The notes under the pieces are model-generated. The model made no database searches. It was not told the origin of the DNA and was given only the letters and a program-made list of their open reading frames with translations. Of a stretch of DNA of 64,000 bases, positions 1 through 64,000 are shown one piece after another. Made by a program: the position numbers and the translations under genes. This DNA comes from Moniliella sp. 'wahieum' (Eukaryota > Basidiomycota > Moniliellomycetes > Moniliellales > Moniliellaceae). The stretch's first letter is position 1, and the number at the start of each line of letters is the position of its first letter. Location: positions 124,001-188,000 of the forward strand of contig RSEE01000054.1 in NCBI GenBank assembly GCA_003971905.1. The letters run 5' to 3'.

Positions 1-1427
1 CCCGCCTGAACGATCATCAGTTAAACATGGACCTCTAGCGGGACTGTCACTGTTACCGAAGGATCGCTACTCTCAGCTGTGCTGTTACATGTTCATGTTA
101 TTTGGACTAAAATCAGTGGCCATTTTTCGTGTATTTGTATGGAGTGCGCGATCCTTGGTGTCACGGGCGGGCGCCGCCAGGGGGCCCGCCCTGGGGTTTT
201 TGGGGTACAATCCCTTAGGCGACGGTAGGTCGACTCCGGTAGTTTCGGGCTTAGGCTGGTTGGTGTGCCCGAGCGGACCTAGGGACGAGGAGAGGCCTTT
301 GGTGGGGCGGCTGCACGTGTGGCAAGGCTGCGTCTGCACCGGCTTGGGCCGTAGTAACGTGTCTGAAGCCTCCGGGACTTAGGGACGGGAGGAGGCAGCG
401 GCGGACAAACACTGCCTTAACTGGGACTGGGAATCGCCGTGACCGAAGGAGGGCTCGCGCGATTGGACTGACGAAGGGCTGGAGGACGAGGTCGGAGGAG
501 ATGTCGGACGCTAACAAGAGGAGCTGCCTGTACTGGATCAATTGGCTGGAAACGGGCAAGAGTCGGACAGGATAGGCGGGAAAGGGACGAAATGGAGGGT
601 GGAGGAAAAAATCCCCCACCAACCGGGGGTACAGGCTTAATCAAAAAAGGGGAAAACAGACACAAAGGGGGTGTAGAAAGAAAGGCACGTCAAAAGAGGG
701 GTTGATCGCCGCAGGCGCGATCGAGAAAGGAAAAAAGTGGTGACGGGCGACGGACGTCGCAAAGATACTGAATACAGTTGGTGGTCTCGTTTTGACCACC
801 GACTTGGACTTGGGCGGGAGGCGACTGCTGTCGCGCGTACGCATGGCAACTCGGACCACCGTACTTAATTTAGCCAACCATCATCACACTTGGTTGGCCT
901 GCGGTGCACGCTCTATGGGCATGTGCGGAGCAGGCGGGCCTTAGCTTGGGTCGGACCATCTCGTGTCCGCCGCAGCCCGTGACACTCCCAGACGATGATC
1001 GATGAACGCCACAGTCTGCGTTGAAGGCTGTTCAAAACTCATTATGTATGATGGACCTTGCCTTACTACTATCACCGCCGCCACCACCACCACAGCCACC
1101 ACCATCACAGCCACCACCATCACCTCGACCTTTGCGGATCCACTCCGGGTCCAACAACCCCGCACTCCGCAGCCCATTCTGGATTTATTATGTTCATCCC
1201 ACAATACCACCGTCTCCCTGTGTGTTCTCTCTACACTCACTCTCAGAGAGCAAGGATACCATATTCCTTCCTCTTTCGTACCCCTCTATCTCTGCTTCAC
1301 TGCTCGTCTGCCAATTCATCTCCATAATGTGAGTTCCACACCTCGGTCGCATAACCCGCGATGTTCTTGGTAGGGAAACTGACTATGGCTGCATTACCAA
1401 GTTTTCCTTTGAGAGGCAAACGCGTGC
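1..1427. other. Left-end region without a recognisable gene
   Basis: Overlapping short ORFs occur on both strands but none has a family signature, and their composition does not favour one frame. There is a trinucleotide-rich stretch near 1075-1130 (CAC/CCA repeats) that gives His- or Pro-rich translations depending on the frame; I regard it as low-complexity DNA. The right part presumably holds the 5' region of the kinase gene that starts at 1428. Confidence 0.4.
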
Positions 1428-2670
1428 ATGCACAACGATCTCGTCGGCAAACACATTGCAGGCGATCGACTCGAGTTTGTCTCCATCATTGGACTCGGCG
1501 CGTATGGAGTAGTTATTTGGCTCGCGATCTGAAGCACCCACTGCATTCTTCTCAAGAACATTGGACGTCCACTTCCATCCAAGCAATGCCCCATGGCGCT
1601 GCTGCTGCAACAGGATTGTACGCTGTCAAATGCCTACATCGCTTGGGGGGCCTCGCCTCGAGCACCTTTCCAACAGCGGGAGATTGCCCTACACAATCTG
1701 GCAGGCACCTACCCATCCGTGGTTACTCTTTATGAGGTACTTCAAGATGCTAGTTGCTACGTCATCATGGACTTTGTCCGGACGGAGATCTCTTCTCCAT
1801 GATCACAGAGAAACATCGGTATTCCGTACAAGGGACAAATCCACCGGGGTCGTCTTCCTCCCACGAGGGCATGTTTCGTGGTTGAGGACGACGAGTATTT
1901 GACAGCGAGGACTGAGATGGATGCCACCATCAAGGATGTCTTTGGGCAGATTGTTCAAGCCGTCGAATATTGCCATGGTCTTGGAATTTACCACCGTGAC
2001 CTCAAGCCCGAGAATATCTTATGCTTGGAAGGTGGCTCGCGAATCATGCTTGCTGATTTTGGTTGGCCACGACGGACAAGAACAGTTCAGATTTTGGTTG
2101 CGGGTCAACATTGTACATGGGGCCCGAATGCCGTGGGGCATCCTTAGCCGACCCAACTTTTACGACTCATCAGCCAACGACGTATGGAGCATGGCGTTAT
2201 CTTGGTCAATCTGGTATGTGGTCGCAACCCATGGAAACAAGCAACAGCGTCGGACGAGACCTTCCGGGAGTTTCTGCGTAACCCTGACTTCCTTATGGAG
2301 ATCCTGCCTATCTCGAGCTCTCTCAACGCGATCCTCAAGCGCATTTTCCCCCTTCCCTGAAGGACGGTGTTCAATCCATGAGGTCAATGCCCTTCTACGC
2401 GGATGTGATCGATTGACTGCAACTAATGCTGAGTTGATGGCACGACACGAAGCGCGACGAGAAACTCACCAGCGGGCTCAAGTTGCTCGTACACATGCTG
2501 CTGAAAAAGACGCCATTTCCACAATAAGTGGTTGTCATGATCAGAAGAATAGCTGCTTGTCACGCGAAAACACCTTGCAAACCCCTCCTATCTCGATCAT
2601 GGAACACCCATGCAAGTCCTTCAGCTCGTTCACGCTTTTTCTACAATCAAGGGCATACACATGCAGCTAA
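1428..2670 (+). CDS. Ran1/Sks1-like serine/threonine protein kinase (frame-disrupted)
   Basis: A protein kinase of the fungal Ran1/Pat1-Sks1-Vhs1 group, which phosphorylates Ser/Thr and in yeasts couples nutrient state to growth or meiosis. The start ATG at 1428 opens MHNDLVGKHIAGDRLEF followed by the glycine loop IIGLGAYGVVYLARD and the lysine motif YAVKCL. The catalytic loop HRDLKPENIL lies near 1995-2025. It is followed by ADFGLATTDKNSSDFGCGS and LYMGPECRG, which is the group's typical activation segment, and then by the subdomain IX-XI text DVWS, GRNPWKQATASDETFREFL and LKRIF. Reading these motifs requires frame changes: one T appears to be missing at about 1515 and again at about 2062, and others occur near 2200 and 2360. 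The tail to 2670 is helical and charged. Family assignment is secure from the motifs; the exact 3' end is not. Confidence 0.85.
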
Positions 2671-2705
2671 TCTAATCGGTCCATTCGCCATCATAAGGCA
2701 AGAGC

Positions 2706-3431
2706 ATGGGCATTGACCACCCGAAATCCTTTAGGGAACTTTCATTCGTTCTCTTCGTCTTTTCGATACATACACACCGCAATTCTTTCTCGCTTCAATC
2801 AAAATGCACAAACGGGGGAGCACCGGCTGTTAATACACTACTGTGTAACGGTTTGAATTCAACCACGGATGATTCCTCCCAAGAGGTTCTTTCAGACAAA
2901 GCTACGGTTGACTCGTCAAAGAACTTCGGGTCCTCTTCTACTGCTCCTACTTCACATTCATCGTCCATTGACTCGTCGGTGCCCAGCCTGATACGCTAGC
3001 ACATTTGCCGCGTATGGGCAAACAAGACAAAGACGCTGTTGCATGCCCTTTCGACTCGCTGTACGGTTTCCCAACCGACAATCAACCGTTCCCAAGTTAG
3101 ATCCGCCCTTCACCCTGGACCAAACTGCTTTAAATGACGGTCACTGCGTATTCCACTACCCTCCCTCCGACTGGCGGTGTGGGTGTATGAGTCAGAAGCC
3201 AATACGGACGACGAACATTGTCCCCCCCTTGAACAACGTAACAAGAACGTAGGGCAAGTGAAGGCATCATTTATAGAACCCAATGGTTCCCACTATTTGT
3301 CGATTCCACTGTGCTTGCTGCAGAAATGGATCGCTGCGGGTGGAGGTCAACTCACCAAGTATAGCAGGCTATACGCGTTCTCCATTAGTACAGAGTATCA
3401 GCCTTTTGTACATGTAGATGAACTACTATAG
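2706..3431 (+). CDS. Hypothetical protein, frame-disrupted
   Basis: I do not recognise this. A chain of three ORFs with natural amino-acid composition runs from about 2706 to a stop at 3431. A Ser/Thr-rich segment ends at 2997, a middle segment contains YGFPTDNQPFP and LDPPFTLDQTALNDGHCVF, and the last segment contains VKASFIEPNGSHYLSIPL. Joining them needs one frame change near 3000 and others near 3090 and 3175, like the indels seen in the neighbouring genes. It could be an independent small gene or a C-terminal extension of the kinase just upstream if the stop at 2668-2670 is itself an error. Confidence 0.3.
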
Positions 3432-4010
3432 ATCAACAGCCATATACTACTCAGCTACTCTTCCTCATATATCTTGCTCGTCATTTGTACACATATGCAC
3501 ACTTCTTTCGGCCAGGGGGATGCGGCTTCTCGCTATCAGCATACGCCGCTCGTAATGCCTGATGATGGTAGTGGGGGGCCACCGATATCAAATCAGACTT
3601 CTCATTAGTGGGTGGGGCGCGAGTACCCTGCAAACACGGATGCGCGAGCTAATGGGCAACCCGTTTGCTCTATAAGTGTCTGGCTATATAGGTTTCAAAT
3701 TTGTCAAATGATATGTGGATGGATCCATAGGGATGGTACCTGGTACAAAACTACTAATAGCGGCAGGGTCAGAAAGCACACAGACGACCGAAGAGAGCAG
3801 GTGGTTGATACGACTTGGAGAACCGGGACGGGCTCCAGCGTGAAGCTGGGCAAGAATACATGTAGGGAAACCACTTCAAAGGAGGGGCGACCATCGGAGT
3901 CAGATGTGTCACGAGATTTTCGGGGAAGTCGATCGCATACTCCGCCGGGGGGCTGCGAATCAACGCGGAGTGATATCAATATCGGGCAGGCGGGGAGAGG
4001 CTTATGGGGA
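3432..4010. other. Gene-free or uncertain stretch
   Basis: No gene can be supported here. Open frames on both strands (3612-4088 plus, 3704-4063 minus) are mutual shadows. The minus-strand frame could carry a short C-terminal extension of the RhoGEF gene, where Cdc24 proteins normally have a PB1 domain, but I could not recognise a PB1 motif in any frame. Confidence 0.35.
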
Positions 4011-7000
4011 TCAAGCTTTCTCTCCTCGGAGAAGGGAAGTAGACGTGGGGTAGTCGACCTCATCCCGGAAAAGGTCCAACGGGGTTGAGAAATGGGCCGG
4101 CGGGCGACGGGTTGCTAAGCCCAACCCAGCAGGCCCTTGATCGGGAAGGAGAGGCAGTGGCTTATTAGCCCTTTTCCAATCCGGGGAAAGTTGCTTGTTG
4201 CAGGGACTGGTCTCGGGAAGACTGGCTTTGGGGTCGCAAGAGGGTACCGCACTACGCCTTAACACACGCCGAGAAGGGGAGTGGGTTGGCCCCGATGGCA
4301 TGGCCGATGCCAGGTGCTCATCCTGGGAATGAAGCCGGTGAGGAGCGAGGAACGAGGTTTTGGATGGAAAGGGATGAGTCTCAGGGCCGGTGAGATCAAC
4401 CGAGCCGATGCCAGCCGGGGACGATGGAGCAGGAGCCGAAGGAGAAGCAGACCATCCTGCGGCCTTACCTCCTCTCTGGAAATGGGGCATAGCGGCTAAA
4501 ACGGGGGAGGTGCCGAACATCGTGGTCGATGTTGGAGTACTCAAACCCGTTGATTGCGAGGTACGCGAGCCGGATGCATGTGAACCTGAATAGGACATTA
4601 ACGCAGAGGTGTACTCTGTGGCTGAACCACGAAATGAGAAGCACCACTTGAAGATGTGTTGTTTGGGACGTGACGATCGGACCACAAGGAGCATTTCGGC
4701 TCGTGTTCCCCATCCAATGAAGGCGTCGTTGTGAGCGGCGATGATAGGATAGCTCCATCTCCCGCCATGCTAGACTGATGGGATAGCATAGTGGATTGGG
4801 TTAAACTTGACCGATAGCTCCAGCCATCGCCCGAGACCGAGGGTCGGAATGACCGAGGGGAGGCAGGCGTGCTGGAGCATGTGCTGCCGCTGCGATGGTT
4901 CAACGCTTCCAGCCCACCCAGAGACTCATACTTCTGGAGATCTCCATGCGAATGGGGGATATCAGAGGGCGAGTCTTGATCAAAAGACAGGCCAAGAGCA
5001 GTAAGTAGATCGTGACTAACCTGGGCCTTGAGCGTACGACCCGCCGGCATACGCGCGGTAACCACACTTTCTACCCTTTCTTCCTCAGTAATATCTGATG
5101 GGCGCCCTTGCAGAGAAGGAGTTCGGACTCGGTGAGCGGGTGAAAGCATGCGGCGAACCAGACAACGCGGATTGTGCAGTGACAGTGGCGAGTGAAGAAG
5201 CAATTGATGGCGCGTGTTGTAGGATTGCAGTAGAGGCTGGAGGATAGTTGAGCGACTCAGGACTGTCGTTGTACGTCGCTCCTGTGCATAGTGCGTTCTC
5301 TTTCTCGGGCTTGATGCTTGGTGTAAAGATCTGGGTAGGGATCAGGCAGGGGGGGAGGCCCTCAGACCATCGCTCGAATGCGCGGGCCACTTTCGAGCAC
5401 CTGCGGAGGGGTTTGAGGGGCAGATGCGAAGCGGATGTTCGGTATTTCTGAATGAGCTCTGCAGAGCCCTTAGTTCCTTGGCTTGAACCGCAGGTTTGGT
5501 CCAACGGCCATTCTGAAGACGGCCCATCCCAGTCAAGATGAGGCCAATAGGTTGACCACGACTCGTTGAAACGAGAACTTTCACCGAGCGGGCGGCTATG
5601 GGCCGCTGAGGCGAGACTGGTGGAGAGGTGAATCCTGAGCCTTCTGCCGGTTGGCTCGAAGAGGATTGGATCCAGCCTCATGCCTGATCCGTGGAAGTAG
5701 GGGGGGACGGCAGGAAGTATTCTAAACCTTGCACTGAAGCAGAGGGTCCGAGATTCGAAGGGGCCAAGGGAAAGTCGCCATTACTGGGGTCACAGGTATA
5801 TTCTGGTTTTGAGAAATACCAAGGGGCACAACTTTGTGTCCTCGCTGTGCCCTCGCTGAAGCCGACACCGTCTCGGCGTGCTGGCTCCCTTGCGCGCTGC
5901 GCATGTGGGCGCGGCCAAAACAAGTCCGGCATACCCTTTGTCCCTGGGAAGGCATGATCAGCTGAAATAGCCCCATCCTTGTGGGGTACAGGGGGAGGGG
6001 GCAAGTTCTCATTGCCTCCCGTGAGCCGGAATAGCTCGTCCGTTTCATGCGTAGCACCCGGTTGGAGCACCGGGGACGAGCATACAGGTGAGGAGAATTC
6101 AGCCGTGCGAGGACTTGGGGATAGCCACAAGCCCAAGCCTGATGTATGAGACCCCGCAGTCATGGTCGCGCCCGAGGGGAACCGATTTAATAGGGGTCGC
6201 AACGATCGTTTCACTGCACTATTACCACGTTGGGCTTGGGGTTGAACTGGTTTTACACCCCCTCATTTGACCATGTTGGCGTGAAGGTCGAAGGCGACAA
6301 TGGAGCAGCTGCCGAGGGGTGTGGTGATGATTTGGAGGTTCAGGGAGTAGTAGTACGTTCATAGGGCCACTAGATCCCGCGGGGCTGGCAGGTTCCGAGC
6401 GAGTCCGAACAAAAGAGCGAGCAGCCCACGGTGCCAGAGAGGGGCGCGAAGTCGTGGCAGTCCGGGGCGATGAAATGGAGCTCCAGCCACGGCGAGACGC
6501 CACTCCAGGTGAAATGGATAGATCGTCGGACTTCCGTATCGGACTGGGGGCCAGTTGAGCCGAAGGACCGAGAAAATGAAGATCCAAAGGAGGTTGATCC
6601 CCGGAAAGCATCCTCGGCGTCGCCGGCATGGTCTTGCCGCTGTTTGGTACGAGGTCAAAGTATGATCCAGCAGACGGATCGGGCGTACGTGCCGTAGCCA
6701 TGCCATTGCCGCACTCGACATTGGAGTGGAGGGTGTTATCCTTGATTCGGTTTGAACCGTAACAGTTTCGACTCCATGGTGGTCAGAGTCGTTGACTTGA
6801 GCCGCAACTTCCCGCATTGCGGTCTGTGCACGTATCAGCGTCTTGCCTACTCGATTTGCCCTGGGCGTTGACAGTTTCGAAGTGCGCTTTATCATCTCCT
6901 ACAAGTGAGAGAGGTCAGTATCCCATAGGGAGGTGGAAGGAACAGAGATACGTACGTCAAGGAGCAATGGGTACTGGCAAATCCGCTGGACAGGTTTAAT

Positions 7001-8364
7001 CAGGAAGGCACCCAAGCTGTAGTAGGGATCCAGAAAGTACTGCTCGACGTCGGATCGTCCCAGCATGCATACTGATGCAATGGACCCTGCCCTCTTGTCG
7101 CCAAATCCAACGCGTGTGCATAGTTGGCACAAAAAGGCTTATAGATGCGCAATTCAGAGGCCATGGCAAAAACACGCGCCCAACACCATGTGCTTGTCGC
7201 TCGATCTCGTGAAGGCGGGATCGTTCCAATGGAACCTCCTGCGAGTCCCAAACAGCAGGAGACGGGCAAAGCACCTGCTCGATCTTGGTGAGTAAGCGGC
7301 GCTGGACGTCCACGATCTGGTCAAGATTGCCAAAGATAGAGTGCAGCACGTCCTGGCCCAACACATCGTACTTGGCCAGAACACGGGCGAAGCCTTGAAT
7401 CCGTTCCAGATCAGCCACGTAGTTTCGCTCAGTTGTTAAGAGCTCATGCATAACCCTTGAGAGTTGAACGGAACGCCCATCGATAGTGGAGTCAAGCGTA
7501 GCAGGCAGCGTGGTAATGCCCCGACTTTCTTCTTCTGACGAATTGTGGGTCCAAGGAGGAAGAAGTCGACCTCGAGCTTCCAATAATTCCAGCAGCCGGT
7601 CGACAGTGTTGATGACCCGGATGAAGCCATTGGTATCATCCTTGTATAGATCGGAAACGGAGAAGCACCACTCGCTCTCCCAACCTAGACCGGTTTCCCA
7701 AGTAGGAAAACGGGAGCCACTGGCGGGTGCTGATGGTGAACATGGCGGAGCACGCAAAGCCATGATGAACTTTGCAGTCAAACGTTTCGCCTGGTTGACA
7801 CTTGTACTGGTGGGCCGATCAAACGAGTCACCCGGGTCGGCCGAGGGGTTCAATGGCAATTGGCGAGCGCCCAGTGAGTTGAAGAGAAAACAAAGGGCAC
7901 TTCCGGTGCGTAGACAAGTCCAGACCTGGCCCACAACGTCATTTGAATGATCAAAGGAAAGGGACAGGGACGAGAACGAGGCCGAGTCTGACAATGAGGG
8001 CAAGCTGCCCTGCGATAGGGAAGGAGGCAGGCGAGAGAAAGTTGGTGTCGAGGGAAAAGAATAGTACTCTACAAAACCAGGAACTCGCGCAAGGCGTGCA
8101 CGAAGACGGACGCACTGCTGGAACAGGCTCAGCGCAGGAGGTGCATCGGAAGGCTGTCGCTGAGAAGAGCAACACTTGGGAGGGGACGAGAGAGCGTGGG
8201 GGTGTGGCGAGAGTGCTGGGGGTGCTGGGAGTGGGAGTGCCAGGCACTGCTGCCGATACGGCGAAGGTTGCAGCGGCCGAGGCAAGCGCAGACAGACTGA
8301 GCTTACGTGTGGATCGACGGCGTGCAAACGACTGTGTGTTGGAGGTGTTGGGTGGGTGGGACAT
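4011..8364 (-). CDS. Cdc24-like Rho guanine-nucleotide exchange factor (frame-disrupted)
   Basis: Likely GEF for Cdc42, acting in polarity and budding. The start MSHPPNTSNTQSFARRRSTR is at 8364. Near 7.93-7.60 kb lies the fungal Cdc24 calponin-like region (VWTCLRTGSALCFLFNSLG, then SDLYKDDTNGFIRVINTVDR). The DH domain follows: HELLTTERNYVADLERIQGF near 7.42 kb, then YKPFCANYAHALDLAT and YFLDPYYSLGAFLIKPVQRI near 7.03 kb. A clean 57-nt intron (6899-6955, donor GTACGT, branch CTGAC) joins YPLLLD to EMIKRTSKL. Downstream to 4011 the protein is long, Ser/Pro-rich and probably disordered. I could not find the PH domain expected after DH, nor a C-terminal PB1. Several frame changes are needed (for example near 7.27, 6.7, 5.1 and 4.65 kb), so the missing domains may be masked. 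Family call is strong, C-terminus weak. Confidence 0.8.
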
Positions 8365-9841
8365 GATGGGAAGGGCACAGCAGAAGCCGATGTCTGCTGA
8401 GCCTCAGGCGGCAAACATGAAGCGTGGGGCAGAAACGGAGAGGTGGTGGTGGGGCAGGACGGGCAGCAGGGCCAGGTGGGATAGGAATGCGGCATATGCC
8501 GGTCCCGCCGGCTGCTGCTGGTTGGATGAGCGATCGATATTCGCTGGCCATCGATCATGCATCATGCGTCGTGTATGTCATGCGTCGTGCCCAAACATCG
8601 CACCGCGTACATGCTGAGTGGCGACGCGGCGACATGTGACCGCTGGCCGCTGACCCATCACAGGTCGCGGGTTCAGATGCCGATCTCAGGTCTGGGGCGG
8701 CCTGAGCGGCACAGTGCACCCGTGCAGGAGGCAGAGTGTTGTGCCGTCCTGCGCCTGGGCCGAGTGTGCGGCCGGGTGCAGCGCGTCTGTGCGGCCCCAA
8801 TTTTTTTTTTAGCGGTGAAGGTGACCGCTGACGCTGCACGGCGCCGGCGACGCACAACGCGGAACGCGTAGCCTGCGCTGCTCTCCGCTGCCCTGTGCAG
8901 TCCAGCACTGCACTGCGGCTGCATTGCTCGGGAAAAATGAATCCAGCACCATGGTGCTCCAATTCCAACCACTGTGCCCTGCCGTGCCGTGCTGCTACTA
9001 TCCGCTCCAGCCCGCCCAAGCCCTGGCTGCGATTTGGCGCACTGGCCCCAAGCCGCATGATCGACAGCGGCACAAACTGGTCAGCCGGAGGGCGAGGCGC
9101 TGCACGTTGGAACTAGACCGCAGGTCCGCCGGTGATGCGCACGGGCGTTGGGGCCAGCTGCAGTCTAGGGACCAAGGGGCTAGTGCTAGTGACATTCACT
9201 ATTGAATGTGAATGTGTGACGCGTCCTCCGCAAAAGTGCTCACGCGCGCGCTCACGTGATTATGGGAGCTCGGAGCTCTGACGCGTCCACGCCCGCAATC
9301 GCGTTTCTACCCCTGAGACGCAGTACGCAACACCGACTGAATCACACTGTGCGAATAGTACGACGGATGGCAGAAGTGAAGCACCGGGCATCAAAAGGGG
9401 AGGGGTCGAGGGGAAGCTGCAAGCTAGCTGAAGCGTGGAGCCTCGGCCGTCGAGATTGGCACATAGCCGGGTAAGAATCGCAGCGGCAGCTTAAGCCAAA
9501 AGATGAGAGGGATGAGATCGATGAGATGAGATCTGAGAAGGAGCCAAGCAAAAATGGTTGTTTTGAATTCCCGTTGTATCCCATCGACTTCAGCCGCCCC
9601 CCCCCCCCCACCCCGACCAAACCCTCTCACACTACGGGAATCGATCGCCCCCCAACAACAGAGAAACTGCTATTCCTCGCACCCTGCCGGTCGGTGATCG
9701 ACCCACGGTAATAACACAAACTATAGGAAACGGCACAGAAAAAAGGGTGACGGCATGTACTTCAGATCGATGAGTGTCAATGTTCTCCCACAGAGAAAAA
9801 TGATACGAAATGGTCCCTCAAAATAACACACAAGCACACGG
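8365..9841. promoter_or_regulatory. Intergenic region with two MCB-like boxes and an E-box
   Basis: No gene recognised over about 1.5 kb between the RhoGEF start and the retrotransposon. It holds two copies of TGACGCGTCC (9217-9226 and 9279-9288), each containing the MluI cell-cycle box ACGCGT, with CACGTG (9253-9258) and a doubled GAGCTC (9266-9278) between them, and a 7-bp inverted repeat ACATTCA/TGAATGT just upstream. A run of 13 C lies at 9597-9609. The boxes sit 850-930 bp from the RhoGEF ATG, so they may belong to its promoter or to a gene I cannot see. Function is inferred from motif identity only. Confidence 0.4.
9837..9841. repeat. Target-site duplication, left copy
   Basis: CACGG directly left of the left LTR; the same five bases lie directly right of the right LTR at 13588-13592. 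A 5-bp duplication is usual for Ty1/copia and Ty3 integrases. Confidence 0.9.
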
Positions 9842-10337
9842 TGAAAGATTGGGGGCTAGGGCGAAGCACTAGACTAGGCGATCAATGGGTGAGCGCGATG
9901 AATCGGTCACACCAATGAGAGCCCAGAACCGCGGTTGTCCGTTAACTGAGAAGTAGCTACGCTACCAAGCTAAGGACGATTGCACTGTGCAGGGTGGGAA
10001 CAGTCAGAGATAGCTTCTTGTAAGCTCCTGACGCTAGTCCAACCTTCAATGCAACCGCTGGACAAGGACAAGCGCCAGAAGCAGGAAGAGAACAGGAAGA
10101 GAGAGAACAGGAAGCTCACTGTGCAGGGTGGGAACAGTCAGAGATAGCTTCTTGTAAGCTCCTGACGCTAGTCCAACCTTCAATGCAACAGGGAGAAGAG
10201 GAAGGAGGGGAACGGGCGCGACGGTAACCAATCCGGAGCGCGCGAGTTGCGGAACTCTATAGCCAGTTCCGCTTGCCAGCGACATGGCCGATCCAGCCAT
10301 CACACCAAGTGGTGCCACATGCCACCACACTCCAACA
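9842..10337 (-). repeat. 3' LTR of the retrotransposon
   Basis: 496 bp, matching 13093-13587 almost end to end. Boundaries are set by TG/CA ends and the CACGG target duplication. It contains an internal 72-bp direct repeat (9984-10055 and 10118-10189) separated by 62 bp. Differences from the other LTR are short indels only, as far as I can see. Confidence 0.92.
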
Positions 10338-10346
10338 CCCCCCCTC
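10338..10346 (-). other. Polypurine tract
   Basis: Next to the 3' LTR the minus strand reads GAGGGGGGG. Position and composition fit the plus-strand primer for reverse transcription. Confidence 0.75.
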
Positions 10347-10689
10347 GGCCATGGCACTGGTAAACAACACCAGAGAGAAGATAGACGAGGCGCGAAAAAA
10401 AAGAGGGAGAAGAAAAAAAACGAATCGAACAAAATAACGACGATAGAGCTTGAAGCGCGCAACGTCGAATCCTTGTAGATAAAGTTGAGATAAATATAGC
10501 CAAAAGAGAGAAAGAACCGAGACAGCACCAGGCTCTGAACGAACATGGATCTGCGCATTAGAGCCGAGCCGGAAATCAGAAGAAAATAAAAGACGAGACG
10601 AAGGTAGATCAAGACGAGTGGTGGATGGTCAATGAACGTGGAGCACATGTGCACCTTCACACCAGCCGCCTGGAAGCAAGCCCCGACGA

Positions 10690-10933
10690 ATATGACGGAT
10701 GGCAGGGCGTGCACGCCAGTACGCCGCCTTGGCGGCACAGGACCCCCCCTTGGCAGTAAGGTACCCCCCCACGGCAGCAAGGTGCCCCCCTTGGGAGCTT
10801 GGCACCCCCCCTGAATAGCACGGTACTTGGCAGTTACTGCTTCCATTGGCTCCGTCGGAGGAGCGAATCCCTGCCGCAGACGGCTGTTGTTGACCAGCAT
10901 CTTCGCAGCGCCACTGTCAAATGTGAACAATGC
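10690..10933 (-). pseudogene. Truncated aspartic protease start of a lost pol
   Basis: The frame ALFTFDSGAAKMLVNNSR carries the DSGA active-site motif placed as in Ty1/copia proteases, downstream of the gag zinc knuckle. About 45 residues later it runs into a G-rich heptapeptide repeat and then non-coding DNA up to the polypurine tract. No integrase (HHCC/DDE) or reverse transcriptase (YVDD-type) motif appears anywhere in the element, so pol is deleted after the protease start. Confidence 0.6.
10731..10813 (-). repeat. Four 20-21-bp G-tract repeats inside the retrotransposon
   Basis: On the plus strand four units of the form GGCAGYAAGGTRCCCCCC follow each other; on the element's sense strand this gives four runs of 6-7 G spaced by about 14 nt. 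The 21-nt period is in frame with the protease fragment and encodes a heptapeptide pattern (PKGGTLL, PWGGTLL, PRGGPVP). Loops are long for a G-quadruplex but four runs of this length are notable. Confidence 0.7.
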
Positions 10934-11111
10934 TGGGATGCAGGCACCACATGACTGAATATTGGGTGCGCGCTCAGGTCGCTTAGTGAGCAGGCTGCTC
11001 AGCTGGACGTTCAGGTGAACTTCCAGGCGACCCCGCGCGTGTCCCTATCCAGAGGGAGCCTCTTCAGCAGACACCATTCCATCAGCCCCCGATGTATCTC
11101 GGCCTGCATCG

Positions 11112-12812
11112 TCAACAGGGACCGGCCGCGCCCCTGCCTGCAAAGATGCACGGGGGTGCCCCAGTACCCGGCGCAGTCAGATCCTTTGTGTTGTTCCCTT
11201 GGCCAGGGGCATCCGTGGCACAGTCACGTTCAAAGTGTCCACGCCCGCCGCACCGCCAACAAAGGGCTGACGCCTTGTCCACACGCAAGATCGAGATCCC
11301 ATCATTGGGCGCAGTTGCCCCGACCCGCATCGCTTCGTATTGCCGTGCCAGCAGCGCACTCGATTCCATGTCTAGGCGGTCGTCTGCAAGCTTGTTCACA
11401 TCCCACCATAGCGTATTCATGGCCTGCATCGACTGGCGGTGATCTCCAGCGCGGTACACCATTTCTTGGTAATGGGGGTGTAGAGTTGCTGCCTTGAAAA
11501 AATCTCTGAGGGCGTCATGGAACAGGTCGGGGGTCCAGTTGCAATCCCTGAGGACATTGTACTCTAGGACGAGCTGGTACCACCGAGCCAAAGCCGCCGA
11601 AGCTGTATCGCGCAATGGATTCCAGCGAGCGGCCAGGCGATTGGTGATGGTGCCTGTATTAGCCGATGTAGTCCGCGCTAGCCGCAAAAGGGTAGCAATG
11701 ACCTGGTGCGGTTCATGCATGAGCATGTTGCTGTCATAGGCTTGGAGACGCGCATCAGTTTCCGCCGTGAGAGTGGTAAGGATCAGCATAAAAACCTTCT
11801 CCTTAAAACCATTGTCCACAGCAACCGCGTTGCCACATATGATAGGCCAAACACCATGTACGCCCGACGTGCGGAGTTCGAGACAGCGAAGCCAAGCAAC
11901 CGCATTTCCAGCTTGGAGATCGAGCAAGACATAGGCTGTGCCCATGCCTGAAACGCCGTTCTGTGCCTTAGTATACGCCTTGATAAGATCGTTCACGCTC
12001 GGATATAGTCCTTGTCACCTACCGTTATAGGTTGGGTGCATTCACTCGACTGATATGCCCAGCACGGTGTTGTATCACCTTGGAAAGGGGGTGCAACTTG
12101 GCAGGCTTGCGGCGCGCCCCATCAAAGGGGGTAAACGAACGAGGTTTGCTCGGGGGGGCAGCCGGCGGCAACGAGTCCCGGGGCATGGAGGGCCCCCGTG
12201 GGCTGGCGGACACAGTGGGCAGCCGGGTCACGGGAAGAGAGCGATCGGAACTGCCGATCTCAGCCTCTTCGGGCATCTCTTCAACCACAACAGAGTGCGA
12301 CCGGCGGATGTTGACTCGAGTTTCCACGTGAGGAGCAGGAAGTGCCACTCAGAGCGGCACGAGGTGAATGCAGCAGCCGCATCCCGGTCCAAATCTGCCC
12401 AAGTCAGGCCGTCGCGTTGTGCCTTGTAGAGGGGCGAGTCTTGGGGGACGCCGAGCTTGACAAAGTCGAAAATAGGACGCACGGGATCCATAATAGGAAC
12501 ATAGTCGGCGTCGTCAAACGTAAAGCGATCTAGGCGATAGTAGGCCCGCCATGCAGCATTGACATCGGGGCCGCGAAGGACACTCACCAGTAGGGAAAGC
12601 TGGGTCTTCAGACCATTCAGGGTGTCCTTGCGGCGAGTCGTAGCCAGGAGTTTTGCAAGAGAACAGCTCCTCTGCCGTGATACGATTTGGTGCAGCTCGT
12701 CAACGCAGTACTGAACAAGATCGGCCACCTCGCATTCGAAACCGTCATCTGGCACAGGCGAGCCTGCCTTCGGCTTGCCAACCTCGTCCCAGCGTGCAAT
12801 TTCTTCAACCAC
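11112..12812 (-). CDS. Gag-like polyprotein with CCHC zinc knuckle
   Basis: Retrotransposon capsid protein, read in two or three frame pieces. The first piece (12812-12228) starts MVEEIARWDEVGKPKAG and is helical. A Pro/Ser-rich linker (about 12348-12025) follows, and the last piece (11996-11112) contains the C-terminal capsid-like region and ends with a zinc knuckle, ALCWRCGGRGHFERDC (Cys-X2-Cys-X4-His-X4-Cys), near 11245-11290. The knuckle is the standard nucleic-acid-binding module of Gag. Frame breaks near 12320 and 12010 may be sequence errors, as in the host genes. I see no other enzymatic domain in this part. Confidence 0.75.
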
Positions 12813-13080
12813 CGCATCGCCGTAGGAGAGTGCGGGAGGGCCATAAGAACACGTTGGTAATCGTCGTCGTGGTGACCTTTGCGCATGAACGTGAACTGCG
12901 GCCAGACCATCATGGGAGGAGCCTGAGCAGTCGAGGCCGGCAGACCACCTGATTGTCGGCTTCGTTGTCGCTATTCATATTGGGAGAGTCAAAGAGTAGG
13001 GTGGGAGGGTGGGAAGAGCAGAAAAAAGATACCGAGAAAGGGAAGCGTGAAGCGCTTCAGTCTTGAAGCGGCCAAGACGC

Positions 13081-13092
13081 TCGGTAGCTACC
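13081..13092 (-). other. Primer binding site
   Basis: Directly inside the 5' LTR the minus strand reads TGGTAGCTACCG. TGG pairs with the CCA end of a tRNA and the next bases fit an acceptor end ...GCTACCA, as in initiator tRNA-Met, the usual primer of Ty1/copia elements. The tRNA identity is inferred, since that gene is not in this window. Confidence 0.75.
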
Positions 13093-13587
13093 ATGAAAGA
13101 TTGGGGGCTAGGGCGAAGCACTAGACTAGGCGATCAATGGGTGAGCGCGAATCGGTCACACCAATGAGAGCCCAGAACCGCGGTTGTCCGTTAACTGAGA
13201 AGTAGCTACGCTACCAAGCTAAGGACGATTGCACTGTGCAGGTGGGAACAGTCAGAGATAGCTTCTTGTAAGCTCCTGACGCTAGTCCAACCTTCAATGC
13301 AACCGCTGGACAAGGACAAGCGCCAGAAGCAGGAAGAGAACAGGAAGAGAGAGAACAGGAAGCTCACCTGTGCAGGGTGGGGAACAGTCAGAGATAGCTT
13401 CTGTAAGCTCCTGACGCTAGTCAACCTTCAATGCAACAGGGAGAAGAGGAAGGAGGGGAACGAGGGCGCGACGGTAACCAATCCGGAGCGCGCGAGTTGC
13501 GGAACTCTATAGCCAGTTCCGCTTGCCAGCGACATGGCCGATCCAGCCATCACACCAAGTGGTGCCACATGCCACCACACTCCAACA
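13093..13587 (-). repeat. 5' LTR of the retrotransposon
   Basis: 495-bp partner of the LTR at 9842-10337; it is the 5' LTR because the element reads on the minus strand. It keeps the same internal 72-bp duplication (about 13231-13302 and 13366-13436). Relative to the other copy it shows about seven length differences of 1-3 nt, mostly in G, C or T runs, and no substitution that I can find. Confidence 0.92.
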
Positions 13588-13592
13588 CACGG
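13588..13592. repeat. Target-site duplication, right copy
   Basis: CACGG, identical to 9837-9841. The match defines the insertion edges and argues that the element inserted once and has not recombined with another copy. Confidence 0.9.
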
Positions 13593-14334
13593 GACCCTCT
13601 GTGATGAAGCGTCGCGTGCGCGTCCACACGTCACGCTTTGCCTTCAACGTCATATGTTTTTGTTCGTGTAGCAGAGTTTAATTGAATGTTCAGGGCCGCG
13701 GCGACACTTCGCGTTCTGCGTCCACGGTTATAGGTTTGAGACGCCTACAGTCCGGGGAAGGAAACAATCAGGGAGAGGATATATTGATTGCCATGTATTA
13801 ATTCGTGCGGCAAAGAAAAAGGAGGGAAACGGGAAACGGGGGTGGCGACGAAAAGGGAAAGAGAGGACGTCTTCTCACAGATATACTCTCTCTACTAACT
13901 GAGAGAACAGGAACTTGTTACTGAAGACTATATGCACGCGCACACGCACTGATCAGTAGTGGGATCAAGATATTTCGGTGCTCAGTGTTTTACTGCTGAG
14001 TGGTATATTTTCTTAACAACACGTACTTTGGCGCAACCCCACCCCCCGCTTTCCACAGGGGGGAAAAACCTTTAGCGTTCGTCAACCATCATTCCATCCA
14101 CCCCCACTCCTCTCCTTCTGATTTCTCCTTCGCTGTTCACCAGACGCTCCTGATACCGCGCCACCCTATAACTCTTCATCGGCTCTTCGCACTAATGAAC
14201 ACCCGGGTTTCCTGAATTCATGAAGAGAAGATCTCATGGGGAGATGAGTGGGGGAGCAAGCATTTTTGACGCAGGGCAATAATTCCTTGGGATGGACTCC
14301 CCATCCTGCATATATGTGGTACTCTTGGACGCTT
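13593..14334. other. Intergenic, no gene seen
   Basis: Between the retrotransposon and the 3' end of cactin. AT-richer than its surroundings, with no ORF of recognisable content; presumably the cactin 3' UTR plus spacer. Confidence 0.5.
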
Positions 14335-16394
14335 TTACTTCCGATACCGCAGCTTGGTAAAGTTAAAGAAGAGCTGCAGCACCCCGCGCTCGAACGAGTT
14401 GCGGAACCCCTTGCGCCGCCCCATCTCCCACGGCTTTTACGATGCGGAACGCAATGTCCTCGTACGGAGGTCCGGCGCGGAACACCAGGAGCACCGTTTC
14501 CTCCTCGTCGCCCGGATGCGGCGCAGCTCATACGTGGGCGCCTTGAGCGGATCAATCAGGTCGGATAAAAATGTTGAACTGTAGCTCTTGGACCACCTTG
14601 GGTGGTGGGTTGTCGGTATCGTAGTGGGTCTGGTTGTACTTGTTCCACTCAAAGCCGGTTAGCGACGCGGTTCATAAACCGAGGCTTGCGCGGTCGGTAC
14701 TGTTCTCCCACGCATACGTCCCTTTGACTGCCGTCGGCACATTGAACGCTTCCTGGCCAAACGCCTCCACTTCGTCGTCCGAATCCTGGTCCATCGCCCG
14801 CGCTGCATCGGCTTGGTACCGCGCCAGGTCCTCGTCGCCGTCAAAGTCCTCGTCACCCCCACGCACTTCTTCTTGCGTCCCAGTCCGAAGAGCCGGCTTG
14901 GAATGGGAAGCCCGCGCCTTCTCCCTGCGCCATGGGCACAAAGGTTTGGGCCAGTACGGCCTTCCGAACCATGAGGAGAAGGTTCCGGTCTTGCGCCTGG
15001 TCCACGATGGGGAACTGGTCGACAAAGGGAAGGGTGGAGTAGTCGGTTTCTGGGATGGTAGGTGGCTCGAGATCCAACGTAAAGTTGGTTTCGGTGGGAA
15101 CGGAAGAGGGAGGGAGGGACCGCTGGTGAAGGAGCGCGACCTCACGTTGTTTCCTCCGCAAAAACTCGATCCGGTTGGCAAGGACAAGTTTATGGATTTC
15201 CCTCAGCTGGTGCCGTGCTAGGAATACATCATCTTGCGCACCAGCAACAGCCAGTATTCCATATCGATTGGTTCGCCCGAGCTGAGTTTGGCCACGACAG
15301 AGCGCTTCAGTGTCTCCAGTTCGTCCGCCGTCTTGGCCTCGAGCATGCTCTCCATTTTGGCTTGCACCTCGGGCTTGTCCTCGCGCAAAGAGGCAAGTGT
15401 CGTCACACAAGAGTTGAAGGGCATGCCAAAAGGCCCGATTCCGTGCATCCGTTTCGAGAGAGAGGTACATGGCAATGTCCGCCTTCAGCTCCACCACCTC
15501 CCCCTCATCGAGCATTTGAAAGACCGAGTCGGGCTCCTTCAGATCCACTTCCAATCCAGCCTCATCGTCCTCGTCGCCCTCGCCCATCTCCTCTTGCGGG
15601 AGGGCCATGCCATTGCGTTCTGCCAGCGCCATCTCGACCGATTTCGCCGACCGCCGGGCGCCCCGGCCAGGCTCGGCCCAGCGCAAATCATCGCCATCAC
15701 ATCGATTGGTTTCGCCCGATTCTCTCGTATCCGGATCGCAGCTCGCTTCTTGGCCTGCGTCAGAGAAAACTCATCTTCCTTCTCCACCCACTCTATCGCC
15801 CCTGATCCTGGTTCAAGCGAGTCAGTCGCTCCTCTTCCTCCCGGCGGAGCTGCGCCTCCTTCTCTCCGCTGGACTCGGCGGGCGGAGAGGAGCGCAATCT
15901 CTTCCTCGGCCTCTTTCCTCCGCACCTCGTCCCGCCGCCTCGCTTCCTCGGGGGTGAGACCCATGCGTCGTTCCTTCTCTCCTTTTTGCCCATCGCTGCG
16001 GTGGGCGCTGCTCCCTTCCCCGGCATACAGCAGCACCTCTGCCTGCTTTCGCCGTGCCTCGGTTCCTCCTCTTCCAGAGCACGTTTCCGTTTTCTCGCGC
16101 CGGCGCTCAGCGCGCTTGCGGTCCCTCCGCTCCTCATCCGTCTCCGCCGGCGGGGCGAACGTTCTCGCTCATGACGGTGACGAGCATGAGGCGAATCGTG
16201 TCGGTGACGCGACCGGGCGTCCCGGCGGTCGCGCTCTTCGTGCCGCCGCTCGTCGCGGCGATCGCGGTCGTGCTCCTCGTCTCGTCGGGAACGATGTCGG
16301 TCTCGACGGTCGGAGTGGGAGTGGGAATGGAGTGGGAGTGGGAGGAACGGGGACGGCGGTGCGTTGGGGGGCGCAGCGTCAGAGATTCGGGCAT
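14335..16394 (-). CDS. Cactin, spliceosome-associated protein (frame-disrupted)
   Basis: Cactin binds the spliceosome and supports splicing of specific pre-mRNAs; it is nuclear. A plausible start is MPESLTLRPPTHRRPRSS at 16394, followed by an Arg/Asp/Ser-rich stretch (EHDRDRRDERRHEERDRRD, HERERSPRRRRR) typical of splicing proteins. Near 15.8-15.7 kb is the conserved cactin core WVEKEDEFSLTQAKKRAAIR, RENRAKPIDVMAM. The C-terminal domain is clear near 14.6-14.34 kb: DLIDPLKAPTYELRRI, then AGPPYEDIAFRIVK and finally GVLQLFFNFTKLRYRK before the TAA at 14335. Acidic and linker regions lie between. At least four frame changes are needed. It is divergent from the gene at 16.56 kb, with about 165 bp between starts. 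Confidence 0.88.
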
Positions 16395-16559
16395 GGTGGT
16401 GGTGGCGGGGCTGCTGATCAAGTTGAGCACCTGCAAGCTGCTAGCAGCGCCATTCCGCCCTGCGGTGCGGAATGCGCGTGGATTTACCCCAGCTGTGCTC
16501 AGCGACAACCACGTCGCGTCAAGGCAGAGAGGAGGCAGGTCGACTGACAGACACCACCG

Positions 16560-18576
16560 CCATGGCCTCTGAGTGGGTGTGGTGCCTCGGCGCGCCCGGC
16601 GTGGTGGGTGTTCCCGCAGCAGGCACCGCGCCTGGGTGGGCACGCGCACCTGTGCCCTCTGACCGCCCCTCCTCCCCCCTCCTCCCTCCTCCCCGCCGCC
16701 CGCCGCGCCCGCCTCGTCGCCCGCCCACACCCGCCCGCTCGCCCGCCACGCGCTCAGCAGCCACGAGCGCCGCACGCTCGCCGACCTGGTCGCCGTCGCG
16801 CGCGCCGCGCACCCCAACCCACCTCCGCGCCTCCTCCGCGCCCTGGCCGTGGCCATGCTGCCTACGCGCGACGCGGACGAAATGGCTCGTCTCGCGCGCC
16901 ACGCCACCCTTGCCCGAGCGGCGCCTCGACTTGCCCGCCCCTTCCGCCGCCCGCGCTGCCGGGGCTGCCGCACAGCACGCGCGCACGCGCTCCTGCGCCT
17001 CCGCTGCCCCTCCCCGCACATTGGATCCGCCGACGCCGGCCGGCACCGCCCGCGCGCCCCCGTGCGCCCTGCCCCGCCCCTCCGTCCTCTCGACCGTGCG
17101 GACGCGGGCGAGGCGGAGCCCTCCTCGCCCCTGCCTCGTCCCCGCCCGCTCGCCCGCTCGCGCCTCGGCCTCGGAAACGCCGCATGCGGCTTCGGCCACG
17201 TACGCGAACGCGCGTTCTGCCCACCCGCGCATTGCGCGGCAGGAGACAAGCGTTCTGGGTCCTGCCCCTCCACACCACACCACCCATCCCATCCCAGGAT
17301 TCTCCCTCTGCTGCGCCAACCAGGCGGAAGAAGAACAAGGGCCGCGTGCCTCGCGAATTTCCGCTCGTCACGCGCTACCTTCCCAGCCGACCCGCACCAC
17401 CCCACCGCGACAGACGCGTCTCGCACCCCCGGTGTCCGAGGCGGGGAAAGCGCGCCTCGGCGCCCAAGGCGACCAAGGACACCCCCTTGTCCCGCACAAC
17501 GCTAGTACGGCGACCCATCCTTCTTCCGACCTGCCTGGAACCGCCGACTCGGTACCCGATGGTACTGGCCCAGGCCCTGCCTCTGACACCCTGTCCAAAC
17601 GGCGTTCTCCCCGTCCGCTCGCATGGCGCCGCGATCGAAGCGTAGGAAAACCAGGCCGGACGAGACGGTGCCTACGTCGCAACCGGGGGAAGATGGAGAT
17701 GGAAATAGAGATGGGGATGGAGATGGAGATGGGGGTGGGACGCAGCCGATGGAGCTTGACGTGTTCGGGCCTGTTCCGCTGCCTGCATCAGATCCTTTCG
17801 ACGAGGAGTTCCGCGCGCCCGCGGCGGTGGTACGAGGCGGGGTGAGCCGGCGCTACTCGCTGCGCACGAGGGACGTGTGCCCTCTGCCCCGTCTCCGCCT
17901 GGGTCGGTGGTCGAGACGTCTTCCCCAAGCGAAGTGGTACTTGCGCTAGGACTCGACCGAAGTAACCCCAACGACCCAACCGATCCAACCTATCCACCGA
18001 CCCAGGGCCGGAGGAAGCCCAAGAGGGAACAGCCGATCGTCCCTCTTGGTCGGCGAGGCGGAAGAGTGGGAAGACCTGGCTGACACGGACGACGAGGACG
18101 ACTTTGATTCGCTCTTGCCCCGCCCGTGCCCGCTTACGACGACGAGCACGGCGCCGAGCACGAACACGAGGCCGACAAGTGGGCCGGCATGGCCGAGCGG
18201 TTTGCCTTGTTGCCCGATGCGTTGACCCGGCTAGAAACGCTGTTCGCTCTGGCCTTGGGCGAGTGGGATCCGCCTCTGTCCGAGGCGCAGCGGTTGCACC
18301 AGATTGCCCAGCTAATCGTCCCGGCCTCGGACTTGGACCCCGTTCCGGTCGCGAAGCACAAGGAGACGAACCACGCGCCTTGGGTGCGCCGGGAGCCGGG
18401 CGGTGGGGCCGCCCCCCCTTTGTCGGTGGGGCGGGGACGAGACGCTCGTGTCCGAGCTGGGAGCCGAGCCTTCGTCGGACGATCCCTTGGCGTTGGCCGA
18501 TGCAGGTATGGACGGGGCTGCTTGTTTCCCGCTGGCACCGACGGAAGACCGAGGAATCTGGTTGTCCTCGCCATAG
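16560..18576 (+). CDS. Hypothetical low-complexity protein (frame-disrupted)
   Basis: I do not recognise the family. Probable coding text on the plus strand includes SSHERRTLADLVAVARAAH near 16.78 kb, a long Ala/Pro/Ser/Thr-rich section to about 17.3 kb, then MAPRSKRRKTRPDETVPTSQ at 17623. That is followed by a Gly/Asp repeat from GGNGAT codons near 17.70-17.75 kb and SDPFDEEFRAPAAVV. An acidic patch EEWEDLADTDDEDDFDSLLP near 18.08 kb precedes a folded-looking part, WAGMAERFALLPDALTRLET and LGEWDPPLSEAQRLHQIAQL. The end is TEDRGIWLSSP with the stop at 18574-18576. It could be two genes, the second starting at 17623. High GC makes opposite-strand frames equally long, so the strand is inferred from composition. 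Confidence 0.5.
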
Positions 18577-18735
18577 CACACCCTTGGTCCGACCCAATTT
18601 ACCTTTTGCTCATCCATCTACACTATGACGGTAGAAAGGGCCCAAGAAGCAGCCAGCCCAGAGAGGAAACAAACGAATGAATCAGGGAGTTGTGGAGCAG
18701 GGGGCTGCCCACAGGGTACGGGTACAGGGTACGAA

Positions 18736-20128
18736 CTACGCTATGGGCACGGGCCTAGGTCGCGCCCAGCGCCCCAGTGCATAGTTTAAGCGCAACACTA
18801 CCAAATCCCGGCCCATGCGCACCGAGTCGCGTAACAAGTCCACCTTGGACCCTGAGATCTCGTGCCAGTCCACCGCCACCTCCCCAATCGGCAACGGCAG
18901 CCGTGCCACTCGTCTTCTTCCCGCATCGAGTGCAGGTGTACTTTCTCGGGCGGGGGCGGAGGCCACCATGCGGCGTCCGCACAGGTTCCACCACCTCCTC
19001 CTTTGTCCTCTGCTGCGATCGCCGGGGCAGGCACGCGCCGGGCCAAGCGCGGCTTGTGCCACCTCGGGCTGGGCAAGGGAGGCAGTGGACGCCATCTCGG
19101 CCAGGAGAAGCAGCTCGACATCAAAGATCCACCGATCGATGTGGGCGAGCGGCAGCAGGTGGGCTACGGTGGGGCGCGTGAAGAGTTTGAAGCCGCACTG
19201 GGTGTCAGCGATGGCCGGCTGGATCGGTAGTGATTTCCCCTTGGTGCCCAGGGCAAGGCGGCAGCGACGGTGGGTGCATGAGCAACGAGAGGAGCAGGTG
19301 GAAGCCGTACATGAGCAGATTGCGCACCCACGAGCGCTAGCAACAACGTCAGCCTTCGTACCAAAGAGCACACCCGAGGGAAGAAGAAGAAAGCAAAGCA
19401 GGCACGCACCTTAACCGTGGCCTCGCTGCCGACGAGATGAGCACGAGAGCCAACGACAATGCCGTATCCGGCCGGCGACGCGATCCGCTCCATCTCAGCC
19501 ATGAGGCGGCCCAGGTCCGAGAAGCGAGTGGCGCCATCGGCATCGGCAAACAAGACCAGTTGGCCGCGCGAATGGAGCATGCCATGCCGCACTGCGGCGC
19601 CCTTGCCGCGGTTGTGCTCAAGACGGACGAGACGCATGTCGATGGCGGGGTGAGCGCGGGCATAGGCCAGCACTTGTTCGGCCGTGCCATCGGAGGAGCC
19701 GTCGTCGACAATGAGCACTTCGGGAGTGGGAGCGCGGCCGCGCAGGCGCGCAGGCAGCGCAGCCAGGGCGGCGGCAAAGGCGTCGGAGGCGAGATAGGCG
19801 AGCGCGTCGTCGAGCATCTGGGGCAAGCGCTTCGTCTCGTTGAAGGCGGGCACGACCACCGACACGTCCACGTCACCTGGTGGCACGCACGCTGTCGGAG
19901 AGCGCCGGGGGCAGCGGCGCGGCCTCGTCGGATGGGCGGAGCGGAAGGTGCGCTCGGAGGCGCAGAGGGGCTGCGGGGCAGGCGTGGCGAGCACGAGGAG
20001 CGCGCGCGTGGCGAGGACGAGGACGAGGAGCGGCGCGAGCACCAGCGCCGCCGCCACGCGCGGGTCCGACGACAGCCGCCCAGCGCCGCGCACACAGACG
20101 ACGCCACGCCCGCGGCCAGCGCAGCCAT
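18736..20128 (-). CDS. ALG5: Dolichyl-phosphate beta-glucosyltransferase
   Basis: Transfers glucose from UDP-glucose to dolichyl phosphate at the ER membrane, supplying Dol-P-Glc for N-glycan assembly. A start at 20128 gives an N-terminal membrane anchor (VAAALVLAPLLVLVLATRAL, one frame change needed). The GT2 domain follows: DVDVSVVVPAFNETKRLP, VLIVDDGSSDGTAEQVLAYA, HNRGKGAAVRHGML, VLFADADGATRFSDLGRL and VGSRAHLVGSEATVK. A 73-nt intron (19337-19409) separates this from RSWVRNLLMYGFHLLLSLLM. The second half carries DTQCGFKLFTRPTVAHLLP and DRWIFDVELLLLAE, and ends EVAVDWHEISGSKVDLLRD and RLNYALGRW. Between DVELLLLAE and EVAVDWHEI there is a lineage-specific insertion of roughly 60-70 residues, absent from yeast Alg5. 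Divergent from the arrestin gene. Confidence 0.9.
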
Positions 20129-20800
20129 CCACGCGGCGGAGGCGCTGACCGCCGTGCCGCCCGACGCACAGCAGGGCGCAGCCATCGGGGCAGTCGGAGC
20201 AAGCGAGGCGGAGAGACGCGAAGAAGAGAGAAGCGAAGCGCAGCAGCCACGTGCAGATGTTGGTCAGCTGCGTCTGAGCGCCGCTGGTGGTGCGGCGCCG
20301 CGCGCCACGTGGCACCCACCGCACCGCCCAACTCCGGCTGCCCCGCATCTTCCCATTTGCGCTGCCACCCCTGGTCGATCGCCCGGCTCGAACCCACGAC
20401 CTGCGCACGGCGTGTCGTGCGCGTGTTGGCTCCACCCCCGGACAGTTTGGCAGTGACCCTGGCCCCACACGGGCGCCGTGCAGCGAGGCATACCCGCGCA
20501 CGAGGCCACAACGGGAAAATGGCCCACGCCCCGTTTCAGAAACCCACAGGAAACGGGACAACCACGCGACGACTGCCCCTGCGCTGCCTGCCCGCAGACT
20601 GGTTGCGTGCTTGCCATGCCAGGCACACGCACGTTCGCACTTTCTTATCAAGCCCGTTTTTTTAGTGCACCCCCCACCACCTCCACCTGTCCAGCACGCC
20701 ACACGTACAGCTGTTCCTTTTCTCTCCGCCATTCCACCCGTGCCACAGCCGCCCCTCTCCTCCTCCTCCGCTCTCCGCCAGCGCACTCCCTGGCGAGAAG
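20129..20800. promoter_or_regulatory. Bidirectional promoter between ALG5 and the arrestin gene
   Basis: About 670 bp between two divergent starts; no further gene seen. It contains a tRNA-like remnant on the minus strand near 20380-20425 (a GGTTCGAGCC-type T-loop next to a 7-bp hairpin) that does not fold into a full tRNA. Confidence 0.45.
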
Positions 20801-23285
20801 ATGCTTTCGACACTCTTCCAGCCGTGCGACATCAAGCTCCACTTGCTGCAGAATGTCATTTTTGTCCACCCCCCCGCACCACCGGTCGCGCCCAGCACCT
20901 CCTTGGATCCACCCAAGAGCGAGGATGAGCTGGTGCGCGGACTGGTAGAGGTGCGCGTGCCGAGTGACCGCACCATTGGGGGGCTCAAGGTGCGCATCAA
21001 GGGGATGGAGATGGTGGGCATCCTCGACCGGCGACTCAGTTGCCCACTGGCTTTGACGAGCGCGTCATCCTTGACAAGACGCTCGAGCTGGGCGTGGCCA
21101 AACACAAGGGCCGAACCAGTCGTTCCACAGTCGCGCGCCCAGTCGGGCCACCAGTCGAGCCCCGAGTCGTTTCTACCAGCCGCGCGCCTCCTGCTTCGCT
21201 CCCACCAGCCACGCGCCTTCGCACTGCCTCCCGCGCCCCTTCCCAACCCGTCTCTCGTGTCGCTTCTCCCACACCCAGGGGATCCGAGTCGGACGATGAC
21301 GCTCGAGGTGCCGAAGGAGAAGATCGAGGAAGGAAAGCATCGCGCGACTCTGTTGCAGGCACCGGATTTGCCGGTGCACTTGCGGCTGCATTGAGGGGCC
21401 ACTCTTCCTCTCGCAATTCCCCTTCACAGAAGCAGGAGCAAAGCTGCCATCCCCTTCTCCACGGAGTAGTAGCCGGGCGCGCAACCCTCCTGGCAACTGG
21501 GGGGGGGGGCTGGTATCCACCCCGTTCCAGGACGGCAGAGGTTACGCACCACCCCTTTGAGGACCATGAGGACGAAGCGCGGGGTCGCTCTGTGTTGCGG
21601 CCCAGCGGACGGGACGAGACTCGGTTCGGGTCCCGGTCGCCTTCAGTCGGGCTCTTTCCGGGCCGCGTCCAAGACGCGCGACATACATCTTCCCCGTGAC
21701 TTGGTGGAGGAAGAGGGGGAAGGTATGGACGCGGAGGCCGACGAAGGCATGTTTGTCGCCAAGGGCATCCATGGGTACGTGCTCCCCGTCCCCCGTTCGT
21801 AGCATCTCACCAACAATAACTGACGCTAACCCTTCTTTAGGTTCGAGTTTGCGTTTATCCTTCCGTCCAACTGCGCGCCGTACGAGCGTTCGTCTATGGC
21901 CGGGTGCGGTACATGATCAAGGCGACCATTCTTGGCGGCGGAAGAGCCAAGAGCAATGTGGATGCCGTGCGCGAAATTTTCCCCATGGCTGTACCTTCGT
22001 CCGAGTCGCCCAATACGCCCTTATCGGTACTGTACCACACTGGCATGACAGATTGGGCGGGTGTGTGTCGGTGGCCTGCACGGCCAACTCCATCTCGGTT
22101 GGCGGCATCTTCAATATTGATGTCCATTCGCCCGACTCGCCGACGGATTTGATTGTGTACCAGGTACGCGTCACGCTCGAAACCACTGTGGATCTTTACA
22201 CGGCCAAGGTGGACGGCAAACGACGCGCATCCGGCCTGTCCGGCTGTTCGAGAAGGGGGCCGCGCCACAAGGCGGGCGAGATGGAGAGTGCAAGATCCGA
22301 GAAACGGCAATTCGGTGGAGTGGCACGCAAGATTCTTGGTCGGTCCAGGGCCTGGCCCGCTTCCCGATGACAACACCACCCGTCCCACCCTACCTGGGAG
22401 CAAGGCCGATATCCGATTTTCGCATCAACTCGTCGTCGAGGTCATCCACTCGCGCGACCTGTTGCCGAGGGCCACCCAGCGGACACGGAGCGCAAGCTCA
22501 AGGTGTATGCGCTGCGGCAGCCCGTCGTTATTCCCTCGTGCTGTGTAGCGTACAATGCGGTGACGCTGCCCCGGTACGAGGAGAAGGAGAACGCGCCCAC
22601 GACGTTGGAACACATGTACCGCGTGCCCGAGGAGTTGGCCAGCAACGACAATGCTACCCAATCGCCTTGGTCCGTGGCCGCCGCGCCGTTCCAGGGTGCC
22701 GGACACGACCAGTGCGTGTGCGGGATGAGCATTGCGGATTTGGAGGCCAAGGAGCGCAACATACTGCCCCAGGGCCCCGGCTACCCTGTACCGGTCAATG
22801 AAGTGCGGTCGCATGGCAAAATTGGCGAATATGCACCGGTGGACGATGCGGCGGTGGAGCGCGATAGGGGGCAACATCCGCGTCGGCGTCGTCTTCGGCT
22901 TCGGCGTCAACGTCAGCTTCGGCCTTGGCAGCCTCGGTGCCCGTCTCGGAGGCCACGACCCCATCTCCATCCCGCCCTGGTCGCCTGCGAACCCCCCCAA
23001 GCGGCCGGAGATGCTACGCACCTTATCTACGCCCATTGTGCGCACTGTGGCGGCGCGACCACCGCCGCCGGCCTGGACGGGCGCGCTGGTCGCCGCTCCA
23101 GCCGCACGCGCGACAACTTGCCCCCCACACCGTCGCCTGGCGTTCCGCTCGCCCCCCAGCCCGGGGATCTGGGACAACGCCGGCGCAATCGGGGCCGGTG
23201 GCACAGGGCTCGTCTCTGACTTGGCTCGCATGGGGATACGCGAAGTCCTCGCGGCTCCCCGCCCGCCTATGACAGTCTCGCCTAA
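20801..23285 (+). CDS. Alpha-arrestin (ART/ARRDC-like) ubiquitin-ligase adaptor (frame-disrupted)
   Basis: Fungal alpha-arrestins link Rsp5/Nedd4 ligases to membrane transporters for endocytosis. ATG at 20801 starts MLSTLFQPCDIKLHLLQNVI; the arrestin-N strand pattern continues with LVEVRVPSDRTIGGLKVRIK. A clean 66-nt intron (21775-21840, GTACGT...CTAAC...TAG) joins KGIHG to FEFAFILPSNCAPYER. The arrestin-C part has SVGGIFNIDVHSPDSPTDLI and QVRVTLETTVDLYT, then the fungal signature VVIPSCCVAYNAVTLPRYEE and QCVCGMS. The tail is Ser/Ala/Pro-rich and, in the frame ending at 23285, finishes SPPAYDSLA, giving a PPAY WW-binding motif at 23259-23270. Frame changes occur near 21.03, 21.1, 21.9-22.1 and 22.8 kb. 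It is tail-to-tail with MSH5. Confidence 0.85.
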
Positions 23286-23527
23286 CTTGCAAGCTACCCA
23301 CCGTGCCACGGCACAGTAATACACGACCCAATCCTTTCCTCACGGCCCCTGCGCCACCAGCCAGCGTACCACTCCCGAATCGGGTGTGCCCCAGGCGCCT
23401 CGTCCCGTTCGGCCCTTGTTCTTCTTCTTCGTTTTCGGTAGGCAGCGCCGCAACGTCCTTCCAAATCCGTCTCGAGGAGGGGCGGGATGAGGTGCATGAT
23501 TCTGTTCCAGCCGTTGAAGCGGGGAGA

Positions 23528-26500
23528 TTAGTACCTTGTTTTCGGCAGAGCCGCCAAGTCATCCATCTCCTCTTCGCCTTCTTGCTCTGTCTCTGTCTCT
23601 GCTCGTGCTCTTGTTCTTGTTCTTGCTCTTCTTGTTCCTCTTGGTCCCGGCGAGGCAGAGGCAGAAGGTAAGGCACGACCATGTTGGGCTTGTCCACGCC
23701 GTTTCGGCCGGCGCAGTGTCGTATCCTTCCATGCGAGGCACGCGGCTTCGCCGCGGTGCAGCAAGCTGGTCGCATACTCGGCCCGCGCTACGATCTCAGC
23801 GGGCACACCGAGCAGACGAGCGCAATGGGCCGCGTGCGACACACTGGCAAACCCGGCTGTGACTCTGGTTCCGTATCAGGCAGATCAGTACTGAGGACCC
23901 TGAGCATCGGCGTAGAAGAACAAAGGCCAAGACCTACTTGAAGAGGTACACCATCTCCTCGGGCTCATTCAGCTCGGCGCTGACCCGCCTCCGGGGGAAG
24001 AGGACCTCCATGTGCGCCGGGGTAAAGGGGAGCTGGGCAGGCCGTGTCCTGGGCGTCACGAAGAAGGAGGCCATTGAGAAAACATCGTAGTAGTGGGTCG
24101 CGATGATGGTCTTGGCGTCTGCGTGCCACGTAGAAGCACGTCCTCGGCGATCGAGGCAAAGATGGCGGCGCCATCTTGGGGCACGATTAGCATTTGACGA
24201 CGCAAGAGACACAACGAAGAAGGAGGTGCCCATACCCAATTTGTTCGTGGCTGTGCCCACCTCGTCGAGGAGGAGGAGAGAGCGAGGTGTAGCCTGGCGT
24301 AATGCGAAGGATACCTGTACCATATCGATTAGGAAGCTGCTCTGCACCGAGCCGCCGACTCGACAATGCGAATGCTTCCCAGAACTGGTCCCTGTTGTCA
24401 GTCGCAGTCTCCGGTACGACACGCAGATGGGAAACCATGGAAATCGCCATACTCTTATCGCAAATGCCCATGGTGACCGACTCCGCAGGGACAAGCAGCC
24501 GCACTGAGCCATGTACCTTGGCAGAGAGGGTTAGCACCAAAAGAGCAAACAACATCATTGAGGTGCAGCACATACACGATCAATGCGTTTTGCTTGATGT
24601 ACATGCTCTTGCCCCCACAGTTGTACCGGTTACAATCACCATACTGTTGTACTGCTTGTCTTCGTCTTCGTCTCATCTTCTTTCCCCCGCCCACCTCCTC
24701 CATGGAATCGTCGGATGTGACGGTCACCACATCCTCCCCATCGGTCCTGATGAGGGCGTTCCCCCAAAGCACAGGAGGAAGGAGTGACACCCAACCCCCC
24801 GATCAAGTCGAGGTGATTAGGGACAAACGAGTCAAGGTACTGCTCTGCCATCGGGTGACGACCTTCCAAAGGGGTCAGTTCACATTCCCTCTCTTCTTTG
24901 CTGTAAGAGAAACAAACCGTTGACGACGTGCAGCACGTTTTCCTCTACCAACTTGGGCCGCACGTAATTGTGATCGCGCGCCACCACGGCAAAGGAAATC
25001 AAGCTGCAGCACAGAGTTGTAGCGCATACTCTTTTGATCAGACGGGGAGGACAAGGGATGAGGGCGTGCGTACCAGTCCAATTGGGCAATGCCTGAGCTG
25101 CCTGAAGAAGCTTGTGTTGACGTTGTACCACCTGGTTGTGCAACTCTTCAAGAATCTCTACCTCACGATCCGTGATGGCATTGGAGGTCGCCAACCTAGG
25201 AAACGGGTATGGTCAGTCACATCAAGCTTCAAAGCCCTGCCATTTACACAGTCTGTCCACTGGGAAGTACTCACATGCTCATCCATCTCCTCCATTTCTC
25301 GTGCTTGTGGGCAACTGTCAACTCGGACTCGTGCAGAAACAAAGGGGAGAAACAGAGAGGGTGGACATACACTTATAAAATACTTCCACGTTGCTTGTGA
25401 ACGTAAACCGGAGCCCATCAATCTCAGGGAGCGTGTCCATGTCGGTTGCAACGTCCGAACCATCATCCATCTCGCCGCTGCAATCGAACCCAGTTCCGCA
25501 GCTCTTGGATCGGGAGGGAGATAAAGTACCCCAGCTGGGGAAAATTTGGACTTGCATCCTTTCCCCACGGTCCGTCATACATCATGGTCAATCTCTACCA
25601 ACACCATTTTCCCTCAGATCCCCACCCTGTATTATAGGAATCGACATACACCTCAGCAAACTCATCGATCACCTTGTCCCGCAACCGAGCAGCCACCGAG
25701 GCGAGCAACTCGGGCAAGTCCTCGAACGCTTCACGGAGGTTATCTAAGTCCTGGTCGGTACCCCCACGGATTACCACGTTTCGCTCCTGCGCGCTAACAG
25801 AGACGATCGTAGGGGGAATGGTCAGCAAGGCAAAAGATCTTTGTGGAAACAACTGATGCAGGCTTTTACCTTTCGGTCCAATCGATCACGTTGAGCAGCC
25901 GCTCCAGTGTGTGTAAGGGTACTGGGTCAATCGAAGCATGCAACTGGGAATCTGCACCGTCAGAAACACGCCATGGGATCAAGACACTGATTGGACTAAA
26001 GGGACCCACCGACAAGCAAGGGCGCCTGAGAAACAAAGGTGGCCAAAGTACAATGCGCTTCCATGGCCACGGTGCAGAACTTGTGTACTTTTTTCCACGT
26101 GGACAGAGACACGTTTCCCTCGGCTAAGCTCCCCGTCAAGAGCGAAGGCAGAGCGGCCAACGCCGCCAGCTGCGTCCGCAGCAGCTGCACCTCATCCCGC
26201 CCACGCAGCCCCGCCAAGACCTCAACTGCATCCAGACGCGCGTGATCAGCGCCGCGTCCGTGGATGGAAAGGCGAGCCAGCGGCGCAAGAGACTCCGGCC
26301 CAAGGGCGACACGGTCCGATCCAACACGTGGAGCAAGCGGCAGTCCTTCGCCCAGGGACGGGGCAGAGTGGAGGACACCCAAGAGCAGTACGAAGGCTGG
26401 AAGGGACCATCAAGAGTGAAGTGAGGTGCATGCGCTCCACTTGGCTGACCAGACCCCCTCCCACCTCGCCATGGGGGGCGAGCAGGCGCCACGCTTGGCT

Positions 26501-27495
26501 CAGGAGCGGGGCAAGCGAAGCGCAGGAAGCGGGCATGCTGTCCAGCTCGAGGTAGGCGCCCAGGATCAGTTCCCGACCATACAACTCATCTTGCTCCCCC
26601 CCGCTCCTGCTCCTGCTCCTCCACTACCTGGGCGACGGAGCCACTGGTGACTTGTCCTGCGGCCTTCATCTTGAGTGTGAGAAGCTTGGACCGTCCTGCT
26701 TGGGTATTGAACTCGCGCGCCGGCTTTATATTCAGTTCTCCATCCCAGACCTGGACTGAAGGCAAAAGTCAGCCCTGTACAGGTCGTAAAGAAAAAACGC
26801 GAGAGGGACGTACGTGCGGTGCGGATGTCTTCGGCATGCTCGTAAGATACGGCCGAGCTAAGGAGAACGATGGTTGGGCGGTACTGCTGCTCCAAGACTG
26901 AGTGAAGAAGTTAGTGCTGATCGCAATGGATGGAGCGTTGACACGCCAAGGCAGCGATGGGGGAAGGCGCATGTACTCATGTTAATCGTGTCTTCTCGCG
27001 GGGAAAGTCGGAGGCGGGAAAGGCGAATTGATCTGGGCCTGTTGTGGGTCCGGAGCAAGACCAAAGTCCGAAGAATGGGCACCAAGAAGGGTATCCGGAA
27101 GCATTGTCAGCGTGCGCGACGCGCCATGCCAGACCGAGGCACCCACAGCGCCTTGCTGGATGGAAAGCGATACAAGCGTCGGCAACTCCACCTCCGGCTG
27201 CTCTTGCTCCTCTTCGTTCGCATCGTCGTCGGAAGGAGTGCATGCTCATGGAAAGCGTCATGGCCCACCTCAACCTCCGTTGCATCCGCATCGCTGTGCC
27301 TCGGCTCCTGAGGACGACGAAGGTCAATACGTTGGAGCCACAAGGGCTGCGAGTCGGATGACGGACTGTCCTGACGAGGGCGAGAGGCGTCCAGGCAATG
27401 GCTGGGGACTGTTCAAGGCGAGATTGGGGGCGATGAGGCGAAGCCGCAGTTGAAGAGCCTTCATGCGAAGGTAGGAAGAGCGGTGTTTGCGGCAT
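23528..27495 (-). CDS. MSH5: MutS homologue MSH5 (frame-disrupted)
   Basis: MSH5 pairs with MSH4 to stabilise meiotic recombination intermediates. Start near 27495 (MPQTPLFLPSHEGSSTAA). The connector/lever part is visible as ELEQQYRPTIVLLSSAVSY near 26.87 kb and LLDRTVSPLGRSLLRRWLAF near 26.3 kb with KVHKFCTVAMEAHCTLATF after it. The ATPase follows: a Walker A region VTGTTVGGKSMYIKQNALI (24.65-24.58 kb), VPAESVTMGICDK near 24.5 kb, SSFLIDMVQVSFALRQATPR and the Walker B strand SLLLLDEVGTATN near 24.3 kb, and the C-terminal LLGVPAEIVARAEYA near 23.8 kb. Walker A is broken by an apparent missing G at the C5 run 24612-24616 (plus strand). Many small introns plus frame changes make exon limits uncertain; the C-terminus may extend to about 23.45 kb. 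Divergent from tRNA-Val. Confidence 0.85.
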
Positions 27496-27585
27496 GGATC
27501 TACTGGATATGTGCTCCGTTGTGGTGGCAGGTAACCTGAAGAAGGAAAAGGCAGCAACACATTTCGACGATGCAGTCTACCATAC

Positions 27586-27685
27586 GGTCGGATGGTCTAG
27601 CTGGTCATGACGTACGCTTCACATCCTGGAGCAACAGGTCTCGTTGAGACGCGTAAGGTCCCCGGTTCGATCCCGGGTTCGATCA
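27586..27685 (+). tRNA. tRNA-Val (CAC) with a 26-nt intron
   Basis: The acceptor stem GGTCGGA pairs with TTCGATC at 27678-27684 (two G-T pairs), discriminator A at 27685. D arm TGGTCTAGCTGGTCATGAC; anticodon stem TACGC/GCGTA with loop TTCACA, anticodon CAC at 27620-27622; T arm CCCGG-TTCGATC-CCGGG. The intron occupies 27624-27649, directly 3' of position 37 as in all eukaryotic nuclear tRNA introns. No long T-run follows; the first is TTTT at 27687-27690. Confidence 0.93.
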
Positions 27686-28204
27686 TGTTTTGGCTTTCCA
27701 AACAAGAAATATTGATGTCCGAACTGTGAGTTGTTTTTGACCAGGTTCGCCCGTACCTCCCTTCTCCCTTGGCAACATAGTCGTCACCACTCAATCCACG
27801 AGTCCCATCACTTCTCCATCATGCATCACCTGCGTGGGCGAGAGGGAGCCTGCTTGCACGGGCAACATCACATTAAGGCGCACGGCAAGCTCGGCGTCCT
27901 GAGTTATAGCACACGGGGCCAACTCCAATGCGCTTTCGCGTCCAGGAGAAATGAAGACAAACGTCCCTGCTACCAGTCAGATCAACGTTCAACGATCTAC
28001 TTGTTTCCCGCCCCCCAAGAAGGGTTTCCACCAATACAGGCACATCGACGGCAAGTACATAAATGAAGTGTGTCATCAACAAGGAATGGGCCGAGCCCAG
28101 GGGGATTACTGGGCACTACAGCAAGGCCAAGGGGTGGGGAATAGATATGCAAAGAGTGAGAGAGAGTTATGCGGCGTCCTTTTGTCCGAAAGCGTACGCT
28201 CAAC
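27686..28204. other. Intergenic, no gene recognised
   Basis: Between tRNA-Val and the 3' end of the sulfate permease. Short frames on both strands (27731-28066 plus, 27873-28082 minus) show no family signature. Confidence 0.4.
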
Positions 28205-31120
28205 TTATGCGTTCAAAGCAGGCGAGGCGGAGGGTTGGGCGGCGGTAGCTAGCTGCAGTTGGGGTTCAGTGCCTTCACCCGAGGGAAGGATGAGTTCCCT
28301 TCGGAGTCCTCTGCGAGGGGGAGGGCGTCTTCCGGGTCGGCGGCCGCGGCAGCCTCGACGGCACTGGCCAATCGAGGTGGAAGAGCGGGGTGAGATCGTT
28401 GTCCCAGACAATGGGGACTTGGACTTCGCCCTCGTCCTCGTCCTCTTCGTCCTCCTCGATGTCGCGCGGGAGTTGAGCAATGGCATCCGCGTCGGTGTGG
28501 GCAGGGTCGGAGGCCAGGTCGGCCTCGAGATCGGCCTGCTTCCTCTGGGCGGCCGATAACTTAGGTACTCGTCGTCCGAGTACTGGTCCCCATCGAGGTG
28601 GAACAGGCTCGAGTCGGGGGGTGGGCGCTGGTTGGCCCGTCGGAAGGCACGGTCGCGCAGGGCCATGATCCGTGCAATGCCCTTTTTGCGTCGCCGGTCT
28701 TCATCCGCGCGTCGTTGTGGCTCTTCTGCCAGCGCGACCGGCGTCGCATTGGGCACGACGGGAGCCACCTCGACCACGTGCTTGCGGGCCATGCCCGTGC
28801 CAAAGCCGCCGGCCAAGAGAGCGCGGCGAATCCAGGGGGACAAAATGTTGGCAAAGTGAAACTCAATGGGCGCGTCGGCGTAGATCTCGACGGTCCTTCG
28901 TACGTCGACCAAGGCCTGAATGGAGGTGGTATCCACATTGCCCACACACGAAAAGTCAAACACAAACGCGCGTAGCAACGGGCGCGAATCGGCCGGGGTA
29001 TCCGTCCGGTTTTCCTCGGCAATCTTCTGATCAATCTCGGCCTTTTGTGTCCAGTGAGGAATCCGGTCGCACGACGCAGCCAAGGCTGCATCGGGCCCGG
29101 GTTATTCCACGGACGGTCGGAACGGGACGCATAGTTGGGCGGTTTGCCAGGACGGGTTAGCAGCTTGGCCCGCTCAATCAGCCCATCCGAAAGGTGAGAA
29201 GCGTTAGGGTAGAGGTACGCTTCTTCGAAGCGGTACACCAGGACACCGGGTGGAGGGGGCTCGACATGCACCGACGGGTCCCGCAACGCATCCTTCGAAT
29301 CCAGCGGAACAAACACAACTCGTTCATCGGGACGGCCACCATCGTGCGAAGAGCGCCGCGAACGGTACGACCACGCCCCGGAACCAGTGACGGTGGTGCG
29401 AGAGCGGGTAAAGGCCGACCGGTTGTCGCCGTGGGAAACACGCACCATGCCGAGCCAGCGGCCGCGAGGACGGGCAATTCGGATCAAGAGCAGCGCTGCC
29501 GAAGCAGCAACCGAAGTGTACACACCATTGTCCACCGAGGTGAAGACGGTAACATGACCATGACCGAGGCGAACCAGATGACCAACTCGAGTGGGCTCAT
29601 GAGCCAGTAGCGGTACAGCGTGGCCGGGGACGTGATCAGGTCGCCAACGGCATGGATGATGACGGCACTCAGGGCCGCATTGGGAATCCACTGCATCACG
29701 CCCGTCAGACCGTAGATGGCAATCAGAACCCCAATGCCCGTGATCCAGCCAGCGACGGGCGTCTTGACACCCGACTTTGCCTTGATGGCCGAGCGGCTGA
29801 AACTGCCCGTGGCAGCGTACGCACCAAAGAAGGGACTAAACACATTGGTGACACCAATGGCGATCAGCTCTTGGGAAGGCACAACAGTGTAGTTGTTGAT
29901 GCGACCAAAGGATTTGGCAATCGAAATGTGTTCGAGGAGGAGAACAATGATCGACACGGGGAGCTTGCTTCCAAGTTTGCCCAAGAGGCGGTGTCCAGGT
30001 TGGGCTTGCCCATATCTTTGAATCCACGAGGAATGGGCCCGAGCAGCGAGATGGGCAGTTTCTTTTCGTGGTCGTTGCCAAGCCAAATACGAGCAGCAAC
30101 GAGGAGAACAATGATCACAAAGGCATTCCGAAGGATGGTGCAGAAAAAGGAGAAGCGGGCCATGTGGGGGTAACGGGTGGGGCCACTTGAAGAACCAACG
30201 GATAAAGTACAGCATGAACAAGGCTGGCAGGCCAAACGCTGCGTCCAAAGTGGTGTCACCCAAATGTTTGAGCGTCTCGATTACGATACGGTAGCACGGA
30301 AGCCTATTGGTGGACAGCTGAGATGCCCATCAGCTTGGGCACCTGCCCAATGCCAATGGTCAGAGCTGAGCCCGTCATAAATCCGGCAATAGCGGTACTG
30401 GGGATATAGTCGATGATCCACCCGAGGCGGCACACCGAGGCCGAGGGTGACCACGCCGCAGATGAAGGCAAGAGCCGAGGCAATCTCCTGCGGCGACCAT
30501 TCATCGGTTTGGTGCAGTACATGCTGGATAACAGAGTGAGTTTCGAGCGACATGACAGCAACGGGGCCAATGGTCACATCCTTGGCCGTAGCAAAGAGGG
30601 CGTAGATCATGACTCCGACAAACGAGGTGTAAAGACCGAATTGGGACTCGAGGCCAGCCACGGCGGCGTAACTGACACTTTGGGGGACGAGGACAAGGCA
30701 GACAGTGATGCCGGCAATCATGTCGCCGGTGAACCAGTTCAAGTTGTACGAGCCAAGCCAGTGGCGAATAGGAAAGAGTGAGTCGAGATATTCGGTCGCC
30801 TGAAAGAAAAGTCAGCAATGTGAGGAGGAGGAAACAGAACGACTGCGTTACACACCATCGCGCCGGGGTTAGAAAAAACATCGCGGAACCAGTCGTTGAC
30901 AGAGACGGTCTGGACGCCGAGGCGGTGGTACTCGAGACCGTCGTAGTCGACGATTTTCTTGCCAACCTTGAGGGCGGCGTCGCGCAGGCGGCGGGAGCGA
31001 CTGGAGGGCGCGTCGGCGGGTGGAGCAGCAGCGAAGTGGCGCTGGCGCGCCTCCTGCTGGACGCGGGGACGTCTGCGTCTGCGTATGCGTCTCCGCGAAT
31101 CCCTTGGACTCGAGCGACAT
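28205..31120 (-). CDS. SulP-family sulfate permease with STAS domain (frame-disrupted)
   Basis: Plasma-membrane sulfate/H+ transporter of the fungal SUL1/SUL2 type (SLC26/SulP). The start at 31120 (MSLESKGFAETHTQTQTS) was chosen because the cytosolic N-terminus then fits the family (KIVDYDGLEYHRLG, NDWFRDVFSNPGAMV); the frame is open further upstream, to 31609. A 56-nt intron lies at 30800-30855. Membrane segments and signatures follow: MIAGITVCLVLVPQSVSYA, FVGVMIYALFATAKD, IAGFMTGSALTIGIGQVPKL near 30.35 kb, then SPFFGAYAATGSFSRSAIKA and IHAVGDLITSP. The STAS domain is at about 28.98-28.75 kb (VFDFSCVGNVDTTSIQALVD, FHFANILSPWIRRALLAGG). A charged tail ends at 28205. Frame changes near 30.4, 30.1, 29.5 and 29.1 kb. 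Confidence 0.9.
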
Positions 31121-32035
31121 GGCAGGCAGAAGAGGAAGGGGGTGGCAGGAGAAGAGACAGGAGTAGTGGAGGTGATGGTGGAGGGTATAAAACGCAGAGC
31201 AGCCTCGAATTCTGCGGTTGTCCTCAGTGGTTTCTTCGGCCGACAGGGGGGCGAGAACGGTGAGACGGGAGCGCGAGGGCGGGGGCGTCTGAGTACTCAG
31301 GTACTCAGACAGACTGCTGAGGCGCTCAGGCGAGAGTGGAGTGGTGTTGGCAGCGATGAGGAAAGCCAAGCCCACCTCTTCCGAAGACGCCCATCCGGCC
31401 ATCATTTTTGAGCGCCCGCGCCACGCCGCAGGCTGCATCAGCGGGCAGGGCGGGACCAAGTCTGGATCGCTCGTGCCTGGGTTTGCGGCCGCGGCTGAGG
31501 CGCTGGGCATGCCGTCGTGGTTGCCGTTGAGCCCAATTGCGTCTTGTCCAACACCGCCGAGCACGCCATGCCCCCCCCTGGTGGCCAATTCCCCCCTCAT
31601 TCCGCCCAACGCCGCCGTCGGAAGCGATTGCGCGATGCGAGCGGCCTATCTCCGCTGCTCAGACACAACTGTCTCGAAAAATAACTCGAAACCCGCCACT
31701 GCGGCTACCTCATCGCAATTCTGGGCTGGGCCACCACCCAATCGATCACCATTCTCATCTCCGCTCGACGTCCACCCCAGCATGGGGCAGCACAAGCCCT
31801 TCAACAACCAACATGGCTTCTCGCAACTGGGAACTGACATGTGATGCATGTGACAAAAGATGCTGGAACCTGCTTGCTTGGTGCCATCGAGAGCTGCTCC
31901 TGCCAATCTCAGCGATTTTTCTTTGGGCTGTCGACTATCCGGTCGATGACCAATCGGGCCGTAATTAATCGACTAGCAGGTAAAACAGGGAGAAACGTCC
32001 CCACCAGATTGCAGCTACTGAGAGAAAATAACCGT
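31121..32035. other. Intergenic region upstream of the sulfate permease
   Basis: No gene recognised. Frames on both strands (31341-31844 plus; an upstream extension of the permease frame on minus) overlap and neither has a family signature. Presumably the permease promoter; sulfate permeases are usually controlled by sulfur availability, but I see no motif that proves it here. Confidence 0.35.
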
Positions 32036-32127
32036 GGGTTCGTGGTGTAGTGGTATCATGCCTCTTTAGGGTCAGCGCATGTGCTTTCTCGTAGAGGTGG
32101 TCCTCGGTTCGATCCCGGGCGGACCCC
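32036..32127 (+). tRNA. tRNA-Pro (AGG) with a 20-nt intron
   Basis: Acceptor GGGTTCG pairs with CGGACCC (32120-32126), discriminator C. Anticodon stem CCTCT/AGAGG, loop TTAGGG, anticodon AGG at 32068-32070, intron 32072-32091 after position 37. T arm CTCGG-TTCGATC-CCGGG. A TTTTT terminator starts at 32129. Confidence 0.93.
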
Positions 32128-33234
32128 ATTTTTGCCTTTTAGTTTCCTTTGTCTGCCTCTGGTTCTAGTTATCACTCGTTTTCAGGACCAACATTGCCCT
32201 CTCATGCATGCCATCGTCTCGTCAAACCACCCTTTGGTGTCGCGCGTCATCGAAACCGACGGAACCGATGACGCGGACTGCGTGCTTTCTCTAATAAACA
32301 AAGGGTGTGATGGACAGACAGGACAAAAGCCCGCGGGTCTGGACCAGCATTTTGGCAAAAGTTCACTAGTTCTCACTCCGCAGTGGAAGAGGAAAACCCC
32401 ACCACCACAATCAAAGTGCATGAATGCAACAAGACGCGACCCATACTACTAACCGTCGGGCCCCACGCATGTCCGCATTTTGCACTCCAGCCAGCACAGG
32501 CCAACACCCTGTGCAGGCGACCAAATCCGCTGGGGCGGTCGGTCTATAACACACTCGTTTTCGTTAGCATTGGCGCCCATGCGCTGTGCCTTTCCATCCC
32601 CCGAGGTAACACAAGGGGAAAGGGGCACAGACACCACACCTCTGTCTGGGGCACCGAGTCACCCAGAGGAAAGCGTAATCGGTTTCATTTCTCTTCTTTC
32701 AAACAATAGCTATGTGTAGGGGAAAGAGAAGACTCGAGAGCGACGCAAGCGCACCAGGAAAACTAGGAGGAAAGTATGTAGTCAATGGCATCGTTCGATG
32801 GGCTCGATGGGACAGAGGAGAAAAGTATCGAAGGGGAAGAGAGCAGGAAAAGGGGAGTTGGGTTTTGTTAGCGTTCGTGATCGATCGTGACCGTCGTAGT
32901 CAAGCATCCGCCAAAGAGGGGGTATATACCAGAGACGGAAGGGAAAGAGAAACAGTGGAGGGGCTTGGCGCACACCTGCCGAACCAAAGTATATACCGTC
33001 AGGCACACCTCAGGCATATCATGCGCCCCACCCCCAAATGGACGGATATATTCCTCCATCATCAGGCACACACTTTCAGGCACGCATTTCTCCATCATCG
33101 ACATCATAAGGAGCTCAATAAGCTGCAGCGTCATCGTGTCATCAGGCAATTTACAGGCCGCAATGTCCTCTCAACGGTTCGTTTTTTAGGGACAGCTAGA
33201 GGAGGGGAGGGATAAAGTACACATATGCACCGCC
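32128..33234. other. Intergenic region with short scattered repeats
   Basis: No gene recognised; a 167-codon plus-strand frame (32712-33215) has no family signature. The stretch contains GGTATATACC at 32931-32940 with a near copy near 32990, and five TCAGGCA copies between 32999 and about 33148. These may be regulatory or simple duplication products. Confidence 0.35.
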
Positions 33235-34704
33235 CTACCGGTCGGGAGGGAAGAAAGAAAAAAGTACGGAGCCGGGTGAACTGAGAGGCTGAACAGGTGG
33301 GGCCCTACTGGGGCCCAATCCAGCTGCACTTGTCTCGAGGCTCAGGAACACGAGTGTCTGCCCGCTCAAGGGGGACAGTATGGGGGTTGGGGTTCGGAAC
33401 AGCCTGGCAACCTTCCTCCACCATACCAAGGTGGCTGAGTAAGCCGCCGTGGTTTCGACGCCTGAACAGGGAGACGTACCAGAGCGCGAACGGGCAAGAG
33501 GGCCGAGGCACAGTGCCGCGGCCTGGTCCAGGTGGTAGTGAGCAAGGCCGCACCGACTCGCTGCACGTTCAAGGCAGGCAAGACGCCGCGTCGAGGCGGG
33601 TTGAGAACGAGGGCGAGCAGGTCTTGGGAGAGGTACGCAGTCATAGGGCGAGCGGGTTGGTGGGATCGACGACCGTGGCGGCCCATACGTTTTTCTACGC
33701 CCTCGCATCCCTCAGGGCAAGGTGAGGAAGGGTAAAGAGGCGAGGCTCGCTGTGGTGGGCTTGGGCGGGGTCGGGCAGCAAGAGTAGGATGGGTGCGGTA
33801 TAATGAGGTGTGGCCCATAGGATGGTGTGGTTCGCCAGGGCTATGGCGCAGCGGGCTGCGTTGGCACTGTAGCGCAGGTGGAGTCGGAAGAGAACAGACT
33901 CTCGAGGCTGGAGAAGGGAGAAGAACGGGAAGAGGCGTCTCTGTGTTGAGACGGAAACTCTGAATCCAAGGTGGCATCTTCGAAGGAACGACGAGAGTGG
34001 ACGCCTGAGGGACGCGGGGGTGACATGGTGAATGGTAGGCTGAGTGATTGGGTCGGTGAGGAAGACGCGGTAGTCGCGCAGAACAAAGACGCCCTTGGTT
34101 CCAGCGGAAAGGAGCGTTCCGTCTGATGGGGAGAGAGCCAAACGACAGTCGTGTCTGCCAACGTATCTTCCATTTCTTCGTCCGAATAGGGAATACAGGG
34201 GAGAGGTTGCAGTCTCCGACTGTCAGGGTGCTCATTGGGCACATCCATGGCCATTAGTACAGTTGCTTTTGGTTCGGAAGAATTTGCAAAGGAAAGCCGG
34301 CCTGTACGTGAACTCCACAAGGGAGTCATTGTCCATCGAAATAGCTACCGTGTTTCCCAGCCAAGCCCCTCGCCCCCGAATGGTTCCCCAGCGCTTGAAG
34401 GAAACAAAGAGAAGACCAGTGTGGACATCAAATGCGAGAGCTTGAGGAAAACATTCTGCCTGCTCTATCGTGTAAGTCGCTGCTCCTTACATTAATTCAC
34501 AAAACGAGGGGCTGTTGGTCAACGGGATGGGTAAGAGAGTGAGAGAAGAAGAAGAACGTGTGGGAAGCAGCCCCATGGCTGGACCTGTTTTTTCACCGCT
34601 TCGGTTAGGTCGACCGACTCGACATAGGTCTTCGTATCTACATTGTATACCACGACTTCGACTGACCACTCGTCCATGTCACTCATAGAAATGCTGCATG
34701 TCAC
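33235..34704 (-). CDS. Hypothetical protein, possibly beta-propeller-like (frame-disrupted)
   Basis: I cannot assign a family. Text with clear coding character starts at or before 34704 with MDEWSVEVVVYNVDTKTYVE and SVDLTEAVKKQVQPWGCFP. After a likely short intron near 34.5 kb come QALAFDVHTGLLFVSFKRWG and GAWLGNTVAISMDNDSLVEF, then MAMDVPNEHPDSRRLQPLP, CIPYSDEEMEDTLADTTVVW and LSPSDGTLLSAGTKGVFVLR. A Ser-rich section and LANHTILWATPHYTAPILLL follow, then YLSQDLLALVLNPPRRG. The recurring short beta-strand phrases (AFDVHTGLLFVSF, SPSDGTLLSAGTKGVFVLRD) look like WD40-type blades, but no canonical WD dipeptide repeat is seen. Several frame changes are required. Confidence 0.5.
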
Positions 34705-35898
34705 ACGGGTATACTAATGTACTGATGGTCGATCCAACCTCCTTTCCCCCCGACCTGCTCGCTGGTTGACTCAGGGCCCACATCCAGCAGCCGTTGGCCT
34801 TATCTGGGGCCGCCACGGGCGGGAATAGCGGTGGCGACCTGCCGTGCGCTATAGGCACCAGTGGCAACGGTCCATCTCAGAAAAAGTAACAGAGATACGA
34901 GGCCCTTCTTGGGGGGGGATATCACTACGCCAAGGGCGCCTCAGGGGCGAACTAATGTTTAAGTCCATACTCTCCGCCTTTTCACGCACTCTTAAGATCT
35001 AACAGGCCATTGTACACACTCTGCATGGCGTGGCGACGGGAGGGGTGCTTGGTGGCACCATTCGCCGGCTTGACGTGTTATATCATGTTTTGACATCGTG
35101 GATTATAGGGAGACATCGTCTACTGCGGGATAGCAGTAGGAAACAGAACCTGGTATAATTGTGGTTCTCCCCGCTCCCCTATACGAAAGAGGGACGGGTT
35201 GGATTGACAACGTTGACATATATTGACTGTGTTGAGCCATCGGGTGGCTCGTGCTTTGGCCACAATGTCCCTTCAGTTCCTCCTCATGCCTGGGAGTTCT
35301 GTTTTTTCTCCTGTTTTTCCTTGTTCAGCAGCTTATAGCCCCTGGTGGCGACTCGCTGCTTGATGTTCCTCTGTAGGCGTTGCTGGTTGGCTTAGACCAC
35401 CACCACCACCAGTGCGATTGCATCACCCTCGAGGACCATCTGGACTCCAGAGGTCTCATCAGATTGTCCTTTTACACAAAACAGCTGTTGTTGTGTGCAT
35501 TGAACCTATATCGTATTCGCAGGCATCTGCTGTTTGTGGTCCTTGAAATATCGAACTCAGAGTTATTCGGGCTGAGGCGCTGAGGCCTGGGGACTGCATT
35601 CATGCATGTGGCATTCCAAATAAGCTTAAATAGGAAGAGGGACACCTGAGTACCGTTCAAACCGCACTCCGCGGAGGCTCTAGAACGAGCGTGGCGGACT
35701 TCTGTTTGCTGTTGGGGTAGAAGCAGGCATCTGCGCAGCGTACCAGGCTCATCACTTTTGCACCATCTCCACTTAGGCGCTTCTAGCTGAGCTGGATATG
35801 ACGGCAATTACGGTGGGACGAAGATCCAATCTGAAAGATCAATGGGATCGCTCCATTGGAGTTGGCCTTAAATTATCTTCCACCGAGAAGGATATCAA
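34705..35898. other. Intergenic, no gene recognised
   Basis: About 1.2 kb, AT-richer than the coding parts, without a supportable ORF. It may contain the 5' end of the 33.2-34.7 kb gene. A stretch near 35370-35410 resembles one near 61820-61880 loosely; I do not consider that proven homology. Confidence 0.4.
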
Positions 35899-35993
35899 GC
35901 TTCAATGGGTTAGTGGTATACTACATCGTTGCCAGACAGCCCTAGTGCCTGTGAGACATCGATGTGACAGGGGTTCGATTCCCCTTTGAAGCA
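35899..35993 (+). tRNA. tRNA-Gly (GCC) with a 24-nt intron
   Basis: Acceptor GCTTCAA pairs with TTGAAGC (35986-35992), discriminator A, followed by TTTT. D arm TGGGTTAGTGGTATACTA; anticodon stem CATCG/CGATG with loop TTGCCA, anticodon GCC at 35931-35933; intron 35935-35958; T arm AGGGG-TTCGATT-CCCCT. The mature length would be 71 nt, as expected for tRNA-Gly. Confidence 0.93.
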
Positions 35994-36222
35994 TTTTGCT
36001 CTTTTTTTCTGTCGAGGCAGGCAGGAGAGCAAGCATGTTGCATCCTCGCGGCTAGCGCGAGGCGGGCTACGTGGAAATGGTCCCCTTTGGCTTGAATCGC
36101 GCGTCCTCTTTCCTCCACTTTCCCTATCCCATATCGACCACACACCGCCGTTAGCAAGATCAGGAGGTAAGATGGAAAGGCATGCGATTGACGTGGCGGG
36201 ATGCGATACGATGCGATGCGCA

Positions 36223-38514
36223 TCAAATGTCCAGCACGTTCTCCAGCCCCTGGTTCTGGGACAGACGCAGCATGGCCTGCAGCGTGTCCTCCAACGAGTG
36301 TGCCACCTCCTTGCCGTTGGCACGCACGTTGACCGCCTTGGTCTCCGCCTCGCGCGCACCGACGACCAGGATGAAGTTGTATTGTGCCTTTTCGGCATTG
36401 AAGATCTCTTCTTAAGCGTGTTGTCGGTCACGTCGACATCGGCATAAAACTTGCCCTCGTCATGCAGCTTGTCGGCCACTTGCTGCGCATACGCATAGTT
36501 GTCCACCGACACAGGCACCACCATCACCTGCCGTGGACTGAGCCAGAAGGGCCACTTGCCCGCAAGTGCTCGGTGAGGATCGCAATGAAGCGCTCGAGCG
36601 AGCCGAGGATGGCACGGTGGATCATGACGGGCCGATCAAAGTTGCCGCCGTCGAGGGTGCCTTGGCCGGGAGCGCGCGGAACTTGAGGTCAAACCGGTTG
36701 GGCAGGTTGAAGTCGAGTTGGATCGTGGCGCACTGGAACTCGCGGCCCATGGCATCCTTGATCTCAATGTCAATCTTGGGGCCGAAAACGCGCCATCGCC
36801 CTCGTTCACCACCCACTGGTTCGGCACAAACTTGTCCAGCGCCGACTTAAGCCGTGCCTCGGCCGCGTCCCACACCGCAGCTCCCCAATGTACTTCTCGG
36901 GACGGGTCGACAGGCCGAGCTTGAACGAGAAGCCAAACTTGCCATAAATGTTCTCGAGGAAGGCAAAGCAGTTGGCCATCTCCTCTCAATCTGAGACGCC
37001 ATGCAGAAAATGTGCGCGTCGTCTTGCACAAAGCGCCGGACACGCGTCAGGCCACTCAACGCACCCGATGCCTCGTTCCGGTGGATCACACCAAACTCGG
37101 CCAGACGCAGGGGCAGCTCGCGGTACGAACGGTCGCGATGCGCGTACACCAAGCAGTGACCCGGGCAGTTCATCGGTTTGAGCGCAAACGTCTCCTTCTC
37201 CACTGGCAGCGTAAACATATCGTCCTTGTAGTTGGCCCAGTGACCCGACGTCTCCCACAGCTTGGCGTTAAACATGTTGGGGGTGCCAACCTCGGTGAAG
37301 CCGCGCTTTTGGTACTCCTGCTTCATCAGCGTCATCAGTTCTCGTAGATCCGCGCTCCGTGCGGCAACCAGAACGCTGAGCCAGGACTCATGTCGTGGAA
37401 GAAGAAAAGCTCTTGCTCCTTGCCAATCTTGCGGTGGTCCCGCTTGGCTGCCTCTTCGAGCCATTTCTTGTATTCCTTCATGCGCGCATTGTCAGGGAAC
37501 GAGATACCGTACAGCCGTTGGAGCGAGTCGTTGTTCTGGTCTCCGAGGAAGTACGACGCCGAGTTCTCAGCACGACAGAGCCTTGATGCGTCCCGTATGG
37601 GGGATGTGCGGTCCGACACACAGATCGATCATGGGGCCGCAGCGGTAGACGGTGGGGAAGTACCATCGGGGATTTGTCCTTGATGATGTGCTGCTTGTTG
37701 TGTACGCAAACATCTCCAGTAGTTTTTCCTTGGGCAACACCACCCGCTCAAATGCCTGTTTCTCCTTGATTGCCTTGGTCGTCAGCTTCTCCAACGCGGG
37801 GAAGTCTTCCTGGCGGGTCACGCGGCCCGATTCGGCCGAGTCGCCCATGGCCATTTCAAGAAAAAGCCATCGTCGGTCGGAGGGCCAATGCAGAGGTGGC
37901 AGCCATACAGCAGTTCCGCCGCCTCACCCAAAACGTGAGCAGACGAGTGCCAAAACACACGTTTTCCCTCTGGATGATCAAAGTCGAGCAGCTCGAGCGA
38001 CGCAGGCCCTTCAAACGGACGTTCCAAGTCCCACAGTTGCCCATCCACTTTGGCAATCACAATCTTCTCCGACAAGGACTTGGAGATTTGCTTGGCAATG
38101 TCCATTGGGCTCGTCTCCATGCCGTAGCACCCGGCTGCTCCCATCCGGAAGCGTCACGACAATCTCCTTGCGCGGCTGGGCAGCGACATACGCATCGCGC
38201 TCGGCCTTGGCCTTTTCAAAGAGCTCGATGCGCTTGTCGAGGTACGAAGGGTGGACCGGTTGGGCCTGCGACGGGAAGCGGTGTGTGAGCAGGGGAAGAA
38301 ATGGAGCAGAGGAGAAACCAACTTACCTCGGGCAGCGCCTCCTTGTCCTTCTTCTTGCCCTCCTTCTTGGGCTTGGGCGCCTTCTTGGCAGCGTCCGGGG
38401 CGGCGGGGGTGTTGGATTGGCAAGGCCGAGTTTGTCGCCAACATTCTTGGCCAGGTCGGCGACCTGGGCAGCCGCAGCTGCGGGGGCCGATGGCGCGGGC
38501 TCAGGCGCAGACAT
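36223..38514 (-). CDS. THS1: Threonyl-tRNA synthetase (frame-disrupted)
   Basis: Charges tRNA-Thr, cytosolic class II enzyme. ATG at 38514 starts [20 protein letters not shown], then a Lys-rich linker. The TGS/N-terminal part reads [20 protein letters not shown] and [19 protein letters not shown]. The editing domain has [19 protein letters not shown] (HxxxH zinc motif) near 37.95 kb and [20 protein letters not shown]. The catalytic core has [60 protein letters not shown] and [20 protein letters not shown] with [14 protein letters not shown]. The anticodon domain is near 36.5 kb ([18 protein letters not shown]), ending GLENVLDI and TGA at 36223. Frame breaks near 38.36, 37.87, 37.65, 37.35, 36.98 and 36.4 kb, with no introns evident, in an essential gene: a key argument for sequence error. 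Confidence 0.93.
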
Positions 38515-38940
38515 GGTGGTGGGGATGGGGATGGAGGGTGGTGGGGATGGGCTACACCACAAGCAAAGCCAGGGCTGATGTCGTCGAGCCATTGGTTGTT
38601 CCTGCCGCTCTGAGTCACGCGGAAATTCCATTCCGCCTGTTCCGCTGACAAGTCGGGGCCGAGGCAGCGTGCGGCACGTGACATGTGTTTCAGGGCCTGG
38701 TTATCAGTACCAGGGTGCAGTTACAAAAGTTGGTCGTTGTGCCTGGGGGGTTGGCCGCGCCGGTTGGGTGCTTTCGTCCTGTAGATGTCGTCCTCCTTGG
38801 CAAGGACAACAAGAATGCATTGGGAGCGCATCGGCAGGATAACAAGATGGAAATGGTGTATGCAAGCAGATCGTGCAGCCTAGTCGCTTTTCATCGACAG
38901 GCACAACACTGCGTGTGACCCAGCGAAGCTTTTCAACGCT

Positions 38941-41108
38941 TCAAGCCTCCTCCTCCTTCGGGCGGGGAGTGGGTGGCAGGTACTGGGCCAGGGGCAGCAC
39001 GGTGGCCCAAGCGCGTAGTGGTGGAGGCCGAGTCAACACGCCTCAAGCCGGTAGCGACAGCAACGGTGGCGGACGAAGGGGCGGGAGGCCAAGGCGCTTT
39101 GCCCCACTCGGTTCCGGCCAGCCCGTGTCAAGGGCAACTGCGACGCCGACGCCCGTGACGCGTTCGGGTTCATGTCCCAGACTGGATAGTACGGCGGGGG
39201 GCATCGGCGGTGGGCGAGTCGAGGATGGCCAGTTCCGGGGGCGAGAACCACCTGGGAAGAAGGTTAGTACCGCACCGGGATTAAGAGGAGGATGATCACG
39301 GGGAACCCAAGTCCCGCCAGGGTTTGGGAGATGGCGATGGTCATACCGAAAAAGGTCCATTGGATGGCGGTGAAGAGAAAAATCTTACGTCGCCGGACCC
39401 TCAACAGGGGGTTGGAAGGGTCGGCCATGGTGCGGTCTGGACCAGGCGAGAGCGCGTTGAACCAAATGGTTCTGCTCAATCGACCCCCATCCCACCAGGA
39501 GAAAGAGCCGGCAAACACGGCGCGCGGCATGAGCCCAAGGCAAACGAGGAAAGGGCGTGTCATGGTGGCCAGTGTCAAGGCGCCAATGGCCAGGTGAGAA
39601 ACTCGTTGCTCGACCACGCACGTTGCGGATCTCCTGAGGGGCGGAACGGGGGCCGGCAGGGAGGGAGCCGACCACATCTTGCTCCATTTGGACGGTGCGA
39701 ATGCGCTTTAGCTCGGCATACGATGGTTCTTCGGTTGAGCAGCGCTCTGCCTGATTCAAAGTAGGGTGTGGTGGTGGTGGTGGGCCTGGTCCACCTGGCA
39801 TAGATTGAGAGAGTCGGTATGTTCAGGAGCTTGGGGCACGAGTCCAATTCGGAGCCGGAAGCCCGAGAAAGCCAGAGACGAGCGTGGTGGCAGCGAGGAC
39901 AGCCATGTCCCAATGGAAGCCTGCCGGCGTTCGAACGGGGAATTGACGCCTGAGCCATGACGGAGCTAACATTGTGGTCAAAGTAGAAGAGAGCATGACA
40001 AGAAAGCCAAAAGGGGCAGCAACAAAGACCCACTTGACATCAATGTGCCAGAAATCGACAAACCACCCGCGGTCCATGGTGGGGAACCAAGAGCGAGTGA
40101 TCGGCACCCGTTCCAACGGCACTGTTTTAAAGATTCGTGGGGAAATGCGGAAGGCCCGTCCAAAAAATGCAGCCGGCAGTAAAGGCGTAGGAGCCGATCC
40201 CCATTCGTACACGGAAGGGAAGAAATGATGTTCTTCCTACGCCGCCGAGACAAGGTAGACGCTGACGGTGAACAAAATGGCAATCGTCACCGACAGCCAC
40301 CCGGTCGCTTGTCTCTGGGGCTCGGCTCGAATTCATTGATCGCAGCTCGATCCCCTTTTGAATGTAGACGACTCCCACATAAAAGCCAAAGGTCTGTGAG
40401 GTCATGTCGGTGTGATGAAACGGGTATAGTCCGACATGTTGAGCGCTGCTCCGGCAAACAAGAAGCCAGCGGCCCAGATGAGCATCCATGCCTGAAAGCG
40501 CAGGTAATGGAGGTGGTCAAACCCCCAATGGTGGACTGTAACATGTACATGATGTAATTGCACAGATTGATCAGCCCAGTCACACCCACAAAGGTCAGAG
40601 GTTGGCACCCAAAGATGGGGAAGACGATGGCGGCCAAAGCGCTGGCAAGGATAACTTCGTTCACACCGTACACACCCATGCGTGCGGTGGTTCATGTCGA
40701 GGACATACGCAATAGCCGGCATGAGACTGGGTGCTCAAGTTAACCATGCGAACGTGTACAGCCGATGCAGGAAAGACAACGTACTTGATAAAGTACATGC
40801 GCACAGTCGAGTCGAGAAGAGTGTACCAGTTGCGCGGCGCACAAGCGCTGGTCCAGTCAGCGATGAGAGGCAGACGACGGCGCACATCGTAGTACATGCC
40901 TCGGAACGGACAGAATTGGTACATCCAGGACCGTTGTGACCAGGGCAGATCGCCGGAAAAGATGGGGTAGCCTGGGTCGTCGGAAGAGGAGGGTGAAGAC
41001 GCGGGGTGGCAGCGACGGAGGAGAGAGCTCCTCCTGGAGGCGGGAGCGAAGCTTGTCATTGTCCATGCTCCCCACATGGGGCGTCGCATCCACATCCGCG
41101 TCTGGCAT
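38941..41108 (-). CDS. BOR1: BOR1-type anion/borate transporter (frame-disrupted)
   Basis: Member of the SLC4-like bicarbonate/borate transporter family; fungal Bor1 exports borate at the plasma membrane. The start at 41108 reads MPDADVDATPHVGSMDNDKL. FRGMYYDVRRRLPLIADW is followed by LLDSTVRMYFIK, a 58-nt intron (40727-40784) and LMPAIAYVLDMN. Next comes the hallmark loop YGVNEVILASALAAIVFPIF with GCQPLTFVGVTG. Further membrane parts run in reverse topological order along the strand: GIGSYAFTAGCIFWTGLPHF, VDFWHIDVKWVFVAAPFGFL, TLVSGFLGLPAPN near 39.85 kb, and a C-terminal hydrophobic pair near 39.5-39.3 kb. The tail YLPPTPRPKEEEA ends at the TGA 38941-38943. Note the order: the cytosolic text and the conserved loop appear early because the gene is read from 41.1 kb down. 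Multiple frame changes (for example near 40.68, 40.5, 40.2, 39.8 kb). Confidence 0.85.
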
Positions 41109-41750
41109 TTCTGCCCTGGCGCCCCCTTGCGCTGTCAGGAGGAGGAGGAGGTGGTGGTGGGTGGAACAGGGAGCCGGCGGGTGTTGGAGTGTTGCTGCCA
41201 GAGGGAGAGCATATGGGAGAGCTGCGAGCGCGAGCAGCGGGAATCACGTGATGCTTACTATGTGCTGCTATGGATACGAGCCAAGGGTTCCATCCCAGAC
41301 CATCTCTCTGGTGCCTCGATCGATGGGGAACGACATGTACTTTTTGGTTGACAGACAATCCTACTGTCAACCCGTCCTACTGACTAGCGCCCTTCCTCAC
41401 GCACCCCCCGCCGCGGTTCTCTCTGTCTGACACACATCCCACAACAACCTGTAGGACGACTACCACATTCTGCTGGGGGGAGGATGGCCTAGTGCCAACG
41501 CTGGCTTGGTTGCTGGACATGGAAATTGGATCGGTTGCTCATCAGTGCACCAGCACGCCCCGATGGGTTCCCTGGGAAACGCAAGGGGCAAGCAAGCGCC
41601 GGGCGGGCGTGGCGGGCAGATAGAGGGTACAAGAACAAACACGCAGTGGTCGGGTCGCATGGGTTACAGGCTCACAGGCCAGAGCAAGCACACAAGAACG
41701 GCAAAGCAAGGCAGGATGCGAAGGGCGGATAGGGAGCACGCAGTACGACT
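41109..41750. other. Intergenic, no gene recognised
   Basis: Between the BOR1 start and the 3' end of the Hrp1-like gene. Short ORFs on both strands only; presumably the BOR1 promoter and the neighbour's 3' UTR. Confidence 0.4.
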
Positions 41751-43293
41751 TCAGTACCGCTCTGCCCGGGCATAGTACGGCTCGCCGCGTGGAGGCGACC
41801 GTTCGCGCTGGCGGTCGTATCCGCCCCAAGCCGGCGAGCCGGCGGGCACGGGCGGTCCCCAGGCCGGCGGCGTGGAGAGCGGAGGAGGAGCGCCCCAAGC
41901 GGGGAGCAAGCTCTGGATGTGCGCCCAGGCGCCGGCGGGGTTCCATCGCGGCGTGCCATACCCGAGCGAAGTGAAGACCTGGGCCATGGTGGCAGCGTCA
42001 AATGGCATGGGGGGCGGAGGCGCGGCGGGCATGGGCGGAGCGGAATACTCGTCGCCGCCGTACCCGTCGAAGCCCGGGCGCCCCCCCATCCGCCTGCTCC
42101 CCTGGTGCGCCCCATGCAGGTCGCGGTGCGCCGCTCATTGCGGCGCCGCCCCGCGGGCGCCACGCGGTGGCCCACGAAAGTTGTGTCCCATGTCAAATCC
42201 CTCGTTTTTGGCCGAGGCACGTTTGATGTCCAACTGGGTTCACTAAAGTCAGCATGCCCGCACCCGAAAAACGGAGCCACAAACAGTCGTCAGGAGAGAA
42301 TGGAACGTACCAGCGAGCCTTGGTAGCTGAGCGGCGCGTCGGCCAGGCAGCGATCCACGCTAGCATCGTCGGCGTAGGTGACAAAGGCGAATCCGCGTGG
42401 CCGGCCCGTCTCGTTGTCCATCATGACGGTCGAGTTGAGTACTTGGCCATAGCGTTCAAACAGTTTGCGGAACGACTCTTGGGTCGCCGTTTGCGGCACT
42501 CCGCCTACAAAGCACTTTTGCGTGCGAGCTTGGTCCGGGCGGGATGGCACGTTTGGGATCGATCTGGGGCAAGGGCACAGTCCGTGGCAGTCAGTACTTG
42601 GGTCCGTTCATTGCACGCCGCACGCCGCAAAAAGCCTAGGGCCATGTCAGGGGGGACCTACAATTTTTCCGTCGAGAAAATGTTCTCGGCCCATCACTTC
42701 GTTGACCGACGCTGGGTCTTCGAACGTGAGAAAGGCAAATCCACGCGACTTGCCCGTGCCGCCCTCGCGCATGATGACGCAGGACGACACGGGGCCAAAC
42801 TGTTCAAAGTACTTGTGCAACGACTCGTCGGTCGTATCCCAGTTCAAGCCTCCAATAAACATCTTGCTGTCCACAACCAAACCAAGAGCAAACAAGCAAG
42901 CAAACAAGCATGAGTCAGACCAGTCCGAACGATGCATTGGCACGTCGGTACGACGCCGAAGAGTACGACAGCACGACCAGTGCACCTAGCTGTCTGCCCC
43001 TACCTGTCTGTCCCCCACGCTCAGGGCTGGGGTTGGGCGGGGGTGCAGGAGACAAGAGAAGACACAGAAAACAAACGCGGCTAGTTACACGACTAGTACT
43101 TACCCTTCATCGTAGTCGGACGCAAAGGCGGCTGCATTGCGCACCGCGCGTCGCTCGGGCCGAGGGCCCGCGGCGGGCGGGAGCGGGGCGCGGGGCGCAC
43201 TGGCAGGCGCAGACGTAGGTGCCGGGGGGGGCGGCGGACGGAGGGATTCGGCGCGCTGTAGGGCGCGCCGTACAGATCATCCTGGCTGTACAT
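41751..43293 (-). CDS. HRP1: Hrp1/Nab4-like hnRNP with two RRM domains
   Basis: Nuclear-cytoplasmic RNA-binding protein related to yeast Hrp1, which binds UA-rich elements in 3'-end formation and surveillance. ATG at 43293 starts MYSQDDLYGAPYSAPNPS. Introns with consensus ends are at 42867-43103 (237 nt), 42564-42661 (98 nt) and 42234-42310 (77 nt). RRM1: KMFIGGLNWDTTDESLHKYF (RNP2 and helix) and GKSRGFAFLTFEDPASVNEV (RNP1). The diagnostic Hrp1 linker DGKIIDPKRAIP spans the second intron. RRM2: QKCFVGGVPQTATQESFRKL and GRPRGFAFVTYADDASVDRC. The C-terminus is Gly/Pro/Met-rich, ending GEPYYARAERY at 41751. Compared with its neighbours few frame breaks are needed (mainly near 43.15 and 42.1 kb). 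Confidence 0.92.
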
Positions 43294-43466
43294 CTCGATC
43301 GGTGGGGGGGAGACGGTTAAACGCTGGTGGACCAGACGGTGGCGGTGTCTGGGCGCCAGAGCAGCTGAACGCAGGCAAACATCCGCTGCCGCCTGCCCCG
43401 GAACGCAGAAGCAGCGGGCGGAATACTCTGTTTTTGTCTGGCAACGTTGCAAATTTTCATTCCTGG

Positions 43467-43536
43467 CATCCTACAGGCATCCTACAGTCTCCTACAGTCT
43501 CCTACTACAGTCTCTTACGGTCTCCTACAGTACAGC
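43467..43536. repeat. Imperfect 10-bp tandem repeat, TCCTACAGTC unit
   Basis: About seven degenerate copies of a CCTACAG/GTCTC phrase lie between the Hrp1-like start (43293) and the CCT6 stop (43542), 175-245 bp upstream of the Hrp1-like ATG. On the minus strand the unit reads GACTGTAGGA. It may be a promoter repeat or just a microsatellite-like expansion. Confidence 0.6.
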
Positions 43537-43541
43537 TCCAA

Positions 43542-45230
43542 TCAATCATTCGAATCATCGACGCATCGATCAGCCGGCGGGCTACGGCCCCTTGAGGCTC
43601 GTCCGCCCCGCCGGAGGATGGTGTCGGTGGCGAGGATCTGGGTGGCAATCACGCTTGCCGCATGCAGCAGGTTGCGTTTGACGCGGTAGTTGTCCCACAC
43701 GCCCAGCGCCGCCATGTCCGCCGGCTCGCCCGTCGCCACGTCCAGGCCAATCGTCGGGGTGGCGAACAGGTCCTGCTCTTCCGCCGCCGCCGCCGCCTCG
43801 TCCTCGAGTGCGACGAGCGTGTCCAGCTGCTCCAGCCCCGAATTGACGGCGAGCGTCTTGGGCGTGACCAGCAGGCCTCGGCAAAGGCAGTGACGCCGAG
43901 CTTGGCCTTGCCCTTGGCCTTCTTGGTGGCCACGTGCCGCAGGTAGCGCGCCGCGCCCACCTCGAACGCGCCGCCGCCCGGGATGAGCGCCTTGTCCTCG
44001 ATTGCATTCTTGGTCGCACGCAGGCCGTCGCGCAGGGCATCCTGGATTTGCTGGGTGGTGTGCGCGTTGGGGGCGCGGATGAGCAGGGTGACACTCTTGG
44101 GGTGCTCCACTTTTTCTACAAACGTAAACTTCTCCTCGCCCAGCGTTTGCTCGTAGACCAGACCCGCGTAGCCCAGCACTTCTGGCTTCAAGTCATCCAC
44201 CGAGTTCTGCGCCTCGCCGCCGCAGGCGAGCTGGAGACGTTCCATGTTGCGCCGCTTGGCGCGGCGGAGGGCGAGGATGCCGTCCTTGGCGAGCATGTCG
44301 AGCGAGAGCGGGTCAATGCCCTTTTGGTTAAAGATGACAAAGTTCTTCTTGGGAGCCGACGGGTCCGCCTTGGCCGGCTCGTCGCACACGGCGCGCTTAA
44401 ACTCAATAATCTTGCGCACCTTGGCATCCACAAACCGCCGCTCGCTTTCCACCAGCTTCTCGCGCTGCTCGGCCGAGGAGTAAAAGAAGCCCGAGTTGAC
44501 CTCCGTCTTCTCGTACTCGAGACTGACATTGAGCGTCAACACGTATGCGTTTTCCACCCGGCGCGGCATGTCGGCGTGGCGCGCGCCATGGTCCAGGACC
44601 AGGCCGCGGACCAACTGGGTGTCCGTCTCAGACTTGTGCACATCTTGAGAATCTCAACCATGTGCAGATCAATCGGTTCGTTCTCCTGCTTAATGGCCAA
44701 CACCGCATCCACCACGTCGGCAGCGAGTTGCTTGGCCAGCTTGCCACGCAGCTTGGTCCCCAACGACGTTTGCGCCACACTCACCAGCGTGGCCCGGTCC
44801 ATCGTCGGCACCACCCGCACCTTTTCCAGGTACTCCAGTACTGCCGTTTGGCTACATCGTACCCTTCGCTCAGGACGCGCGGGTGCAGCCGGTCGTCGGT
44901 CACGTACCGTTCCGCTTGCTTCAGCAGCTCGCCCACCAACAACACCACCGACGTCGTCCCGTCGCCGCACGTTTCGTCCTGCGCCACCGCCGCCTTGGCG
45001 ATCATGGCTGCAGTCGGGTTCTGGATCTGCATCTCGGTCAAGAGCACCTTGCCGTCCTTGGTCATCTTGAGGTTACCACTGCCATCCACCAGCAACTTGA
45101 TCGTCCCGCGGGGGCCCAGGTTGGAGCGCACCACGTTCGCCAGCCCCACGGCACCGGCAATGTTGACCTGCAGCGCCTGCTCGCGGCGCACGGCCTCCGC
45201 ACGGGGGTTGATCATCTCCAGCGCACTCAT
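43542..45230 (-). CDS. CCT6: T-complex protein 1 subunit zeta
   Basis: Zeta subunit of the cytosolic chaperonin TRiC/CCT, which folds actin and tubulin. ATG at 45230 gives [20 protein letters not shown], the standard CCT6 N-terminus, then [20 protein letters not shown], the substrate/ATP motif [20 protein letters not shown] and [20 protein letters not shown]. The apical domain includes [20 protein letters not shown] and [20 protein letters not shown], and the C-terminal equatorial part ends [20 protein letters not shown], close to the stop at 43542. The zeta identity rests on the N-terminus and the [12 protein letters not shown] phrase. The length of about 560 codons fits. No introns seen. 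Frame changes near 44.85, 44.65 and 43.88-43.67 kb. Confidence 0.93.
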
Positions 45231-45643
45231 CTTGAACGGGTGCTTCCAGCGACAAGGGAGAGGAGCAAGAGCTAGGGCAGGAAGCGGCGATGGAGGGGTG
45301 GCGCACCAAAAGAAGACAACGCGTCCCACGCTCGGCGGGCCTCGCGGGAGGGGGCGCGCGGAATGCTAGCGGGAAGAAAGCGGTCGAAGCGCAGCGCAGC
45401 GCCAGTCTCGGTCCTGCTCTCAGTCAAACTTTCATTTTCCATGGCCCCGCCACCTCCTTGCGGACGTATTTATTACCCTCTCGGAGTCAGTAGTCCGCCT
45501 GGCGAGCAGCGCCACATCTTCCTGCCGAGGTGGCCATCGCATCTGCACTAATAAGAGCAACACACTATACACCAGGCCACCTTCCACACACACATCCTAG
45601 CAGAACCGTCACATCCTCATCATCACAATAGGGCAACGACAGG

Positions 45644-46515
45644 TTAGTTGCCCCCGAGGCGCTGGATGGTCTGGTCGCGCTTTTGCTGAAGAGCTTCTAG
45701 CTTGGTCGCCTTGTCGGCATCGTACGCGACATGGAGCTGGTTGAATGGGTTCTCGGAGGATTTCTGCGCACGCACCATCGTCAGTCCCACTCCTCCTCAC
45801 TGCAGGAACCCCCCCCCCCTCCCCAAAAAAATCAAAAGAGCAAGAAACGATACATACGATGAACTGCTTGTAGAGAATGTCGTCAATCTGAGTCTTGCGC
45901 AGCCGGGTTTTCCTTGCGCGCGTTCTGGTACTCGCGCTCCTTGTACGCCTCGAGCGCAGCTTTGAACCGTCGCTCCGGGTGGGCATCCACCATGGCCGCC
46001 TTGGACCCCATTGCCGCCTTATCTCCCGTCTTTTCATTCACCACATCCAGCGCGTCCAGCGCATCGTCAATGTTGGCCGCGGAGAGCTGGGTGATCATAT
46101 CGTCAATCCCAGTTCCCTTGGCAGGCGCCTTGGCAGACGCGCCAGCCTGACCCTTCTTCTTGCCACCTGCTTTGGGGTTGGCCTTGACGTGGGAGGGCAA
46201 GGAAGCTTCTTCCTCGGCCAACAGACGCTCCTTCGGCCTTTTTCCGCGCCGCTTCCGCCGCCTTTTCCGCTTTGCTCTCCCCGGCACTTTTGCCCTTCTT
46301 GGCGCCTTGCTCCCACTTGGCCGCCTCGGCCGCTTCGGCCTGCGCTGCCGCCGCCGCCTGCTTCTTGTCGGATTGCTCTTGCTTGCGCGCTCGGCCCGCG
46401 GCGGCTTTGGAGTTGGCTAAGGTAACAGAGGGGGGGGGGGTCAGTGGGCGTCCGGGCGGTCCCGCGCGTGGAGGATGACCGAGGAGGGAAGACGAAAACG
46501 TACTCTTGGTGCCAT
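45644..46515 (-). CDS. LSO2: CCDC124/Lso2-like ribosome-associated protein
   Basis: Homologue of CCDC124 and yeast Lso2, which bind idle ribosomes and help translation restart after starvation. ATG at 46515 (MAP-) is followed by a first intron of about 90 nt containing a G10 run, then NSKAAAGRARKQEQSDKKQ and a long Ala/Lys/Glu coiled-coil region. Next come LAEEEASLPSHVKANPKAGG, KGTGIDDMITQLSAANIDDA, VVDAHPERRFKAALEAYKER-type text and NPALRKTQIDDILYKQF-type text. A second intron (45764-45857, 94 nt, donor GTATGT) precedes the conserved end KSSENPFNQLHVAYDADKAT and QRLGGN, TAA at 45644. The alternating pieces require about three frame changes. It is divergent from eIF2B epsilon, 341 bp between start codons. 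Confidence 0.88.
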
Positions 46516-46856
46516 CGTGCAACGGTTACCGGGTCTGTGGGTACGAGTGTAATCCGCAAGGGGTGGTGGAAGGGGAGGGGGATGGAGAGGAAGGGCAAGC
46601 GAGCGCATCTGACCTCTGACATCAGATCTCTGATTCGATCATTTAATTTCAGGACCTACTTGCAGTGCGCACTTGCTAGTTACTCGTAGCCCTGTCCGAG
46701 CGGCGGGGGGCCAACTGGCGGAATTGGCGCTGGGGGCGGAACAGCCGCGAGGATTTTTAGGCGAGCTGGCAGCGAGCGGACGAGCGCTGCGCCAGGGAAC
46801 CCACTTGGCCTGCCTGCTCTCCTCCCGAGTCACACCTCGGCCGGACCCACCCACCG
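46516..46856. promoter_or_regulatory. Bidirectional promoter of LSO2 and eIF2B epsilon
   Basis: A 341-bp gap between two divergent translation-related genes. It contains an imperfect inverted repeat around 46612-46636 (ATCTGACCTCTGACATCAGAT). No consensus TATA is evident on either side. The 5' UTRs must lie within it. Confidence 0.5.
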
Positions 46857-49244
46857 ATGCAAGCCAAGGGAAAGCCAGGCAAGTCGGTGTCCAAGCCCAA
46901 GGCGGGTGCCAAGGGCGCCAACGCCAAGTCCAAGCCTGCCCGGAAGAAGGAAGGGGAGGAGGAGGAGGCGCTGGTGGCCGTCGTGTTGGCCGACTCGTTC
47001 AATGGGCGCATGCTGCCCTTGACGGCCGAGCGGCCGCGGGCGTTGGTGCCGCTGGTCGGGGTGCCGCTGCTGGACTGGACGTTGGAAGCGTTATCGATGG
47101 CCCAGGTGGAGCATACCTTTATCCTTGTCCGTTCGTTTGCGGACCAAATCAAAGCGCATGTCGCTGGTCGCAAGGGAATCACCGTCGTGCCCATCCCGAG
47201 CGCGATGAGCGTCGGCGACGCAATGCGCGAGCTGGACAATGCCAAGCTGATCAAGACGGATTTCCTGCTGGTGCATGCGATGGGGTGGGCAACTTGGATT
47301 TGGAAGAGGTGGTGCGGATCCACAAGGAACGACGCAAGGCCGATAAAGATGCGATCTTGACGCTGTGCACGATGGGTGCCAGCGGCGACAGTACGCGGCG
47401 ACCGGCCGGCGACCGGAGTTTGATGGTGATCAATCCGCTCACGCACGAGCTGGTGCACTACGAGTCCATCCCGGCCGTGCCGCACAAACGAGCATGGTGC
47501 TCCCGGTGCGGCTGTTTGATGCGGACGAGGGCACGGCGGATGTGGAAGTGCGCAACGATCTGGTGGATTGCGGGGTGGACGTGTGCAGTGTGGATGTGCC
47601 GCCGTTGTTTACGGAAAACTTTGACTACCAACAACTGCGTCGCGACTTTGTCCCGGGCATCCTCACCTCGGAAATTTTGACCGCCAAGATTTTCTTGCAC
47701 GTTGCCCCGGCCTCGCCGTTGGGCACGGCCGCGCCCAGCGCGCTCCTGCCCCGTGCTCCTGTGGCGTGGGACACGCGCATCGGACGCGGATGGGGGTACC
47801 ACATGCGTACGGGATACCAAGACGTACGATGTGGTGGCCAAGGACATTGTCGGCAAGTGGATCACGCCCCTGGACCGGGCGGGTACTTGCCCGGCCACGA
47901 TGGCGGCTTCACCTCCGCCTACCCGGCCGGGCGCTACCAAGCACCGGGCGTGTACCTCAGTCTCTCGACCGACATTGGCAAGGCGACCGTCTTGGGCCGC
48001 GACGCACGGGTTGGCAAACACACATCCATTTCCCATTCCATCCTGGGGGACCATACCCAGGTGGGGAATCAGTGCCGCATTGCGCATTCCTATCTCTGGT
48101 CGGGGTGGTGATCGGGACAAGGTGGAGATGGACCATGTGATTCTGGGGACAAGGTGCGGGTGGGCACGGAGGTACGGCTGGGCCGTGGGTGCGTGGTGGC
48201 AGATGGATGCGTGGTGGGCGATGGCGTTTCTCTCCCGCCGTTTACGCGGGTGGGGCGGATTTCCTATGGCGCCTACCTCGGGCGCTCGAGCAAGGACGAG
48301 CCTGCTTCTGTCCAGCTCGGTGCGGGGGCGTAGGCCATTTGGCCCTCCCATACGGCCGACGATTCGGACGAGGAAGAGGAAGAGGAAGAATCCGATCGAA
48401 GCATGGACCAATGCGTCTTACTTGCAAATCGGACGCGAGAGTCCGAGCCCAACGGACGACGAGGATGTATCGTCGATTGATGGCGACAGCGAGCTGGCAT
48501 CTTCGTCCGACGAGGAGAGTGATACATCGGACTCGCCTACGGAGGAGGACAAGGCGGCTCTGACGGTGACCGAGGGCCAAGCGACCGCGCCGAGGCCCAA
48601 GCCGAGGTGAACAAGATCAATGACTTTTACCAAGAGGCGCTGGCCTCGCTCCAACGCGCTGAGAAGGAGGGCCACCGTAAGGAGAATGTGGCGATCGAAC
48701 TGTCAACGTTACGGATGGCATCAAATGTGGAGCAGCGCGAGTTGGTCGCCGTCGTATTACCTGGATCCTGCAGCAGGCCAAGCCCGACCTGCGTGAGCTG
48801 GGCAGTGTGCTGCAAAAGTGGGGCAGTCTGCTGGCCAAGATAGCAGAGGGCGAAGAGACGTTTGCGATCAGTGCAATGCAGTCCTACTGTGCCGTCACGC
48901 CGGGCTTCCGCCCGCTGTTCGGGCCGCTGCTATGGGCTGCTACAACCTTGCGATCCCGGCGGAGGAAGGGGAGGAGGACGAGGATGAGGAGCAGGGCATC
49001 ATTACCGAAGAAGGTCTGATGCAATGGTACAAGTCACGTGCCTCCAATGTGCCGGACGAGTCGGTGGAGCGGCTGCTGGCGCTGCCTGCACGACTCAAGG
49101 GCAGTGGGAACGAGACGACCAAGGTGCCGGAAGAGGCGGTGTTGGAGCTGCGTGGGCAGGGGAGAGGTGTTGGAGTCGATTCTGGAGGAGTCGGATGAGG
49201 ATTCGGACGAGGAGTCGGAGGAGTCGGAGGAGGAGTCGGACTAA
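46857..49244 (+). CDS. GCD6: Translation initiation factor eIF2B subunit epsilon (frame-disrupted)
   Basis: Catalytic subunit of eIF2B, which exchanges GDP for GTP on eIF2. ATG at 46857 opens MQAKGKPGKSVSKPKAGAKG, a Lys-rich leader. The nucleotidyltransferase-like domain reads LVAVVLADSFNGRMLPLTAE, RPRALVPLVGVPLLDWTLEA and LDNAKLIKTDFLLVHAMG. Hexapeptide left-handed beta-helix repeats follow at about 47.98-48.3 kb (KATVLGRDARVGKHTSISHS, ILGDHTQVGNQCRIAHSYLW). An acidic linker DEDVSSIDGDSELASSSDEE leads to the W2/HEAT domain (NKINDFYQEALASLQRAEKE, CAVTPGFRPLFGPLLW, IITEEGLMQWYKSRASNVPD). The extreme C-terminus is very acidic (ESDEDSDEESEESEEESD), as in the family's AA-box tail. Frame changes near 47.28, 47.5, 47.75, 48.1-48.35, 48.77 and 48.93 kb. 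Confidence 0.92.
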
Positions 49245-49355
49245 TATATGACGACACTAGCGGGTACGAGAAAAATGCGCATCTGGGATTTTGCTACAGC
49301 AGCGAAAGGGACTTTTAAGTAGAGTGGGACACAGGACAGTGGTATCGTGGTTGGT

Positions 49356-49703
49356 TTACACCCTCGACCGTACCGGTTCGAGGCCCTCGATGGAGGTGAC
49401 GCTGTTGCCACGGATGACCTGGGGTAGATGGGGTTAGCAGGGACAGCGGCACGACAGCAGCGCAGGCAAGGCAGGACGTACAACCATGCCGCACGGCGCA
49501 GCGTCGACCCAGGCATGCTGGTTGAGGCCGCCGCCGCCGTTGGGAGCGGGCGGGTGGACCTGCTGGACGGCCTTGTCGATGACGAGGTTGAGGAAGACGT
49601 CGTACCCACGCAGGGTGCCTGTGACCTGGCGGTCGCCCTGGAGGGCAACGCGCACCTGCTTGTCGAGGTAGCGCTCCAGCTCGGGCTTTGCGACCTGCGC
49701 CAT
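49356..49703 (-). CDS. SMX2: Small nuclear ribonucleoprotein SmG
   Basis: Core spliceosomal Sm protein, part of the heptameric ring on U1, U2, U4 and U5 snRNAs. ATG at 49703 starts MAQVAKPELERYLDKQVRVA; Sm1 motif: GTLRGYDVFLNLVIDKAVQQ. An unusual Pro/Gly-rich loop (PAPNGGGGLNQHAWVDAAPC) precedes GMV. A clean 63-nt intron (49419-49481, GTACGT...CTAAC...CAG) joins GMV to VIRGNSVTSIEGLEPV, the Sm2 motif, with the TAA at 49356. About 94 residues, slightly longer than the usual 76-80 because of the loop. The reading frame is intact. It is divergent from the 5-phosphatase gene. Confidence 0.95.
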
Positions 49704-49939
49704 GGCGGGGGGGATGGAGGAGGGGAGGCGTGGTGGTGGGGGGCGGGGGCAAGCAGAATACAGCGGGCGGAATGAAGCAGCTGGGGGTGAGTTGATTCCG
49801 GCGGAGGGGGTCACGTGCCAGCGTGACATGTCACATGCATCGCGTGTCACATTTAGAATTTGAAATTGGAATGGGAAGTAGGGATGACGTCACAGGAGCA
49901 GATGGGGGGTAACCCACACCTGAGTTTGTATTTCTGGCG

Positions 49940-50187
49940 GGGCCATCCATCGCTTGGCCATCGGAGGACGATCGGTGGCCAGAGCGAGTCCATCGGTGGC
50001 CAGAGCGAGTCCATCGGTTGCCATCGCTTGTCCGTCGATCGACCGTCGCTTGTCCGTCGGCTGGCATCGCTTGTCCATCGACTGCTGCCCATCGATTGCT
50101 GCCCATCGATTGCTGCCCATCGATTGCTGCCCATCGATTGCTGCCAATCGATTGCTGCCCATCGATTGCTGCCCATCGATTGCCTGC
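49940..50187. repeat. Minisatellite: 14-bp unit CCATCGATTGCTGC
   Basis: Eight near-perfect units run from 50075 to 50187 (the first has ACT for ATT, the sixth CAATCG, the last one extra C). A degenerate zone on the left (49940-50074) contains a 22-bp duplication GGCCAGAGCGAGTCCATCGGT and further CCATCG/CCGTCG phrases. Each unit contains the palindrome ATCGAT. The array ends 26 bp before the ATG of the 5-phosphatase gene, so it lies in its 5' UTR or core promoter, within the 510-bp gap to SmG. Confidence 0.9.
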
Positions 50188-50213
50188 CCGTCGGTTCGTT
50201 GCCATCAAGTGCG

Positions 50214-53200
50214 ATGCCCCCGCCCCCCCCCACGCTGTGGCAGCTCAGCCGGGAGGAACAGCCGCTGCGCCCCGCCGCAGCAACGCCCCGCCGCTCCAAC
50301 AAGCCGGCCGAGCAGCCACCCGACGCACACGACCCCCACTTCCACCAGCGCCTGTGGGAGGCCCAGTACCGCGCCGCACATGCCCCTGAGCGTGCCTTGA
50401 TTGCGCGCGCACGCCACCCGCCCGCCTCGGGCCTCCGCCGCCCAGCACCCGCCCCAGTGCCTGCTCCATCCGCCTCAACCTCAACCTCAGCATCAACAGC
50501 AACCTCGCCATCAACCTCAACATCAACCTCACCATCCGCATCCGCACCCGCATCGCCCTCGTCCGACACCCCGCCCGCTCCGTGCCCCCCTCCTCCCCCG
50601 CCACCCCCACTCGTCCCCGCCGCACCCAAACGCTGAGGCCAGCCGGCACCCCGTCGGCCTCGGCCGCACCCACCAGCGTCCCTCATCCCCCCGCCCCCAC
50701 ACTTCCCGCGCCCTCGTCGTCTCCGTCCACGATGTCGCCCTCCGCCTTGTCCCGCCGCACATCGCCCACGCACAAGAGTGACGCAATGGGGGAGGCACCG
50801 CGCCCGCTGCCGCCAAGCTGGCGCAGGAACAAGCAGACGCACCTGACGACGCCTTCCTTGCCCTCGCTCACCACCTCTCTGCTCCGCCCCACTCCGTCTA
50901 AGGGGGTGCACACCGCCCCTTCTTCCCCCAGTCGGAGTGTCCCGACGTTGACTCCGATCCACTCCTCCTCCACTCACTCTACCTCGAACCTTCGGCCCGG
51001 AGCACGTTGCCGCCCACACCCCGCATTGGCACCCCCGCCAGCACAGCACGCTCCCCTTGGTCGTCGGGGCTGCTGGAAGAGGAGGGAAGCTACACGAGCG
51101 AAGGCTCGGCGTACTCGGACCTGGACTCGTCCGACTCCGAGTCAGACATGGACACGGGCAGTCCAACGGTGCGTTGGTCGGCGTACCAGGCGCAGATCGA
51201 ACATCGTCTCGTCGATGATGACCGCCACCACGGCCCTGATGGTGAGAGGGAGGTGGGGGATGTGGTGCTGCATGGCCCAGCGGGCGGCGTCGCTTCCTCC
51301 CCCCCGTCCCCGAGTACGACACGGGCGGTATATCCGGCCAGGAAAGCAAGATTACCTGGGCTCCACGCAAACCTGCCCCTCCCGTTCCGTTGTTCCGGGC
51401 GAGGGGAGGCGGAGGAGACCGGGGAGGACGAGGTGGTGGGCAGTGCCAGTTCGCTGGTGGTGCATGCGCGCTTTGCCGTGTTTGCCGTGTCGGGTCCGAC
51501 GGTGCTCACGGCCCACAACCATAAAGTCAAAATCTTGCGTGCTGGGACGGTGCGTGCCGAAGTGGCCGGTCTGAGCGAGCCCACTCGGTTGGCTAGTACC
51601 CCCACCAGCGCGGCTGGCAGTACAGCCAGTCTTGCCAACGCTCCCGAGAAGGTAGCTACGATCCAAGACCCGGACCTTGTGCTGCAGGGACGTGTGACGG
51701 CGCTGTGCTTCCTACGGCCTACGGGGACGGAGGAAAGCGCTCGGTATGCATGGGTGGGCACGACGAGCGGGATGCTGTGGGAGCTGGATGTGGTCAATGA
51801 GGTGCGCACTGCGCTCAACCGTGGGTGCACAATGTGGCGATTGTCCGCATCTCCCGCTTGGGCGACCGCATCCTGGTTGTGGACGAGAGAGGCAAAATGT
51901 CCATCTGGTCGCCCTGGCGAGCCAACGCAGACAATTCGGCTAGCGCCCCACCGCGCTCTTCGTTGGGATTGGGAGACAAAACAGCGTCTGCCCGGGGTAG
52001 CACCGAACAGACGCAGGATAAAGAGGAGGCAGCCAGCCTCCCATCCTCCCGCCTCTCTGGCGGACTGACGGACAAGCTGTCTGCCGAGAAGAGTTCATCG
52101 GACCCTTCCACCCGCATGCTCACCACCACCCCTGTCATCCAGAAGTTTCCCGTCGAGGGGAAACACGTTGTGCCGCTGCTGGTGGGCGATCAGTTGTGGG
52201 TGGCAACGGGCGGGGCGACGTTGGGTACCTACCATGCGTCGGAGCCTGGCAGTACGGCACAAGGATCGGGTCACCGCCACAAACATTCCCTCCACCGCTC
52301 CATCCGTAAAAGTTTGCGCCGTGCGGCCGACCTCGCGTTTCATGGCGCGGGAGATCACACGCCTGCCTTTACCCCCAACCTGCGCGACATTCGCCTGCAG
52401 ATCTTCACGCCCCTTGCCAGTGCCGATGACGACCCGAGCAAGGCGCTGTCGGTACCTCCCCTCTTGCCTTCTATCGTGGCGGGGGATGATCGGTCCAGCC
52501 ACGGCGGCAGCCACGGTGCCCTGCTCCCCTGCCACCGTCTTCATCTCGCACACGACAGGCCATGTAAGTTCGCCTGTCCCTTGGCCCTTTTTGTCTCTGT
52601 CTCCTGTCTCCTGTCTCCTGCAGGTCCTTTATCCCTGACTTTTTCCATAAGACGCCCTACTGACTGGCCCACCTCCAGATCTCCGAATGGTCCCGCACGT
52701 CGTACCAGTGTGTGCGGTACACCAGAACGCATTGGATGCGATCCTGTGTATGACGGCTGCCGGACGGTACCTCTGGGCCGGGACAAAGGGAGGCAAGATC
52801 TTGGTATTTGGCCTGGCGGAGCAGAAGAGCGCGCGCCAGCATGCCGGTTGGTGGTGGTCAAATCCTGGGTGGCGCATGGCGGCAACCCCGTTACGCGACT
52901 CGTGACGGACCCCGATGGCATTGCGCTGGGTCGACTGCAGGTCGTGAGCGGCGGGATGGACGGGGCGGTGAGGGTATGGGATGGGCTCTTGACGCACGAT
53001 TGGTTTGAGCGTCGCATTGGCCGCTCCTTGCCGCACGTAGCTACCTCGCGCACCATCCGCACGCTCCATGTGACGTACAATGTCGATGCGGCCGATCCGC
53101 TGCTTCTCCAAAGTCCCAAGGGCAAAACGGAGAACCGGGAATTTCTACAGGACCTTCTTCGAAGTGCTGGACACGCGCCGCCGGTAACGATGACGACGCG

Positions 53201-54560
53201 TGCCACGGAGTCAATCAAGCCGGTTGGCCCCGAGGTGATTGTGTTTGGGTTGCAGGAACTGATTGATCTGGAAGACAAGCGATTGACAGCGAAAAGTCTC
53301 TTGTTGGGCAAGAAGTCGACGACCAACAAGAAATCCGTGGGCAACGACGTGGGCGACCGCATCTCGCACCAATATGCCGCCTGGCGCACCGCGCTCATCA
53401 CCGCCGTCGCCGACATGTTTGGGCAGGGCAAGTACGAGCTGGTGCAGTCCGAGTTGCTAGTGGGCCTAATGACGTGCGTGTTTGTCTCGGTGCAAGAGAT
53501 TCGCGCCGGCACGCTGTCCGAAGCGGCGGTGGGCACGGTCAAGACCGGCTTTGGAGGTCGGTACGGCAACAAGGGCGCTGTGGCAGCGCGCGTCGTGCTC
53601 GACGATACAAGCTTGTGCTTTGTCAATTGTCATTTGGCCGCCGGCCAACGCCACGTCCAAGCGCGCAACACTGATGCCGCTACCATTCTCACCGCACCCA
53701 AACTCTTCCCCAAAAGCGCCGCGGCCGCCAGCACGCTCCCGCCCGGACCCCACACCGCCCCCGGACCCATTCCCCCGGCACTGCGTCGCACCCTCGCCTT
53801 TACCCGTGGCGGCGACGGCGAGCAAATCTTGGATCACGACATTGTCTTTTGGAGCGGCGATCTGAACTGTGCGTCCCTTGCCCCTTGCCCTTCCCCCGTC
53901 GTCCCTTTGCTTTGCTCTTTGCCCTTTCGCCTGTGGTGAACGAGAAATGTAGCGCTAACATCGAGGGATCGCGTCTGGTAGATCGGATCGACCTTACGCG
54001 GAACGAGACGCTGGGGTACCTGCACACGGCAACCTCGCCGCTCTTCGAGATGTGGACCAGTTGGGCAGCCAAACTTGTGGCAATGCGAGTTTTGCGCTGC
54101 GCGGGTTTGTCGAAGCGCCAATCGGGTTTGCGCCGACGTACAAGTACAACCACCTGTCTTGCGAGTACGACACGTCGAGCAAGCAACGTGTGCCGGCATG
54201 GTGCGATCGGATCCTGTGGTGCGATGCCGGGGCGACGTTCCCGTCGAGGTGCGTGCGCGAGCACGACGCGGCGGACGACGAGCTGGTGGAGCAGGTGCTG
54301 GGTGCGGCCTCGACGCCCGTGCCCGCTCGCGAGCCGGCGTTGCGGCGCGGCCGCAGTCGGTGCAGGGCCACAGCTACCGCTCCTGGCCCGCTAGCATCTC
54401 GGACCACCGCCCCGTGTCGAGCCAGTTTGATGTGCGCGTGCAGCGCATCGAGCCGGGCAAGCTGGCTCGGCTGCTGCCGCGCTTGCGCCAAGAGTGGGCA
54501 GTGGTCCAGGCGGCGGCTGGACGAGGCCAAGCTGTTTTACCACACCAGCATCCCAGCTAA
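50214..54560 (+). CDS. WD40-containing inositol polyphosphate 5-phosphatase (frame-disrupted)
   Basis: Removes the 5-phosphate of phosphoinositides or inositol phosphates. ATG at 50214 starts [20 protein letters not shown]; about 900 bp of Pro/Ser/Thr/Ala-rich disorder follows. A WD40-like propeller region is seen from about 51.4 to 53.0 kb ([77 protein letters not shown]). The IPPc domain follows: [43 protein letters not shown] and [11 protein letters not shown]. The first catalytic signature FWSGDLNYRIDL is created by splicing the 113-nt intron 53869-53981, and the second, PAWCDRILW, lies near 54.2 kb. [16 protein letters not shown] closes the domain. A further intron spans 52564-52678. The stop at 54560 is uncertain by frame. 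Domain order resembles plant and fungal WD40-5PTases. Confidence 0.88.
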
Positions 54561-54756
54561 ACTACCCCACACGGCTCCCCTGCCCTGTCCTGCTCCTTTG
54601 GCTTTCTATGTAGCCCCTCGGCAGCGCCTCGCGGGATCGGTTGTATGTTGCTTGCATGTGTATATGTATAGATGGACATGGATCGGAAGTTCCCCCCCCC
54701 CCTGCCATCCACGTCCGCGGTGCGCTGTGCGCCGTGGGCCCAACCCCCGTAGTGCC

Positions 54757-57476
54757 TTAGATCTCGCCGGCCTTCTGCGCCTCGAGAAACTTTGGTGGAG
54801 CCGGACCTGGGCCTTGAACTCTTTATCGAGCGCCTTGCGGCGCGACTTGGACAAGGCTTCGCCCTGGGCATCGGTGAGCGGGATGCCCTGGTCGTCGTAC
54901 GTGGCATACTTGGTGCTGGCATCGGGGGCGGAGCGGAACAAGTCGGCCGGGGCGTGCGACCTTTTTGCCAGAGAGCCAACTGCTTGGCGCGCGCGGCCTG
55001 TTGCGCAGCCTGTTTGCGCGCGGCTTTGTCCTGCGCCGCCTGCTCGCGCGCCGCGCGCGCCGCCCGCATCTCCGCCGGCGGCACAAACTTGACCAACGCC
55101 GGACCCGTCGTGCTGTCCTCCAACGTCACCCCCAGCTCGTCCAGACGGCCATCGTCTCGTACCCGGTCGCACAGCGCCAGCAGTTCCTTCGGCAAGGCGG
55201 CCGGCTCCGTCGTGCGCGCCAGCGCACGCACCTCGTCCCGGAACTGAGACAGCAGCGTCACGTACGGCGCGACCAGCTGTTCTTTATCGACCGTTGATGT
55301 GGATGCAGAGGCGGAGGCGCCTCCGCTCGCCGCCCCGTCGTCGCGTCGGCGCCGGCGCAACGCCCCAGCCAAACTGCGTCTCGGTAGGGGACGGGTAGGT
55401 GAGGCCCAAGATGGAGAAGAGGTGGGTCATCCAGTGCACGACCGACAGCAGCGTGGGCATGTGCACGTGCACGGCCACGGGCAGATTGGGCTTGTTGCCA
55501 CTGTCGAGGTACACGTTGGTCTCGCCAATCAAGTCGCGGACCAAACGCAGCGCGAGCGGCGTATCAAAGTTGTCCGCCAACGCGAGGCGCACGGCATGCT
55601 GGGTGCGACCCAGCGCGGCTGCCAAGCTACTTTCGCGGTGCGTGTAGCCATGCGTGATGCCCTCCCCGCTGGGCAGAGGTGGGTCGAGCGCTTGGGCCTG
55701 CGCCGTGGCGTCCGACCCGGCCGCCTGCTGCGCGGCCAACACACGCGCGCGCACGGTACGGAACAAGTTGTCCGTCGCGGCCTCGAACCGGCGCACCTCA
55801 TCAATCGCCTTGGCACTAAAGTCCATCCTGCGGTCCCACGGCTGGAAGAGGAACGCAAGACGCAATTGGCGAGGGCTGTACTGGGCCAAGGCATCGTCGA
55901 CCGAGATAAAGTTCTTGAGCGACTTGGACATCTTGGCGCCTTCAATGTGCAGGTGGCCCGTGTGGAGGAAATAGTTGATCCACTGGTACGTGCCGTGGTA
56001 CGCCTCGCTTTGGCCAGCTCATTGTCGTGGTGCGGGAACTTGAGGTCCTCCCCGCCGGAATGAATGTCAATTTTCGGACCAAACACCGCGCTGGCCATGA
56101 CACTGCACTCAATGTGCCATCCTGGCCGGCCAGGACCCCAGGGCGACGGCCACGCCGGCTCGCCGGCTTGCTGCTCTTCCACAGTGCAAAGTCCGCTGCA
56201 CTCTTCTTGCCCCGGGTCTGGGCCGCGCCCACCGACAGACTGCCCTCGCCCTCGGCAAGCAGCGCCGAATCCGTCTTGCTCGCCGGGCCAACTTGGCGTA
56301 CACGTGGTGCAACGTGGTGCACTGTGTGTGTTGGCACGATGCGCCTTGCTCTTGCGCTGGCGCTTGGCCTTCGACCTGCGCCTGCGCCACGGGTCCACCG
56401 CCGCCCCATCAAACGCACGCACATCAAACCACACATTGCCCGCCGCGTCGGCATAGCCAAACCCGCGCTCTACAATCCGCTCCACAAACGACACGATCTC
56501 CGGCACGTACTCGCTGACCCGGGTCAGTGTCGTCGGACGCTCCACATTGAGCCGTTCCATGTCGTGGAAAAATGCCGCTTCCCACCGGGCGGCCAAGGCG
56601 CGGAAAATCGCAGGATCCGTCACGCTTGCCCCCTTGGCCGCATCCAAGTACGGTGCCAACACATCCCCCGCTGCCGTGTGCAGCGCACTGGCATCCTCCC
56701 CGGCTGGCGCCAGCTTGGCTGCCAGCAAGCCATCGCGCGCCGACTGGACGCAGTCAGATGCTTTTGAGCTTGGCGCTGCTCTCGGCGTTGGCTGGGGTGC
56801 CGTCAGGCTTGGTCAACGGCGTTTGGCCAGGGCTCTGCTCGTGGGCAGCATGGGCGGTACGGACGGCTTCGAAGATCGCTTCGGGATCGGGCGTCGACTC
56901 GTGCGGCGGCGGTGTGGTCCAGGCGGCAAGGTGGGTGAGCGCGTAGGCATCGGTCGCGCGCCGGACCTGGTCCAGCAGGGCCGGGGAAAGCGTAGGCTGG
57001 GCGGTGCGGTTTTCAGTGAGGAGGAACTGCTGGCGGGCACGCAGGATGATCTTGTCATCAATGTCGGTGATGTTCATGGCAAAGTGCACGTCAAAGCCAA
57101 AATAGTCGCGGAGGATGCGGCGGATGATATCCTGGGTCACATAGTTGCGTGCATGGCCCATGTGCGACGCATCGTACACCGTCGGCCCGCAGTTGTACCA
57201 CGTCACGACGCCGTCAGGGCGGACGGGGACAAAGAGGTCCTTGGAGCGCGTCAGGCTGTTCTGCATGCGCAGCGGCACGGGCACCGGCGCTGGCGCGTGC
57301 GGGCGCAGCCAGGGGGCTGGGCAGCACTCATGGCGGTGGCGGAGGTGCTGAGGAAGCGGCGGGGAATGGAGGTGGAGGGCGAGCGGGAGAAGGAGAAGAA
57401 CCCGTGGCTCATCAACCAACGCAGCAGCCGCGTCGACGGGAGGAGAGGAGGCGGTGGTGGTGGTGGTGGCCAGCAA
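54757..57476 (-). CDS. Cysteinyl-tRNA synthetase (frame-disrupted)
   Basis: Class I enzyme charging tRNA-Cys. The frame is open from 57476 ([20 protein letters not shown]), giving an N-terminal extension of about 65 residues before [19 protein letters not shown]; an alternative ATG is at 57331 in another frame. Core motifs: [20 protein letters not shown] (HIGH equivalent HMGH and the zinc Cys), [78 protein letters not shown] and [20 protein letters not shown] (KMSKS) near 55.9 kb. An insertion of roughly 60 residues separates the VWFDV segment from WHIEC. The C-terminus is Lys/Ala-rich, ending [13 protein letters not shown] at 54757. Frame changes near 56.76, 56.45, 56.0, 55.4-55.25 and 54.97 kb. 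Confidence 0.92.
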
Positions 57477-57525
57477 AATTCTTCCGCCCTCGACGTCGCC
57501 GAGCAGCGGAGAGAAAGAATGATCG

Positions 57526-58651
57526 ATGGCTTCGATGACTCACCGCCGCCAATTGGGGCATCACGTGACCGGCGCCGCTTCTCTCGCTCGGCGCCGTCTG
57601 TCTGCGCGGCCTGTCTTGGCCGCCGGCACACCACCGCCAGTGGCGACGATGGGCTGGGCTGCGCTCTGCGGTGGGCATGCCGCCGCCTGTTCCTGGACTC
57701 GCCTCGCCGCTTCGTGTGCGGGCGCATGTGTCCTCCACCGCGTCCGCCTCGGCCCCTCCCCCGTACCCCCGCCAGCGGCCGTGCCCCTTTCGGGCACGGG
57801 GCGGCAAGGAGAGCCGGTGCGCATCTATCGCTATGCCGTCGATGCGCACGGCCAACTTTTTCTGCACGACACGCCGGTCAAGAACATGGCGGTAAGGTAA
57901 CCGGATCGCGCTTCGTCTTCACCCCGCTTGCTATATTCTTGCCTGGGCACAGCCCCTTTGCTGTTGCTTCTCGCTGACCCGGCCCCGCTGTTGGCAGACG
58001 TGCTACAAGGACCTAGCCTTTCTTGATTTTTTCTTTGTCCGAATCAAGCCCAACCCGTACCCGGCGGCATCTCTGTCGGAATTGGTCGAAACGCTGGGCT
58101 GTGCGGACGAGGAGCCCGGCCAGGATGGCATCCCGGCATGGGACCGTCACGACTGGCCCGAGCAACTGGTATCGCACAGCTCCCCTAGTGCGACCAAGGC
58201 CGAGGTGGAGCAGCGTGCGGCGCAGATAGCCCAGCGTGCCGGGTACAGGTACCTGAGCCCCTGCATGGGCGAGCTGAACTTTGTCCGTCCCACTGAGCCG
58301 ACGGAACGGCGGTGGTGTACCGCGACTGGTTCCTTGCCCGAAACGCCCAGTGACTTGTCGCTTTTGTGGGCAGGCCGACGATTGGAGCCGTTTGAGCCAG
58401 CGCGCTTGACCCTCCATCCTGAAACGGGACGGATCTACCACCCGTCCCCACGGCCGCTCTTGCGCGCCGGCATGCCTGTCTGTGCCCTGTCCGACTCGCT
58501 CGTCTTGCGCCACCTGGCGGACCGGTTGGAGTTGGTGGAAGAGACAGAAGACGGTCCATCTGCCGTCGCAGCCCATCTGCATTGGCAAGGAACTACCTAC
58601 CCCATCTCTGCCTTCACCCCAGCGTCCCAATCAGACGGCATAGCACTGTGA
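57526..58651 (+). CDS. UPF0598 (C8orf82-like) family protein
   Basis: Function unknown; the animal member C8orf82 is reported as mitochondrial. ATG at 57526 starts [20 protein letters not shown], an Arg-rich leader without acidic residues ([15 protein letters not shown]), compatible with mitochondrial targeting. The family text starts [20 protein letters not shown]. An intron of 106 nt (57892-57997, GTAAGG...CTGAC...CAG) joins KNMA to [20 protein letters not shown]. Next come [37 protein letters not shown] and finally [19 protein letters not shown]. The order matches the vertebrate protein: CGRERNF-like motif, GRxYHPxP, then HVHWQG. TGA at 58649-58651. No frame change is required, unlike most neighbours. 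It is divergent from CysRS, 49 bp from its longest start. Confidence 0.88.
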
Positions 58652-58714
58652 TCCGCACCGTTTGCATCCATCTTCCTCGTCTTGCTACTGTATTATCCTT
58701 CTACGCCCTTCCCC

Positions 58715-58912
58715 CTACAGGGCAGAAGGAAGGTTTGTTTTGATGGCACGCATGACCGGCACGAGTACAATCATTTCTGCGGGAGCTTTAATTGAAGCCT
58801 GCTGCAGAGGCAAGGTGCCATGGTGATACATAGGTACAGTGGGGTGTGCAGACACCAATGCAGATGCGAGGGAAGACGGAACAATGATCAGGAGGGAAAA
58901 GGAGAAGGCCAT
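58715..58912 (-). CDS. Possible 65-residue secreted peptide
   Basis: A small ORF with a real ATG at 58912. The N-terminus MAFSFSLLIIVPSSLASALV looks like a signal peptide with a possible cleavage after LVSA. The mature part HPTVPMYHHGTLPLQQASIK would be about 43 residues and contains no cysteine. No homology is recognised, and a chance ORF is quite possible. It is tail-to-tail with the UPF0598 gene. Confidence 0.2.
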   Translation of the reverse strand: MAFSFSLLIIVPSSLASALVSAHPTVPMYHHGTLPLQQASIKAPAEMIVLVPVMRAIKTNLPSAL

Positions 58913-59227
58913 GCCCGAGAAACAACATCAACGCCAATGCCAATATGGTATGACCCTGTGGTCCACACAGGGATATAGAAATCAGGAGCGGGGAAAGGGG
59001 AGGGGCAGAAAAGAAAATGGCGGAGAAACCGGTGCCCCGATGGGCGACACACGGTGGAGTAGCGTGGCGAGTGCGGATGAAGGGTTGCCTGGAGGGGGAT
59101 CCGAAGGAACAAGGTTGGAGAGCAAGCCATCCTAATGTCTTGATTCAAGGTCCAGCCTTGGGTGAATGCAGGAAGTTGACAGGATGTGGATCGAGAAGTG
59201 GAAGGGGGGGCGTGCGAGGGGGCTTGT

Positions 59228-59413
59228 TCAGCAATGCTTCGTTTTGCTTGACAAAGCCGAGGAGAGGTCTTCAAGATGGCGATGGGGCCAGAGGGGACCG
59301 TTATCGGGAGCACCGGGGCGGCAACGAGGAAGACCGCAGTTCTTGCACCGCTCCCAGTAGTAACTCACATTGTAGTTGCAGTTTGGGCACCGGAGCTGAA
59401 CGCCGCCAGACAT
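59228..59413 (-). CDS. Possible small zinc-ribbon protein
   Basis: ATG at 59413 opens MSGGVQLRCPNCNYNVSYYW and continues ERCKNCGLPRCRPG, giving two CxxC pairs 14 residues apart, followed by about 30 residues to a stop at 59228. A strong donor-like GTGAGT directly after the first CxxC block (AAT|GTGAGT) suggests that the gene may instead be spliced and longer. A consensus TATA box on the same strand lies 209-217 bp upstream. I do not recognise the family. Confidence 0.35.
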   Translation of the reverse strand: MSGGVQLRCPNCNYNVSYYWERCKNCGLPRCRPGAPDNGPLWPHRHLEDLSSALSSKTKHC

Positions 59414-59621
59414 GGTTGAGCTGCAGCAGGAGGGGCTGGGTCTCGGGGTGGGGTGGGATGGGTTGAGTTGGGGTGGGGTGCAGAAGGCACGCGTGTGTCG
59501 AAGTGGGGAGCGAAGGAGACAGCCAGGGATAGAGGCGGTAGGTAAGACGCTCAACAAAGGAGAGGCGGATCGGCCAGGGACAGAAAAGAGAAGGGAGAAG
59601 GAGGGGGCGCTGGGCAGCGCC

Positions 59622-59630
59622 TTTATATAC
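59622..59630 (-). promoter_or_regulatory. TATA box upstream of the zinc-ribbon ORF
   Basis: On the minus strand GTATATAAA. It is a close match to the TATA consensus, about 210 bp before the ATG at 59413, in a GC-rich surround. Confidence 0.5.
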
Positions 59631-62513
59631 TGGCGGGGCCAAGTCCGGGGAGAGAGGGGGGGACTGTGCACAGCACGGTACCTGGCACTGACGCCGTGCT
59701 GCGATGGTGCCAGGCTGAGCTCTCGGTGCTACTGCCTCAGCGAGGCTCAGCGCCCAGCGCCCTCAGCGCCTCAGCGGCCCAACGCGTCGGACGCACGGCG
59801 TACTGGCACCGACAACGGAGTGTGGCTACCGTTCCCCCAGGGCGCAGGCTCAGCGCGCAGCCGCCCAGCGCCGCTCTCGGCTGTGGGGGTGTGGGGCTGT
59901 GGAGTGCGGGGACGCCAAGCGAAAGGAGGGGGCAGCGCAGGCGGAGCTGCGGCAGTACAGCAGCTCCGCCGTTTTCGTTTCGGCACCACAAATCCACACG
60001 GCGTGTATTGTACTAGTAGCAGAGGGTACGTGGCAGTCCCACGAGGGACGGGGTGCTGGGTGCGATTGGGAAGGTGCTATCCCCCCCACACCGCCTCCCT
60101 GCCCCGCGGCCCGTCGCGCCGCAGCTCCCAATCCCACGGTTGAGCGTTGGCTCATATTTGCATAATTGTTGCCCCAGACGAGAGGTGCCCCCACCGTGCC
60201 ATTGTGCTGCTTCGCCCATCGTTCGCCAGCTACGCGTCCAAAGCTGCTCAAGCTTAGTACCTTCAAAAAGCTTCCAGGTGACGGGAGTGAATCATCCGCC
60301 GCCGTGTCGCTCTGCACAGAGAAGCATCACGCATCGGCATCCATTGTCAATTGTGCTTGTCTCCGACTGCGGCTGCGGAAAAGGGTCAACAGACGGTGGA
60401 AATGAGGCGGTGGAGATGAGACGTTGGGGACGCTGAGGCTGGGCGCTGAACGAACGTTGCAACGTGCAACGCCGCGATAGCGTTGGATGGCGGGGGGCGC
60501 GAGTGTGGAGATGTCTCTCCGCCGCGGGTTGTGGGGCGGAAAGGGGCGGAGATGGAATGATGGGTGACATATGATAGCAAGAGGGGAGGGGAGGGGTAAC
60601 CGGTAAGCACCGGTGAGTGTGACATCGTGGTAGGAGCGCCTAGTAGGCTCTCGGACTACGTAGCAGTCTCGGGAGCTAAACAACTGGAACATGGTCCTCC
60701 AGGAGAACCTAATAGCGGCCCTGTCACCAGTCATTAGTGTCACTCACTCTCGAGCTGTGATGGTACGCAACTCCGAGCCGGCGCTGCTGCGGACTGCGAC
60801 TCCAAAAGAAGCTGCACTGCACTTTTTCTTGCCCATGCCCATCTCCATTCCTCACCGGGCCCATCGGACATCCATCGAGAGACGCGATGAAACATCTCGC
60901 AGCTTCAGCACTCGGCTTTTGCGTCATCTATCACGTACGTCATGCAGAGCGCCGCGAGCGCGCGAGCATCACGCAGGGGTATTATTTTACACGCCACTAG
61001 GAACACCACTGGAACACCCCAATTTCCCCAGGTTGCTCGCTGCCTGACACACCGCCTGGCAAGTAAGTCTGACACGTGTTGTTGAGAGGTGGCATGACAT
61101 GCACGATCCAGTCCTTATTTGAGGCGGAGAGGCTCCGAGGCTCCCAGAGGGCTGGGGAGAGATCCGGTAGTGTTTGCGTAAAAACCTCTCTTCTCTCACC
61201 AGGGGGGTGTCGGTGTGCTTACTTTCAGTTTCCTTCAGCGGTCCCATTCAAAAGTGCAGGTCCCTACCGTGGTATATAGCCTGTGCGGGAGAACTGCGCT
61301 ACTGTTGATATACACACCACTCGGCACGTGGCGCGCGCGCGGATGGCGCGAGCTCCCACATTTTAGGTGTGGGCTTCAGCCCAAAGCACACAGAAAAGGG
61401 TGTTTAATTGGAGCAGGTATTGCCCCATCTTTGGAAAACGTGACGGACGACAAGTGGCAAGGGGGAGGCTATATACGCTCTAAGTATGATGTGAAGGCTA
61501 AGCCTTAGCGCTAAGCTATGGCCGTAGTAGACTAGGGCCTAGCCCCACCTAGTCTACGTATGGCCCAACTGCCAAGACGAGAACTTTTGCGTCTCAACCA
61601 GCGCCTGACCATCAGCGCTCAGCCACACAAATTGCGGAACATGATGGTCCAGACGCAATGGGGTAGTCTTTGCGCCCCCAGCACATGGTCTCTTATGCCT
61701 TCAGTGTACATATTATGTACAGCATGATGCTTGATGGAAGCATATAGATATGTTTTCCCTCCGTTCTTCTGTTGTTTTTCCTCTTGTTGTTCGGCCCCAC
61801 TGTGCATTTCCGAATCGCTTGTTGTTGTCTGTAGGCGGCTCTCTTTGGTTCGGTGTTAGACCGCCACCAGCACCACTGCTACATAAAAGGCCTCAGCGCG
61901 CCACAAGGCTGTAATCGTCGCTGCGCTTCCTTTTGGCCTCAGGGCATACTTATGTGGGTTAATTGTATGGTAGAGAGTCCGTGCGGGCGTTTTCTTGTTG
62001 AATTCATTCGAAGCAGGAGATGGGAAAAGAGATTTGAACAAAAAGTAAACGCACACCAGTGACAGTGACCTGTGGCCCGTATAGCTAAGAGACTCTCGGC
62101 CCAGGTCCACAGGTCCAAGCGTACATGTTCAGTGGATTTAGACGCGAAAAGGAGGAATACAGCCATGGATGTTCACAGTGTTTATATGAGGGCAACAGCC
62201 ATTGACGTAGTCATAGCCCGTACAGCATTCTTGATGTGTACATGTTATAGGAACGGGCGCGGTGCGCACAACGAGTGATGCAACGCAAATACGCCAGCCA
62301 ATCATGTGGTGCACATTCGCTGTTGCACACTAAGGGTTGTATTGGGTTCTTCTTATAAGTATACCTGAGAGCCTGTGTCTCTCCCCTGGTGCCTTTCGTC
62401 CTTGGTCCTCACTTCTTCCCCTTGACTCATTTCCACTTTACACTGTAGACCTGTTGGTCTTTCACCTTCTCTTCTCATGAATAAAACCTGCCAGTTGTTC
62501 TTATACATCCCAA
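59631..62513. other. Gene-poor stretch, no gene recognised
   Basis: Nearly 2.9 kb without a supportable coding region. 59690-59930 is rich in CAGCGCC/CTCAGCG phrases. GC falls to the right. A palindrome cluster sits at 61494-61565. A TATA-like CTTATAAGTATAC at about 62352-62364 precedes a pyrimidine-rich stretch that looks like a fungal promoter or 5' leader. Confidence 0.4.
61494..61565. repeat. Cluster of palindromes and an inverted repeat
   Basis: AAGGCTAAGCCTT (61494-61506) overlaps TTAGCGCTAA (61505-61514). Directly after comes an inverted repeat: GGCCGTAGTAGACTAGG (61520-61536) against CCTAGTCTACGTATGGCC (61548-61565), with a 10-bp perfect core and an 11-nt loop. It could form a long hairpin in DNA or RNA. 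Confidence 0.6.
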
Positions 62514-62741
62514 ATGGTGATGGCCAACAACAAGCCGACTAGCACTTCTTTCCCCTCTTTCCCCTTCTTTGAGGCACTCCACTCTAGAAGAAGAGCCCTT
62601 TCAATTAACAGTTACCCCGCTTTCACCTCGGCGCCTGAGCCTATACGAATAACAGTGTGTACACAAAACCTCTTCCTTCTCGGACGCTGCCTCTTGCCCG
62701 ACGATACAGCAAAGCACTACTTGCGCATGCCCCCCCCCTAA
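62514..62741 (+). CDS. Possible 75-residue hypothetical protein
   Basis: ATG at 62514, MVMANNKPTSTSFPSFPFFE, ending LRMPPP. The only support is a preceding TATA-like element and a long pyrimidine-rich leader (about 62370-62480). No homology is recognised. Confidence 0.15.
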   Translation: MVMANNKPTSTSFPSFPFFEALHSRRRALSINSYPAFTSAPEPIRITVCTQNLFLLGRCLLPDDTAKHYLRMPPP

Positions 62742-64000
62742 GCGTCCATTGCAGAGGTCATCTCATGGAGACACTCCGCCCCGGAACTCATGGCCAGACG
62801 CAACGTTCGAGAGACCGTGGAAAAGTCCGATTGTGCTGACCGGCGTCATCGCGTTTTCTCTATATCTTCAAACTTCAAGCTTCATTCTTCATGGACGCGA
62901 ACTTTAGTTAGAGAACTGAAAGCTGGCTCTGTAATGTATCGTGCATGCAATCCTTCCCAACAGTTCAATCACCTCACACATGCCTCTTCCGTTGTCTCGA
63001 ACGCTCCGATTGAAGAGTCCATCTGAGATCTCACGGCCATCTGTTTGTCTGCCGGTAAGACTGGCTTGCCCCGGGCAACACATGATGCAATGCATGGCAA
63101 GCCCTCAGGCCCCTCACCTCAGGCCTGAGCCTCAGGTTTCAGGCAGCTACCTCACCTTGCCAAACGCCGATCCGGCCAAGGCCAGGGGAAAGGGTATTTC
63201 GGCCATAGACGAGATCTCGAATCAAAAAGGCACAGCTGCGCTCTTCTCAGCGAGCACGTGGTCCACTGTGATGCTCTCATTAGGGGGAGTAAATAAAAAA
63301 GCCGTGGGCCATGTCTCTTCCTTTTACGTGAACTTTTCTGATCGGACCAAATACGAAGGCTACCGTCTGTACGGCGACGATATCGAGATTCAGGATAGGG
63401 GGGTCGCGCCGCGCAACGAGAGTAGGATGCAATTGATGGCGGCCGCGACCGCAGCCCCGACGGTGGTGGTAATTTAGTACAGTACGCACATAGGGGCAAA
63501 GCTGGCATAGCATGATCTCATGATCTCGGCATGGATTCGGTACGCGACGTGTGTATACGTACCCTGAAAAAATAGGAGACACGCCACGCACAGTCGCGGG
63601 TGTACCTAGTAAAAGCAAACAATCCGTCCTGCCGTGCGCGATCGCAGGGCAGGGACTACATAGAGTGCATCCGCCAATGCACCCGTGTCTTGCCCGCGCG
63701 GGCTCTTGTCTCTCGCTCTGCAAAGAGAGATGCCATAGTGAAACAATTTGTTTTCTTCAAGCTTCAAGCTTCATATATCCTATAGCTTCCTATACCCCAC
63801 ACGCCGTGAATCTTATTATCGTGGGTAGCTTATTATCCGACGGGTATATTATCGGATCTGAGGATCCCCGCCGGCGAGATGGCATACGCCATCCCGCCTA
63901 ATGTCCCCACTCTTCGGCGTCTCTGAGCACGAATGAGTTCTGAAATACGAGAAAGCCCCGTTGGCGGCGGGGGTTCTAGATCCTGAACTCTCCTCTCGAT
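62742..64000. other. Right-end region, no gene recognised
   Basis: A 178-codon plus-strand frame (62941-63477) lacks a family signature and overlaps an opposite-strand frame. CCTCAGG occurs three times at 63102-63136, including the 12-bp palindrome CTCAGGCCTGAG (63118-63129). Nothing else is seen to the end of the window. Confidence 0.4.

Follow-up and report, generated by a model that had tools for sequence, protein, structure and literature searches.

Genes and features of the window

The window analysed here, a stretch of 64,000 nucleotides, corresponds to bases 124001-188000 of contig C54 in the Moniliella sp. 'wahieum' genome assembly, which comprises 69.49 Mb in 223 contigs. Its genes, which as a set look fungal on inspection, are listed in Table 1. 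Two of the names are taken over from a preliminary description of this DNA, namely MSH5 for the MutS gene and CCT6, rather than another CCT subunit, for the chaperonin gene. By eye, the minus strand at 11112-12974 shows ORFs of Gag-like character that include a zinc-knuckle-like motif; judged from their sequence, they probably represent the remnant of a retroelement. Elsewhere in the genome, eight weak matches to the bacteriorhodopsin family are listed (contigs C8, C39, C15, C43 and C23), none of which adjoins any of the seven guanylate cyclase matches listed, so that the rhodopsin-guanylyl cyclase fusion typical of Blastocladiomycota is not seen among them.

Table 1. Genes of the window, with profile matches and with frame changes relative to the copy on contig C47
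Gene or stretch	Position	Strand	Matches and reading frames
Protein kinase	1428..2670	+	PF00069 matched in a single frame of three; by eye, frame breaks near 1512, near 2062 and further downstream
Cactin	13601..16500 (region searched)	-	PF10312 and PF09732 each split over two frames; PF09732 on same diagonal; no intron room
ALG5-like glycosyltransferase	18739..19950	-	PF00535, profile 1-105 of 168, one frame; ALG5 naming by eye
MSH5-like MutS gene	23401..26900 (region searched)	-	PF05192 and PF00488 fragmentary, both below Pfam cut-off
Sulfate permease family gene	28201..31000	-	PF00916 in three frames, abutting or overlapping profile ranges
Threonyl-tRNA synthetase (ThrRS)	35901..38730	-	12 frame changes needed relative to two C47 stretches
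HCO3- transporter family gene	39201..41150	-	PF00955 pieces in two frames; may be intron-separated
CCT6	43501..45400	-	4 frame changes relative to two C47 stretches; aligner placed no intron
eIF2B epsilon	46700..49300	+	PF25084; 16 frame changes relative to an 861-codon C47 frame without interruption
SmG-like gene	49201..49900	-	LSM domain PF01423, profile 2-43 of 66, one frame
Inositol polyphosphate 5-phosphatase (INPP5)-like stretch	52869..53936	+	Single frame open for ~1 kb in window; one frame change in C47; naming by eye
Cysteinyl-tRNA synthetase (CysRS)	54601..57600	-	Domain split over two frames; 3 frame changes relative to four C47 stretches
UPF0598 (DUF4505) gene	57896..58648	+	PF14956; open in window; 8 frame changes in C47 copy

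Frame switches in the deposited sequence

In the window as deposited, the pieces of several Pfam domains pass from one frame to another without leaving room for an intron. The CCT6 domain is matched at profile positions 1-102, 100-170 and 172-408 in three frames and the Sulfate_transp domain at 1-100, 100-187 and 146-379, again in three, the pieces abutting or overlapping in both cases. The CactinC pieces share one common diagonal in two frames, and the CysRS domain affected is PF01406. The preliminary description had held nearly every long gene to be broken. This stands for ThrRS, CysRS, CCT6, eIF2B epsilon, cactin and the sulfate permease, on the strength of domain pieces in several frames and of frame changes relative to C47, but it is somewhat too strong as a general statement, since the INPP5-like stretch is clean over about 1 kb. 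The kinase breaks that it had placed at about 1515 and 2062 were seen by eye at practically these positions (Table 1). A further break, in the Walker A region of MSH5, had been assigned to a C5 run at 24612-24616; the run exists, but by eye the break can also be placed some 5-10 bases upstream, which makes its tie to the run uncertain. SmG and UPF0598, which had been described as clean, do show their matched domain parts in one frame, as does the ALG5-like gene, but all three matches are partial.

A sister copy on another contig

Positions 400000-424500 of contig C47 are collinear, in inverted orientation, with 34.7-59.5 kb of the window, which is the stretch that was compared. Protein stretches derived from C47 were aligned to the window with an aligner permitting both frame changes and GT-AG introns of at least 35 bases. 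Between 3 (CysRS) and 16 (eIF2B epsilon) frame changes were needed in the compared stretches of the four genes ThrRS, CysRS, CCT6 and eIF2B epsilon (Table 1). The aligner placed no intron in the stretches of ThrRS, CysRS and CCT6, nor in the full-length eIF2B epsilon alignment, which contains two in-frame stops; an intron did result for a single short alternative frame of the eIF2B region. The breaks run both ways, as eIF2B epsilon is open on C47 and broken in the window and UPF0598 is open in the window and broken on C47. In the 23,473 aligned bases, counted irrespective of coding status, single bases are missing at 133 places in the window and at 71 in C47; there are also 93 other gaps of a length not divisible by three (non-3n), 46 gaps that keep the frame and 1,109 mismatches. 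At 49753-50630 the window carries a repetitive stretch of coding-like appearance (by eye); the alignment to C47 breaks up there, and the copies therefore differ in this stretch.

An alignment of four ThrRS copies (1,286 bp) assigns nine private deletions to the window (eight of a single base and one of three bases), six to the copy on C7, two to that on C10 and none to that on C47, and private insertions are absent from all four. The C47 copy is nevertheless not clean: it shares with C10 a single-base deletion at an A4 run, where its domain match changes frame.

Copy number in the assembly

The Cpn60/TCP-1 family is expected to comprise about nine genes, CCT1-8 and Hsp60. A hand count of profile matches gives 40 loci in this assembly, of which 38, including that of the window, were compared (one locus on C7 and one at C1:1141 kb were left out). 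These loci, for example L039-L058 and L062-L074, are spread over many contigs and fall into nine groups (A-I) of three to six copies each. Within a group, near copies are 93-99% identical and more distant ones 80-90%. By family match, group I would correspond to Hsp60 and the other groups to CCT subunits. Strong matches to ThrRS number six (C54, C47, C10, C7, C21 and C18) and those to CysRS four (C54, C47, C10 and C7), with weaker ones on further contigs. With groups of three to six copies, this is an uncollapsed polyploid or multi-haplotype assembly.

Indel spectrum across copies

Chaperonin genes elsewhere in the assembly, on many contigs, show frame breaks as well. Polarised totals refer to the six chaperonin groups with at least four compared copies (29 copies, 47,584 bases); groups E, G and H, with three compared copies each, are excluded from them and from the substitution phases. 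With ThrRS added, the set amounts to 33 copies and 52,747 bases. Alignment ends (20 columns, or 15 in the four-copy ThrRS alignment) were not counted. Private indels in the 33 copies are overwhelmingly frame-breaking, 143 being non-3n and 11 in-frame, and 139 of the 143 lie within well conserved columns. At least one private non-3n indel is present in 29 of the 33 copies and in every compared copy of groups A, B, C and D. L051 of group F and L062 and L056 of group I have none, L051 and L062 carrying shared ones. The 29 chaperonin copies contain 121 private deletions, 87 of them of one base and 22 of two. Private insertions in these copies number 16 and private substitutions 256. Their non-3n indels are private in 127 cases and shared in 15; the corresponding figures for ThrRS are 16 and 2.

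In the coding blocks of 18 copy pairs (L074 being a member of two), gaps of 1, 2 and 3 bp number 145, 30 and 9, without any excess of threes. The near-identical copies on C28 and C11 differ by 5 mismatches and 33 gap openings over 5,525 aligned columns and, within the coding block of 1,653 bp, by 4 gaps and no mismatch at all. Breaks are unevenly distributed, from 0 to 20 per copy with a mean of 4.3 and a variance of 22.1 (33 copies), a wider spread than expected from a uniform error rate. Single-base gaps occur at 5.0 per kb in coding blocks and at 7.5 per kb outside; because they are rarer in coding blocks, some of the non-coding ones may be real.

Homopolymers and sequence context

Homopolymer-length errors are described as the commonest residual type in long-read-only bacterial assemblies in the Polypolish abstract (PMC8812927), and the preliminary description had placed the breaks often at homopolymers. 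Per base of coding block, the pairwise rate is about 4 per kb for runs of 1-2 and 12-20 per kb for runs of 3-5, roughly a 3- to 5-fold rise in gap counts that cannot separate deletion from insertion. Runs of at least four hold 7 of the 87 polarised single-base deletions of the chaperonin copies, a mild excess (8% versus a background of 3.5%). However, runs of length one account for 47 of these deletions and those of length two for 25, together 72 of 87 (83%, background 88%), and 99 of the 145 pairwise single-base gaps are likewise at runs of 1-2. Homopolymers thus contribute, but most breaks lie elsewhere, unlike what is reported for the bacterial assemblies. The sequence context of the deletions is otherwise weak and limited to triplet enrichment, CGG being found at 13 of 123 private single-base deletions (2.9 expected) and GAA at 8 (1.6 expected).

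Breaks common to two contigs

Seventeen non-3n gaps, 15 in chaperonin genes and 2 in ThrRS, are present in two or more copies. Several depend on the alignment, and some consist of the identical deletion in two contigs: L053 and L073 (C22/C20), L051 and L069 (C16/C4), L045 and L070 (C43/C51) and the ThrRS copies on C10 and C47 each share the same single-base deletion. Such identical deletions are more than independent random error would produce. They could reflect systematic error, shared reads or real, inherited mutations. A minority of the breaks, chiefly those that two separate contigs have in common at one site, could be real null alleles carried by a tolerant polyploid, a reading that we rate as unlikely.

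Codon constraint on broken copies

Private substitutions are distributed over codon positions 3, 1 and 2 as 221:38:27, and even in the ten copies with five or more breaks as 59:17:13. Local codon phases were used for these counts because in groups C, D and F the phases taken over the whole alignment lost their sharpness. Between the window and C47, with codons within five of a break masked, synonymous and nonsynonymous codon changes number 32 and 2 in ThrRS, 26 and 3 in CysRS, 30 and 5 in CCT6 and 56 and 29 in eIF2B epsilon, a sum of 144 and 39. The constraint is weakest in eIF2B epsilon, where 29 of 85 changes are nonsynonymous, a share above that of the other three genes. From the third-position bias and the synonymous excess it follows that the broken copies are still constrained as proteins. 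The loss of codon-position bias that would be typical of pseudogenes was looked for in the chaperonin copies and in the window/C47 genes, and was not seen.

Origin of the frame breaks

Taken together, it is highly probable from the sequence comparisons that the frame breaks are uncorrected base-level errors of the assembly, mostly single-base deletions, and that the genes are intact in the organism. The assembly would have held the several near-identical copies of the genome separate, and bases, mostly single ones, would be lacking from the consensus of many contigs, C54 among them, at a density of up to several per kilobase. In the organism, the genes would be intact in frame, the losses going back to noisy reads or a consensus of low depth and not to events in the cell; the reads themselves were presumably long and noisy. 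Uncorrected single-base deletions had already been proposed in the preliminary description, and the proposal is sustained by the non-3n spectrum, the excess of deletions, the mostly private nature of the breaks, the preserved codon constraint and the lack of a clean copy in groups A-D. Several observations count against it, namely the shared non-3n gaps, the lower frequency of single-base gaps inside coding blocks, the uneven break counts and, in eIF2B epsilon, the higher nonsynonymous share and the two in-frame stops; they weigh less than the evidence in its favour, and for most breaks assembly error is much the simplest explanation. The accompanying argument of the preliminary description, that the loss of all these genes would be lethal, must take into account the three to six copies of the chaperonin genes, the six of ThrRS and the four of CysRS; once these are counted it holds, because for several genes no examined copy is clean.

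The same copy numbers are what gives some room to a second explanation, according to which a single intact copy of each gene suffices in a polyploid and the redundant copies collect real frameshifts. Homeolog decay after polyploidy produces frameshifts in redundant copies, which is the likeness to the present case, and the open frame of eIF2B epsilon on C47, set against its 16 breaks in the window, would fit such a process, as would the frameshifts common to two copies. Unlike in homeolog decay, however, codon-position bias is kept here in the broken copies, and several genes are without a clean compared copy: private non-3n indels affect all compared members of groups A to D, and all four compared ThrRS copies are broken, that on C47 by the deletion shared with C10. 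Moreover, indels can outnumber substitutions, as they do between the C28 and C11 copies, and the broken copy alternates gene by gene between C54 and C47. Polyploid decay as the general cause of the breaks is therefore very improbable.

Introns misread as frame breaks would require intervening sequence between the domain pieces. Introns may exist elsewhere: the ThrRS pieces on C21 lie 109 bp apart at profile position 254, and one poorly conserved stretch in chaperonin group C may be an intron. Against this, the aligner, free to place introns, chose none in the three gene stretches or the full-length eIF2B epsilon alignment compared with C47, and the domain pieces meet end to end or overlap in CCT6, in the cactin C-terminus and in part of the sulfate permease, so that introns have hardly any chance of accounting for the breaks. 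A restoration of the frames in the cell by programmed frameshifting or RNA editing might suit breaks in essential genes with conserved coding content and the enrichment of CGG and GAA at deletions, but programmed sites should persist in all copies, and with private non-3n indels so far in excess of shared ones in the 29 chaperonin copies (127 versus 15) we attach next to no probability to it.

Implications for the annotation of this genome

Assembly error as the source of the breaks has a counterpart in long-read draft assemblies, in which, according to the Kastor abstract (PMC12007338), indel errors add frameshifts and stops so that genes mimic pseudogenes. The breaks described here share this indel-made, pseudogene-like appearance and differ from that account in concerning a eukaryotic genome with several uncollapsed copies. 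This copy redundancy provides a means of measuring assembly errors without recourse to the reads. With 29 of 33 copies carrying a private frame-breaking indel, gene predictions, pseudogene calls and intron counts derived from the assembly would be unreliable. Claims of gene loss in this organism are premature until the assembly has been corrected, because the breaks are almost certainly sequencing mistakes.
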